The notes below the pieces were generated by a model that was given only the letters and a program-made list of their open reading frames with translations, ran no database searches and had not been told where the DNA came from. Source: Tupaia tana (Eukaryota > Chordata > Mammalia > Scandentia > Tupaiidae). Taken from it: 64,000 bases of DNA. How positions within the stretch are numbered: the first letter of the stretch is position 1; each line of letters starts with the position of its first letter. Shown here in pieces: positions 1 to 64,000 of the stretch. The position numbers and the translations under genes were made by a program. The stretch spans positions 72,822,041 to 72,886,040 of the forward strand of contig JAKSZU010000009.1 in assembly GCA_026018925.1 (NCBI GenBank), given 5' to 3'.

Positions 1-582
1 AGTATTAGCTCATTTTGGTGCAAAAAAATTTGAAATCTATGGATAATTTTTCATAATATGCATTTTCCATGAATATTTTTGTGATTTCCTATTTTATTTT
101 ATTTTAGTTTTATTTTCCAATGTTCTCTTTTTAAAAAAAATTTACCTTTAATCATTGTGCATTTTTACAGCTTATAATTTTTTTTCCCAGCATGCATGCA
201 GTGTACATCAATCAAATCAAAATAATATTTTCCATAAACAAAATAATAATAATAATAATAATAATAATGAAAAAGCACATGCAGTTGCATAGGGTAGAGA
301 GCACTCTTGATAGGGTCTTGTCACACCATGATCCTTTTTTCTCAGTCCTCTAGTTCATCAGGATCTTAAGTGAGTGAACGTGCAGCATATTTCCAGATTG
401 ACTATATGATAGGTTTTCAGCACCTCCAGTTAAGTATACTACTGACTTAACAACCATGGCTAGGTTTATTTTCCATGAACTTTTTGAAGACCATGTATAT
501 GTTGACATCACTAGACTTAGCACTCATTGCAATACTCCCAGCTCACAGAAAAGGAACAATAAAAAATAACTAGAAGTTTTAT
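1..582. other. AT-rich intergenic DNA, no gene seen
   Basis: No coding region, RNA gene or intact mobile element is recognisable here. The stretch is A/T-rich. The segment near 15-90 and the segment near 460-500 have the look of an old, decayed interspersed repeat (possibly a DNA transposon), but I cannot name a family. Confidence 0.5.
241..268. repeat. (AAT)n microsatellite
   Basis: Nine or so perfect AAT units in a row, directly visible. Confidence 0.95.
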
Positions 583-705
583 GGGGCCATCAGATGGCAT
601 GGTGATTAGGGTCCTGGAATCCCACATGGCCAACCATGTTTCAAGTCCCAGACCTGGCAACTTGCTTACTTTCCCTCTCTCTCTTTGTCTCGCTCTCTCT
701 CTCTG
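583..705 (+). mobile_element. Short tRNA-derived SINE with CT-rich tail (old copy)
   Basis: The head looks like a tRNA: a box A-like segment (GGCATGGTGATTAGG) and a degraded box B (GTTTCAAGTCCC). A CT-rich stretch of about 45 bp follows. It resembles the SINE at 60160 but is more diverged and has no clear A tail. Pol III transcription is inferred from the family type only. Confidence 0.7.
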
Positions 706-1073
706 ATGACTATAGCATATTAAAACATAATAAGTAAGTATAATAATTCTTCAATATTTTTAAATATTAGAAATTTTTAAACAGAATATTTCACCACAAT
801 AGAATATCTTCACAATAAAACTAAACAAAAAAAATGTGAAACTGCAACCAAAGGAAATTTTCAAGTGTTTCATTTCTTAGCCAACCATGGAAAGCTATTT
901 AATTGATGGGGAGTTAATTGAATCATGTTTGATTGCAACAGTGAAAGAAATGGGTTCAGATAAATTAAACTTGCTTAATAGGTATATTAGTTAGACAAGT
1001 TTCTTTGAACAAGAAGAGTTGATCAACATGTTTGAGAACATTTGGAGCAATGTCAATTAAAAAACAAGCGTAA
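706..1073. other. Intergenic, nothing recognised
   Basis: A/T-rich single-copy-looking DNA. No supported ORF, RNA gene or named repeat was seen. Confidence 0.5.
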
Positions 1074-1342
1074 GGACCAGCAGATGATGTAATGGTTATG
1101 TAGCTGGACTCCCACATAGTCTACTGTGGTTTGAGTCCTAGACCCAGCATATTAAAACTCAAGCCGGGCACATGTGTGTGCATGCCCAAAACCCCGAGAG
1201 GAGAATGGAGGAAGAGAAGGGATTGCCATACACCTGGATTTCTTGCTTTCTGTCTTTTTCTTCTTTCCGGTGAGTGCACATGCCTTATAGCAAAAATCTC
1301 TCTTTCTAAAACAAAACAAAAAACAAATAAACAAAAAAACAC
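1074..1342 (+). mobile_element. tRNA-derived SINE, main (long) family
   Basis: It starts GGACCAGCAG, with box A-like and box B-like (GGTTTGAGTCC) segments about 35 bp apart. Next comes the family body: a GT-rich stretch, then GAGAGGAGAATGGAGG, then a CT-rich stretch. It ends near 'ATAGCAAAAATCTCTC' and an A-rich tail. It is more diverged than the copies at 55823 and 61147 and has a truncated polypyrimidine part. The short ORFs that cross it in both strands are incidental. Confidence 0.85.
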
Positions 1343-1665
1343 CAAGGGTAATAATTTTAAGTTCCTTAGTTCCTGATGAATTATTAACAAATGTCAGCAA
1401 TTGTTCTCAGTTGGTGCTTTTTACCCAAGGAATCAAAGCTGAGTTTGCAATAAATGAAGCAGTAGTTTCAATGAACATCATGTATGGAAAAACAAACAAG
1501 AATATTTTCATATAGAACTAAGAAAACACTAACATCCTGAAGTGGAATCAGCTAGCATATGTTAGAAGCAATGTTGGTTAAAATATATATATTGGTAGAA
1601 GGTTCAAATGCATAAATTAAAAAAAAAAACTTGTGAAAATGTACATTGTTTAAAGCCAATTTTTT
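1343..1665. other. Intergenic, nothing recognised
   Basis: A/T-rich DNA between a SINE tail and the target site of the HAL1-like element. No supported feature. Confidence 0.5.
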
Positions 1666-1683
1666 AAAAATATTATTCATTAG
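1666..1683. repeat. Target-site duplication, 5' copy (HAL1-like element)
   Basis: AAAAATATTATTCATTAG occurs here and again at 3820-3837. These copies immediately flank the HAL1-like insertion, as expected of LINE-1 endonuclease-primed integration. Confidence 0.9.
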
Positions 1684-1817
1684 GAGAAGAAGGTTCCACA
1701 TGGCTCCAGCGAAGTAGATATTTCAGGGAATGAAGATTTTCTACTGATAATTCAGCCTCCAGCGAACGAGCTAGCGGCTGAACTTCAAGAATTTGAAAGA
1801 AACACACCATCCATCAG

Positions 1818-2818
1818 ATGACAAGAAATCACCGCCGGATCACAAGAAATATGGAAAAACAAGAAAGTACCTCTCCTCCAAGGGAAAAGAGTAACTCTTC
1901 TTCATCCACAAGCAGTTCGGTGAAAATCATGGAAATGTCTGATAAGGAATTTAGAGCATTCATAATGTTGAAGCTAACAGAGATGGAAGAGAAGAGAGAT
2001 TATGAACTGCTAAAGAGAAAGGAGAAAGAAGTTGACGAGTTCCAGGAGATGAGGAAATTCTTGCAAGATCTAAAAGAGGAATTACACGCTTTACAAAAGA
2101 CTCAAACGAAACTGCTAGAGATGAAGTCTATAATACAAGAAGTCAAAATCTCCCTTGAAAGTATTAAAAGCAGACTAGATCATTCAGAAAATAGAATCTC
2201 AGATGTAGAAGAGAAAATGGCTGGCCTAGAAAAATCCGTCACGAAGGCTGAGAAAATGGCCCAAAAATTTGAGAATAATATGCGAGAAGAACTAGATACC
2301 ATCAAACGTCCAAACATCCGGATAATTGGCATTCCAGAAGGTGAAGAGACCCATAACAGCATTGATAATCTATTCCATGAAATCCTGAAAGAAAATTTCC
2401 AAACCTAGAGAGGCATTCGAAGATCTAGTCACAGGAAATACAAAGGACTCCAAATAGAATCAACCCAAGAAGATCTTCTCCAAGACACATTATAACCAGG
2501 TTGACCAAAACCGTAGACAAAGACAAGATACTAAGATTGGCAAGAGAAAAACATCAAGTTACCTACAAAGGACATCCCATCAGGCTAACAGCAGATCTCT
2601 CTTTGGAAACAATGACAGCGAGGAGAGAATGGGCAAATATATTCAAAGTGTTACGAGAGAAGCAATTTCAGCCAAGAATACTGTACCCGGCAAGATTATC
2701 TTTCAGGTGGGAAGAAAAGACAAGAACATTCTCAGATAAACAAAACCTGAAAGAATTTACCAGCACCAGACCAGATCTCCAAGAAGTTCTCAAGGGTGTG
2801 CTGTATCAGGAAAATTAA
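1818..2818 (+). pseudogene. LINE-1-type ORF1 protein, frameshifted
   Basis: Open from ATG 1818 to a TAG at 2406-2408, then continuous with the rest of the protein in another frame from about 2470 to a stop at 2816-2818. Compared with the intact ORF1 at 49896, one base is missing near 2396-2403 (TTCCAAACCTAG against TTCCCAAGCCTAG). That explains the stop. Coiled-coil heptads cover roughly residues 35-155. The RNA-binding motif RPNIRIIGIPEGEE follows, and the C-terminal domain begins around 'LAREKHQVTYKGHPIRL'. In the family ORF1p is a trimeric nucleic-acid chaperone that coats its own RNA in the cytoplasm. The N-terminus is longer and different from that of the other LINE-1. Confidence 0.88.
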
Positions 2819-3099
2819 ACACAGACACACAGAAATAAGGGTTCAAAAACTAAGAAAGTGGCCAGCTTAATCATAGGGACAAGTCTGGAGTTGAATATTA
2901 TATCCCAGAATTTAATCAGAAAAATTGAACCAGAACAGAAGATAAAAGTTCATGAGACTGATAGGTTCATGCACCTACCATTTGAACAGAATCCTAACCT
3001 GTTTCCTGGCTTTAAGCAAAGTTCCTTGGTGTTTCTTTGATTTAAGTCAAAACTGGTTTTCTTAGTAGTAATGAGTGAACTCACCATTGAAAGTAGTTA

Positions 3100-3384
3100 G
3101 ATTATGTAGGAAATTGTGTAATCAATGCAATGTGGGTGGGAAGGGAATGGAGGACAATTGTGGACACAGGAGGTGGTGTGAGAGGAGGGTGGGAAGGGAC
3201 AGAGGGTCATAAAGAGGTGTGGAAATAATTCTAGGAACTAGAAATGAAAAATTTTTTTAAATGTGCATGATTGAGTCACTATGCAGTGTGTACTGGATGG
3301 GAGATCGCATTTTGTGTGCTGTGATCATGCTTAGGGAAGGGATGTAAATTGAGTTACAAAAAAAAAGTTTCAGGAAAAAAAAAA
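3100..3384 (+). other. HAL1-like 3'UTR, first 3' end with A-rich tail
   Basis: A G-rich polypurine stretch (about 3130-3210) is followed by 'TGATTGAGTCACTATGCAGTGTG' -like sequence and then two A-runs (3359-3367 and 3375-3385). The end of this segment matches the second 3' end at 3690-3800, with substitutions. Confidence 0.65.
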
Positions 3385-3385
3385 A

Positions 3386-3819
3386 CATATATCTATTCAA
3401 TGACTGCAGTAGGAAATGTAGCCCCAGCTAGGTGCTACTTTATAAAATGCGTAAAGTTAGACTTGGGTTCATGAAAATATGTGTGTCACCTGTGTTTGCT
3501 ATGAGGGTATTTGGATTGATTAGGGTCTTTGGTGATTCAATAAAATGTGGGGGGAAAACAGTATAGAAAGCAAACAAAGATACCGGAGACAGTGTGGGAG
3601 GAGAGTGGGAGATGGCGGAGGGTAAGAGATAGGGATTCAAGGATGGGGAAAAAAAAGCAAAACATACAGAAAACAAGAAATGGAAGATCATTTGCTGACA
3701 ATAACATGTTTGTTGATGTGCTTGATTGAGACAATATACAGTGTACCCTGGGTGGAAAATCTCATTTTGTATGCTGTAATGATGTACAGTGAATGAATGC
3801 AAATAAATAAATTGAAATA
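3386..3819 (+). mobile_element. Second HAL1/L1-type 3' end, in tandem with the first
   Basis: It repeats the 3'UTR layout of the preceding segment. There is a G-rich tract (3588-3650), a terminal part (3715-3790) clearly homologous to 3270-3350, and an A-rich end with AATAAA signals at 3801-3820. It lies inside the same outer target-site duplication. I infer either a 5'-truncated relative that inserted into the first element's A tail or a tandem 3' end already present in the source RNA. Confidence 0.6.
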
Positions 3820-3837
3820 AAAAATATTATTCATTAG
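3820..3837. repeat. Target-site duplication, 3' copy (HAL1-like element)
   Basis: Exact match to 1666-1683, immediately after the A-rich end of the element. Confidence 0.9.
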
Positions 3838-4029
3838 AAGTCACTTTAGCAAAAGTATTTTAACCTATCATGTATTGCTGAGCCACTAGTGGCAATAGTG
3901 ACTTTCATTCACTCTCATGGACTCAATCATTAGCTTTTTGTTTTCTTGTTAGGAAACAAGTCTAATATATAAACTTGTCCTACTACACAGCAGTTTGATG
4001 AATTAACAGTGGTAAGGTTTTATTGTAGC

Positions 4030-4290
4030 TTTTTTTTTTTAGAGAGGTTTTTGCTATAGGGCATGTGCGGTTGCCAGAAAGACAGAGAAAGACAGAGAGA
4101 CAGAAAGCAAGAAATCACTCCCCAGGGGGGATGGCCATGCCACAATCCCTTCTCCTCCATTCTCCTCTCAGGATCTTGGGCACGCATGCACATGCGCCCG
4201 GCTTGAGTTTAAGCCACTGGGTCCAGGACTCAAACTATGGTCAGCTACATGGGAGTCCAGCGACATAGCCATTATGCTAACTGCTGGTCC
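4030..4290 (-). mobile_element. tRNA-derived SINE, main family
   Basis: Reverse orientation: a T-run (A tail) at 4030-4040, 'GAGGTTTTTGCTATAGGGC', the polypurine body, and the tRNA-like head ending '...GCTAACTGCTGGTCC' at 4290. It has the same architecture as 57111-57376. Confidence 0.9.
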
Positions 4291-4606
4291 CTATTATAGC
4301 TTTTTAAACTTTGGGCCAAGATTGAAAATTTTTCTGAATAAAAAGAACCACACCCCAACTACTTTTAATAGACACTGAGTGACTGGGAATTGGCTTTTGC
4401 TGCAGGCTTCCTAATGTTTCTTAATGAATTAATCTTAAAATTACAAAGAAAAAGAATACTTCTTTGAGCAACATACTGTGTTAAAGTCATTGCAATGACA
4501 AGTGATATTGTCTGAAACACAAATAATGTCAAGCTGCTTCATACACTTCTAATCTTGTCAAAATTTAAAGCAAGATGTAAAATCTTCATTTGTATACAAA
4601 TTTGTA
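4291..4606. other. Intergenic, nothing recognised
   Basis: A/T-rich DNA between two SINEs. No supported ORF or RNA gene. Confidence 0.5.
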
Positions 4607-4621
4607 GCAAATATATTTTCT

Positions 4622-4885
4622 TTCTTTCTTTCTTTTTTTGGAGAAGTTTTTGCTATATGGCACATGCACTCACCAGAAATAAAGAGAGAGACAGAAAGCG
4701 AGAAATCACCCTCCTGGGGAGGGATGGCCATGCCGCAATCCCTTCTCCTCCATTTTCCTCTCGGGATCTTGGGCATGCACGCACACGCTCCCAGTGTGAG
4801 TTTTAAGCAACCAGGTCCGGGTCTCGAACCCCAGTTGACTACATGGGAGTCCAGCAACATAACCATTACGCTAATTGCTGGTCCT
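4622..4885 (-). mobile_element. tRNA-derived SINE, main family, with 15-bp TSD
   Basis: The reverse-orientation copy is bounded by the perfect direct repeat GCAAATATATTTTCT at 4607-4621 and 4886-4900. The T-rich end (CTTT repeats) is at 4618-4640 and the tRNA-like head is on the right. Confidence 0.92.
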
Positions 4886-4900
4886 GCAAATATATTTTCT

Positions 4901-5345
4901 GTACCCACACTACAATTCCAAAAAACATTTTTCAGACCTTGATGTAAGCATAAAGGAAATTTCAATGTTTCAAAATCTATTTAACTGCACAACTAACATG
5001 ATTTCATCTAGACTTTAATTGGGAGTGATTAATTTACAATGAAATTTTATGTTATAACAAATATCAAGAGAAAAATCTAATAAAATTCTCTAAATTCCTT
5101 TCCAGTTATTAATGCTCAATTAAAATAATATGTCTTTGGATTAATATAAATATTTAGTAGTTTCTAGCTGTGTGAAAACACATTTTCAAACATGAAATAC
5201 ATAAATCTCATTATACCTCAACCTTAATAAAGAAATATTTGCAATATATTTTAATAAGGAACATTAACTTTGTTAATTAAGTAAAATGTCATCTCCTTAA
5301 AATAATTACATTCTTCAGACCTTTATCACAAAAGATTGTACTTAA
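4901..5345. other. Intergenic, nothing recognised
   Basis: Strongly A/T-rich. No supported gene or repeat. Confidence 0.5.
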
Positions 5346-5605
5346 TTTTTTTAGAGGTTTTTGCATTAGGGAGTGTGTGGTCACTGCAAGGAGAGATAGA
5401 TCCTAACAACGAGAAGGAAAGTGAGAAATCACTCTCCAGGGGAGATGGCCACACCACAATCCCTTTTCCTCTATTGTCCTCCATGGATCTTAGGTATGCA
5501 CACACAGGTGCCCATTGTGATTTTCAATCCACTGGGTCTGGGACTAGAACTGTGGTCAATCATGTGGGAGTCTAGCTACAAAACCACTACACTATCTACT
5601 GGCCC
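5346..5605 (-). mobile_element. tRNA-derived SINE, old diverged copy
   Basis: It has the same order of parts as the other reverse SINEs (TTTTTTTAGAGGTTTTTGC, then GAGAAATCACTCTCCAGG, then a head ending ACTGGCCC), with many substitutions. It is therefore an older insertion. Confidence 0.8.
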
Positions 5606-6321
5606 ATATTGTTACTATTTTAAAAATTTTATCAACTAAAATTGCTTTTCTTTTCTCTTTTCTTATAGAAATACCTATATAGTATCCTCGATTTTGCTTC
5701 ATGGTTCCCAAATCTTAAAATATTTACTATCTGGCCATGTATGCAAAAAGTTACTGATCCTTTCTTTAAGCCACTGAGATTTGGGTGTTTTTTTTTCTTT
5801 TTTCTTTTTTTATTGTAACTCAACCTAGTTATATTCTAACTAGAGTACAAAACAAATATAGAAGACACACTATAGAGAAAGATATAGTTAAATTAAAATC
5901 TGATTAACTATATAGGATATAAGAAAAGTGTCATTCAAATGTTACAGTCTAATAAATAAGAAGGAGCTGATATGAAAAGAAAGAGCAAAGTTTGATTAAA
6001 GCATTATTTTGCTCCTCCTTTTGGAAATACTAATTTTATGATGTGATAAGATACTTATAAAGACTCCCTCAGAGATATTATAAATCCTGGAAGTATGTTT
6101 AACAAGAATTTCCTTATTTACGAACACTGCTACCGCTTTCATAAATTAAAACGAATTTGATATAAAGTAAAAGGCACACTTTCAAGGGTTTTTAGATTTA
6201 CATATTTGTATGCGAAGGAGTATATCTAAAAATAAATTATAGAAGCAAAATATAGAAAAATATTTTTTGGCAAAAGATTGCAGTGATATTTATTTAAAAT
6301 TTTCATTTATAAATTCATTTA
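5606..6321. other. Intergenic, nothing recognised
   Basis: A/T-rich with short homopolymer runs (T-rich at 5789-5812). I see no supported coding region. The 63-codon reverse ORF here is lysine-rich because of the T-run and is not credible. Confidence 0.5.
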
Positions 6322-6545
6322 GGGGCTAGTCACATAGCTGCAGGATAGGTCCTTTAGAGAAGAAACCAGATCTTACATAGTTGACCAGGCTTTGAGTCCT
6401 GGTCTCAGCAGCCTGAAAAGCACACTAGGCCTGGATTGTGTGCCTAGAATCCTTACAGGATGGAAGATAGGATGAAAATGAATTCTGGCATGATCAAGCC
6501 CCATTTGGGGGTACTCTTTTTCTCTCCCTCATATGCATAGGCACC
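6322..6545 (+). mobile_element. Older tRNA-derived SINE-like element (second architecture)
   Basis: The head GGGGCTAGTCACATAGCTG is followed by 'AGAAACCAGATCTTACATAG', a box B-like 'GCTTTGAGTCCTGG', and then 'CAGCCTG...GGATTGTGTGCCTAGAATCC' and a CT-rich end. It shares the order of parts with 6770-7040, so the two are copies of one old family. Confidence 0.65.
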
Positions 6546-6769
6546 TTCTGGGAAAAAGAATTTCACTTAGGTGAATTATACCTAAAACAACCTCTAATGT
6601 ACATCAAGCTTCTTGAAGGAAGAATCCAAATACAATTAACATTGATATCTACCAAAATGTTTGATCACCGCAGACACCAGTATTTGCTGAGCAGTAGAAT
6701 AGAGGCAATTAATAAATTTACTCCCGCAAACTTAAACACAATATAATGAACTTTAAAAACTTAGAAATT
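6546..6769. other. Intergenic, nothing recognised
   Basis: A short A/T-rich spacer between two old SINE-like copies. Confidence 0.5.
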
Positions 6770-7044
6770 AGCCAGCTCCATGGTGCAGTGGTAACATATC
6801 ACTTAAGAGAAACCAGATCCCACATGGCAATCTTGATTTGAATTCTCAGCCCTGTCAGCCTGCAACATACTGGGCACATGAGTGAGTGCCCAAGATCTAA
6901 TTGTCTAGAGGACAGGAGGAAGGGAATTGTGGCATGACCAGAGCCCATGAAGGGTGTTCATCTTTCTCTATCTCTCTGTCTGTCTCTCGCACTCTCATGT
7001 ACATGCACACCTGCTCTATCGTGAATATGAAAAAACTTAGAAAT
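6770..7044 (+). mobile_element. Older tRNA-derived SINE-like element (second architecture)
   Basis: 'GCCAGCTCCATGGTGCAGTGG' carries a good box A (TGGTGCAGTGG). Then come AGAAACCAGATCCCACATGG, a degraded box B (GATTTGAATTCTC), the CAGCCTGCAACATACTGGGC body, a polypurine part and a CT-rich end. Its tail region was later hit by the LINE-1 fragment at 7063. Confidence 0.7.
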
Positions 7045-7062
7045 CCACATACAAGCATATTT

Positions 7063-7179
7063 TTTATTTATTATTCTTTATATACATTCAATCACATTGT
7101 TTAGCTTACAAAGTGAACATTTCAATATGTGAACATTTCTCCCCAGTCCAGTTGATCAAAATATCTTCAACAGATAACA
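7063..7179 (-). mobile_element. 5'-truncated LINE-1 3' end with 18-bp TSD
   Basis: The reverse complement matches the 3'UTR end of the LINE-1 at 54890-55010 (for example TTCACATATTGAAATGTTCAC and GTAAGCTAAACAATGTGATTG). The direct repeat CCACATACAAGCATATTT lies at 7045-7062 and 7180-7197. This is a short, heavily 5'-truncated insertion by the same lineage. Confidence 0.9.
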
Positions 7180-7197
7180 CCACATACAAGCATATTT

Positions 7198-8127
7198 ATG
7201 TGTCTGTCTCTTAATCAGACTGCTAAAGTGGGCACACTTAGCAGATATTCATGGTATTATTACTTACAGTGGACAATTCTGGTATTTACTAAGCACTACA
7301 TGTCAATAGTCTTTTCACTGTCAACCTCAACTTCACTGAGTCTTACTTAATAAAATATATTGCTCATTATCATAATGTTTTATGACAAAATTTTACAAAT
7401 GTCCATCTCAAATCTGAAAATTTGCTGTTCATAGATAACAATTTCAATGGTTACATTATCAGACTTTAAAATGAACTGAAAACTTATTTCAAATTAGTCT
7501 AATTAATACAATTTTTTTTTAGTTGCTGTTCTCTGTGAATTTGCTTGGATAATTTTATCATGATTTCATAACAAAGATAATAATACACTATAAATTTCAT
7601 AGTACTAGGATCCTAATGAAGATATGAATTGCATCTGACTTCTTTATTCTATGCTTCAGAACACCACACAAATATGTCACATGTAAATATCTAGTAAGCC
7701 ACATAGTATGAATAATGTTTGGAAAAAATAGCTAATTTCTTGTCATTAATCAGACTGCTTTTCTGCTTTCATATTTCTCAAAAGTATTGTTCCAAAAGAG
7801 GATTTCAGGAATAAGGCAAATAATAAAAGGCTTGAGAGACAAAGAAAAAGGATTTCCATACTGTTTACAGGATAGGTGCACCCTTCTACAAGGTAATTCA
7901 CTAAACAAAAATTGTCATTTAAAACATAATTTTTAAAAGTATTGACTCTTTCTATGGTAATATCAATCACTACAAGAAAAAAATAAGCAAATTCTCATTA
8001 TACAGATCATACCAGTTTAATGAAAACACTCATATTGGTCACTCAGAAATGATACATAAACAATTAATGTATTTCTCACAAGAAAAATCCTTTTAGAGAA
8101 AAAGATGAAGGATTAGGAGCATTAAAA
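7198..8127. other. Intergenic, nothing recognised
   Basis: 930 bp of A/T-rich DNA up to the LINE-1 target site. No supported gene; the 74-codon reverse ORF at 7746-7970 has no recognisable motif. Confidence 0.5.
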
Positions 8128-8141
8128 ATATTTTAATTGAG
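8128..8141. repeat. Target-site duplication, 5' copy (giant LINE-1)
   Basis: ATATTTTAATTGAG occurs exactly here and at 55032-55045. The context to the left is CATT then AAAAATATTTTAATTGAG, which fits the LINE-1 endonuclease target TT|AAAA at 8123/8124. The full duplication is then 18 bp, with four extra bases (TATA) in the 3' copy at 55028-55033. Confidence 0.88.
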
Positions 8142-8638
8142 AGGCAATAGCGTGTCCTGCAAGCCTCTGGCCAGCAAGGGATACTGAGGGAGGGTCACCT
8201 CTGACCCCCACCCCACTTCCAGACCCCCAGGCCCCAGACTCCACCTTCTAGACTTTCCTGGACTGCCAGCAGGCAATAGCGTGTCCTGCAAGCCTCTGGT
8301 AAGCAAGGGATACTGAGGGAGGGTCACCTCTGACCCCCACACCACTTCTAGACCCCCAGGCCCCACACTCCACCTTCTAGACTTCCCTGGACTGCCAGCA
8401 GGCAATAGCGAGTCCTGCAAGCCTCTGGCCAGCAAGGGATACTGAGGGAGGGTCACCTCTGACCCCCACCCCACTTCCAGACCCCCAGGCCCCAGACTCC
8501 AACTTCTAGACTTTCCTGGACTGCCAGCAGGCAATAGCGTGTCCTGCAAGCCTCTGGCCAGCAAGGGATACTGAGGGAGGGTCACCTCTGACCCTCACCC
8601 CACTTCCAGACATCCAGGCCCCAGACTCCACCTTCTAG
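8142..8638 (+). other. Four leading units, three of them lacking the GT-AG block
   Basis: The first unit (8142-8251) is 5'-truncated by 19 bases. Units two (8252-8380) and three (8381-8509) are exactly 129 bp. Unit four (8510-8638) is followed by the first retained GT-AG block. At the three junctions 8251/8252, 8380/8381 and 8509/8510, CTTCTAG is joined straight to ACTT(T/C)CCTGG. In all later units a ~108-bp GTAGGT...CCAG block sits at that exact point. This is the expected product of RNA splicing before reverse transcription. Confidence 0.85.
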
Positions 8639-8747
8639 GTAGGTAGCTAGGATCTCCTTGAGACGTTTTGTTCTTTTTTTTTCTTTCTCTTTTCTCTTGA
8701 CCCCCCTGCATTCCCTTGTTAACACCTAGCCCTCCTTCTCCCCCCAG
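8639..8747 (+). other. First retained intron-like block (exemplar)
   Basis: 109 bp. The donor is CTAG|GTAGGT at 8638/8639. The acceptor is TTCTCCCCCCAG|ACTTTCC at 8747/8748, preceded by a long polypyrimidine stretch. A branch-point-like TTAAC (in CTTGTTAACACC) lies about 27 nt before the AG. The same parts recur in nearly every unit. Donor variants such as CTAGGGAGGT (for example near 14845 and 46244) and CTAGGTAAGT (near 47664) occur. Splice use is inferred from the three units that lack the block. Confidence 0.75.
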
Positions 8748-11700
8748 ACTTTCCTGGACTGCCAGCAGGCAATAGCCTGTCCTGCAAGCCTCTGGCCAGC
8801 AAGGGATACTGAGGGAGGGTCACCTCTGACCCCCACCCCACTTCCATACCCCCAGGCCCCAGACTCCACCTTCTAGGTAGGTAGCCAGGATCTCCTTGAG
8901 ACGTTTTGTTTTTTTTTTTTTCTTTCTCTTTTCTCATGACCCCCCCCCCTGCATTCCCTTGTTAACACCTAGCCCTCCTTCTCCCTCCAGACTTTCCTGG
9001 ACTGCCAGCAGGCAACAGCGTGTCCTGCAAGACTCTGGCCAGCAAGGGATACTGAGGGAGGGTCAACTCTAACCCCCACCCCACTTCCAGACCCAAAGGC
9101 CACAGACTCCACCTTCTAGGTAGGTAGCCAGGATATCCTTGAGACGTTTTGTTCTTTTTTTTTCTTTCTATTTTCTCTTGACCCCCCTGCATTCCCTTGT
9201 TATCACCTAGCCCTCCTTCTCACCCCAGACTTTCCTGGACTGCCAGCAGGCAATAGCGTGTCCTGCAAGCCTCTGGCCAGCAAGGGATACTGAGGGAGGG
9301 TCACCTCTGACCCCGACCCCACTTCCAGACCCCCAGGCCCCAGACTCCACATTCTAGGTAGGTAGCCAGGATCTCCTTGAGACGTTTTGTTTTTTTTTTT
9401 TTCTTTCTCTTTTCTCTTGACCCCCCTGCATTCCCTTGTTAACACCTAGCCCTCCTTCTCCCCCAAGACTTTCCTGGACTGCCAGCAGGCTATAGCATGT
9501 CCTGCAAGCCTCTGGCCAGCAAGGGATACTGAGGGAGGGTCACCTCTGACCCCCACCCCACTTCCAGACCCCCAGGCCCCAGACTCCACCTTCTAGGTAG
9601 GTAGCCAGGATCTCCTTGAGACGTTTTTTTTTTTTTTTTTTCTTTCTCTTTTCTCTTGACCCCCCTGCATTCCCTTGTTAACACCTAGCCCTCCTTCTCC
9701 CCCCAGACTTTCCTGGACTGCCAGCAGGCAATAGCGTGTCCTGCAAGCCTCTGGCCAGCAAGGGATACTGAGGGAGGGTCACCTCTGACCCCCACCCCAC
9801 TTCCAGACCGCCAGGCCCCAGACTCCACCTTCTAGGTAGGTAGCCAGGATCTCCTTGAGAAGTTTTGTTTTTTTTTTTTTCTTTCTCTTTTCTACTGACC
9901 CCCCCTGCATTCCCATGTTAACACCTAGCCCTCCTTCTCCCTCCAGACTTTCCTGGACTGCCAGCAGGCAACAGCGTGTCCTGCAAGACTCTGGCCAGCA
10001 AGGGATACTGAGGGAGGGTCACCTCTGACCCCCACCCCACTTCCAGACCCCCAGGCCCCAGACTCCACCTTCTAGGTAGGTAGCCAGGATATCCTTGAGA
10101 CGTTTTGTTCTTTTTTTTTCTTTCTCTTTTCTCTTGACCCCCCTGCATTTCCTTGTGAACACCTAGCCCTCCTTCTCCCCCAAGACTTTCCTGGACTGCC
10201 AGCAGGCAATAGCGTGTCCTGCAAGGCTCTGGCAAGCAAGGGATACTGAGGGAGGGTCACCTCTGACCCCCACCCCACTTCCAGAACACCAGGCCCCAGA
10301 CCCCACCTTCTAGGTAGGTAGCCAGGATCTCCTTGAGACGTTTTTTTTTTTTTTTTTTTCTTTCTCTTTTCTCTTGACCCCCCTGCATTCCCTTGATAAC
10401 ACCAAGCCCTCCTTTTCCCCCCAGACTTTCCTGGACTGCCAGCAGGCAATAGCGTGTCCTGCAAGCCTCTGGCCAGCAAGGCATACTGAGGGAGGGTCAC
10501 CTCTGACCCCCCACCCCACTTCCAGACCCCCAGGCCCCAGACTCCACCTTCTAGGTAGGTAGCCAGGATCACCTTGAGACTTTTTTTTTTTTTCTTTCTC
10601 TTTTCTCTTGACCCCCCTGTATTCCCTTGTTAACACCTACCCCTCCTTCTCCCCCCAGAATTTCCTGGACTGCCAGCAGGCAATAGCGTGTCCTGCAAGC
10701 CTCTGGCCAGCAAGGGATACTGAGGGAGGGTCACCTCTGGCCCCCACCCCACTTCCAGACCCCCAGGCCCCAGACTCCACCTTCTAGGTAGGTAGCCAGG
10801 ATCTCCTTGAGACGTTTTGTTGTTTCTTTTTTCTTTCTCTTTCTCTTGACCCCACCTGCATTCCCTTGTTAACACCTAGCCCTCCTTCTCCCCCCAGAAT
10901 TTCCTGGACTGCCAGCAGGCAATGGCGGTTCCTGCAAGCCTCTGGCCAGCAAGGGATACTGAGGGAGGGTCACCTCTGACCCCCACCCCACTTCCAGACC
11001 CCCAGGCCCCAGACTCCACCTTCTAGGTAGGTAGCCAGGATCTCCTTGAGACGTTTTTTTTTTTTTTTTTTCTTTCTCTTTTCTCTTGACCCCCCTGCAT
11101 TCCCTTGTTAACACCTAACCCTCCTTCTCCCCCCAGAATTTCCTGGACTGCCAGCAGGCAATAGCGTGTCCTGCAAGCCTCTGGCCAGCAAGGGATACTG
11201 AGGGAGGGTCACCTCTGACCCCCACCCCACTTCCATACCCCCAGGCCCCAGACTCCAACTTCTAGGTAGGTAGCCAGGATCTCCTTGAGACATTTTTTTT
11301 TTTTTTTCTTTCTCTTTTCTCTTGACCCCCCTGCATTCCCTTGTTAACACCTAGCCCTCCTTCTCCCCCCAGACTTTCCTGGAAGGCCAGCAGGCAATAG
11401 CGTGTCCTGCAAGCCTCTGGCCAGCAAGGGATACTGAGGGAGTGTCACCTCTGACCCCCACCCCACTTCCAGACCCCCAGGCCCCAGACTCCACCTTCTA
11501 GGTAGGTAGCCAGGATCTCCTTGAGACGTTTTGTTGTTTCTTTTTTCTTTCTCTTTCTCTTGACCCCCCCTGCATTCCCTTGTTAACACCTAGCCCTCCT
11601 TCTCCCCCCAGATTTTCCTGGACTGCCAGCAGGCAATAGTGGTTCCTGCAAGCCTCTGGCCAGCAAGGGATACTGAGGGAGGGTCACCTCTGACCCCCAC

Positions 11701-14700
11701 CCCACTTCCAGACCCCCAGGCCCCAGACTCCACCTTCTAGGTAGGTAGCCAGGATCTCCTTGAGACTTTTTATTTTTTTTTTTCTTTCTCTTTTCTATTG
11801 ACCCCCCTGCATTCCCTTGTTAACACCTAGCCCTCCTTCTCCCCCCAGACTTTCCTGGACTGCCAGCAGGCAATAGCGTGTCCTGCAAGACTCTGGCCAG
11901 CAAGGGATACTGAGGGAGGGTCACCTCTGACCCCCACCCCACTTCCAGACCCCCAGGCCACAGACTGCAACTTCTAGGTAGGTAGCCAGGATCTCCTTGA
12001 GACATTTTGTTTTTTTTTTTTCTTTCTCTTTTCTCTTGACCCCCCTGCATTCCCTTGTTAACACCTAGCCCTCCTTCTCCCCCCAGACTTTCCTGGAAGG
12101 CCAGCAGGCAATAGCGTGTCCTGCAAGCCTCTGGCCAGCAAGGGATACTGAGGGAGGGTCACCTCTGACCCCCACCCCACTTGCAGACCCCCAGGCCCCA
12201 GACTCCACCTTCTAGGTAGGTAGCCAGGATATCCTTGAGACGTTTTGTTCTTTTTTTTTCTTTCTATTTTCTCTTTACCCCCCTGCATTCCCTTGTTATC
12301 ACCTAGCCCTCCTTCTCCCCCCAGACTTTCCTGGACTGCCAGCAGGCAATAGCGTGTCCTGCAAGACTCTGGCCAGCAAGGGATAGTGTGGGAGGGTCAC
12401 CTCTGACCCCCACCCCACTTCCAGACCCCCAGGCCCCAGACTCCACCTTCTAGGTAGGTAGCCAGGATCTCCTTGAGACGTTTTGTTCTTTTTTTGTCTT
12501 TCTCTTTTCTCTTGACCCCCTGCATTCCCTTGTTAACACCTAGCCCTCCTTCTCCCTGCAGACTTTCCTGGACTGCCAGCAGGCTATAGCGTGTCCTGCA
12601 AGCCTCTGGCCAGCAAGGGATACTGAGGGAGGGTCACCTCTCACCCCCACCCCCACTTCCAGACCCCCAGGCCCCAGACTCCACCTTCTAGGTAGGTAGC
12701 CAGGATCTCCTTGAGACGTTTTGTTTTTTTTTTTTCTTTCTCTTTTCTCTTGACCCCCCTGCATTCCCTTGTTAACACCTAGCCCTCCTTCTCCCCCCAG
12801 ACTTTCCTGGACTGCCAGCAGGCAATAGCGTGTCCTGCAAGCCTCTGGCCAGCAAGGGATACTGAGGGAGGGTCACCTCTGACCCCCACCCCACTTCGAG
12901 ACCGCCAGGCCCCAGACTCCACATTCTAGGTAGGTAGCCAGGATCTCCTTGAGAAGTTTTGTTTTTTTTTTTTCTTTCTCTTTTCTACTGACCCCCCCCT
13001 GCATTCCCATGTTAACACCTAGCCCTCCTTCTCCCTCCAGACTTTCCTGGACTCCCAGCAGGCAACAGCGTGTCCTGCAAGACTCTGGCCAGCAAGGGAT
13101 ACTGCGGGAGGGTCACCTCTAACCCCCCACCCCACTTCCAGACCCCCAGGCCAGAGACTCCACCTTCTAGGTAGGTAGCCAGGATATCCTTGAGACGTTT
13201 TGTTCTTTTTTTTTCTTTCTCTTTTCTCTTGACCCCCCTGCATTCCCTTGTTAACACCTAGCCCTCCTTCTCCCCCCAGACTTTCCTGGACTGCCAGCAG
13301 GCAATAGCCTGTCCTGCAAGCCTCTGGCCAGCAAGGGATACTGAGGGAGGGACACCTCTGGCCCCCACCCCACTTCCAGAACCCCAGGCCCCAGACTCCA
13401 CCTTCAAGGTAGGTAGCCAGTATCTCCTTGAGACGTTTTGTTGTTTCTTTTTTCTTTCTCTTTCTCTTGACCCCCCCTACATTCCCTTGTTAACACATAG
13501 CCCTCCTTCTCCCCCCAGACTTTCCTGGACTGCCAGCAGGCAATAGCGGTTCCTGCAAGCCTCTGGCCAGCAAGGGATACTGCGGGAGGGTCACCTCTGA
13601 CCCCCACCCCCACTTCCAAACCCCCAGGCCCCAGACTCCACCTTCTAGGTAGGTAGCCAGGATCTCCTTGAGACGTTTTTTTTTTTTTTTTTTTTCTTTC
13701 TCTTTTCTCTTGACCCCCCTGCATTCCCTTGTTAACACCTAGCCCCTCCTTCTCCCCCCAGAATTTCCTGGACTGCCAGCAGGCAATAGCGTGTCCTGCA
13801 AGACTCTGGCCAGCAAGGGATACTGAGGGAGGGTCACCTCTGACCCCCACCCCACTTCCAGACCCCCAGGCCGCAGACTCCAACTTTTAGGTAGGTAGCC
13901 AGGATCTCCTTGAGACATTTTTTTTTTTTTTTTTCTTTCTCTTTTCTCTTGACCCCCCTGCATTCCCTTGTTAACACCTAGCCCTCCTTCTCCCCCCAGA
14001 CTTTCCTGGACTGCCAGCAGGCAATAGCGTGTCCTGCAAGCATCTGGCCAGCAAGGGATACTGAGGGAGGGTCACCTCTGACCCCCACCCCACTTCCAGA
14101 CCCCCAGGCCCCAGACTCCACCTTCTAGGTAGGTAGCCAGGATCTCCTTGAGACGTTTTGTTGTTTCTTTTTTCTTTCTCTTTCTCTTGACCCCCCCCTG
14201 CATTCCCTTGTTAACACCTAGCCCTCCTTCTCCCCCCCAGATTTTCCTGGACTGCCAGCAGGCAATAGCGGTTCCTGCAAGCCTCTGGCCAGCAAGGGAT
14301 ACTGAGGGAGGGTCACCTCTGACCCCCACCCCACTTCCAGACCCCCAGGCCCCAGACTTCACCTTCTAGGTAGGTAGCCAGGATCTCCTTGAGACGTTTT
14401 GTTTTTTTTTTTTCTTTCTCTTTTCTCTTGACCCCCCTGCATTCCCTTGTTAACACCTAGCCCTCCTTCTCCCCCCAGACTTTCCTGGACTGCCAGCAGG
14501 CAATAGCGTGTCCTGCAAGCCTCTGGCAAGCAAGGGATACTGAGGGAGAGTCACCTCTGACCCCCACCCCACTGCCAGACCCCCAGGCCCCAGACTCCAA
14601 CTTCTAGGTAGGTAGCCAGGATCTCCTAGAGACATTTTGTTTTTTTTTTTTTCTTTCTCTTTTCTCTTGACCCCCCTGCATTCCCTTGTTAACACCTAGC

Positions 14701-16217
14701 CCTCCTTCTCCCCCCAGAATTTCCTGGACTGCCAGCAGGCAATAGCGTGTCCTGCAAGCCTCTGGCCAGCAAGGGATACTGAGGGAGGGTCACCTCTGAA
14801 CCCCACCCCACTTCCAGACCCCCAGGCCCCAGACTCCACCTTCTAGGGAGGTAGCCAGGATCTCCTTGAGACTTTTTTTTTTTTCTTTCTTTCTCTTTCC
14901 TCCTGACCCCCCTGCATTCCCTTGTTAACACCTAGCCCTCCTTCTCCCCCCCAGACTTTCCTGGACTGCCAGCAGGCAATAGCGTGTCCTGCAAGCCTCT
15001 GGCCAGCAAGGGATACTGAGGGAGGGTCACCTCTGACCCCCACCCCACTTCCAGACCCCCAGGCCCCAGACTCCATCTTCTAGGGAGGTAGCCAGGATCT
15101 CCTTGAGACGTTTTGTTTTTTTTTTGTTTTTTCTTTCTCTTTTCTCTTGACCCCCCTGCATTCCCTTGTTAACACCTTGCCCCTCCTTCTCCCCCCAGGC
15201 TTTACTGGACTGCCAGACGCAATAGCGTGTCCTGCAAGCCTCTGGCCAGCAAGGGATAATGAGGGAGGGTCACCACTGACCCCCACCCCACTTCCAGACA
15301 CCCAGGCCCCAGACTCCACCTTCTAGGTAGGTAGCCAGGATCTCCTTGAGACGTTTTGTTCTTTTTTTTTCTTTCTCTTTTCTCTTGACCCCCCTGCATT
15401 CCCTTGTTAACACCTAGCCCTCCTTCTCCCCCCAGACTTTCCTGGACTGCCAGCAGGCAATAGCGTGTCCTGCAAGCCTCTGGCCAGCAAGGGATACTGA
15501 GGGAGGGTCACCTCTGACCCCCACGCACTTCCAGACCCCCAGGCCCCAGACTCCACCTTCTAGGTAGGTAGCCAGAATCTCCTTGAGACGTTTTGTTTTT
15601 TTTTTTCTTTCTCTTTTCTCCTGACCCCCGCCCTGCATTCCCTTGTTAACACCTAGCCCTCCTTCTTCCTCCAGACTTTCCTGGACTGCCAGCAGGCAAC
15701 AGCGTGTCCTGCAAGACTCTGGCCAGCAAGGGATACTGAGGGAGTGTCACCTCTAACCCCCACCCGACTTCCAGACCCCCAGGCCCCAGACTCCACCTTC
15801 TAGGTAGGTAGCCAGGATATCCTTGAGACGTTTTGTTCTTTTTTTTCTTTCTATTTTCTCTTGACCCCCCTGCATTCCCTTGTTAACACCTAGCCCTCCT
15901 TCTCCCCCCAGACTTTCCTGGACTGCCAGCAGCCAATAGCGTGTCCTGCAAGCCTCTGGCCAGCAAGGGATACTGAGGGAGGGTCACCTCTGACCCCCAC
16001 CCCACTTCCAAACCCCCAGGCCCCCAGACTCCACCTTCTAGGTAGGTAGCCAGGATCTCCTTGAGACGTTTTGTTTTTTTTTTTTTTTCTTTATCTTTTC
16101 TCTTGACCCCGCTGCATTCCCTTGTTAACACCTAGCGCTCCTTCTCCCCCCAGACTTTCCTGGACTGCCAGCAGGCAAGAGCATGTCCTCCAAGCCTCTG
16201 GCAAGCAAGGGATACTG

Positions 16218-16317
16218 NNNNNNNNNNNNNNNNNNNNNNNNNNNNNNNNNNNNNNNNNNNNNNNNNNNNNNNNNNNNNNNNNNNNNNNNNNNNNNNNNNN
16301 NNNNNNNNNNNNNNNNN
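16218..16317. other. Assembly gap (100 N)
   Basis: Exactly 100 unknown bases inside the array, the usual placeholder for a gap of unknown size. The array length is therefore not known. The sequence restarting at 16318 closely matches 18460 onward. Confidence 0.99.
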
Positions 16318-17100
16318 TTTTTTTTTTTTTTTTTTTTTTTCTTTCTCTTTTCTCTTGACCCCCCTGCATTCCCGTGTTAACACCTAGCCCTCCTTCTCCC
16401 CCCAGACTTTCCTGGACTGCCAGCAGGCAATAGCGTGTCCAGCAAGCCTCTGGCCAGAAAGGGATAGTGAGGGAGGGTCACCTCTGACCCCCACACCACT
16501 TCCAGACCCCCAGGCCCCAGACTCCACCTTCTAGGTAGGTAGCCAGGATCTCCTTGAGACGTTTTGTTCCTATTTTTTCTTTCTCTTTTCTCTTGACCCC
16601 CCTGCATTCCCTTGTTAACACCTAGCCCTCCTTCTCCCCCCAGACTTTCCTGGACTGCCAGCAGGCAATAGCGTGTCCTGCAAGCCTCTGGCCAGCAAGG
16701 GATACTGAGGGAGGGTCACCTCTGACCCCCACTCCACTTCAAGACCCCCAGGCCCCAGACTCCAACTTCTAGGTAGGTAGCCAGGATCTCCTTGAGACGT
16801 TTTTTTTTTTTTTTTCTTTCTCTTTTCTCTTGACCCCCCCTGCATTCCCTTGTTAACACCTAGCCCTCCTTCTCTCCCCAGACATTCCAGGACGGCCAGC
16901 AGGCAATAGCGTGTCCTGCAAGCCTCTGGCCAGCAAGGGATACTGAGGGAGTGTCTCCTCTGACCCCCACCCCACTTCCAGTCCCCCAGGCCCCAGACTC
17001 CACCTTCTAGGTAGGTTGCCAGGATCTCCTTGAGACTTTTTTTTTTTTTTTCTTTCTCTTTTCTCTTGACCCCCCTGCATTCCCTTGTTAACACCTAGCC
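16318..17100 (+). repeat. Multi-monomer block repeated ~2.14 kb downstream (18460-19240)
   Basis: At least three consecutive units recur in the same order with an offset of about 2,142 bp (9 units). These include the distinctive 'GTTCCTATTTTTTC' unit at about 16563 and 18710, and the unit beginning GACATTCCAGGACGGCC at about 16880 and 19023. Because the first copy starts right at the N gap, unresolved contig overlap is an alternative to a real duplication. Confidence 0.75.
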
Positions 17101-20100
17101 CTCCTTCTGCCCCCAGACTTTCCTGGACTGCCAGCAGGCAACAGCGTGTCCTGCAAGCCTCTGGCCAGCAAGGGATACTGAGGGAGGGTCACCTCTGACC
17201 CCCACCCCACTTCCAGAGCCCCAGGACCCAGACTCCACATTCTAGGTAGGTAGCCAGGATCTCCTTGAGACGTTTTGTTCTTTTATTTTCTTTCTCTTTT
17301 CTCTTGACCCCCCTGCATTCCCTTGTTAACACCTAGCCCTCCTTCTCCCCCAGACTTTCCTGGATTGCCAGCAGGCAATAGCGTGTCCTGCAAGCCTCTG
17401 TCCAGGTAGGGATACTGAGGGAGGGTCACCTCTGACCCCCACCCAACTTCCAGACCCCCAGGCCCCAGACTCCACCTTCTAGGTAGGTAGCCAGGATCTC
17501 CTTGAGACGTTTTTTTTTTTTTTTTTTCTTTCTCTTTTCTCTTGACCCCCCTGCATTCCCTTGCTAACACCTAGCCCTCCTTCTCCCCCCAGACTTTCCT
17601 GGACTGCCAGCAGGCAATATCGTGCCCTGAAAGCCTCTGGCCAGCAAGGGATACTGAGGGAGGGTCACCTCTGACCCCCACCCCACTTCCAGACCCCCAG
17701 GCCCCAGACTCCACCTTCTAGGTAGGTAGCAATGATCTCCTTGAGACGTTTTTTTTTTTTTTTCTTTCTCTTTTATCTTGACCCCCCTGCATTCCCTTGT
17801 TAACACCTAGCCCTCCTTCTGCCCCCAGACTTTCCTGCACTGCCAGCAGGCAACAGCGTGTCCTGCAAGCCTCTGGCCAGCAAGGGATACTGAGGGAGGG
17901 TCACCTCTGACCCCCACCCCACTTCCAGACCCCCAGGCCCCAGACTCCATCTTCTAGGTAGGTAGCCAGGATCTCCTTGAGATGTTTTTTTTTTTTTTTT
18001 CTTTCTCTTTTCTCTTGACCCCCCTTGCATTCGCTTGCTAACACCAAGCCCTCCTTCTCCCCCCAGACTTTCCTGGACTGCCAGCAGGCAATAGCGTGTC
18101 CTGCAAGCCTCTGGACAGGTAGGGATACTGAGGGAGGGTCACCTCTGAACCCCACCCCACTTCCAGACCCCCAGGCCCCAGACTCCACCTTCTAGGTAGG
18201 CAGCCAGGATCTCCTTGAGACTTTTTTTTTTTTTTTTCTTTCTATTTTCTCTTGACACCCCTGCATTCCCTTGTTAGCACTTAGCCCTCCTTCTCCCCCC
18301 AGACTTTCCTGGACTGCCAGCAGGCAATAGCGTGTCCTGTAAGCCTTTGGCCAGCAAGGGATACTGAGGGAGGGTCACTTCTGACCCCCACCCCACTTCC
18401 AGACCCCCAGGCCCCAGACACCACCTTCTAGGTAGGAAGCCAGGATCTCCTTGAGACGTTTTTTTTTTTTTTTTTTTTTTTTCTTTCTCTTTTCTCTTGA
18501 CCCCCCTGCATTCCCGTGTTAACACCTAGCCCTCCTTCTCCCCCCAGACTTTCCTGGACTGCCAGCAGGCAATAGCGTGTCCAGCAAGCCTCTGGCCAGA
18601 AAGGGATAGTGAGGGAGGGTCACCTCTGACCCCCACACCACTTCCAGACCCCCAGGCCCCAGACTCCACCTTCTAGGTAGGTAGCCAGGATCTCCTTGAG
18701 ACGTTTTGTTCCTATTTTTTCTTTCTCTTTTCTCTTGACCCCCCTGCATTCCCTTGTTAACACCTAGCCCTCCTTCTCCCCCCAGACTTTCCTGGACTGC
18801 CAGCAGGCAATAGCGTGTCCTGCAAGCCTCTGGCCAGCAAGGGATACTGAGGGAGGGTCACCTCTGACCCCCACTCCACTTCAAGACCCCCAGGCCCCCA
18901 GACTCCAACTTCTAGGTAGGTAGCCAGGATCTCCTTGAGACGTTTTTTTTTTTTTTTTCTTTCTCTTTTCTCTTGACCCCCCTGCATTCCCTTGTTAACA
19001 CCTAGCCCTCCTTCTCTCCCCAGACATTCCAGGACGGCCAGCAGGCAATAGCGTGTCCTGCAAGCCTCTGGCCAGCAAGGGATACTGAGGGAGTGTCTCC
19101 TCTGACCCCCACCCCACTTCCAGTCCCCCAGGCCCCAGACTCCACCTTCTAGGTAGGTTGCCAGGATCTCCTTGAGACTTTTTTTTTTTTTTCTTTCTCT
19201 TTTCTCTTGACCCCCCTGCATTCCCTTGTTAACACCTAGCCCTCCTTCTGCCCCCAGACTTTCCTGGACTGCCAGCAGGCAACAGCGTGTCCTGCAAGCC
19301 TCTGGCCAGCAAGGGATACTGAGGGAGGGTCACCTCTGACCCCCACCCCACTTCCAGACCCCCAGGCCCCAGACTCCACCTTCTAGGTAGGTAGCCATGA
19401 TCTCCTTGAGACGTTTTGTTCTTTTTTTTTCTTTCTCATTTCTCTTGACCCCCCTGCATTCCCTTGTTAACACCTAGCCCTCCTTCTCCCCCCAGACTTT
19501 CCTGGACTGCCAGCAGGCAATAGCGTGTCCTGCAAGCCTCTGGCCAGGTAGGGATACTGAGGGAGGGTCACCTCTGACCCCCACCCCACTTCCAGACTCC
19601 CAGTCCCCAGACTCCACCTTCTAGGTAGGCAGCCAGGATCTCCTTGAGACTTTTTTTTTTTTCTTTCTATTTTCTCTTGACACCTCTGCATTCCCTTGTT
19701 AGCACTTAGCCCTCCTTCTCCCCCCAGACTTTCCTGGACTGCCAGCAGGCAATAGCGTGTCCTGTAAGCCTTTGGCCAGCAAGGGATACTGAGGGAGGGG
19801 TCACTTCTGACCCCCACCCCACTTCCAGACCCCCAGGCCCCAGACACCACCTTCTAGGTAGGTAGCCAGGATCTCCTTGAGACGTTTTTTTTTTTTTTTT
19901 TTTTTTTTCTTTCTCTTTTCTCTTGACCCCCCTGCATTCCCGTGTTAACACCTAGCCCTCCTTCTCCCCCCAGACTTTCCTGGACTGCCAGCAGGCAATA
20001 GCGTGTCCAGCAAGCCTCTGGCCAGAAAGGGATACTGAGGGATGGTCACCTCTGACCCCCACACCACTTCCAGACCCCCCAGGCCCCAGACTCCACCTTC

Positions 20101-20422
20101 TAGGTAGGTAGCCAGGATCTCATTGAGACGTTTTTTTCCTATTTTTTCTTTCTCTTTTCTCTTGACCCCCCTGCATTCACTTGTTAACACCTAGCCCTCC
20201 TTCTCCCCCCAGACTTTCCTGGACTGCCAGCAGGCAATAGCGTGTCCTGCAAGCCTCTGGCCAGCAAGGGATACTGAGGGAGGGTCACCTCTGACCCCCA
20301 CTCCACTTCAAGACCCCCAGGCCCCAGACTCCAACTTCTACGTAGGTAGCCAGGATCTCCTTGAGACGTTTTTTTTTTTTTTTTTTCTTTCTCTTTTCTC
20401 TTGACCCCCCTGCATTCCCTTG

Positions 20423-23400
20423 TTAACACCTAGCCCTCCTTCTCTCCCCCAGACATTCCAGGACGGCCAGCAGGCAATAGCGTGTCCTGCAAGCCTCTGG
20501 CCAGCAAGGGATACTGAGGGAGGGTCTCCTCTGACCCCCACCCCACTTCCAGTCCCCCAGGCCCCAGACTCCACCTTCTAGGTAGGTTGCCAGGATCTCC
20601 TTGAGACTTTTTTTTTTTTTTTCTTTCTCTTTTCTCTTGACCCCCCTGCATTCCCTTGTTAACACCTAGCCCTCCTTCTGCCCCCAGACTTTCCTGGACT
20701 GCCAGCAGGCAACAGCGTGTCCTGAAAGCCTCTGGCCAGCAAGGGATACTGAGGGAGGGTCACCTCTGACCCCCACCCCACTTCCCAGACCCCCCAGGCC
20801 CCAGACTCCACCTTCTAGGTAGGTAGCCAGGATCTCCTTGAGACGTTTTGTTCTTTTTTTTTCTTTCTCTTTTCTCTTGACCCCCCTGCATTCCCTTGTT
20901 AACACCTAGCCCTCCTTCTCCCCCCAGACTTTCCTGGATTGCCAGCAGGCAATAGCGTGTCCTGCAAGCCTCTGTCCATGTAGGGATACTGAGGGAGGGT
21001 CACCTCTGACCCCCACCCCACTTCCAGACCCCCAGGCCCCAGACTCCACCTTCTAGGTAGGTAGCCAGGATCTCCTTGAGACGTTTTTTTTTTTTTTTTC
21101 TTTCTCTTTTCTCTTGACCCCCCTGCATTCCCTTGCTAACACCTAGCCCTCCTTCTCCCCCCAGATATTCCTGGACTGCCAGCAGGCAATAGCGTGTCCT
21201 GAAAGCCTCTGGCCAGCAAGGGATACTGAGGGAGGGTCACCTCTGACCCCCACCCCCACTTCCAGACCCCCAGGCCCCAGACTCCACCTTCTAGGTAGGT
21301 AGCAATGATCTCCTTGAGACGTTTTTTTTTTTTTTTCTTTCTCTTTTATCTTGACCCCCTGCATTCCCTTGTTAACACCTAGCCCTCCTTCTGCCCCCAG
21401 ACTTTCCTGCACTGCCAGCAGGCAACAGCGTGTCCTGCAAGCCTCTGGCCAGCAAGGGATACTGAGGGAGGGTCACCTCTGACCCCCACCCCACTTCCAG
21501 ACCCCCAGGCCCCAGACTCCACCTTCTAGGTAGGTAGCCAGGATCTCCTTGAGACGTTTTGTTCTTTTTTTTTCTTTCTCTGTTCTCTTGACCCCCCTGC
21601 ATTCCCTTGTTAACACGTAGCCCTCCTTCTCCCCCAGAGTTTCCTGGACTGCCAGCAGGCAATAGCGTGTCCTGCAAGCCTCTGGCCAGGTAGGGATACT
21701 GAGGGAGGGTCACCTCTGACCCCCACCCCACTTCCAGATCCCCAGGCCCCAGACTCCACCTTCTAGGTAGGTAGCCAGGATCTCCTTGAGACTTTTTTTT
21801 TTTTTCTTCATATTTTCTCTTGACCCCCCTGCATTCCCTTGTTAACACCTAGCCCTCCTTCTTCCCCCAGACTTTCCTGGACTGCCAGCAGGCAATAGCG
21901 TGTCCTGCAAGCCTCTGGCCAGCCAGGGATACTGAGGGAGGGTCACCTCTGACACCCACCCCACTTCCAGACCCCCAGGCCCCAGACTCCACCTTCTAGG
22001 TAGGTAGCCAGTATCTCCTTGAGACGTTTTTTTATTTTTTTCTTTCTCTTTTCTCTTGACCCCCCTGCATTCCCTTGTTAACACCTAGCCCTCCTTCTCC
22101 CCCCAGACTTTCCTGGACTGCCAGCAGGCAATAGCGTGTCCTGCAAGCCTCTGGCCAGCAAGGGATACTGAGGGAGGGTCACCTCTGACCCCCACCCCAC
22201 TTCCAGACCCCCAGGCCCCAGACTCCACCTTCTAGGTAGGTAGCCAGGATCTCCTTGAGACGTTTTGTTTTTTTTTTTTTTTTTCTTTATCTTTTCTCTT
22301 GACCCCCCTGCATTCCCTTGTTAACATCTAGCCCTCCTTCTCCCCCCAGAATTTCCTGGAATGCCAGCAGGCCAGATCGTGTCCTGCAAGCCTCTGGCCA
22401 GCAAGGGATACTGAGGGAGGGTCACCTGAGACCCCCACCCCACTTCCAGACCCCCAGGCCCCAGACTCCACCTTCTAGGTAGGTAGCCAGGATCTCCTTG
22501 AGCCATTTTTTTTTTTTTCTTTCTCTTTTCTCTTGACCCCCCTGCATTCCCTTGTTAACACCTAGCCCTCCTTCTCCCCCCAGACTTTCCTGGACTGCCA
22601 GCAGGCAATAGTGTGTCCTGCAAGCCTCTGGCCAGCAAGGGATACTGAGGGAGGGTCACCTCTCACCCCCACCCCACTTCCAGACCCCCAGGCCCCAGTC
22701 TCCACCATCTAGGTAGGTAGCCAGGATCTCCTTGAGACTTTTTTTTTTTTTTTCTTTCTATTTTCTCTTGACACCTCTGCATTCTCTTGTTAGCACTTAG
22801 CCCTCCTTCTCCCCCCAGACTTTCCTGGACTGCCAGCAGGCAATAGCGTGTCCTGTAAGCCTTTGGCCAGCAAGGGATACTGAGGGAGGGTCACTTCTGA
22901 CCCCCACCCCACTTCCAGACCCCCAGGCCCCAGACACCACCTTCTAGGTAGGTAGCCAGGATCTCCTTGAGACGTTTTTTTTTTTTTTTTTTTTTTCTTT
23001 CTCTTTTCTCTTGACCCCCCTGCATTCCCGTGTTAACACCTAGCCTCCTTCTCCCCCCAGACTTTCCTGGACTGCCAGCAGGCAATAGCGTGTCCAGCAA
23101 GCCTCTGGCCAGAAAGGGATACTGAGGGATGGTCACCTCTGACCCCCACACCACTTCCAGACCCCCAGGCCCCAGACTCCACCTTCTAGGTAGGTAGCCA
23201 GGATCTCCTTGAGACGTTTTGTTCCTATTTTTTCTTTCTCTTTTCTCTTGACCCCCCTGCATTCCCTTGCTAACACCTAGCCCTCCTTCTCTCCCCAGAC
23301 ATTCCAGGACGGCCAGCAGGCAATAGCGTGTCCTGCAAGCCTCTGGCCAGCAAGGGATACTGAGGGAGGGTCTCCTCTGACCCCCACCCCACTTCCAGTC

Positions 23401-25400
23401 CCCCAGGCCCCAGACTCCACCTTCTAGGTAGGTTGCCAGGATCTCCTTGAGACTTTTTTTTTTTTTTTCTTTCTCTTTTCTCTTGACCCCCCCTGCATTC
23501 CCTTGTTAACACCTAGCCCTCCTTCTGCCCCCAGACTTTCCTGGACTGCCAGCAGGCAACAGCGTGTCCTGAAAGCCTCTGGCCAGCAAGGGATACTGAG
23601 GGAGGGTCACCTCTGACCCCCACCCCACTTCCAGACCCCCAGGCCCCAGACTCCACCTTCTAGGTAGGTAGCCAGGATCTCCTTGAGACGTTTTGTTCTT
23701 TTTTTTTCTTTCTCTTTTCTCTTGACCCCCCTGCATTCCCTTGTTAACACCTAGCCCTCCTTCTCCCCCCAGACTTTCCTGGATTGTCAGCAGGCAATAG
23801 CGTGTCCTGCAAGCCTCTGTCCATGTAGGGATACTGAGGGAGGGTCACCTCTGACCCCCACCCCACTTCCAGACCCCCAGGCCCCAGACTCCACCTTCTA
23901 GGTAGGTAGCCAGGATCTCCTTGAGACGTTTTTTTTTTTTTTTTCTTTCTCTTTTCTCTTGACCCCCCTGCATTCCCTTGCTAACACCTAGCCCTCCTTC
24001 TCCCCCCAGACATTCCTGGACTGCCAGCAGGCAATAGCGTGTCCTGAAAGCCTCTGGCCAGCAAGGGATACTGAGGGAGGGTCACCTCTGACCCCCACCC
24101 CACTTCCAGACCCCCAGGCCCCAGACTCCACCTTCTAGGTAGGTAGCAATGATCTCCTTGAGACGTTTTTTTTTTTTTTTCTTTCTCTTTTATCTTGACC
24201 CCCCTGCATTCCCTTGTTAACACCTAGCCCTCCTTCTGCCCCCAGACTTTCCTGCACTGCCAGCAGGCAACAGCGTGTCCTGCAAGCCTCTGGCCAGCAA
24301 GGGATACTGAGGGAGGGTCACCTCTGACCCCCACCCCACTTCCAGACCCCCAGGCCCCAGACTCCACCTTCTAGGTAGGTAGCCAGGATCTCCTTGAGAC
24401 GTTTTGTTCTTTTTTTTTCTTTCTCTGTTCTCTTGACCCCCCTGCATTCCCTTGTTAACACCTAGCCCTCCTTCTCCCCCAGAGTTTCCTGGACTGCCAG
24501 CAGGCAATAGCGTGTCCTGCAAGCCTCTGGCCAGGTAGGGATACTGAGGGAGGGTCACCTCTGACCCCCACCCCCACTTCCAGATCCCCAGGCCCCAGAC
24601 TCCACCTTCTAGGTAGGTAGCCAGGATCTCCTTGAGACTTTTTTTTTTTTTCTTCATATTTTCTCTTGACCCCCCTGCATTCCCTTGTTAACACCTAGCC
24701 CTCCTTCTTCCCCCAGACTTTCCTGGACTGCCAGCAGGCAATAGCGTGTCCTGCAAGCCTCTGGCCAGCCAGGGATACTGAGGGAGGGTCACCTCTGACA
24801 CCCACCCCACTTCCAGACCCCCAGGCCCCAGACTCCACCTTCTAGGTAGGTAGCCAGTATCTCCTTGAGACGTTTTTTTATTTTTTTCTTTCTCTTTTCT
24901 CTTGACCCCCCTGCATTCCCTTGTTAACACCTAGCCCTCCTTCTCCCCCCAGACTTTCCTGGACTGCCAGCAGGCAATAGCGTGTCCTGCAAGCCTCTGG
25001 CCAGCAAGGGATACTGAGGGAGGGTCACCTCTGACCCCCACCCCACTTCCAGACCCCCAGGCCCCAGACTCCACCTTCTAGGTAGGTAGCCAGGATCTCC
25101 TTGAGACGTTTTGTTTTTTTTTTTTTTTTCTTTATCTTTTCTCTTGACCCCCCTGCATTCCCTTGTTAACATCTAGCCCTCCTTCTCCCCCCAGAATTTC
25201 CTGGAATGCCAGCAGGCCAGATCGTGTCCTGCAAGCCTCTGGCCAGCAAGGGATACTGAGGGAGGGTCACCTGAGACCCCCACCCCACTTCCAGACCCCC
25301 CAGGCCCCAGACTCCACCTTCTAGGTAGGTAGCCAGGATCTCCTTGAGCCATTTTTTTTTTTTTCTTTCTCTTTTCTCTTGACCCCCCCTGCATTCCCTT
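20423..25400 (+). repeat. 12-unit higher-order duplication inside the array
   Basis: Units around 20423-22560 recur at 23270-25410 in the same order with an offset of about 2,846 bp (12 units). Markers: the GACATTCCAGGACGG unit, the GCAATGATCTCC unit, the CTTCATATTTTCTC unit, the 'CGTTTTTTTATTTTTTTC' unit (22022 and 24871) and the GAATGCCAGCAGGCCAG unit (22358 and 25204). Confidence 0.8.
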
Positions 25401-28400
25401 GTTAACACCTAGCCCTCCTTCTCCCCCCAGACTTTCCTGGACTGCCAGCAGGCAATAGTGTGTCCTGCAAGCCTCTGGCCAGCAAGGGATACTGAGGGAG
25501 GGTCACCTCTGACCCCCACCGCACTTCCAGACCCCCAGGCCCCAGACACCACCTTCTAGGTAGGTAGCCAGGATCTCCTTCAGGCGTTTTTTTTTTTTTT
25601 TTTTTTTTTTCTTTCTCTTTTCTCTTGACCCCCCTGCATTCCCGTGTTAACACCTAGCCCTCCTTCTCCCCCCAGACTTTCCTGGACTGCCAGCAGGCAA
25701 TAGCGTGTCCAGCAAGCCTCTGGCCAGAAAGGGATACTGAGGGAGGGTCACCTCTGACCCCCACACCACTTCCAGACCCCCAGGCACCAGACTCCACCTT
25801 CTAGGTAGGTAGCCAGGATCTCCTTGAGACGTTTTGTTCCTATTTTTTCTTTCTCATTTCTCTTGACCCCCCTGCATTCCCTTGTTAACACCTAGCCCTC
25901 CTTCTCCCCCCAGACTTTCCTGGACTGCCAGCAGGCAATAGCGTGTCCTGCAAGCTTCTGGCCAGGTAGGGATACTGAGGGAGGGTCACCTCTGACCCCC
26001 ACCCCACTTCCAGACTCCCAGTCCCCAGACTCCACCTTCTAGGTAGGCAGCCAGGATCTCCTTGAGACTTTTTTTTTTTTTTCTTTCTATTTTCTCTTGA
26101 CACCTCTGCATTCCCTTGTTAGCACTTAGCCCTCCTTCTCCCCCCAGACTTTCCTGGACTGCCAGCAGGCAATAGCGTGTCCTGTAAGCCTTTGGCCAGC
26201 AAGGGATACTGAGGGAGGGTCACTTCTGACCCCCACCCCACTTCCAGACCCCCAGGCCCCAGACACCACCTTCTAGGTAGGTAGCCAGGATCTTCTTGAG
26301 ACGTTTTGTTTTTTTTTTTTTTTTTCTTTCTCTTTTCTCTTGACCCCCCTGCATTCCCGTGTTAACACCTAGCCCTCCTTCTCCCCCCAGACTTTCCTGG
26401 ACTGCCAGCAGGCAATAGCGTGTCCAGCAAGCCTCTGGCCAGAAAGGGATACTGAGGGATGGTCACCTCTGACCCCCACACCACTTCCAGACCCCCAGGC
26501 CCCAGACTCCACCTTCTAGGTAGGTAGCCAGGATCTCCTTGAGACGTTTTGTTCCTATTTTTTCTTTCTCTTTTCTCTTGACCCCCCTGCATTCCCTTGT
26601 TAACACCTAGCCCTCCTTCTCCCCCCAGACTTTCCTGGACTGCCAGCAGGCAATAGCGTGTCCTGCAAGCCTCTGGCCAGCAAGGGATACTGAGGGAGGG
26701 TCACCTCTGACCCCCACTTCCCTTCAAGACCCCCAGGCCCCAGACTCCAACTTCTAGGTAGGTAGCCAGGATCTCCTTGAGACGTTTTGTTTTTTTTTTT
26801 TCTTTCTCTTTTCTCTTGACCCCCCTGCATTCCCTTGTTAACACCTAGCCCTCCTTCTCTCCCCAGACATTCCAGGACGGCCAGCAGGCAATAGCGTGTC
26901 CTGCAAGCCTCTGGCCAGCAAGGGATACTGAGGGAGGGTCTCCTCTGACCCCCACCCCACTTCCAGTCCCCCAGGCCCCAGACTCCACCTTCTAGGTAGG
27001 TTGCCAGGATCTCCTTGAGACTTTTTTTTTTTTTTTCTTTCTCTTTTCTCTTGACCCCCCTGCATTCCCTTGTTAACACCTAGCCCTCCTTCTGCCCCCA
27101 GACTTTCCTGGACTGCCAGCAGGCAACAGCGTGTCCTGCAAGCCTCTGGCCAGCAAGGGATACTGAGGGAGGGTCACCTCTGACCCCCACCCCACTTCCA
27201 GACCCCCAGGCCCCAGACTCCACCTTCTAGGTAGGTAGCCAGGATCTCCTTGAGACGTTTTGTTCTTTTTTTTTCTTTCTCTTTTCTCTTGACCCCCCTG
27301 CATTCCCTTGTTAACACCTAGCCCTCCTTCTCCCCCCAGACTTTCCTGGATTGCCAGCAGGCAATAGCGTGTCCTGCAAGCCTCTGTCCAGGTAGGGATA
27401 CTGAGGGAGGGTCACCTCTGACCCCCACCCCACTTCCAGACCCCCAGGCCCCAGACTCCACCTTCTAGGTAGGTAGCCAGGATCTCCTTGAGACGTTTTT
27501 TTTTTTTTTTTTCTTTCTCTTTTCTCTTGACCCCCCTGCATTCCCTTGCTAACACCTAGCCCTCCTTCTCCCCCCAGACATTCCTGGACTGCCAGCAGGC
27601 AATAGCGTGTCCTGAAAGCCTCTGGCCAGCAAGGGATACTGAGGGAGGGTCACCTCTGACCCCCACCCCACTTCCAGACCCCCAGGCCCCAGACTCCACC
27701 TTCTAGGTAGGTAGCAATGATCTCCTTGAGACGTTTTTTTTTTTTTTTTTCTTTCTCTTTTATCTTGACCCCCCTGCATTCCCTTGTTAACACCTAGCCC
27801 TCCTTCTGCCCCCAGACTTTCCTGCACTGCCAGCAGGCAACAGCGTGTCCTGCAAGCCTCTGGCCAGCAAGGGATACTGAGGGAGGGTCACCTCTGACCC
27901 CCACCCCACTTCCAGACCCCCAGGCCCGAGACTCCACCTTCTAGGTAGGTAGCCAGGATCTCCTTGAGATGTTTTGTTCTTTTTTTTTCTTTCTCTGTTC
28001 TCTTGACCCCCCTGCATTCCCTTGTTAACACCTAGCCCTCCTTCTCCCCCAGAGTTTCCTGGACTGCCAGCAGGCAATAGCGTGTCCTGCAAGCCTCTGG
28101 CCAGGTAGGGATACTGAGGGAGGGTCACCTCTGACCCCCACCCCACTTCCAGATCCCCAGGCCCCAGACTCCACCTTCTAGGTAGGTAGCCAGGATCTCC
28201 TTGAGACTTTTTTTTTTTTTTCTTCATATTTTCTCTTGACCCCCCTGCATTCCCTTGTTAACACCTAGCCCTCCTTCTTCCCCCAGACTTTCCTGGACTG
28301 CCAGCAGGCAATAGCGTGTCCTGCAAGCCTCTGGCCAGCCAGGGATACTGAGGGAGGGTCACCTCTGACACCCACCCCACTTCCAGACCCCCAGGCCCCA

Positions 28401-29379
28401 GACTCCACCTTCTAGGTAGGTAGCCAGTATCTCCTTGAGACGTTTTTTTATTTTTTTCTTTCTCTTTTCTCTTGACCCCCCTGCATTCCCTTGTTAACAC
28501 CTAGCCCTCCTTCTCCCCCCAGACTTTCCTGGACTGCCAGCAGGCAATAGCGTATCCTGCAAGCCTCTGGCCAGCAAGGGATACTGAGGGAGGGTCACCT
28601 CTGACCCCCACCCCACTTCCAGACCCCCAGGCCCCAGACTCCACCTTCTAGGTAGGTAGCCAGGATCTCCTTGAGACGTTTTGTTTTTTTTTTTTTTTCT
28701 TTATCTTTTCTCTTGACCCCCCTGCATTCCCTTGTTAACACCTAGCCCTCCTTCTCCCCCCAGACTTTCCTGGACTGCCAGCAGGCAATAGTGTGTCCTG
28801 CAAGCCTCAGGCCAGCAAGGGATACTGAGGGAGGGTCACCTCTGACCCCCACCCCACTTCTAGACCCCCAGGCCCCAGTCTCCACCATCTAGGTAGGTAG
28901 CCAGGATCTCCTTGAGACGTTTTTTTTTTTTTTTTTCTTTCTCTATTCTCATGACCCCCCTGCATTCCCTTGTTATCACCTAGCCCTCCTTCTCCCCCCA
29001 GACTTTCCTGGACTGCCAGCAGGAAATAGCGTGTCCTGCAAGCCTCTGGTCAGCAAGGGATACTGAGGGAGGGTCACCTCTGACCCCCACCCCACTTCCA
29101 GACCCCCAGGCCCCAGACACCACCTTCTAGGTAGGTAGCCAGGATCTCCTTGAGACGTTTTTTTTTTTTTTTTCTTTCTTTCTCTTTTCTCTTGAGCCCC
29201 CTGCATTCCCATGTTAACACCTAGCCCTCCTTCTCCCCCCAGACTTTCCTGGACTGCCAGCAGGCAATAGCGTGTCCAGCAAGCCTCTGGCCAGAAAGGG
29301 ATACTGAGGGAGGGTCACCTCTGACCCCCACACCACTTCCAGACCCCCAGGCCCCAGACTCCACCTTCTAGGTAGGTAG

Positions 29380-32300
29380 CCAGGATCTCCTTGAGACGTT
29401 TTGTTCCTATTTTTTCTTTCTCTTTTCTCTTGACCCCCCTGCATTCCCTTGTTAACACCTAGCCCTCCTTCTCCCCCCAGACTTTCCTGGACTGCCAGCA
29501 GGCAATAGCGTGTCCTGCAAGCCTCTGGCCAGGTAGGGATACTGAGGGAGGGTCACCTCTGACCCCCACCCCACTTCCAGACTCCCAGTCCCCAGACTCC
29601 ACCTTCTAGGTAGGTAGCCAGGATCTCCTAGAGACAATTTTTTTTTTTTTCTTTCTCTTTTATCTTGACCCCCCTGCATTCCCTTGTTAACACCTAGCCC
29701 TCCTTCTGCCCCCAGACTTTCCTGCACTGCCAGCAGGCAACAGCGTGTCCTGCAAGCCTCTGGCCAGCAAGGGATACTGAGGGAGGGTCACCTCTGACCC
29801 CCACCCCACTTCCAGACCCCCAGGCCCCAGACTCCACCTTCTAGGTAGGTAGCCAGGATCTCCTTGAGACGTTTTGTTCTTTTTTTTTCTTTCTCTGTTC
29901 TCTTGACCCCCCTGCATTCCCTTGTTAACACCTAGCCCTCCTTCTCCCCCAGAGTTTCCTGGACTGCCAGCAGGCAATAGCGTGTCCTGCAAGCCTCTGG
30001 CCAGGTAGGGATACTGAGGGAGGGTCACCTCTGACCCCCACCCCACTTCCAGATCCCCAGGCCCCAGACTCCACCTTCTAGGTAGGTAGCCAGGATCTCC
30101 TTGAGACTTTTTTTTTTTTTTTCTTCATATTTTCTCTTGACCCCCCTGCATTCCCTTGTTAACACCTAGCCCTCCTTCTTCCCCCAGACTTTCCTGGACT
30201 GCCAGCAGGCAATAGCGTGTCCTGCAAGCCTCTGGCCAGCCAGGGATACTGAGGGAGGGTCACCTCTGACACCCACCCCACTTCCAGACCCCCAGGCCCC
30301 AGACTCCACCTTCTAGGTAGGTAGCCAGTATCTCCTTGAGACGTTTTTTTATTTTTTTCTTTCTCTTTTCTCTTGACCCCCCTGCATTCCCTTGTTAACA
30401 CCTAGCCCTCCTTCTCCCCCCAGACTTTCCTGGACTGCCAGCAGGCAATAGCGTGTCCTGCAAGCCTCTGGCCAGCAAGGGATACTGAGGGAGGGTCACC
30501 TCTGACCCCCACCCCACTTCCAGACCCCCAGGCCCCAGACTCCACCTTCCAGGTAGGTAGCCAGGATCTCCTTGAGACGTTTTGTTTTTTTTTTTTTTTT
30601 CTTTATCTTTTCTCTTGACCCCCCTGCATTCCCTTGTTAACACCTAGCCCTCCTTCTCCCCCCAGACTTTCCTGGACTGCCAGCAGGCAATAGTGTGTCC
30701 TGCAAGCCTCAGGCCAGCAAGGGATACTGAGGGAGGGTCACCTCTGACCCCCACCCCACTTCTAGACCCCCAGGCCCCAGTCTCCACCATCTAGGTAGGT
30801 AGCCAGGATCTCCTTGAGACGTTTTTTTTTTTTTTTTTTCTTTCTCTATTCTCATGACCCCCCTGCATTCCCTTGTTATCACCTAGCCCTCCTTCTCCCC
30901 CCAGACTTTCCTGGACTGCCAGCAGGAAATAGCGTGTCCTGCAAGCCTCTGGTCAGCAAGGGATACTGAGGGAGGGTCACCTCTGACCCCCCCACCCCAC
31001 TTCCAGACCCCCAGGCCCCAGACACCACCTTCTAGGTAGGTAGCCAGGATCTCCTTGAGACGTTTTTTTTTTTTTTTTTCTTTCTTTCTCTTTTCTCTTG
31101 ACCCCCCTGCATTCCCATGTTAACACCTAGCCCTCCTTCTCCCCCCAGACTTTCCTGGACTGCCAGCAGGCAATAGCGTGTCCAGCAAGCCTCTGGCCAG
31201 AAAGGGATACTGAGGGAGGGTCACCTCTGACCCCCACACCACTTCCAGACCCCCAGGCCCCAGACTCCACCTTCTAGGTAGGTAGCCAGGATCTCCTTGA
31301 GACGTTTTGTTCCTATTTTTTCTTTCTCTTTTCTCTTGACCCCCCTGCATTCCCTTGTTAACACCTAGCCCTCCTTCTCCCCCCAGACTTTCCTGGACTG
31401 CCAGCAGGCAATAGCGTGTCCTGCAAGCCTCTGGCCAGGTAGGGATACTGAGGGAGGGTCACCTCTGACCCCCACCCCACTTCCAGACTCCCAGTCCCCA
31501 GACTCCACCTTCTAGGTAGGTAGCCAGGATCTCCTTGAGACAATTTTTTTTTTTTTCTCTTCATCTTTTCTCTTGACCCCCCTGCATTCCCTTGTTAACA
31601 CCTAGCCCTCCTTCTTCCCCCAGAATTTCCTGGACTGCCAGCAGGCAATAGCGTGTCCTGCAAGCCTCTGGCCAGCCAGGGATACTGAGGGAGGGTCACC
31701 TCTGACCCCCACCCCACTTCCAGACCCCCAGGCCCCAGACTCCACCTTCTAGGGAGGTAGCCAGGATCTCCTTGAGACGTTTTTTTTTTTTTTTTTCTTT
31801 CTCTTTTCTCTTGACCACCCTGCATTCCCTTGCTAACACCTAGCCCTCCTTCTCCCCCCAGACTTTCCTGGACTGCCAGCAGGCAATAGCGTGTCCTGAA
31901 AGCCTCTGGCCAGCAAGGGATACTGAGGGAGGGTCACCTCTGACCCCCACCCCACTTCCAGACCCCCAGGCCCCAGACTCCACCTTCTAGGTAGGTAGCA
32001 ATGATCTCCTTGAGACGTTTTTTTTTTTTTTTTCTTTCTCTTTTATCTTGACCCCCCTGCATTCCCTTGTTAACACCTAGCCCTCCTTCTGCCCCCAGAC
32101 TTTCCTGCACTGCCAGCAGGCAACAGCGTGTCCTGCAAGCCTCTGGCCAGCAAGGGATACTGAGGGAGGGTCACCTCTGACCCCCACCCCACTTCCAGAC
32201 CCCCAGGCCCCAGACTCCACCTTCTAGGTAGGTAGCCAGGATCTCCTTGAGACGTTTTTTTTTTTTTTTTTTTTTCTTTCTCTTTTCTCTTGACCCCCCT

Positions 32301-35300
32301 GCATTCCCTTGTTAACACCTAGCCCTCCTTCTCCCCCCAGACTTTCCTGGACTGCCAGCAGGCAATAGCGTGTCCTGAAAGCCTCTGGCCAGCAAGGGAT
32401 ACTGAGGGAGGGTCACCACTGACCCCCACCCCACTTCCGGACCCCCAGGCCCCAGTCTCCACCATCTAGGTAGGTAGCCAGGATCTCCTTGAGACGTTTT
32501 GTTTTATTTTTTTTCTTTCTCTTTTCTCATGACCCCCCTGCATTCCCTTGTTAACACCTAGCCCTCCTTCTCCCCCCAGACTTTCCTGGACTGCCAGCAG
32601 GAAATAGCGTGTCCTGCAAGCCTCTGGTCAGCAAGGGATACTGAGGGAGGGTCACCTCTGACCCCCACCCCACTTCCAGACCCCCAGGCCCCAGACTCCA
32701 CCTTCTAGGTAGGCAGCCAGGATCTCCTTGAGATTTTTTTTTTTTTTCTTTCTATTTTCTCTTGACACCCCTGCATTCCCTTGTTAGCACTTAGCCCTCC
32801 TTCTCCCCCCAGACTTTCCTGGACTGCCAGCAGGCAATAGCGTGTCCTGTAAGCCTTTGGCCAGCAAGGGATACTGAGGGAGGGACACTTCTGACCCCCA
32901 CCCCACTTCCAGACCCCCAGGCCCCAGACACCACCTTCTAGGTAGGTAGCCAGGATCTCCTTGAGACGTTTTGTTTTTTTTTTTTTTTTTCTTTCTCTTT
33001 TCTCTTGACCCCCCTGCATTCCCGTGTTAACACCTAGCCCTCCTTCTCCCCCCAGACTTTCCTGGACTGCCAGCAGGCAATAGCGTGTCCAGCAAGCCTC
33101 TGGCCAGAAAGGGATACTGAGGGAGGGTCACCTCTGACCCCCACACCACTTCCAGACCCCCAGGCCCCAGACTCCACCTTCTAGGTAGGTAGCCAGGATC
33201 TCCTTGAGACGTTTTGTTCCTATTTTTTCTTTCTCTTTTCTCTTGAACCCCTGCATTCCCTTGTTAACACCTAGCCCTCCTTCTCCCCCCAGACTTTCCT
33301 GGACTGCCAGCAGGCAATAGCGTGTCCTGCAAGCCTCTGGCCAGCAAGGGATACTGAGGGAGGGTCACCTCTGACCCCCACTCCACTTCAAGACCCCCTG
33401 GCCCCAGACTCCAACTTCTAGGTAGGTAGCCAGGATCTCCTTGAGACGTTTTGTTTTGTTTTTTTCTTTCTCTTTTCTCTTGACCCCCCTGCATTCCCTT
33501 GTTAACACCTAGCCCTCCTTCTCTCCCCAGACATTCCAGGACGGCCAGCAGGCAATAGCGTGTCCTGCAAGCCTCTGGCCAGCAAGGGATACTGAGGGAG
33601 GGTCTCCTCTGACCCCCATCCCACTTCCAGTCCCCAGGCCCCTGACTCCACCTTCTAGGTAGGTTGCCAGGATCTCCTTGAGACTTTTTTTTTTTTTTTC
33701 TTTCTCTTTTCTCTTGACCCCCCTGCATTCCCTTGTTAACACCTAGCCCTCCTTCTGCCCCCAGACTTTCCTGGACTGCCAGCAGGCAACAGCGTGTCCT
33801 GCAAGCCTCTGGCCAGCAAGGGATACTGAGGGAGGGTCACCTCTGACCCCCACCCCACTTCCAGACCCCCAGGCCCCAGACTCCACCTTCTAGGTAGGTA
33901 GCCAGGATCTCCTTGAGACGTTTTGTTCTTTTTTTTTCTTTCTCTTTTCTCTTGACCCCCCTGCATTCCCTTGTTAACACCTAGCCCTCCTTCTCCCCCC
34001 AGACTTTCCTGGATTGCCAGCAGGCAATAGCGTGTCCTGCAAGCCTCTGTCCAGGTAGGGATACTGAGGGAGGGTCACCTCTGACCCCCACCCCACTTCC
34101 AGACCCCCAGGCCCCAGACTCCACCTTCTAGGTAGGTAGCCAGGATCTCCTTGAGACGTTTTTTTTTTTTCTTTTCTTTCTCTTTTCTCTTGACCCCCCT
34201 GCATTCCCTTGCTAACACCTAGCCCTCCTTCTCCCACCAGACATTCCTGGACTGCCAGCAGGCAATAGCGTGTCCTGAAAGCCTCTGGCCAGCAAGGGAT
34301 ACTTAGGGAGGGTCACCTCTGACCCCCACCCCACTTCCAGACCCCCAGGGCCCAGACTCCACCTTCTAGGTAGGTAGCAATGATCTCCTTGAGACGTTTT
34401 TTTTTTTTTTTTTCTTTCTCTTTTATCTTGACCCCCCTGCATTCCCTTGTTAACACCTAGCCCTCCTTCTGCCCCCAGACTTTCCTGCACTGCCAGCAGG
34501 CAACAGCGTGTCCTGCAAGCCTCTGGCCAGCAAGGGATACTGAGGGAGGGTCACCTCTGACCCCCACCCCACTTCCAGACCCCCAGGCCCCAGACTCCAC
34601 CTTCTAGGTAGGTAGCCAGGATCTCCTTGAGACGTTTTGTTCTTTTTTTTTCTTTCTCTGTTCTCTTGACCCCCCTGCATTCCCTTGTTAACACCTAGCC
34701 CTCCTTCTCCCCCAGAGTTTCCTGGACTGCCAGCAGGCAATATCGTGTCCTGCAAGCCTCTGGCCAGGTAGGGATACTGAGGGAGGGTCACCTCTGACCC
34801 CCACCCCACTTCCAGATCCCCAGGCCCCAGACTCCACCTTCTAGGTTGGTAGCCAGGATCTCCTTGAGACTTTTTTTTTTTTTTCTTCATATTTTCTCTT
34901 GACCCCCCTGCATTCCCTTGTTAACACCTAGCCCTCCTTCTTCCCCCAGACTTTCCTGGACTGCCAGCAGGCAATAGCCTGTCCTGCAAGCCTCTGGCCA
35001 GCCAGGGATACTGAGGAAGGGTCACCTCTGACACCCACCCCACTTCCAGACCCCCAGGCCCCAGACTCCACCTTCTAGGTAGGTAGCCAGTATCTCCTTG
35101 AGACGTTTTTTTATTTTTTTCTTTCTCTTTTCTCTTGACCCCCCTGCATTCCCTTGTTAACACCTAGCCCTCCTTCTCCCCCCAGACTTTCCTGGACTGC
35201 CAGCAGGCAATAGCGTGTCCTGCAAGCCTCTGGCCAGCAAGGGATACTGAGGGAGGGTGACCTCTGACCCCCACCCCACTTCCAGACCCCCAGGCCCCAG

Positions 35301-38300
35301 ACTCCACCTTCTAGGTAGGTAGCCAGGATCTCCTTGAGACGTTTTGTTTTTTTTTTTTTTCTTTATCTTTTCTCTTGACCCCCCTGCATTCCCTTGTTAA
35401 CATCTAGCCCTCCTTCTCCAGCCAGAATTTCCTGGAATGCCAGCAGGCCAGAGCGTGTCCTGCAAGCCTCTGGCCAGCAAGGGATACTGAGGGAGGGTCA
35501 CCTGAGACCCCCACCCCACTTCCAGACCCCCAGGCCCCAGACTCCACCTTCTAGGTAGGTAGCCAGGATCTCCTTGAGACGTTTTGTTCCTATTTTTTCT
35601 TTCTCTTTTCTCTTGACCCCCCTGCATTCCCTTGTTAACACCTAGCCCTCCTTCTCCCCCCAGACTTTCCTGGACTGCCAGCAGGCAATAGCGTGTCCTG
35701 CAAGCCTCTGGCCAGGTAGGGATACTGAGGGAGGGTCACCTCTGACCCCCACCCCACTTCCAGACTCCCAGTCCCCAGACTCCACCTTCTAGGTAGGTAG
35801 CCAGGATCTCCTTGAGACAATTTTTTTTTTTTTTTTCTTTCTCTTTTCTCTTGACCCCCCTGCATTCCCTTGTTAACACCTAGCCCTCCTTCTGCCCCCA
35901 GACTTTCCTGCACTGCCAGCAGGCAACAGCGTGTCCTGCAAGCCTCTGGCCAGCAAGGGATACTGAGGGAGGGTCACCTCTGACCCCCACCCCACTTCCA
36001 GACCCCCAGGCCCCAGACTCCACCTTCTAGGTAGGTAGCCAGGATCTCCTTGAGACGTTTTGTTCTTTTTTTTTCTTTCTCTGTTCTCTTGACCCCCCTG
36101 CATTCCCTTGTTAACACCTAGCCCTCCTTCTCCCCCAGAGTTTCCTGGACTGCCAGCAGGCAATAGCGTGTCCTGCAAGCCTCTGGCCAGGTAGGGATAC
36201 TGAGGGAGGGTCACCTCTGACCCCCACCCCACTTCCAGATCCCCAGGCCCCAGACTCCACCTTCTAGGTAGGTAGCCAGGATCTCCTTGAGACTTTTTTT
36301 TTTTTTCTTCATATTTTCTCTTGACCCCCCTGCATTCCCTTGTTAACACCTAGCCCTCCTTCTTCCCCCAGACTTTCCTGGACTGCCAGCAGGCAATAGC
36401 GTGTCCTGCAAGCCTCTGGCCAGCCAGGGATACTGAGGGAGGGTCACCTCTGACACCCACCCCACTTCCAGACCCCCAGGCCCCAGACTCCACCTTCTAG
36501 GTAGGTAGCCAGTATCTCCTTGAGACGTTTTTTTATTTTTTTCTTTCTCTTTTCTCTTGACCCCCCTGCATTCCCTTGTTAACACCTAGCCCTCCTTCTC
36601 CCCCCAGACTTTCCTGGACTGCCAGCAGGCAATAGCGTGTCCTGCAAGCCTCTGGCCAGCAAGGGATACTGAGGGAGGGTCACCTCTGACCCCCACCCCA
36701 CTTCCAGACCCCCAGGCCCCAGACTCCACCTTCTAGGTAGGTAGCCAGGATCTCCTTGAGACGTTTTGTTTTTTTTGTTTTTTCTTTATCTTTTCTCTTG
36801 ACCCCCCTGCATTCCCTTGTTAACACCTAGCCCTCCTTCTCCCCCCAGACTTTCCTGGACTGCCAGCAGGCAATAGTGTGTCCTGCAAGCCTCAGGCCAG
36901 CAAGGGATACTGAGGGAGGGTCACCTCTGACCCCCACCCCACTTCTAGACCCCCAGGCCCCAGTCTCCACCATCTAGGTAGGTAGCCAGGATCTCCTTGA
37001 GACGTTTTTTTTTTTTTTTTTCTTTCTCTATTCTCATGACCCCCCTGCATTCCCTTGTTATCACCTAGCCCTCCTTCTCCCCCCAGACTTTCCTGGACTG
37101 CCAGCAGGAAATAGCGTGTCCTGCAAGCCTCTGGTCAGCAAGGGATACTGAGGGAGGGTCACCTCTGACCCCCACCCCACTTCCAGACCCCCAGGCCCCA
37201 GACACCACCTTCTAGGTAGGTAGCCAGGATCTCCTTGAGACGTTTTTTTTTTTTTTTTTCTTTCTTTCTCTTTTCTCTTGACCCCCCTGCATTCCCATGT
37301 TAACACCTAGCCCTCCTTCTCCCCCCAGACTTTCCTGGACTGCCAGCAGGCAATAGCGTGTCCAGCAAGCCTCTGGCCAGAAAGGGATACTGAGGGAGGG
37401 TCACCTCTGACCCCCACACCACTTCCAGACCCCCAGGCCCCAGACTCCACCTTCTAGGTAGGTAGCCAGGATCTCCTTGAGACGTTTTGTTCCTATTTTT
37501 TCTTTCTCTTTTCTCTTGACCCCCCTGCATTCCCTTGTTAACACCTAGCCCTCCTTCTCCCCCCAGACTTTCCTGGACTGCCAGCAGGCAATAGCGTGTC
37601 CTGCAAGCCTCTGGCCAGGTAGGGATACTGAGGGAGGGTCACCTCTGACCCCCCACCCCACTTCCAGACTCCCAGTCCCCAGACTCCACCTTCTAGGTAG
37701 GTAGCCAGGATCTCCTTGAGACAATTTTTTTTTTTTTTCTCTTCATCTTTTCTCTTGACCCCCCTGCATTCCCTTGTTAACACCTAGCCCTCCTTCTTCC
37801 CCCAGAATTTCCTGGACTGCCAGCAGGCAATAGCGTGTCCTGCAAGCCTCTGGCCAGCCAGGGATACTGAGGGAGGGTCACCTCTGACCCCCACCCCACT
37901 TCCAGACCCCCAGGCCCCAGACTCCACCTTCTAGGGAGGTAGCCAGGATCTCCTTGAGACGTTTTTTTTTTTTTTTTTCTTTCTCTTTTCTCTTGACCAC
38001 CCTGCATTCCCTTGCTAACACCTAGCCCTCCTTCTCCCCCCAGACTTTCCTGGACTGCCAGCAGGCAATAGCGTGTCCTGAAAGCCTCTGGCCAGCAAGG
38101 GATACTGAGGGAGGGTCACCTCTGACCCCCACCCCACTTCCAGACCCCCAGGCCCCAGACTCCACCTTCTAGGTAGGTAGCAATGATCTCCTTGAGACGT
38201 TTTTTTTTTTTTTTCTTTCTCTTTTATCTTGACCCCCCTGCATTCCCTTGTTAACACCTAGCCCTCCTTCTGCCCCCAGACTTTCCTGCACTGCCAGCAG

Positions 38301-41300
38301 GCAACAGCGTGTCCTGCAAGCCTCTGGCCAGCAAGGGATACTGAGGGAGGGTCACCTCTGACCCCCACCCCACTTCCAGACCCCCAGGCCCCAGACTCCA
38401 CCTTCTAGGTAGGTAGCCAGGATCTCCTTGAGACGTTTTTTTTTTTTTTTTTTTTTTCTTTCTCTTTTCTCTTGACCCCCCTGCATTCCCTTGTTAACAC
38501 CTAGCCCTCCTTCTCCCCCCAGACTTTCCTGGACTGCCAGCAGGCAATAGCGTGTCCTGAAAGCCTCTGGCCAGCAAGGGATACTGAGGGAGGGTCACCT
38601 CTGACCCCCACCCCACTTCCGGACCCCCAGGCCCCAGTCTCCACCATCTAGGTAGGTAGCCAGGATCTCCTTGAGACGTTTTGTTTTATTTTTTTTCTTT
38701 CTCTTTTCTCATGACCCCCCTGCATTCCCTTGTTAACACCTAGCCCTCCTTCTCCCCCCAGACTTTCCTGGACTGCCAGCAGGAAATAGCGTGTCCTGCA
38801 AGCCTCTGGTCAGCAAGGGATACTGAGGGAGGGTCACCTCTGACCCCCACCCCACTTCCAGACCCCCAGGCCCCAGACTCCACCTTCTAGGTAGGCAGCC
38901 AGGATCTCCTTGAGATTTTTTTTTTTTTTCTTTCTATTTTCTCTTGACACCCCTGCATTCCCTTGTTAGCACTTAGCCCTCCTTCTCCCCCCAGACTTTC
39001 CTGGACTGCCAGCAGGCAATAGCGTGTCCTGTAAGCCTTTGGCCAGCAAGGGATACTGAGGGAGGGACACTTCTGACCCCCACCCCACTTCCAGACCCCC
39101 AGGCCCCAGACACCACCTTCTAGGTAGGTAGCCAGGATCTCCTTGAGACGTTTTGTTTTTTTTTTTTTTTTTTCTTTCTCTTTTCTCTTGACCCCCCTGC
39201 ATTCCCGTGTTAACACCTAGCCCTCCTTCTCCCCCCAGACTTTCCTGGACTGCCAGCAGGCAATAGCGTGTCCAGCAAGCCTCTGGCCAGAAAGGGATAC
39301 TGAGGGAGGGTCACCTCTGACCCCCACACCACTTCCAGACCCCCAGGCCCCAGACTCCACCTTCTAGGTAGGTAGCCAGGATCTCCTTGAGACGTTTTGT
39401 TCCTATTTTTTCTTTCTCTTTTCTCTTGACCCCCCTGCATTCCCTTGTTAACACCTAGCCCTCCTTCTCCCCCCAGACTTTCCTGGACTGCCAGCAGGCA
39501 ATAGCGTGTCCTGCAAGCCTCTGGCCAGCAAGGGATACTGAGGGAGGGTCACCTCTGACCCCCACTCCACTTCAAGACCCCCTGGCCCCAGACTCCAACT
39601 TCTAGGTAGGTAGCCAGGATCTCCTTGAGACGTTTTGTTTTGTTTTTTTCTTTCTCTTTTCTCTTGACCCCCCTGCATTCCCTTGTTAACACCTAGCCCT
39701 CCTTCTCTCCCCAGACATTCCAGGACGGCCAGCAGGCAATAGCGTGTCCTGCAAGCCTCTGGCCAGCAAGGGATACTGAGGGAGGGTCTCCTCTGACCCC
39801 CATCCCACTTCCAGTCCCCAGGCCCCAGACTCCACCTTCTAGGTAGGTTGCCAGGATCTCCTTGAGACTTTTTTTTTTTTTTTTTCTTTCTCTTTTCTCT
39901 TGACCCCCCCTGCATTCCCTTGTTAACACCTAGCCCTCCTTCTGCCCCCAGACTTTCCTGGACTGCCAGCAGGCAACAGCGTGTCCTGCAAGCCTCTGGC
40001 CAGCAAGGGATACTGAGGGAGGGTCACCTCTGACCCCCACCCCACTTCCAGACCCCCAGGCCCCAGACTCCACCTTCTAGGTAGGTAGCCAGGATCTCCT
40101 TGAGACGTTTTGTTCTTTTTTTTTCTTTCTCTTTTCTCTTGACCCCCCTGCATTCCCTTGTTAACACCTAGCCCTCCTTCTCCCCCCAGACTTTCCTGGA
40201 TTGCCAGCAGGCAATAGCGTGTCCTGCAAGCCTCTGTCCAGGTAGGGATACTGAGGGAGGGTCACCTCTGACCCCCACCCCACTTCCAGACCCCCAGGCC
40301 CCAGACTCCACCTTCTAGGTAGGTAGCCAGGATCTCCTTGAGACGTTTTTTTTTTTTTTCTTTTCTTTCTCTTTTCTCTTGACCCCCCTGCATTCCCTTG
40401 CTAACACCTAGCCCTCCTTCTCCCACCAGACATTCCTGGACTGCCAGCAGGCAATAGCGTGTCCTGAAAGCCTCTGGCCAGCAAGGGATACTTAGGGAGG
40501 GTCACCTCTGACCCCCACCCCACTTCCAGACCCCCAGGGCCCAGACTCCACCTTCTAGGTAGGTAGCAATGATCTCCTTGAGACGTTTTTTTTTTTTTTT
40601 TCTTTCTCTTTTATCTTGACCCCCCTGCATTCCCTTGTTAACACCTAGCCCTCCTTCTGCCCCCAGACTTTCCTGCACTGCCAGCAGGCAACAGCGTGTC
40701 CTGCAAGCCTCTGGCCAGCAAGGGATACTGAGGGAGGGTCACCTCTGACCCCCACCCCACTTCCAGACCCCCAGGCCCCAGACTCCACCTTCTAGGTAGG
40801 TAGCCAGGATCTCCTTGAGACGTTTTGTTCTTTTTTTTTCTTTCTCTGTTCTCTTGACCCCCCTGCATTCCCTTGTTAACACCTAGCCCTCCTTCTCCCC
40901 CAGAGTTTCCTGGACTGCCAGCAGGCAATAGCGTGTCCTGCAAGCCTCTGTCCATGTAGGGATACTGAGGGAGGGTCACCTCTGACCCCCACCCCACTTC
41001 CAGATCCCCAGGCCCCAGACTCCACCTTCTAGGTTGGTAGCCAGGATCTCCTTGAGACTTTTTTTTTTTTTTTCTTCATATTTTCTCTTGACCCCCCTGC
41101 ATTCCCTTGTTAACACCTAGCCCTCCTTCTTCCCCCAGACTTTCCTGGACTGCCAGCAGGCAATAGCCTGTCCTGCAAGCCTCTGGCCAGCCAGGGATAC
41201 TGAGGGAGGGTCACCTCTGACACCCACCCCACTTCCAGACCCCCAGGCCCCAGACTCCACCTTCTAGGTAGGTAGCCAGTATCTCCTTGAGACGTTTTTT

Positions 41301-41745
41301 TATTTTTTTCTTTCTCTTTTCTCTTGACCCCCCTGCATTCCCTTGTTAACACCTAGCCCTCCTTCTCCCCCCAGACTTTCCTGGACTGCCAGCAGGCAAT
41401 AGCGTGTCCTGCAAGCCTCTGGCCAGCAAGGGATACTGAGGGAGGGTGACCTCTGACCCCCACCCCACTTCCAGACCCCCAGGCCCCAGACTCCACCTTC
41501 TAGGTAGGTAGCCAGGATCTCCTTGAGACGTTTTGTTTTTTTTTTTTTTTCTTTATCTTTTCTCTTGACCCCCCTGCATTCCCTTGTTAACATCTAGCCC
41601 TCCTTCTCCCCCCCAGAATTTCCTGGAATGCCAGCAGGCCAGAGCGTGTCCTGCAAGCCTCTGGCCAGCAAGGGATACTGAGGGAGGGTCACCTGAGACC
41701 CCCACCCCACTTCCAGACCCCCAGGCCCCAGACTCCACCTTCTAG
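29380..41745 (+). repeat. 26-unit (~6.18 kb) tandem higher-order duplication
   Basis: The order of distinctive units from about 29.4 to 35.56 kb repeats from about 35.56 to 41.75 kb with a constant offset of 6,180-6,189 bp. Matched marker pairs begin at about 29452/35635, 30159/36343, 31595/37777, 32705/38887, 33736/39923 and 34921/41110. The joint falls in a chimeric unit (35397-35627). A smaller 8-unit repeat (about 28.26-29.7 against 30.16-31.6 kb, offset ~1.9 kb) is nested at its left edge. Confidence 0.82.
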
Positions 41746-41821
41746 GTAGGTAGCCAGGATCTCCTTGAGCCATTTTTTTTTTTTTCTTTCTCTTTTCTCT
41801 TGACCCCCCTGCATTCCCTTG

Positions 41822-44800
41822 TTAACACCTAGCCCTCCTTCTCCCCCCAGACTTTCCTGGATTGCCAGCAGGCAATAGCGTGTCCTGCAAGCCTCTGTCC
41901 AGGTAGGGATACTGAGGGAGGGTCACCTCTGACCCCCACCCCACTTCCAGACCCCCAGGCCCCAGACTCCACCTTCTAGGTAGGTAGCCAGGATCTCCTT
42001 GAGACGTTTTTTTTTTTTTCTTTTCTTTCTCTTTTCTCTTGACCCCCCTGCATTCCCTTGCTAACACCTAGCCCTCCTTCTCCCACCAGACATTCCTGGA
42101 CTGCCAGCAGGCAATAGCGTGTCCTGAAAGCCTCTGGCCAGCAAGGGATACTTAGGGAGGGTCACCTCTGACCCCCACCCCACTTCCAGACCCCCAGGGC
42201 CCAGACTCCACCTTCTAGGTAGGTAGCAATGATCTCCTTGAGACGTTTTTTTTTTTTTTTTCTTTCTCTTTTATCTTGACCCCCCTGCATTCCCTTGTTA
42301 ACACCTAGCCCTCCTTCTGCCCCCAGACTTTCCTGCACTGCCAGCAGGCAACAGCGTGTCCTGCAAGCCTCTGGCCAGCAAGGGATACTGAGGGAGGGTC
42401 ACCTCTGACCCCCACCCCACTTCCAGACCCCCAGGCCCCAGACTCCACCTTCTAGGTAGGTAGCCAGGATCTCCTTGAGACGTTTTGTTCTTTTTTTTTC
42501 TTTCTCTTTTCTCTTGACCCCCCTGCATTCCCTTGTTAACACCTAGCCCTCCTTCTCCCCCAGAGTTTCCTGGACTGCCAGCAGGCAATAGCGTGTCCTG
42601 CAAGCCTCTGGCCAGGTAGGGATACTGAGGGAGGGTCACCTCTGACCCCCACCCCACTTCCAGATCCCCAGGCCCCAGACTCCACCTTCTAGGTTGGTAG
42701 CCAGGATCTCCTTGAGACTTTTTTTTTTTTTTCTTCATATTTTCTCTTGACCCCCCTGCATTCCCTTGTTAACACCTAGCCCTCCTTCTTCCCCCAGACT
42801 TTCCTGGACTGCCAGCAGGCAATAGCCTGTCCTGCAAGCCTCTGGCCAGCCAGGGATACTGAGGGAGGGTCACCTCTGACACCCACCCCACTTCCAGACC
42901 CCCAGGCCCCAGACTCCACCTTCTAGGTAGGTAGCCAGTATCTCCTTGAGACGTTTTTTTATTTTTTTCTTTCTCTTTTCTCTTGACCCCCCTGCATTCC
43001 CTTGTTAACACCTAGCCCTCCTTCTCCCCCCAGACTTTCCTGGACTGCCAGCAGGCAATAGCGTGTCCTGCAAGCCTCTGGCCAGCAAGGGATACTGAGG
43101 GAGGGTGACCTCTGACCCCCACCCCACTTCCAGACCCCCAGGCCCCAGACTCCACCTTCTAGGTAGGTAGCCAGGATCTCCTTGAGACGTTTTGTTTTTT
43201 TTTTTTTTTCTTTATCTTTTCTCTTGACCCCCCTGCATTCCCTTGTTAACATCTAGCCCTCCTTCTCCCCCCAGAATTTCCTGGAATGCCAGCAGGCCAG
43301 AGCGTGTCCTGCAAGCCTCTGGCCAGCAAGGGATACTGAGGGAGGGTCACCTGAGACCCCCACCCCACTTCCAGACCCCCAGGCCCCAGACTCCACCTTC
43401 TAGGTAGGTAGCCAGGATCTCCTTGAGCCATTTTTTTTTTTTTTCTTTCTCTTTTCTCTTGACCCCCCCTGCATTCCCTTGTTAACACCTAGCCCTCCTT
43501 CTCCCCCCAGACTTTCCTGGACTGCCAGCAGGCAATAGTGTGTCCTGCAAGCCTCTGGCCAGCAAGGGATACTGAGGGAGGGTCACCTCTGACCCCCATC
43601 CCACCTCCTGACCCCCCAGGCCCCAGACTTCACCTTCTAGGGAGGTAGCCAGGATCCCCTTGAGACGTTTTTTTTTTTTTTTTTCTTTCTCTTTTCTCTT
43701 GACCCCCCTACATTCCCTTGTTAACACCTAGCCCTCCTTCTCGCCCCAGAATTTCCTGGACTGCCAGCAGGCAATAGCGTGTCCTGCAAGCCTCTGGCCA
43801 GCAAGGGATACTGACGGAGGGTCACCTCTGACCCCCACTCCACTTCAAGACCCCCAGGCCCCAGACTCCAACTTCTAGGCAGGTAGCCAGGATCTCCTTG
43901 AGACGTTTTGTTTTGTTTTTTTCTTTCTCTTTTCTCTTGACCCCCCTGCATTCCCTTGTTAACACCTAGCCCTCCTTCTCTCCCCAGACTTTCCAGGACT
44001 GCCAGCAGGCAATAGCGTGTCCTGCAAGCCTCTGGCCAGCAAGGGATACTGAGGCAGGGTCTCCTCTGACCCCCACCCCACTTCCAGTCCCCCAGGCCCC
44101 AGACTCCACCTTCTAGGTAGGTTGCCAGGATCTCCTTGAGACTTTTTTTTTTTTTTCTTTCTCTTTTCTCTTGACCCCCCTGCATTCCCTTGTTAACACC
44201 TAGCCCTCCTTCTGCCCCCAGACTTTCCTGGACTGCGAGCAGGCAACATCGTGTCCTGCAAGCCTCTGGCCAGCAAGGGATACTGAGGGAGGGTCACCTC
44301 TGACCCCCACCCCACTTCCAGACCCCCAGGCCCCAGACTCCACCTTCTAGGTAGGTAGCCAGGATCTCCTTGAGACGTTTTGTTCTTTTTTTTTCTTTCT
44401 CTTTTCTCTTGACCCCCCTGCATTCCCTTCTTAACACCTAGCCCTCCTTCTCCCCCCAGACTTTCCTGGATTGCCAGCAGGCAATAGCGTGTCCTGCAAG
44501 CCTCTGTCCAGGTAGGGATACAGAGGGAGGGTCACCTCTGACCCCCACCCCACTTCCAGACCCCCAGGCCCCAGACTCCACGTTCTAGGTAGGTAGCCAG
44601 GATCTCCTTGAGACCTTTTTTTTTTTTTCTTTTCTTTCTCTTTTCTCTTGACCCCCCTGCATTCCCTTGCTAACACCTAGCCCTCCTTCTCCCACCAGAC
44701 ATTCCTGGACTGCCAGCAGGCAATAGCGTGTCCTGAAAGCCTCTGGCCAGCAAGGGATACTTAGGGAGGGTCACCTCTGACCCCCACCCCACTTCCAGAC

Positions 44801-46080
44801 CCCCAGGGCCCAGACTCCACCTTCTAGGTAGGTAGCAATGATCTCCTTGAGACGTTTTTTTTTTTTTTTTCTTTCTCTTTTATCTTGACCCCCCTGCATT
44901 CCCTTGTTAACACCTAGCCCTCCTTCTGCCCCCAGACTTTCCTGCACTGCCAGCAGGCAACAGCGTGTCCTGCAAGCCTCTGGCCAGCAAGGGATACTGA
45001 GGGAGGGTCACCTCTGACCCCCACCCCACTTCCAGACCCCCAGGCCCCAGACTCCACCTTCTAGGTAGGTAGCCAGGATCTCCTTGAGACGTTTTGTTCT
45101 TTTTTTTTCTTTCTCTGTTCTCTTGACCCCCCTGCATTCCCTTGTTAACACCTAGCCCTCCTTCTCCCCCAGAGTTTCCTGGACTGCCAGCAGGCAATAG
45201 CGTGTCCTGCAAGCCTCTGGCCAGGTAGGGATACTGAGGGAGGGTCACCTCTGACCCCCACCCCACTTCCAGATCCCCAGGCCCCAGACTCCACCTTCTA
45301 GGTTGGTAGCCAGGATCTCCTTGAGACTTTTTTTTTTTTTTCTTCATATTTTCTCTTGACCCCCCTGCATTCCCTTGTTAACACCTAGCCCTCCTTCTTC
45401 CCCCAGACTTTCCTGGACTGCCAGCAGGCAATAGCCTGTCCTGCAAGCCTCTGGCCAGCCAGGGATACTGAGGGAGGGTCACCTCTGACACCCACCCCAC
45501 TTCCAGACCCCCAGGCCCCAGACTCCACCTTCTAGGTAGGTAGCCAGTATCTCCTTGAGACGTTTTTTTTATTTTTTTCTTTCTCTTTTCTCTTGACCCC
45601 CCTGCATTCCCTTGTTAACACCTAGCCCTCCTTCTCCCCCAGACTTTCCTGGACTGCCAGCAGGCAATAGCGTGTCCTGCAAGCCTCTGGCCAGCAAGGG
45701 ATACTGAGGGAGGGTGACCTCTGACCCCCACCCCACTTCCAGACCCCAGGCCCCAGACTCCACCTTCTAGGTAGGTAGCCAGGATCTCCTTGAGACGTTT
45801 TGTTTTTTTTTTTTTTCTTTATCTTTTCTCTTGACCCCCCTGCATTCCCTTGTTAACATCTAGCCCTCCTTCTCCCCCCCAGAATTTCCTGGAATGCCAG
45901 CAGGCCAGAGCGTGTCCTGCAAGCCTCTGGCCAGCAAGGGATACTGAGGGAGGGTCACCTGAGACCCCCACCCACTTCCAGACCCCCAGGCCCCAGACTC
46001 CACCTTCTAGGTAGGTAGCCAGGATCTCCTTGAGCCATTTTTTTTTTTTTTTCTTTCTCTTTTCTCTTGACCCCCCTGCA
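41822..46080 (+). repeat. 11-unit higher-order duplication inside the array
   Basis: Units starting at about 41822 recur from about 44431 with an offset of ~2,609 bp (11 units), for example 42298/44907, and the TTTTTTTATTTTTTTC unit at 42953/45563. The second copy shows small extra changes. Confidence 0.75.
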
Positions 46081-49000
46081 TTCCCTTGTTAACACCTAGC
46101 CCTCCTTCTTCCCCCAGAATTTCCTGGACTGCCAGCAGGCAATAGCGTGTCCTGCAATCCTCTGGCCAGGTAGGGATACTGAGGGAGGGTCACCTCTGAC
46201 CCCCACCCCACTTCCAGACCCCCAGACCCCAGACTCCACCTTCTAGGGAGGTAGCCAGGATCTCCTTGAGACTTTTTTTTTTTTCTTTCACTTTTCTCTT
46301 GACCCCCCTGCATTCCCTTGTTAACACCTAGCCCTCCTTCGCCCCCCAGACTTTCCTGGACTGCCAGCAGGCAATAGCGTGTCCTGCAAGCCTCTGGCCA
46401 GCAAGGGATACTGAGGGAGGGTCTCCTCTGACCCCCACCCCACTTCCAGTCCCCCAGGCCCCAGACTCCACCTTCTAGGTAGGTTGCCAGGATCTCCTTG
46501 AGACTTTTTTTTTTTTCTTTCTCTTTTCTCTTGACCCCCCTGCATTCCCTTGTTAACACCTAGCCCTCCTTCTTCCCCCAGACTTTCCTGGACTGCCAGC
46601 AGGCAACAGCGTGTCCTGCAAGCCTCTGGCCAGCAAGGGATACTGAGGGAGGGTGACCTCTGACCCCCACCCCACTTCCAGACCCCCAGGCCCCAGACTC
46701 CACCTTCTAGGTAGGTAGCCAGGATCTCCTTGAGACGTTTTGTTCTTTTTTTTTCTTTCTCTTTTCTCTTGACCCCCCTGCATTCCCTTGTTAACACCTA
46801 GCCCTCCTTCTCCCCCCAGACTTTCCTGGATTGCCAGCAGGCAATAGCGTGTCCTGCAAGCCTCTGTCCAGGTAGGGATACTGAGGGAAGGTCACCTCTG
46901 ACCCCCACCCCACTTCCAGACCCCCAGGCCCCAGACTCCACCTTCTAGGTAGGTAGCCAGGATCTCCTTGAGACGTTTTTTTTTTTTTTTTTTTTTTTTC
47001 TTTCTCTTTTCTCTTGACCCCCCTGCATTCCCTTGCTAACACCTAGCCCTCCTTCTCCCCCCAGACTTTCCTGGACTGCCAGCAGGCAATAGCGTGTCCT
47101 GAAAGCCTCTGGCCAGCAAGGGATACTGAGGGAGGGTCACCTCTGACCCCCACCCCACTTCCAGACCTCCAGGCCCCAGACTCCACCTTCTAGGTAGGTA
47201 GCAATGATCTCCTTGAGACGTTTTTTTTCTTTCTTTCTCTTTTCTCTTGACCCCCCTGCATTCTCTTGTTAACACCTAGCCCTCCTTCTGCCCCCAGACT
47301 TTCCTGCACTGCCAGCAGGCAACAGCGTGTCCTGCAAGCCTCTGGCCAGGTAGGGATACTGAGGGAGGGTCACCTCTGACCCCCACCCCACTTCCAGACC
47401 CCCAGGCCCCAGACTCCACCTTCTAGGTAGGTAGCCAGGATCTCCTTGAGACGTTTTTTTTTTTTTTTTCTTCATCTTTTCTCTTGAACCCCCTGCATTC
47501 CCTTGTTAACACCTAGCCCTCCTTTTCCCCCCAGACTTTCCTGGACTGCCAGCAGGCAATAGCGTGTCCTGCAAGCCTCTGGCCAGCAAGGGATACTGAG
47601 GGAGGGTCACCTCTGACCCCCACCCCACTTCCAGACCCCCAGGCCCCAGACTCCACCTTCTAGGTAAGTAGCCAGGATCTCCTTGAGACTTTTTTTTTTT
47701 CTTTCTCTTTTCTCTTGACCCCCCTGCATTCCCTTTTTAACACCTAGCCCTCCTTCTCCCCCAGACTTTCCTGGACTGCCAGCAGGCAATAGCGTGTCCT
47801 GCAAGCCTCTGGCCAGCAAGGGATACTGAGGGAGGGTCACCTCTGACCCCCACCCCACTTCCAAACCCCCAGGCCCCAGACTCCACCTTCTAGGTAGGTA
47901 GCCAGGATCTCCTTGAGACGTTTTTTGTTTTTTTTTTTTTTTTCTTTCTCTTTTCTCTTGACCCCCCTGCATTCCCTTGTTAACACCTAGCCCTCCTTCT
48001 CCCCCCAGACTTTCCTGGACTGCCAGCAGGCAATAGCGTGTCCTGCAAGCCTCTGGCCAGGTAGGGATACTGAGGGAGGGTCACCTCTGACCCCCACCCC
48101 ACTTCCAGACCCCCAGGCCCCAGACTCGACCTTCTAGGTAGGTAGCCAGGATCTCCTTGAGACGTTTTTTTTTTTTTTTTTTCTTCATCTTTTCTCTTGA
48201 CCCCCCTCCATTCCCTTGTTAACACCTAGCCCTCCTTCTTCCCCCAGACTTTCCTGGACTGCCAGCAGGCAATAGCGTGTCCTGCAAGCCTCTGGCCAGC
48301 CAGGAATACTGAGGGAGGGTCACCTCTGACCCCCACCCCACTTCCAGAACCCCACGCCCCAGACTCCACCTTTTAGGTAGGTAGCCAGTATCTCCTTGAG
48401 ACTTTTTTTTTTTCTTTCTCTTTTCTCTTGACCCCCCTGCATTCCCTTGTTAACACCTAGCCCTCCTTCTCCCCCCAGACTTTCCTGGACTGCCAGCAGG
48501 CAATAGCGTGTCCTGCAAGCCTCTGGCCAGCAAGGGATACTGAGGGAGAGTTACCTCTGACCCCCACCCCCTTCCAGACCCCCAGGCCCCACACTCCACC
48601 TTCTAGGTAGGTAGCCAGGATCTCCTTGAGATGTTTTTTTTTTATCTTTCTTTCTCTTTTCTCTTGATCCCCCTACATTCCCTTGTTAACACCTAGCCCT
48701 CCTTCTCCCCCCAGACTTTCCTGGACTTCCAGCAGGCAATAGCGTGTCCTGCAAGCCTCTGGCCAGGTAGGGATACTGAGGGAGGGTCACCTCTGACCCC
48801 CACCCCACTTCCAGACCCCCAGGCCCCAGACTCCACCTTCTAGGTAGGTAGCCAGGATCTCCTTGAGACGTTTTTTTTTTTTTTTTTTTCTTCATCTTTT
48901 CTCTTGACCCCCCTGCATTCCCTTGTTAACACCTAGCCCTCCTTTTCCCCCCAGACTTTCCTGGACTGCCAGCAGGCAATAGCGTGTCCTGCAAGCCTCT

Positions 49001-49545
49001 GGCCAGCAAGGGATACTAAGGGAGGGTCACCTCTGACCCCCACCCCACTTCCAGACCCCCAGGCCCCAGACTCCACCTTCTAGGTAGGTAGCCAGGATCT
49101 CCTTGAGACTTTTTTTTTCTTTCTCTTTTCTCTTGACCCCCCTGCATTCCCTTTTTAACACCTAGCCCTCCTTCTCCCCCCAGACTTTCCTGGACTGCCA
49201 GCAGGCAATAGCGTGTCCTGCAAGCCTCTGGCCAGCAAGGGATACTGAGGGAGGGTCACCTCTGACCCCCACCCCACTTCCAAACCCCCAGGCCCCAGAC
49301 TCCACCTTCTAGGTAGGTAGCCAGGATCTCCTTGAGACGTTTTTTTTTTTTTTTTTTTTTTTTTTTTCTTTCTCTTTTCTCTTGACCCCCCTGCATTCCC
49401 TTGTTAACACCTAGCCCTCCTTCTCCCCCCAGACTTTCCTGGACTGCCAGCAGGCAATAGCGTGTCCTGCAAGCCTCTGGCCAGGTAGGGATACTGAGGG
49501 AGGGTCACCTCTGACCCCCACCCCACTTCCAGACCCCCAGGCCCC

Positions 49546-49895
49546 GCGCGACTTTTTCTTTATTTTTCTGTGTTGTCTTTCCTTTCATTGCATATTGTCC
49601 TCTCCTCCTTATTTTTTACCGTGCCAGACAGACTAGACAGGTCTAGAATCATATATCTGAAATTTCCTAGGAAGGTAAGTGTCTTTGGGATCCTCCCTTG
49701 TACTGATCCCCTTTGAAAAAAAAAAGATTCTGCTTGTTAGACACTTCTGTAGAGTTCCCTGCCTGAAAACACATTGGTAAAAACAACAGAAGAGAGACTT
49801 CAACAAACAGCTATTCCCATCAAAAAGGAAAGACTCTTACTTCTCGTGGGACGAAAGTTCTCCCAAGAAGTCTTTAAAAGGGAAGTAATCCTCCA
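49546..49895 (+). promoter_or_regulatory. Unique (non-monomer) LINE-1 5'UTR
   Basis: 350 bp between the last monomer and the ORF1 ATG. The junction is sharp: monomer GGCCCC is followed by GCGCGACTTTTTC. A consensus-quality splice donor (AAG|GTAAGT, donor at 49675) lies within it. A TATA box is not evident; monomer-driven initiation is inferred from mouse LINE-1. Confidence 0.75.
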
Positions 49896-50855
49896 ATGGC
49901 TAAAGGTAGAAAAAGAGCCTCAGGTCTGAATAAACAAGAAAATATGTCTCCAACAAAGGAAAATGCCCCTCCATGTCTCGTAAATATGGAGGACGTTACC
50001 AAAATGACAGACACAGAATTCCGAACATTCATGGTGACCAAATTCTGTGAATTGGAAAAAAAAAGAGACAACGAACTACAGGAAATTAGGAAGTCCTTCC
50101 AGGATATGAAAGAAGAAATGGATACTCTGAGAAAGAATCAGGTGGAACTATTAGAGATAAAGTCTATAATACAAGAAATCAAAAACTCTCTGGAAAGTAT
50201 TAAGAGCCGATTAGACCATGCTGAAGATCGAATCTCTGATGTAGAAGATAAAACCTCTGATCTAGAAAAAAACTACAAAAAGATCGAGAAAATAACTAAA
50301 AATCATGAGGATAATATACGAGAAATACTAGACTCTATTAGACGCCCAAACATCAGAATAATTGGCATCCCAGAAGGTGAAGAAACTAATAGCGGAATGG
50401 AAAATCTATTCCATGACATCTTGGAAGAAAATTTCCCAAGCCTAGAGAGGCACCGAACCATCCGGACCCAAGAAATACAAAGGACCCCAAATAGAATCAA
50501 CCCCAGAAGATCTTCCCCAAGGCACATCTTAGCCAGGCTGTCTAACGTCACAGAAAAAGACATGATACTAAAACTGGCAAGAGAGAAACGAGAAATAACT
50601 TACAAAGGCCATCCCATAAGACTAACACCAGACCTCTCATCAGAAACAATGCAAGCAAAAAAAGAATGGGAAGACATACTGAAAGTGTTAAGAGAGAAAC
50701 AATTTCAGCCAAGACTATTATACCCTGCAAGATTATCCTTCATTTGGGAAAAAAAGATTAAAATCTTCTCAGACAAACAAAACCTGAAAGAATTTGCCAA
50801 CACCAGACCAGCTCTTCAAGAAATCCTGAAGAAAGTACTGTTCCAGGAAAACTAA
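49896..50855 (+). CDS. LINE-1 ORF1 protein (RNA-binding chaperone), intact
   Basis: 319 codons, uninterrupted; human ORF1p has 338 residues. The basic N-terminus (MAKGRKRASG) is followed by a coiled coil of about residues 45-148 with regular leucine/isoleucine heptads. The RNA-recognition domain begins at RPNIRIIGIPEGEE (residues 150-163), and the C-terminal domain includes LAREKREITYKGHPIRL and 'KEKQFQPR/LLYPARLSF'-type sequence. It ends in FQEN. In the family it trimerises, coats LINE-1 RNA in cis and is needed for retrotransposition. The ATG at 49896 is the first in frame after the unique 5'UTR. ORF2 follows after a 44-bp spacer, as in other mammalian LINE-1s. Confidence 0.93.
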   Translation: MAKGRKRASGLNKQENMSPTKENAPPCLVNMEDVTKMTDTEFRTFMVTKFCELEKKRDNELQEIRKSFQDMKEEMDTLRKNQVELLEIKSIIQEIKNSLESIKSRLDHAEDRISDVEDKTSDLEKNYKKIEKITKNHEDNIREILDSIRRPNIRIIGIPEGEETNSGMENLFHDILEENFPSLERHRTIRTQEIQRTPNRINPRRSSPRHILARLSNVTEKDMILKLAREKREITYKGHPIRLTPDLSSETMQAKKEWEDILKVLREKQFQPRLLYPARLSFIWEKKIKIFSDKQNLKEFANTRPALQEILKKVLFQEN

Positions 50856-50899
50856 AGACCCAACAGCCAGAAACAAAGAAATAACAGGCAACTAAGACA

Positions 50900-53800
50900 A
50901 TGGCTAACTTAAATGTCGGTACAGACCCTATAACATCGATAATAACATTGAATGTTAATGGGTTAAATTCTCCAATCAAGAGACACAGACTGGCTGAATG
51001 GATAAAAAAACAGAAACCCTCTATCTGTTGCCCACAAGAAACCCACCTCATGGAAAAAGACATACATAGACTGAAAGTGAAGGGTTGGAAAAAGGTTTTC
51101 CATGCAGTTGGGAACCAAAAAAGAGCTGGAGTTGCGATACTAATTTCTGACAAAATAGGCTTTAAAACAAAAAGTGTCCGAAGAGACAAAGAAGGGCACT
51201 ATATCATAGTAAAAGGCTCTATAGATCGAGAAGATATAACGCTTATTAATATCTATGCTCCTAACACAGGAGCACCCAAATATGTGAAGGAAAGATTGTT
51301 AGATCTGAAAGGGGAGATAGACTGCAACACACTAATTGTTGGAGATCTCAACACCGCATTATAACCTCTGGACAGATCATCTAGGCAAAAAATAGGTAGA
51401 GAGATCAAGGACCTAAATGATACCATAAATCAATTGGACTTAACAGACATCTATAGAACTTTCCACCCAAAAACCACAAGATATAGTTTTTTCTCACCCC
51501 GACATGGAACTTTCTCGAAGATTGACCACATCATAGGACACAAAGCAAGCCTCTACAGATTCAGAGGCATAGCAACTATTTCCAGCATCTTCTCTGACCA
51601 TGATGGAATTAAACTTGAGTTTAATTTCAAGAGAAATCCTCAAAAATACCTAAAAACATGGAAACTAAATAACCTACTCCTGAATGACTCCACTATTACC
51701 GAAGAAATAAAGTCCGAAATCAAAAGATTCATGGAAGCCAATGACAATGAAGATACAAGTTTCCATAATCTTTGGGACACTGCCATAGCAGTCATAAGAG
51801 GGAAGTTCATAGCAATTAGTGCACATAAGAGGAAGACAGAGAAAAGGCTAATGGATCACCTAACATCAAGCCTTAGAGAATTGGAAAAGCAACAGCAAAA
51901 AAATCCAAAAAATTACAGGAGAAAGGAAATAATAAAGATCCGAGCAGAAATAAATGAAATAGAAAATAAACGTACTATACAGAAAGTAAGTGAAAGCAAA
52001 AGCTGGTTCTTTGAAAGGATAAACAAAATTGATACCCCACTAGCGAGACTTATTAAGAAGAAGAGAGAAATGAACCAGGTGAATCAAATCTGCAATGAGG
52101 CTGGTAACATAACAACAGACATAGTAGAAATTCAAAACATCATTAGAGGATACTTTGAACATCTATACGCTAAGAAACAAGATAATCTGGATGAGATGGA
52201 CAAATTCCTGGACAAATATAATCTACCAAGAATGAGCCAGGAAGAAATAGAAAGTCTGAATAGGCCCATAACAAGCCAGGAGATTGAATCAGTAATAAGT
52301 AACCTCCCAACAAAGAAAAGCCCTGGCCCTGATGGATTCACCTCTGAATTCTACAAAACTTTCAAAGAAGAGTTAACTCCCATTCTGCTCAAATTATTTC
52401 TAAAGATCCAAAAGGGTGAATCTCTCCCTAATTCATTCTATGAAGCCTCTGTCACCCTCATCCTCAAAACAGATAAGGACAGGACAAGGAAGGAAAACTA
52501 TAGACCAATATCTCTGATGAACATAGACTCAAAGATTCTCAACAAGATACTAGCAAATCGTATTCAACAACTTATACAGAAGATCATACACCATGATCAG
52601 GTAGGCTTTATTCCAGGAATGCAAGGTTGGTTCAACATACGCAAAACCATAAATGTAATACACCATATTAATAGGAAGAAAGACAAAAACCATATGGTCA
52701 TATCGATTGACGCAGAAAAAGCATTTGATAAGATACAACATCCCTTCATGATCAAGACTCTTAGCAAAATCGGCATAGAAGGGCCATTTCTCGATACAAT
52801 AAAAGCCATCTATGAAAAAACCATAGCGAACATCATCCTGAATGGAGAAAAGCTGAAAGCTTTCCCACTAAACACAGGAACAAGACAAGGATGCCCACTT
52901 TCTCCTCTCCTTTTCAATATAGTAATGGAAGTCCTCGCCAACGCAATCAGAAAAGAGGAAAAAATAAAGGGCATTCGAATAGGAAAAGAAGAGGTGAAAC
53001 TCTCTCTATTTGCAGATGACATGATTGTATACATAGAAGACCCAATGGTCTCCATGGAAAAACTACTGGAAGTAATACATGAATTCAGTAAAGTGGCAGG
53101 ATATAAAATCAATATACAGAAATCGATAGCATTTCTATATACGAATAAAAGGCAGACTGAGATAGAACTGAAAAAAGTTATTCCGTTTACCATAGCCACT
53201 AAAAGTATAAGATATTTAGGAATAAATCTAACCAAAGAAGTTAAAGACCTACACAAGGAAAACTATGAGAAGCTAAAAAAAGAAATTGAAAATGACACCA
53301 AAAAATGGAAGGACATCCCATGTTCATGGATTGGAAGAGTTAATATAATCAAAATGGCAATTCTACCCAAATTAATCTACCTATTTAATGCAATGCCAAT
53401 CAAAGTACCAGACACATTCTTCACAGATCTAGAAAAGACAATCTTAAAATTTGTCTGGAATCATAAAAGACCCCGTATTGCCAAAGCACTTCTACACAAG
53501 AAGAATGGAGTGGGTGGCATCTCAATCCCCGATCCAAAAATGTATTACAAAGCTGTGGTAATAAAGACAGCATGGTATTGGCACAGAAACAGACATGTGG
53601 ACCAATGGAACAGAATAGAGTCCCCAGAAATAAGTGCCCAAACATACAGTCAACTGATCTTTGACAAGGGGTACCAGTCAATCCAGTGGGAAAATGAAAG
53701 CCTCTTCAGCAAGTGGTGCTGGAGAAACTGGACTTCCACTTGCAGAAAGATGAATCTGAACCCCTACCTCTCTCCTTTGACAAGAATCAAGTCAAGGTGG

Positions 53801-54757
53801 ATCAAGGATCTAAATCTAAGACCTCAAACTATAAAGCTGCTCCTGGAGAATGCTGGGGAAACTCTGGGAGACATTCGTGTAGGGAAAGACTTCCTAAAGA
53901 AGACCCTCAAAGCAGAGTCCATCGTCCACAAAATAGACAAGTGGGATTACATCAGACTAAGAAGTTTCTGCATGGCCAAAGACACAGTAGTTAGTGTGAA
54001 TCGACAGCCCTCAGAATGGGAAAATATTTTTGTAAATGTTGCATCAGATAAGGGACTGATAACCAGAATACACAAGGAACTAAAAAAGGTGTTTGGAAAA
54101 AAGATGAGTAACCCTATTAAAAGATGGGAGAAGGAGATGAAGAAAACACTCTCTAAAGATGACATACGAATGGCCAAAAGGCATATGAAAAAATGTTCAA
54201 CCTCCCTCATCGTAAGGGAAATGCAGATAAAAGCAACAATGAGGTACCACCTAACCCCAGTCAGATTGTCTAATATTAAAAAAACAAAAAATGATAAGTG
54301 TTGGCGGGGGTGTGGTGAAAGGGGAACTCTTTTACACTGCTGGTGGGAATGTAGATTGGTCCAACCACTGTGGAGAATAATTTGGAGATTCCTCAAAAAT
54401 CTACAGATAGATCTGCCATATGATCCAGAGATCCCACTCCTCGGTATCTACCCAAAGGACAGAACAATCCTTCATTGGAAAAGTGCTTGCACATCGATGT
54501 TTATTGCGGCACTATTCACAATTGCTAAGTCATGGAACCAACCCAGATGCCCCCGTATGGAGGAATGGATTGAAAAACTGTGGCACATATACTCTATGGA
54601 ATACTACTCAGCCATAAAAACCAACAGAGCCCTGGCTTTTGACAGAAAGTGGAAGAATATGGAAGATGTACTGCTGAGTGAGGCAAGCCAGGCTATGAAG
54701 GAGAGACATTGTATGTCCCCACTTAACATATACCGTTTGTCTGCATTCTATGTCTGA
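50900..54757 (+). pseudogene. LINE-1 ORF2 (endonuclease/reverse transcriptase), one premature stop
   Basis: One frame runs from ATG 50900 to the stop at 54755-54757 (1,285 codons; human ORF2p has 1,275). It is broken only by TAA at 51362-51364 (codon 155). The context [17 protein letters not shown] corresponds to a conserved serine codon in LINE-1, so a single TCA-to-TAA change explains it. The endonuclease keeps NVNGLN, the catalytic glutamate (QETHL, residue 47), GDLNT and SDHDG. The reverse transcriptase keeps the SPGPDGF motif, [13 protein letters not shown] and the catalytic FADD (53009-53020, residues 704-707). The C-terminal cysteine-rich segment CWRGCG...HCWWEC is present at about 54299-54354. 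In the family this protein nicks target DNA and primes reverse transcription there. The stop lies within the endonuclease domain, so this copy should now make no full ORF2p unless the stop is read through. Confidence 0.93.
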
Positions 54758-55031
54758 AACTGATTGACTAACAGTTGAACAAACACAAGAGATAGGTGTG
54801 AATGTCAGATGAGGTGTATGTGGAGGAGTGGGGCCCAACGAAAGACATTTGGAGAAGGGATAGAGAGGTAGAGCATTGACGGGATGGGGAGATGTGGTGT
54901 TATCTGTTGAAGATATTTCGATCAACGGGTCTGGGGAGAAATGTTCACATATCGAAATGGTCTCATTGTAAGCCAAACAATATGATTGAAAGTATATACA
55001 AAAATAAATAAAGTAATTAATAAAAAAATAT
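54758..55031 (+). other. LINE-1 3'UTR and A-rich tail
   Basis: A G-rich polypurine stretch (GGAGGAGTGGGGCCC, about 54822-54836, and GGGATGGGGAGATG near 54890) is followed by GTAAGCCAAACAATATG. It ends with AATAAATAAAG, overlapping AATAAA signals, and an A-run at 55022-55028. Short antisense copies of this same end occur at 7063-7179 and 62830-63222. Confidence 0.88.
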
Positions 55032-55045
55032 ATATTTTAATTGAG
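55032..55045. repeat. Target-site duplication, 3' copy (giant LINE-1)
   Basis: ATATTTTAATTGAG, an exact match to 8128-8141, immediately after the A-rich tail and a short TA expansion. Confidence 0.88.
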
Positions 55046-55239
55046 CTAGGTAGGAAAAGATGGATTAAAGATATTCAAGGGCCGTACCACATACAATTAT
55101 TAATGAAATTTCACAAAATTCACTACTCTACCCTAAAATACCTGTCCAGTAGCTTGTCTCAGAACATCTTTCTTTAGAGCCATTCCTTTGAATAATATTC
55201 CTTTTTCATTTCTTTATACTTTATTCATTTATGCCCTCC

Positions 55240-55445
55240 CTGAGTAGTGAGTGAGAGAGAGATGGACAGACATCACCCCCAACAGGGTCCCTACACCACA
55301 ATACACCTCTAGACTCAGCTAGTCCTAGATTATGGGCAGCTGCTTGCTTAATATACTAATGGAGGTCTCTGGACTGAACCCAAAATATTCCCATTTGGTT
55401 CATTCTTAGTTTTGAATTTTACTGTTGCACCACTGTCTGGCCCCA
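55240..55445 (-). mobile_element. Old tRNA-derived SINE-like element, reverse
   Basis: On the reverse strand the head reads CTGGGGCCAGACAGTGGTGCAACAG, with a box A-like TGGTGCAACAG. On the forward strand the left end carries a GAGAGAGAGATGG stretch, the reverse of the CT-rich tail. Strongly diverged, so the family assignment is uncertain. Confidence 0.5.
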
Positions 55446-55806
55446 GATTCCTTTTTCAAGAAGATTATTAAATTGTTTCAGAATAGCTCTTTTCATTTTA
55501 AAATTCAAATATATTTTCAGAATTCAATGCCCTGAGTTGATGAAATACGAGAAATTTTCACTGAGGTGGGAGGAGATAAGTACAGGGGAAGTTATAGAAA
55601 AAGAAATTTGGGCCTTGATTCTTTCTTTTTTTTAAATTTAAGACCTTTATTAACAGGTGGTTGTAGTTTGTTGACTTTTTTGAAAAAATCAAGTTGTAAG
55701 CTTTTATTACAAATTAGAAATGAAGTTCTTAAAAATCCCAGCTCGACCAGATATGAAACAATTTTAAAACCTTTAAAGTTGTATTGAGAAAAACCAGGCT
55801 TTTTTA
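55446..55806. other. Intergenic, nothing recognised
   Basis: A/T-rich. The 73-codon ORF at 55566 has no recognisable motif and is not called. Confidence 0.5.
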
Positions 55807-55822
55807 AAAAACATGTTCATCG

Positions 55823-56092
55823 GGGACCAGCAGTTAGCGTAATGGCTATGTTGCTGGACTCCCACGTAGTTAACCGCGATTCGAGTCCCGGACCTGGTGG
55901 CTTAAACTCACGCTGGGCGTGTGTGCGTGTGTGCCCAAGATCCCGAGAGGAGAATGGAGGAGAAGGGATTGCAGCGTGGCCATGCCCCCTGGGTGGTGAT
56001 TTCTCGCTTTCTATCTCTCTGTCTCTCTCTGTCTGTCTGGCGAGCGCACGTGCCCTATAGCAAAAACCTCTTAAAACAACAACAACAACAAC
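55823..56092 (+). mobile_element. tRNA-derived SINE, main family, young-looking copy with TSD
   Basis: Head GGGACCAGCAGTTAGCGTAATGG (box A TTAGCGTAATGG) with a near-perfect box B (GATTCGAGTCC). The body runs through CCCGAGAGGAGAATGGAGG and a CT-rich stretch to CCTATAGCAAAAACCTC and an (AAC)n tail. Direct repeat AAAAACATGTTC at 55807-55818 and 56093-56104. Well-preserved CpGs suggest a recent insertion. Confidence 0.93.
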
Positions 56093-56104
56093 AAAAACAT
56101 GTTC

Positions 56105-57094
56105 GTCATTACCAAAAAGAGACATCTTTAGGTAAAAATAATAAAAACCCCATGCTGCATAGATAATGCAGATAGTTCTAGTTATCTGGTCAAGGGGCAA
56201 AAAGCAAGCACTTAAGGTCTTCAGCTCCAATCTTCTGTTCATTTATTGCTGGAATTTCATATTCACTTCTGCTAGGTTGACTAAACCAGATGATGGTAGA
56301 GATGGTAAGCCGGCATTGTTAGAGCATGCTTAGGTGATTGAAAGCAGTAGACATGTAAAGTTTGCAGCCATGCCCAAGATTTCTAAAGGAAGAAACCGAT
56401 GACAAACTGCCTACATGGTGGTAGGAAAGGGAAATAGATCATAAATTGTGGTCAAATGACCTAACTTCTACTGCTTACTTCAGAGCTTTAAAAAATTACC
56501 TCACTTTACTGAACCTCATTATTTTTGACTGAGAAATGACTAGCTAATTTCTTAGAACCCTTCTAGTCAACATTAAATGCTTGTACTTTGGAATCTTCTC
56601 TCAAGTCTACCCTTTGATAGTGGTATTTTAATTACCAAATGAGAAAAGTGAGGGGCATAATATTTAAAAGATAATTGGGAATTAATAACCTTATAAATAA
56701 AATCAGAAATGGGAAGAATTCTAGGCTTTCTTTTCTTCTTCTCAATCAGGTATTTTACCAAAGACATATTTCTCATTATTATGAAATTATTTGTGAATTT
56801 CCAGCATTTTAATATATTGTACTATAGAACATAATAAATTTGTTTGGTAAGGTTTGACTCCAAAGGTCTAGAAAATTCTGCTGTGGTTAATGTTGATGGA
56901 GGCAGGCATTACAGCCCATTAAATTCATAATGGTCAAAAAATATCTAGGCACCAAGTAAAATTTTTCAAATGTTATTGGCAAATGTCACATATTTTTAAA
57001 AAATAAAAGGCAATTGTCAAATTTTGCAATTATCAACTAGTTCTAAAGTTCTATTTTTTTCTGATTTATTTGGTACATTTTTATTTGTGACATA
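56105..57094. other. Intergenic, nothing recognised
   Basis: About 990 bp, A/T-rich, without a supported gene or named repeat. Confidence 0.5.
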
Positions 57095-57110
57095 TATTTA
57101 GGTGTACTTT

Positions 57111-57376
57111 TTTTTTTCTTTTTTTGGAGAGGTTTTTGCTATAGGGCACGTGTGCTCGCCAGACAGACAGAGAGAGACAGAGAGACAGAAAGTGAGAAAT
57201 CACCACCCAGGGGGGTTGGCCACGCCACAATCCCTTCTCCTCCATTCTCCTCTTGGGATCTTGGGCATGCACGCACACGTGCCCGGCGTGAGTTTAAGCC
57301 ACCAGGTCCAGGACTTGAACCATGGTCGACTACGTGGGAGTCCAGCGACATAGCCATTACGCTAACTTCTGGTCCC
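57111..57376 (-). mobile_element. tRNA-derived SINE, main family, with 16-bp TSD
   Basis: The reverse copy is flanked by TATTTAGGTGTACTTT (57095-57110) and TATTTAGGTATACTTT (57377-57392), one mismatch. T-rich end on the left, tRNA-like head on the right. Confidence 0.93.
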
Positions 57377-57392
57377 TATTTAGGTATACTTT

Positions 57393-57779
57393 AAATGGGC
57401 CTTAATGCAGAAAAGTTCTCCTTGGCTTAACTTGGTTCACTGTCTGAAGGACCAAGCTAAGCACAATGAAAAGAAGTCATTTTTATTTAGCTTGGATACA
57501 ATCCTCTGAGATATACACTGAGAAGAAAATATATATGACAAAAAGTGGTAGATATATCCTAGTTTATTTTCATCCTGGGTCCTTCTCTAATTCCTCTGAT
57601 AGTCAATGATGCCATTGAATCAGAAATCAGGAGTCGAGATGAATTTATATTCATAATATATAAAATGGACATATAGGTGTATGGAGGGTTTAAGAAATAC
57701 ATGTATTTATTTGTTTAATTTAAGAAATTAAGAGCATCCCATAATTAAAAAATACAAGAGCTGAAGTGAATGTAATATA
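57393..57779. other. Intergenic, nothing recognised
   Basis: A/T-rich spacer with no supported gene or repeat. Confidence 0.45.
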
Positions 57780-58860
57780 GAAGAAAAAAAAAGAAAATCA
57801 ACAAACTAAAGTAGGTTATTAGAAAAGATCATCAAAGTTTATAAAGCTTTAGCTAGATTTACCAAGAATAGAGATGACTCAAAATACTAAATCAAAAATT
57901 TTTTAAAAAAGGAATTACCTGGGACCAGCAGTTGGACTAATGGCTATGTCGCTGGACTCCCACGTAGTCGACCGCAATTTGAGTCCCAGACCTGGTGGCT
58001 GAAAATCATGCCACGTGCATGTGTGTGTGTGCCCAAAATCCTGAGAGGAGAATGGAGGAGAAGGGATTGTGGAGTGTCCATTCCCCCCCCGCCCCGGGAG
58101 GGTGATTTCTCACTTTGTGTCTCTCTGTCTTTCTGGAGAGCACACATGCCCTATAGCAAAAACCTCTCAAAAAAAAAAAAAAAAAAAAAGGAGGAATTAC
58201 CACCAATCTTACATAAATAAACAATTATAAGAGCATATTAATAACTATATGCCAACAAATCAAATAAATAAAATAAAATGGGTAAATTTGTGAAAGACAA
58301 ACTATAGGAGCCAATTCAAGAAAAATAAAAAATATTAATATATTTACAACAAACAGAGAGATTGCTTAAGTAATTTTAAAACTTTCTCAAAAGAAAAACT
58401 TAGAGCTGAATGATTCACTGGTAAATTCTACCAAATATTTAAAGAGAAATTAATACCAATCTGTTTCATAAAAACAGAAGAGGAGGGAACACTTATGAGA
58501 TTAAATTATTCTAAAGAATATTAGGAGAATACAATTATTCAGATAGCAAAAGCAGACAAAAGATTAAAGATAGCCTGTAGAAAACTACAAATTTTATTCA
58601 TACAGACATAAAATTCTTCAGTGAAATACTAGCAAACCAAACTCACCAACACATAAAACAAATTATACTTTATAAATAATGAGCTGTATCCCAGGAATAA
58701 ATAGTTCCTTTTACATTTTAAAGTCAATCAACATAATATACCATATTAATAGAATGGAGAAAATCACAAAATCAATAAACAGAAATTATTTGACAAAATC
58801 TACCACCCTTTCATGATAAAAGAAATCAAAATCTAGGAGTATAAGGGAACTTTCTCAACA
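57780..58860 (+). mobile_element. Ancient LINE-1 ORF2 fragment, sense, split by a SINE
   Basis: Degenerate but collinear LINE-1 ORF2 landmarks are visible at nucleotide level: 'AAAATCAACAAACTAAAG...TAGAAAAGATCA', 'GCTTTAGCTAGATTTACCAAG', then after the SINE 'TATATGCCAACAAATCAAATA', 'ATCCCAGGAATAAATAG', 'ACCATATTAATAGAATGGAG' and 'ACCCTTTCATGATAAA'. Many stops and indels. Far older than the LINE-1 at 50900. Confidence 0.75.
57921..58190 (+). mobile_element. tRNA-derived SINE nested in the ancient LINE-1
   Basis: GGGACCAGCAGTTGG head, an imperfect box B (CAATTTGAGTCCC), the family body and an ~21-base A tail. The direct repeat GGAATTACC lies at 57911-57919 and 58193-58201. Confidence 0.92.
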
Positions 58861-60140
58861 TAATAAATTTGGGGGTTATAATTAATAGGTTAAATTTATT
58901 TAATATAATATTTTGAAATATTAATGTTAAGCATAAACTCATGGGGAGCATAGACACCTGGTTCTTTCTGAGTCCTCTATATAGCTCTCATTATTAAGTT
59001 GACATGCTTTGATTATTATCAGTCTTTTAGATTTTATAGGAATGAAAGATATTTGGTTAGTCTATTAATAAGATTGTTCAGTTCTGCATTGGGAATTTAG
59101 TAAACAGGTTTTTGTTGTTATTTATACATGTTCATAAGCTATTAATGTATGTGAAAAGTTAAGGTTGGTTAAAAATTAAAAATTCTAGTCAATATGGATA
59201 TGTGTAATCTTATATACAATGATATAAGCTTAATAGCTCCTACAGGAGACATTAGATTGCCTAGGAAGGGAGAGGAGAAAAAGAAACACGGGTACATAGT
59301 AAAATTTCTCCAAAGACACTCTCACTGGAGAGACTCTTTAGAAAAATCCCCCATTACAACCCATCTAACTTCCAGGTTAAAGTGCTCCAGTTTTCCCCTT
59401 GGCATGATTGCTTACCAAACAGCAAAAGATCAATTTAGACTGACCAGCCATCTTCACATAAGACATACATTCAGACAGCCCTATAATAAAGATACCAAAA
59501 CTAGCTTTGAATGGGCCTATGTATCAGGGACAAAGGTTAGGGACTTTGCTGTCCAGAAACCTGGTAGGATTGAGGATCCTGGTAGTATCAAGGCATGGGT
59601 TGGAATGAGTTAAGGCCAGAGCTCCTAGCTGCCTTCTCCTTTCCTGCCTTCCAGCACTCCTTCTGTTTTCTCTTCAGTTAGACTTCTCCTTTGGACTCTC
59701 TCCTTGGCTATATTCTCAGAGACTGGGACAGATCTAGGCCTTACCACAATACAAGTAGATGATCAGGAGGATTAACCATAAAAGTGAAAGTTTAAATTAT
59801 AATTGCATTTTCCAGCTAAAGCTTTTTGTATAGTCAATAAGGCAGATGCTCTTAACACCTGCAAACCGAGATCCACCCTTCTGGCAGAACTCAGTTGCTC
59901 CTTATAGGATCTATTGGAGTGTAGGTTCTCTTCTCAGTGTAGAATCTCTCACAAATCAGAACACATATAGGAAAATTCTCAGGTAACCCAGGAAAGTGTT
60001 ATAACAAATTGGCAATCTGCCTTAACGTTTGATTTAATGTTCACTTAAAGAGCACCTAAGTCATTCTTAGTGATCCTGAAGACCGGGAACTTCTCCCAAG
60101 GCCAGGATTTGTAAAAGCCCAGATCAGAGCCTCTGCCTCA
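58861..60140. other. Intergenic, unclassified
   Basis: About 1.3 kb. 59194-59613 contains a 139-codon ORF without any motif I recognise, start context or homologous neighbour. The region has base composition and stretches that could be decayed retroviral or LTR sequence, but I cannot support that. No feature is called. Confidence 0.4.
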
Positions 60141-60159
60141 GAAGAGACTCTGTTTCTAG

Positions 60160-60249
60160 GACCAGCAGGTGGTGTGGTGGTTAAGGCGCTGGACACCCCC
60201 ACATTGTCAACCATGGTTCGAGTCCCAGAGCTAGTGGCTTGCTTTCTCA

Positions 60250-60338
<89 letters not shown>

Positions 60339-60548
60339 TTGCTCTGGTCAAATTAAAATAAAATAAATGAATGAATAAATAAAATAAAATAAAATAAATA
60401 ATTCTTAAAGAAGAAGAAGAAGAAGAAGAAGAAGAAGAAGAAGAAGAAGAAGAAGAAGAAGAAGGAAGAAGAAGAAGAAGAAGAAGAAGAAGAAGAAGAA
60501 GAAGAAGAAGAAGAAGAAGAAGAAGGAGAAGAAGAAGAAGAAGAAGAA
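60160..60548 (+). mobile_element. Short tRNA-derived SINE with CT/GT tract and expanded A-rich/GAA tail
   Basis: Head GACCAGCAGGTGGTGTGGTGG with box A (GGTGTGGTGGTTAAGG) and a good box B (GGTTCGAGTCC). Then a CT run (60252-60294), a GT run (60295-60337), an (AAAT/AAAATA)n tail (about 60352-60403) and a GAA run (60410-60548). Direct repeats GAAGAGACTCTGTTTCTAG (60141-60159) and GAAGAGACTCTATTTCCAG (60549-60567), two mismatches, enclose everything. The microsatellites are therefore part of the SINE insertion. Confidence 0.88.
60252..60337. repeat. (CT)n(GT)n compound microsatellite
   Basis: A perfect CT run followed directly by a perfect GT run, inside the SINE. Confidence 0.97.
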
Positions 60549-60555
60549 GAAGAGA
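60410..60555. repeat. (GAA)n microsatellite, ~48 units
   Basis: GAA repeats with two interruptions (GGAAGAA near 60463 and GGAGAA near 60526). The reverse-strand ORFs encoding long leucine or serine runs here are artefacts of this repeat. Confidence 0.97.
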
Positions 60556-60567
60556 CTCTATTTCCAG

Positions 60568-61126
60568 TGTGGGAAGCCTGGCCACTGGACAATGCCCATG
60601 ACTGGCATCCTCGTGGGGCCTTGTCCCCAATTTGGAGTTGGTCACTAGAGATGAGAATGCCCTGAGCTCCAAAGGGAATTTGGGATTTCTGAGTTCATGG
60701 TGGTCTCTGAATTTGAGGATTGATGGGGCATGAGACCCCACTGGCTCTTCTTGGACATCTAGAAATCTCACTGGACAAGCTTCAGGTAACCCTTAAAGTG
60801 ACAGATAAGAATTAAGGTTTGTTTGTTTGTTTTAATAATTTCTGTCTAAATCAGAGGTTAAGGTTGTTTCTAAAAGTACACTCATAAGAAAAAGAAACAA
60901 GGGGAAATAATAGTAGGCAAAAAAGGTGACATAAGAAGATTTCAGTAGTAAAACTATAAGTTTAGTAAAAAGGTTAGAGAAATTTTAACATAGAAAGTAT
61001 TTTGTAAGGTAAACATTTTGTCTTAAGGGAAATGGCTAAGGTAAAGGAAAAAGGAAACAAAACTACAAGTCTACAGCATGTTGTTGAAGGTTTGAGTCAT
61101 ATTGGAATAGTCTAGGAGTTAAAAAA
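60568..61126. other. Intergenic, unclassified
   Basis: 60568-60800 is less A/T-rich than the surroundings and might be part of an old LTR-type element, but no terminal features were seen. The rest is A-rich. No gene is supported. Confidence 0.4.
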
Positions 61127-61146
61127 ATTAATAAAATTGAAGTTTT

Positions 61147-61400
61147 GGGACCAGCAGTTAGCATAATGGCTATGTCGCTGGACTCCCATGTAGTCGACCG
61201 CGGTTCAAGTCCCGGACCCGGTGGCTTAAACTCACGCCGGGTGCATGTGCGTGCGTACCCAAGATCCTGAGAGGAGAATGGAGGAGAAGGGATTGCAGCT
61301 TGGTCATCCCCCCTGGGGGGTGATTTCTCACTTTCTCTCTGTCTCTGTCTGTCTGGCGAGCGCACGCGCCCTATAGCGAAAACCTCTCCAAAAAAAAAAA
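61147..61400 (+). mobile_element. tRNA-derived SINE, main family, 20-bp perfect TSD (youngest-looking)
   Basis: GGGACCAGCAGTTAGCATAATGG head with box B GGTTCAAGTCCC, and the full body to GCCCTATAGCGAAAACCTCTCC plus an A tail. The direct repeat ATTAATAAAATTGAAGTTTT at 61127-61146 and 61401-61420 is perfect, and the preceding A-run extends it. This indicates a recent insertion. Confidence 0.95.
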
Positions 61401-61559
61401 ATTAATAAAATTGAAGTTTTGTTAATAACGTTCTAAAGCGAATTATACTAATATGATGCTGTCAGTCACAATTCTGAATGTTAACTTTAAGTGTTGTATG
61501 CAATAGAAATAACTACATTACTTTGTATATTGTATCATCATTGTAATAAACTGCTCTTT

Positions 61560-62460
61560 TCACTTAAAACCCATCAAGCTACAAATGATGGTCAGGACAA
61601 AGTCTCCAATGAATATCCATCATGACTTCTATGGGGAGGAGGCTACTGAAAAACCCCTGACTGCCATCCTCACATTATCATCATCACATCTCAGCAGGAA
61701 GCAGCCAATAAGGTCTTTGGACCATTTCCCTAATGTCAGTTTGGGATACTTCTTCAGGGGGCATTTTTTTTTTTTTTTGAGAGGTTTTCGCTATAGGGCG
61801 CGTGCGCTCACCAGACAGACAGAGAGAGACATAGAGACAGAAAGCGAGAAATCACCCCCTGGGGGGATGGTCACGCCACAATCCCTTCTCCTCCATTCTC
61901 CTCTCGGGATCTTGGGCACGCACGCACACACGCCCGGCATGAGTTTTAAGCCACCGGGTCCAGGACGTGAACCGCGGTCGACTACGTGGGAGTCCAGAGA
62001 CATAGCCATTACGCTAACTGCTGGTTCCCTTCAGGGGGTATTGAGACAGGAGTTAGACCCCATTTACAGGTAGATAGAGCAACCCCCTGCCCTCCAGGAG
62101 GGAGCCACAGTTGTGTGGCTCCCCACAATTCCTCTTCTCCCAGTCACCATATTCCTTTGACCTTTGACATATAAATCTTATTCTTAAATAATTCATGGCC
62201 CAAGGTTTCTAGACAAAGAATTTCATGAACTTCACACTCACTCCAAAATTAGGAGACTAATTGGACCCACCCAGTATATGCTGCACCCCACCATGAAGGG
62301 AATCCATAAACAAGCCCCACCTATAACAAGTCTGGACAAAGTCCATCCTGACCAAAATAAAAATCCCTTGCCTGAATTCTTTCTTGGTAATCCATTTTCC
62401 AAGAACCCTCCCTTCTTTTCCCTCTCTTTCAATATATTCCCGCTTTGCTATACCAAAAAA
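61560..62460 (+). mobile_element. Possible solitary LTR, split by a SINE
   Basis: The sequence around 61600-61765 and 62029-62460 has LTR-like composition. It has C-rich stretches, an AATAAAAATCCC poly(A)-signal-like segment at about 62357, and CTTTCAATATATTCCCGCTTTGC near the right end. I could not find matching terminal repeats or the exact ends, and no internal retroviral gene is present. It could equally be unrelated intergenic DNA. Confidence 0.3.
61766..62028 (-). mobile_element. tRNA-derived SINE, main family, reverse, with TSD
   Basis: Flanked by CTTCAGGGGGCATT (61752-61765) and CTTCAGGGGGTATT (62029-62042), one mismatch. Well-preserved body (GAGAGGTTTTCGCTATAGGGCGCG). Confidence 0.93.
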
Positions 62461-62829
62461 ATGTTTGCTAGAGGTCATTGTTTTCAGTTATTTTGGGGCT
62501 ATGTCTAGCCATGGAATTGCTGGGTCTTACATAATTTTATATTTAGCTTTCTGAAAAAGTGCCAAATTATTTTCACAGTGGCTCCACCATTTTATATTCC
62601 CATCAGCAATATATGAATGACACAATTTTCCTCCATTCTTGTCAATACTTATTGTTATTCTTTTTCTTATTAAAGCTAACCCAGTACATGTCACTTATAA
62701 TTTCCTATTTCTTAAGGATGTTAAGCATCTTTTCATGTTCTTACTGGTCATTGGTATGTATTCTTTGGACAAGTATCTATTCAAGTCCTTTATCCATTTT
62801 TAAATTGGATATTTCTATTTTATTTTTTT

Positions 62830-63222
62830 AATTATTATTATTTATTTATTTATTTTATTTTTTATACATTCAATCACATTATTTAGCTTACAAAGTGAAC
62901 ATTTCAATATGTGAACATTTATCTCCAGTCCAGTTGATCAAAATATCTCCCCAACCCATCAATGCTCTGCCTCTGTATCCCTCCTCCAAATGTCCTTCCT
63001 TAGGCCCCACTCCTCCACACACACCACATCTGGCATTCACACCCATCTCTTGTGTTTGTACAACCTTTAGTCAATCAGTTTCAGTCATAGAGTGCAGACA
63101 CTTGGTATATATTAAGTGGGGACATACAATGTCGCTCCTTCATAGCCTGGCTTGCTTCACTCAGTGATAAATCTTCCATATTCTTCCACTTTTTGTCAAA
63201 ATCCAGGGTTTTGTTGGGTTTT
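62830..63222 (-). mobile_element. Young LINE-1 3' end, antisense, nested in old LINE-1
   Basis: The reverse complement matches the end of ORF2 and the 3'UTR of the LINE-1 at 54600-55010 (for example TATACATTCAATCACATT, CCAGTCCAGTTGATC, GGCCCCACTCCTCC and TTCATAGCCTGGCTTGC). The flanking copies GGATATTTCTATTTTA (left, about 62804-62822) and GGATTATTTGTATTTTC (right, about 63225-63241) may be a diverged target-site duplication. Confidence 0.85.
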
Positions 63223-63546
63223 ATGGATTATTTGTATTTTCAATGTTGTATGTATTATTTGTATATTCTGAATATTAAGCTTTTATCTGATATATGAATT
63301 GCCAATATTCTGCCATTCTATAAACTCTCTTGTCATTTCATGGTAATAATCTTTGATGCATAAAATATTTTTAATTTTGATTAAGTCCAATTTATCTCCT
63401 TTTTTGGTAACTCATACTTTTTGTGTCCTACCCAATCAGAATCCACTGTCAAATCCAAGGTCTTAATTATTTACTCCTATTCTTTCTCCTAAGAGTTATG
63501 TATTTAATTCATATTTAGGTTATTTGTTCATTTTAAGTTACTTTTT

Positions 63547-63799
63547 TTTTGAGAAGTTTTTTGCTATAGGGCGCGTGCACTCGTCAGACAGAGAGAGACA
63601 GAGAGACAGAAAGTGAGAAATCACCCCCCAGGGGGGATGGCCATGCCGCAATCCCTTCTCCTCTGTTCTCCTCTGGGGATCTTGAGCACGCACGCACACG
63701 TGCCCGGCGTGAGTTTTAAGCCACCGGGTCTGGGACGTGAACCGCGGTCAACTATGTGGGAGTCCAGCGACATAGCCATTATGCTAACTGCCAGTCCCC
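63547..63799 (-). mobile_element. tRNA-derived SINE, main family, reverse, 17-bp perfect TSD
   Basis: The direct repeat ATTTTAAGTTACTTTTT lies at 63530-63546 and 63800-63816. The copy is nested in the ancient antisense LINE-1. Confidence 0.93.
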
Positions 63800-64000
63800 A
63801 TTTTAAGTTACTTTTTGAATACTGTGTAAGAGTCTGAAATGTTTAAATTTTTTTGTACATGGAAATCCAGTCCTCTCAACACAATTTGCTTAAGATGTTA
63901 TTCTTTCTCAATTGACAGATGTGTCATTCAGTGAAAAATTATTTGTGAATAGTTATATATAGTTATTTCTGGACTTTCAATTATTTAGTGTTGATATATA

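What the first reader, a model, noticed from the sequence alone, without database searches (positions are those of the whole stretch)
8128..55045. A ~41-kb tandem array and the adjacent LINE-1 are one ~46.9-kb retrotransposon insertion
ATATTTTAATTGAG is found immediately left of the first array unit (8128-8141) and immediately right of the LINE-1 A-rich tail (55032-55045), and the left site reads TT|AAAA as LINE-1 endonuclease prefers. The array ends at 49545 and runs straight into the LINE-1 5'UTR. So the 'satellite' is the LINE-1 promoter monomer array, grown to ~175 units. Monomeric LINE-1 promoters are known in mouse with far fewer units. I know of no described single LINE insertion of this size.
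Basis: partly seen in the sequence, partly recalled or inferred. Interest (0 to 1): 0.95.

Follow-up and report, generated by a model that had tools for sequence, protein, structure and literature searches.

The report
Jumping gene with overgrown promoter array
A LINE-1 jumping gene in a mammal genome carries its own promoter repeat about 176 times over, some 41 kilobases, and related copies suggest that this repeat is partly spliced like an intron and has grown into satellite-like arrays elsewhere in the same genome.

Summary
In detail: ATATTTTAATTGAG occurs in the window only at 8128 and 55032, bracketing ~176 monomers, a tether, ORF1, ORF2 and an A-rich tail. The array is this LINE-1 family's promoter: of 39 other tether places listed I read 29, and all 29 have the same monomer upstream, 22 with 2-9 units, seven with 16 to 128.

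"One 46.9-kb insertion" is half shown. Array and LINE-1 are one element at one site, but TSDs cannot tell whether ~175 units passed through RNA or most grew later. Recent block duplications, near-uniform units in other copies and a private array-tether junction favour growth; array divergence far above the LINE-1 body's (2.42% v 0.38%) favours inheritance. A 100-N gap leaves the length open.

New: the first three junctions lack a 109-nt GT-AG segment, as do some in 24 of 29 other copies; the exact short junction occurs 6,929 times genome-wide, as splicing before reverse transcription would give. Giant arrays recur: 128 units with a LINE-1, ~105 kb without one at the end read, a 253-kb contig. 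Mouse precedent: 50 monomers.

The parts
8128..8141 (+). left target-site duplication ATATTTTAATTGAG (possibly 18 bp from 8124)
   Evidence: exact repeat of 55032-55045, only two copies in window; 188 places genome-wide
8142..8507 (+). 5' cap: units of the short (129-bp) type, first one cut off at unit position 22; 109-nt GT-AG segment absent at junctions 8246, 8375, 8504
8508..49545 (+). long-type monomers (~238 bp, ~172.5 copies) with nested block duplications
   Evidence: TRF, unit distances and block runs
16218..16317 (.). 100 N: assembly gap inside the array
30664..41614 (+). largest recent block pair: units 96-115 (from 30664) and 122-141 (from 36847), 20 units each, offset 26 units, 0.33% different with T-runs collapsed
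49431..49545 (+). last, partial monomer, joined directly to the tether; CG-rich linker of other copies missing; junction found once in the genome
49546..49895 (+). non-monomeric 5'UTR (tether), with a near-perfect splice donor AAG|GTAAGT at 49675 (matrix recalled)
   Evidence: tether search: 40 matches scored of 2113 candidates, window included
49896..50855 (+). LINE-1 ORF1, 319 aa, open
   Evidence: PF02994 and PF17490
50900..54757 (+). LINE-1 ORF2, 1285 codons, no frameshift seen, one in-frame stop at codon 155 (endonuclease part)
   Evidence: the part from 51434 matches human ORF2p 8uw3 over equal lengths (query 2-1094, chain 176-1268), no gap in the alignment as far as printed; PF03372 and PF00078 in the two pieces
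54758..55031 (+). 3'UTR and A-rich tail
   Evidence: sequence; same 3' end in 9 of 9 other copies whose 3' ends were fetched
55032..55045 (+). right target-site duplication

Best explanation
One LINE-1 element with an overgrown promoter. Shown: the ~238-bp monomer is the 5' unit of a young LINE-1 family in this mammal; array, tether, ORFs and tail lie between one pair of target-site duplications. Strongly suggested: each long unit is a 129-nt exon plus a 109-nt GT-AG intron, and RNA made from the outermost unit had its cap-nearest introns removed before reverse transcription, leaving short units at the 5' end and long units next to the tether. Inferred: a LINE-1 with three short units and a few long units inserted here (body divergence about 0.4%), and the long units then multiplied at the DNA level by repeated block duplication (unequal exchange or break-induced copying) to ~175 or more; this copying was also mutagenic, with many transversions. 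The same growth made other giant arrays of this monomer, one of them without a LINE-1 at the end that was read.
For: TSD. Same monomer upstream of the tether in 29 of 29 other copies read; 22 have 2-9 units in the stretch read, seven have 16 or more (L013 18, L014 at least 26, L016 at least 23, L022 28, L023 16, L030 128, L031 29). Monomers of six copies (L011, L013, L016, L025, L028, L038) equal the window's majority monomer with mostly 0-2 differences, one unit 4, last partial units left out; units within 23 copies differ by only 0.51%, so founder units were nearly uniform. Nested blocks: 20 units offset 26 at 0.33%, 9 units offset 12 at 0.54%; the 25 runs found lie at 0.22-0.88%, but runs were defined as units at most 3 differences apart. 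Edge units (first 4, last 6; a split chosen after seeing the data) nearer the founder than middle ones: L022 p=0.001, L031 p=0.0002, window 1.71% v 2.42%, p=0.025. Array-tether junction found once in the genome. At least one short unit in 24 of 29 other copies, last full unit long in 29 of 29. Exact short junction 6,929 times genome-wide, reversed-pattern control 0. Only three junctions here are short although the exact donor TTCTAG|GTAGGT occurs 142 times and the exact acceptor CCCCAG|ACTTTC 124 times in the array. Mouse precedent of 50 monomers, ascribed by its authors to unequal crossing-over (PMC6454616).
Against: Unit divergence (2.42%) is about six times the private divergence of the LINE-1 body (7 of 1838 = 0.38%, CI 0.15-0.78%); growth at the locus then needs a raised mutation rate in the array. 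L022 (28 units) has 1 private change in 1839 bp of body but 1.63% array divergence, which inheritance explains more simply. L030 shows no edge effect (p=0.24). In 4 of the 24 copies with short units (L013, L016, L017, L023) short and long units interleave, so 'short first' is not a strict rule. Differences between recent block pairs are not clearly transversion-rich (26:31 over seven overlapping pairs, one with misaligned T-runs). The private junction could have formed during the insertion itself. No RNA, no population data and no empty site were available; the empty-site pattern gave 0 matches in the genome.
Confidence: 0.6

Rival explanations
1. One-step giant insertion: the source LINE-1 already had a very long, diverse promoter array; a tens-of-kilobase RNA, spliced only at its first three introns, was reverse transcribed whole.
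For: TSD spans everything. Unit diversity (2.42%) exceeds the body's age (0.38%), so at one clock most diversity predates insertion; single-linkage clusters at <=4 and <=5 differences number 69 and 56, which would mean tens of founder units. Array singletons (103) lie within what the body's rate would give over ~37 kb (about 140, range 55-290; my arithmetic). L022 and L031 have young bodies, 16-17 bp TSDs and 28-29 diverse units. L030: 128 units plus LINE-1 interrupt an older LINE-1 at one point.
Against: Singletons have another spectrum (Ts:Tv 34:69) than body changes (96:62), p=1.5e-5, so they are not ordinary aging at the body's rate. Founder-like units sit at the edges in three of four long arrays tested, by a split chosen after seeing the data. 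No source or sibling array was found, but this was not tested: the variant-pattern search did not complete, and the DNA search did not list even the window's own exact copy.
Confidence: 0.25
2. The array length or its unit diversity is partly an assembly artefact: reads stacked wrongly or a consensus of poor quality in the array middle.
For: 100-N gap in the array and N runs in the L031 array and at C1197:111.89 Mb; clean edges and diverged middles in L022 and L031; substitution spectrum close to random (72:153, p=0.72 against one third).
Against: Substitutions dominate: 844 substitutions to 7 indels outside homopolymers in the window array (58 indels with homopolymers), unlike raw long-read error; variants carried by 6 or more units have the same spectrum (16:41) and travel as multi-site unit types through blocks. 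TSDs at both ends support the join across the gap.
Confidence: 0.1
3. A pre-existing satellite array into which, or beside which, a LINE-1 landed by chance (two events).
For: L1-free end of a ~105-kb array of the same monomer at C375; samples of two other large arrays (C383, C1197:94.34-94.37 Mb) show long units only, so they carry no sign of RNA passage.
Against: Monomer next to the tether in 29 of 29 other copies read; no monomer right of the LINE-1; no separate TSD at 49.5 kb (the scan printed no match of 6 or more); the large arrays sampled at C375 and C1197:111.9 Mb do contain the short unit type.
Confidence: 0.02

Closest known systems
Mouse L1Md promoters (A, Gf, Tf monomers plus tether)
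   Same: tandem ~200-bp monomers, then a non-monomeric tether, then ORF1; number varies between copies; long arrays occur: 28 monomers on chr2 (PMC2176070, passages) and 50 on chr3 (PMC6454616, passages and Discussion), the latter ascribed to unequal crossing-over
   Different: monomer not aligned to mouse monomers here; 128-176 units attached to a LINE-1; an intron-like half in each long unit; satellite-scale arrays in the same genome
SpIREs, spliced integrated retrotransposed elements (human L1)
   Same: spliced 5'UTR segment missing from the integrated copy (PMC5860796, abstract and outline)
   Different: here splicing would act repeatedly between tandem promoter units, is common (24 of 29 copies) and leaves the last full unit long in 29 of 29; no RNA evidence here
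Satellites born from transposable elements, e.g. PROsat of Phodopus roborovskii from LINE-1 (table entry in PMC6947457, passages)
   Same: part of a TE becomes a long tandem array, growth by unequal exchange
   Different: here many stages coexist in one genome: promoters of 2-9, 16-29, 128 and 176 units attached to a LINE-1, and arrays of 100 kb or more

Membership tests
LINE-1 retrotransposon | ORF1p with RBD-like and C-terminal domains | tested here: met
   PF02994 1.4e-28, PF17490 2.2e-24
LINE-1 retrotransposon | ORF2 with endonuclease and reverse transcriptase | tested here: met
   PF03372 9.1e-12 and PF00078 5.1e-47 in the two pieces; human ORF2p structures best match; one in-frame stop
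LINE-1 retrotransposon | TSD, endonuclease-type target, A-rich tail | tested here: met
   the target preference itself is recalled
Monomeric-promoter L1 (mouse type) | tandem monomers then tether then ORF1, varying in number between copies | tested here: met
   29 of 29 other copies read
Monomeric-promoter L1 (mouse type) | monomers have promoter activity | not testable with these tools
   position only; by eye 17 of 29 copies begin at (C/G)AGAC(C/T)TTCC
SpIRE | GT-AG segment missing, with splice signals in the unspliced form | tested here: met
   109 nt, best donor of the 7 GT sites scored (score 78, recalled matrix), branch-like TTAAC 25 nt before the 3' end, 80% pyrimidines in -28..-4; an AG repeated at both ends leaves 2 nt of the boundary open
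SpIRE | spliced RNA observed | not testable with these tools
   no RNA data
Satellite DNA | long tandem array with higher-order blocks | tested here: met
Satellite DNA | arrays independent of the LINE-1 | tested here: inconclusive
   C375 array: no tether in ~3.1 kb beyond its 3' end; C383: 5 of 5 samples array, stretch beyond 240.5 kb not read
Single-event 46.9-kb insertion | all units present in the inserted cDNA | tested here: inconclusive
   sibling search unanswered

The most novel reading that the evidence does not exclude
This LINE-1 family disperses ready-made satellite arrays: transcripts with tens of promoter units (about 12 kb in L022 and L031, ~36 kb in L030, up to ~47 kb here) are reverse transcribed whole, with splicing of the cap-nearest units as a built-in record of RNA passage, and each landing can seed a satellite.
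Probability: 0.25. Interest if true: 0.88.

Novelty: new variant of a known kind. Interest (0 to 1): 0.68.

Why it matters
It shows, within one genome, a graded series from an ordinary LINE-1 promoter to a satellite: promoters of a few units, of 16-29, of 128 and of 176 units still attached to a LINE-1, and arrays of 100 kb or more. The intron-like half of each long unit gives a natural mark: a unit without it has probably been through RNA, or descends from one that has, so retrotransposition and DNA-level growth can be told apart. That makes the birth of satellite DNA from a retrotransposon, and the maximum length of a LINE-1 insertion, directly testable.

Tried and rejected
Separate TSD for the LINE-1 at 49.5 kb: the scan of junction ends 49535-49559 against the 3' end printed no match of 6 nt or more. 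LINE-1 landing inside an older satellite: no monomer on its right side. Empirical TSD control: its random draws could overlap, so its 29 full-length matches in 20,000 are about what self-overlap gives; I use only the composition estimate and the genome count. Long-read error as the source of unit diversity: 844 substitutions against 7 indels outside homopolymers, so unlikely, not excluded. Equal clock for array and body: an ORF-decay estimate (<=1 stop, 0 frameshifts) makes 2.9% body divergence very unlikely (2.5e-6 or 2e-9, for two assumed indel ratios); direct private counts gave 0.38%, which depends on the 29 copies sampled. Source of L022 through its 3' transduction: the sequence occurs once elsewhere (C975:22100962), but no LINE-1 3' end was found in the 3-kb locus there, so its source array could not be read. 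DNA search for siblings with units 65-66: the window's own exact copy was not listed, so the result cannot exclude siblings. Recurrence of the same variants in L030 and the window: 56 shared against ~44 expected by chance. Self-BLAST of the array gave no usable rows; a first alignment timed out.

Transition:transversion controls, all of them: SINE copies 74:35 distinct, 35:25 outside CpG; LINE-1 fragments 116:78, 5:7 and 26:30, the last two against my reading; body changes 96:62; monomers of 23 other copies 43:24, among them only the first 1.5 kb of L013, L014, L016 and L023. When those four were read further they gave 19:25, so the contrast is not simply short-unit against long-unit arrays. 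Long arrays: window 69:155, L030 47:72 for 38 units and 69:121 for 127 units, L022 22:39 and 25:42, L031 23:28 and 25:29.

Rows dropped before counts: window units 35 (gap), 171/172 (one unit split by the cutter) and 176 (partial) in several counts; last partial units, units with N or outside 100-275 bp, and three copies (L012, L024, L026) left with fewer than two units. Ten of the 39 other tether places were not fetched. Species not identified: the closest of the 120 listed ORF1 hits (of 283) are 67-71% identical.


Full report
What is there. The window contains, on the + strand, a target-site duplication (8128-8141), about 176 tandem monomers (8142-49545), a 350-bp tether, ORF1 (49896-50855, open), ORF2 (50900-54757, no frameshift seen, one in-frame stop at codon 155), a 3'UTR with A-rich tail, and the second target-site duplication (55032-55045). 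The 14-mer occurs only at these two places in the window and at 188 places in the 2.95-Gb genome, against 102 for the reversed pattern; a chance match at the junction has a probability near 1e-6 by base composition. The left site TT|AAAA fits LINE-1 endonuclease (established knowledge, recalled). The array holds a 100-N gap at 16218, so its true length is not known; the matching TSDs at its two ends argue that the scaffold join is right.

The array is the promoter of this LINE-1 family. A genome search with the tether gave 40 matches, the window itself among them, from 2,113 candidates. I had loci for 29 of the 39 others. All 29 have the same monomer directly upstream. In the stretches read, 22 have 2-9 units and seven have 16 or more: L013 18, L014 at least 26, L016 at least 23, L022 28, L023 16, L030 128, L031 29. 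Of nine copies whose two ends were compared, six show 13-20 bp duplications from the left edge of the array to the 3' end (L010, L013, L022, L029, L031, L034; L022 and L031 after extra 3' sequence), one shows 9 bp (L017), one none (L011), and in L030 both flanks are parts of one older LINE-1 that overlap by 15 nt at an A-tract, so 128 units (30.9 kb) plus a LINE-1 sit at one point of it.

Units with and without an intron-like half. The long unit (~238 bp) is a 129-bp part plus a 109-bp part that begins GTAGGT and ends CCCCCCAG, with the best-scoring donor among the seven GT sites scored (donor matrix recalled), a branch-like TTAAC 25 nt before its end and 80% pyrimidines before the AG. In the window the first three junctions lack exactly this part (8246, 8375, 8504), while the exact donor string occurs 142 times and the exact acceptor string 124 times in the array. 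Among the 29 other copies, 24 have at least one short unit, the five without being L015, L024, L026, L030 and L035, and the last full unit is long in 29 of 29. In four of the 24 (L013, L016, L017, L023) short and long units interleave; in the others the short ones stand first, as far as read. The exact short junction occurs 6,929 times in the genome, the reversed control 0 times. The simplest reading is that introns near the cap are spliced out before reverse transcription, as in human SpIREs (PMC5860796, abstract and outline). By eye 17 of the 29 copies begin at (C/G)AGAC(C/T)TTCC, which suggests a start site at the same place; the window begins 21 nt further in. Splicing and start site are inferred; no RNA was seen.

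How the array became so long. For growth at the locus: nested block duplications, the largest 20 units at offset 26 with 0.33% difference, 25 runs in all at 0.22-0.88%, runs being defined by at most 3 differences per unit; older, more diverged blocks with offsets 11, 13 and 3 in the left part; other copies with nearly uniform units (0.51%, 106 units in 23 copies), several almost identical to the window's majority unit; founder-like edge units in L022, L031 and, weakly, the window, but not in L030, by a split chosen after seeing the data; and an array-tether junction found once in the genome, without the CG-rich linker of the 29 other copies read. For arrival as a long array: unit divergence of 2.42% against a body divergence of 0.38% (7 of 1838, CI 0.15-0.78%), and L022, with 1 private body change in 1839 bp but 1.63% unit divergence over a 28-unit array. 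These can be reconciled if the process that copies the array is also mutagenic. A hint is the spectrum: window array 69:155 transitions to transversions, L030 47:72, L022 22:39, L031 23:28, against 43:24 in the 23 other copies and 96:62 in LINE-1 bodies. Against a clean contrast: four arrays rich in short units gave 19:25 when read further, recent block pairs 26:31, and two old LINE-1 fragments 31:37. Variants shared by six or more window units are as transversion-rich (16:41) as singletons (34:69), and indels outside homopolymers are rare (7 against 844 substitutions), so plain long-read error is unlikely. Each unit also has a run of four C-tracts (positions 85-115), a possible quadruplex on the other strand; stalled forks and break-induced copying by error-prone polymerases would fit, but that is a guess.

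Wider context. The same monomer makes other very long arrays: L030 (128 units), C1197:94.34-94.37 Mb (array at both ends and in the one inner sample of 34 kb), C375:889-994 kb (about 105 kb, three of three inner samples array, no tether in ~3.1 kb beyond its 3' end), and C383, an unplaced 253-kb contig with array in five of five samples. Short units occur in the samples of C375 and of C1197:111.9 Mb, which points from LINE-1 to satellite rather than the reverse; the samples of C383 and C1197:94.3 Mb show long units only and are silent on this. So this locus is one member of a series, not a singular event.

Known relatives. Mouse L1 promoters are built of monomers and a tether, on average 3-4 in the youngest subfamilies, with seven of 5,765 loci above 10 in one survey (PMC9022269, passages). 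A 28-monomer promoter (PMC2176070, passages) and a 50-monomer one ascribed to unequal crossing-over (PMC6454616, passages and Discussion) are published; [quoted passage not shown] Origin of satellites from transposable elements is established, with a LINE-1 example in a hamster (PMC6947457, passages). In the listings of my paper searches (123 and 126 failed) and the passages read I saw no report of LINE-1 promoter arrays above 50 units or of spliced promoter monomers; the library lacks most subscription journals.

Verdict. Observation confirmed. Interpretation partly supported: one element, one site, promoter monomers, yes; one 46.9-kb reverse-transcription event, open and in my judgement less likely than growth at the locus. 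New variant of a known kind.

Noticed in passing
window 16218-16317: 100-N gap inside the array, beside a T-run; unit types left and right of it share few rarer variants (7 unit pairs with two or more in common).
   Followed up: partly
window 8508-49545; L030, L022, L031: Variants in long arrays are rich in transversions, close to random in the window, unlike LINE-1 bodies and the monomers of most other copies.
   Followed up: partly
L022 3' end (L043), C975:22100962-22101003 (L063): L022 carries a 3' transduction whose genomic origin shows no LINE-1 3' end within 3 kb in this assembly and is longer there, as if part was removed; possibly a source absent from this haplotype.
   Followed up: partly
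C383 (253,238 bp), C375:889353-994288, C122:405-448 and 517-521 kb, C87: Other large arrays of the same monomer; C122 and C87 hold many exact short junctions in the listed first places (not read further).
   Followed up: partly
L010-L038, last monomers: The last full unit before the tether kept its intron-like half in 29 of 29 copies; why it is spared is unknown.
   Followed up: no
L014 (C952:684377), L013: Arrays made almost wholly of short units (at least 26; 18), in L014 with the same private variant in each of the 10 full units examined: local homogenisation.
   Followed up: no
window 49675: Near-perfect splice donor AAG|GTAAGT in the tether (score 99, recalled matrix).
   Followed up: no
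window flanks, e.g. 4018-4308, 55823-56096: Many copies of a tRNA-like SINE (name and type by eye) with a long pyrimidine stretch, about 71-91% alike; species not identified.
   Followed up: no
P0001: A protein 67% identical to this ORF1 is filed under Streptomyces narbonensis on a 2.3-kb contig: probably mammalian contamination of that assembly.
   Followed up: no
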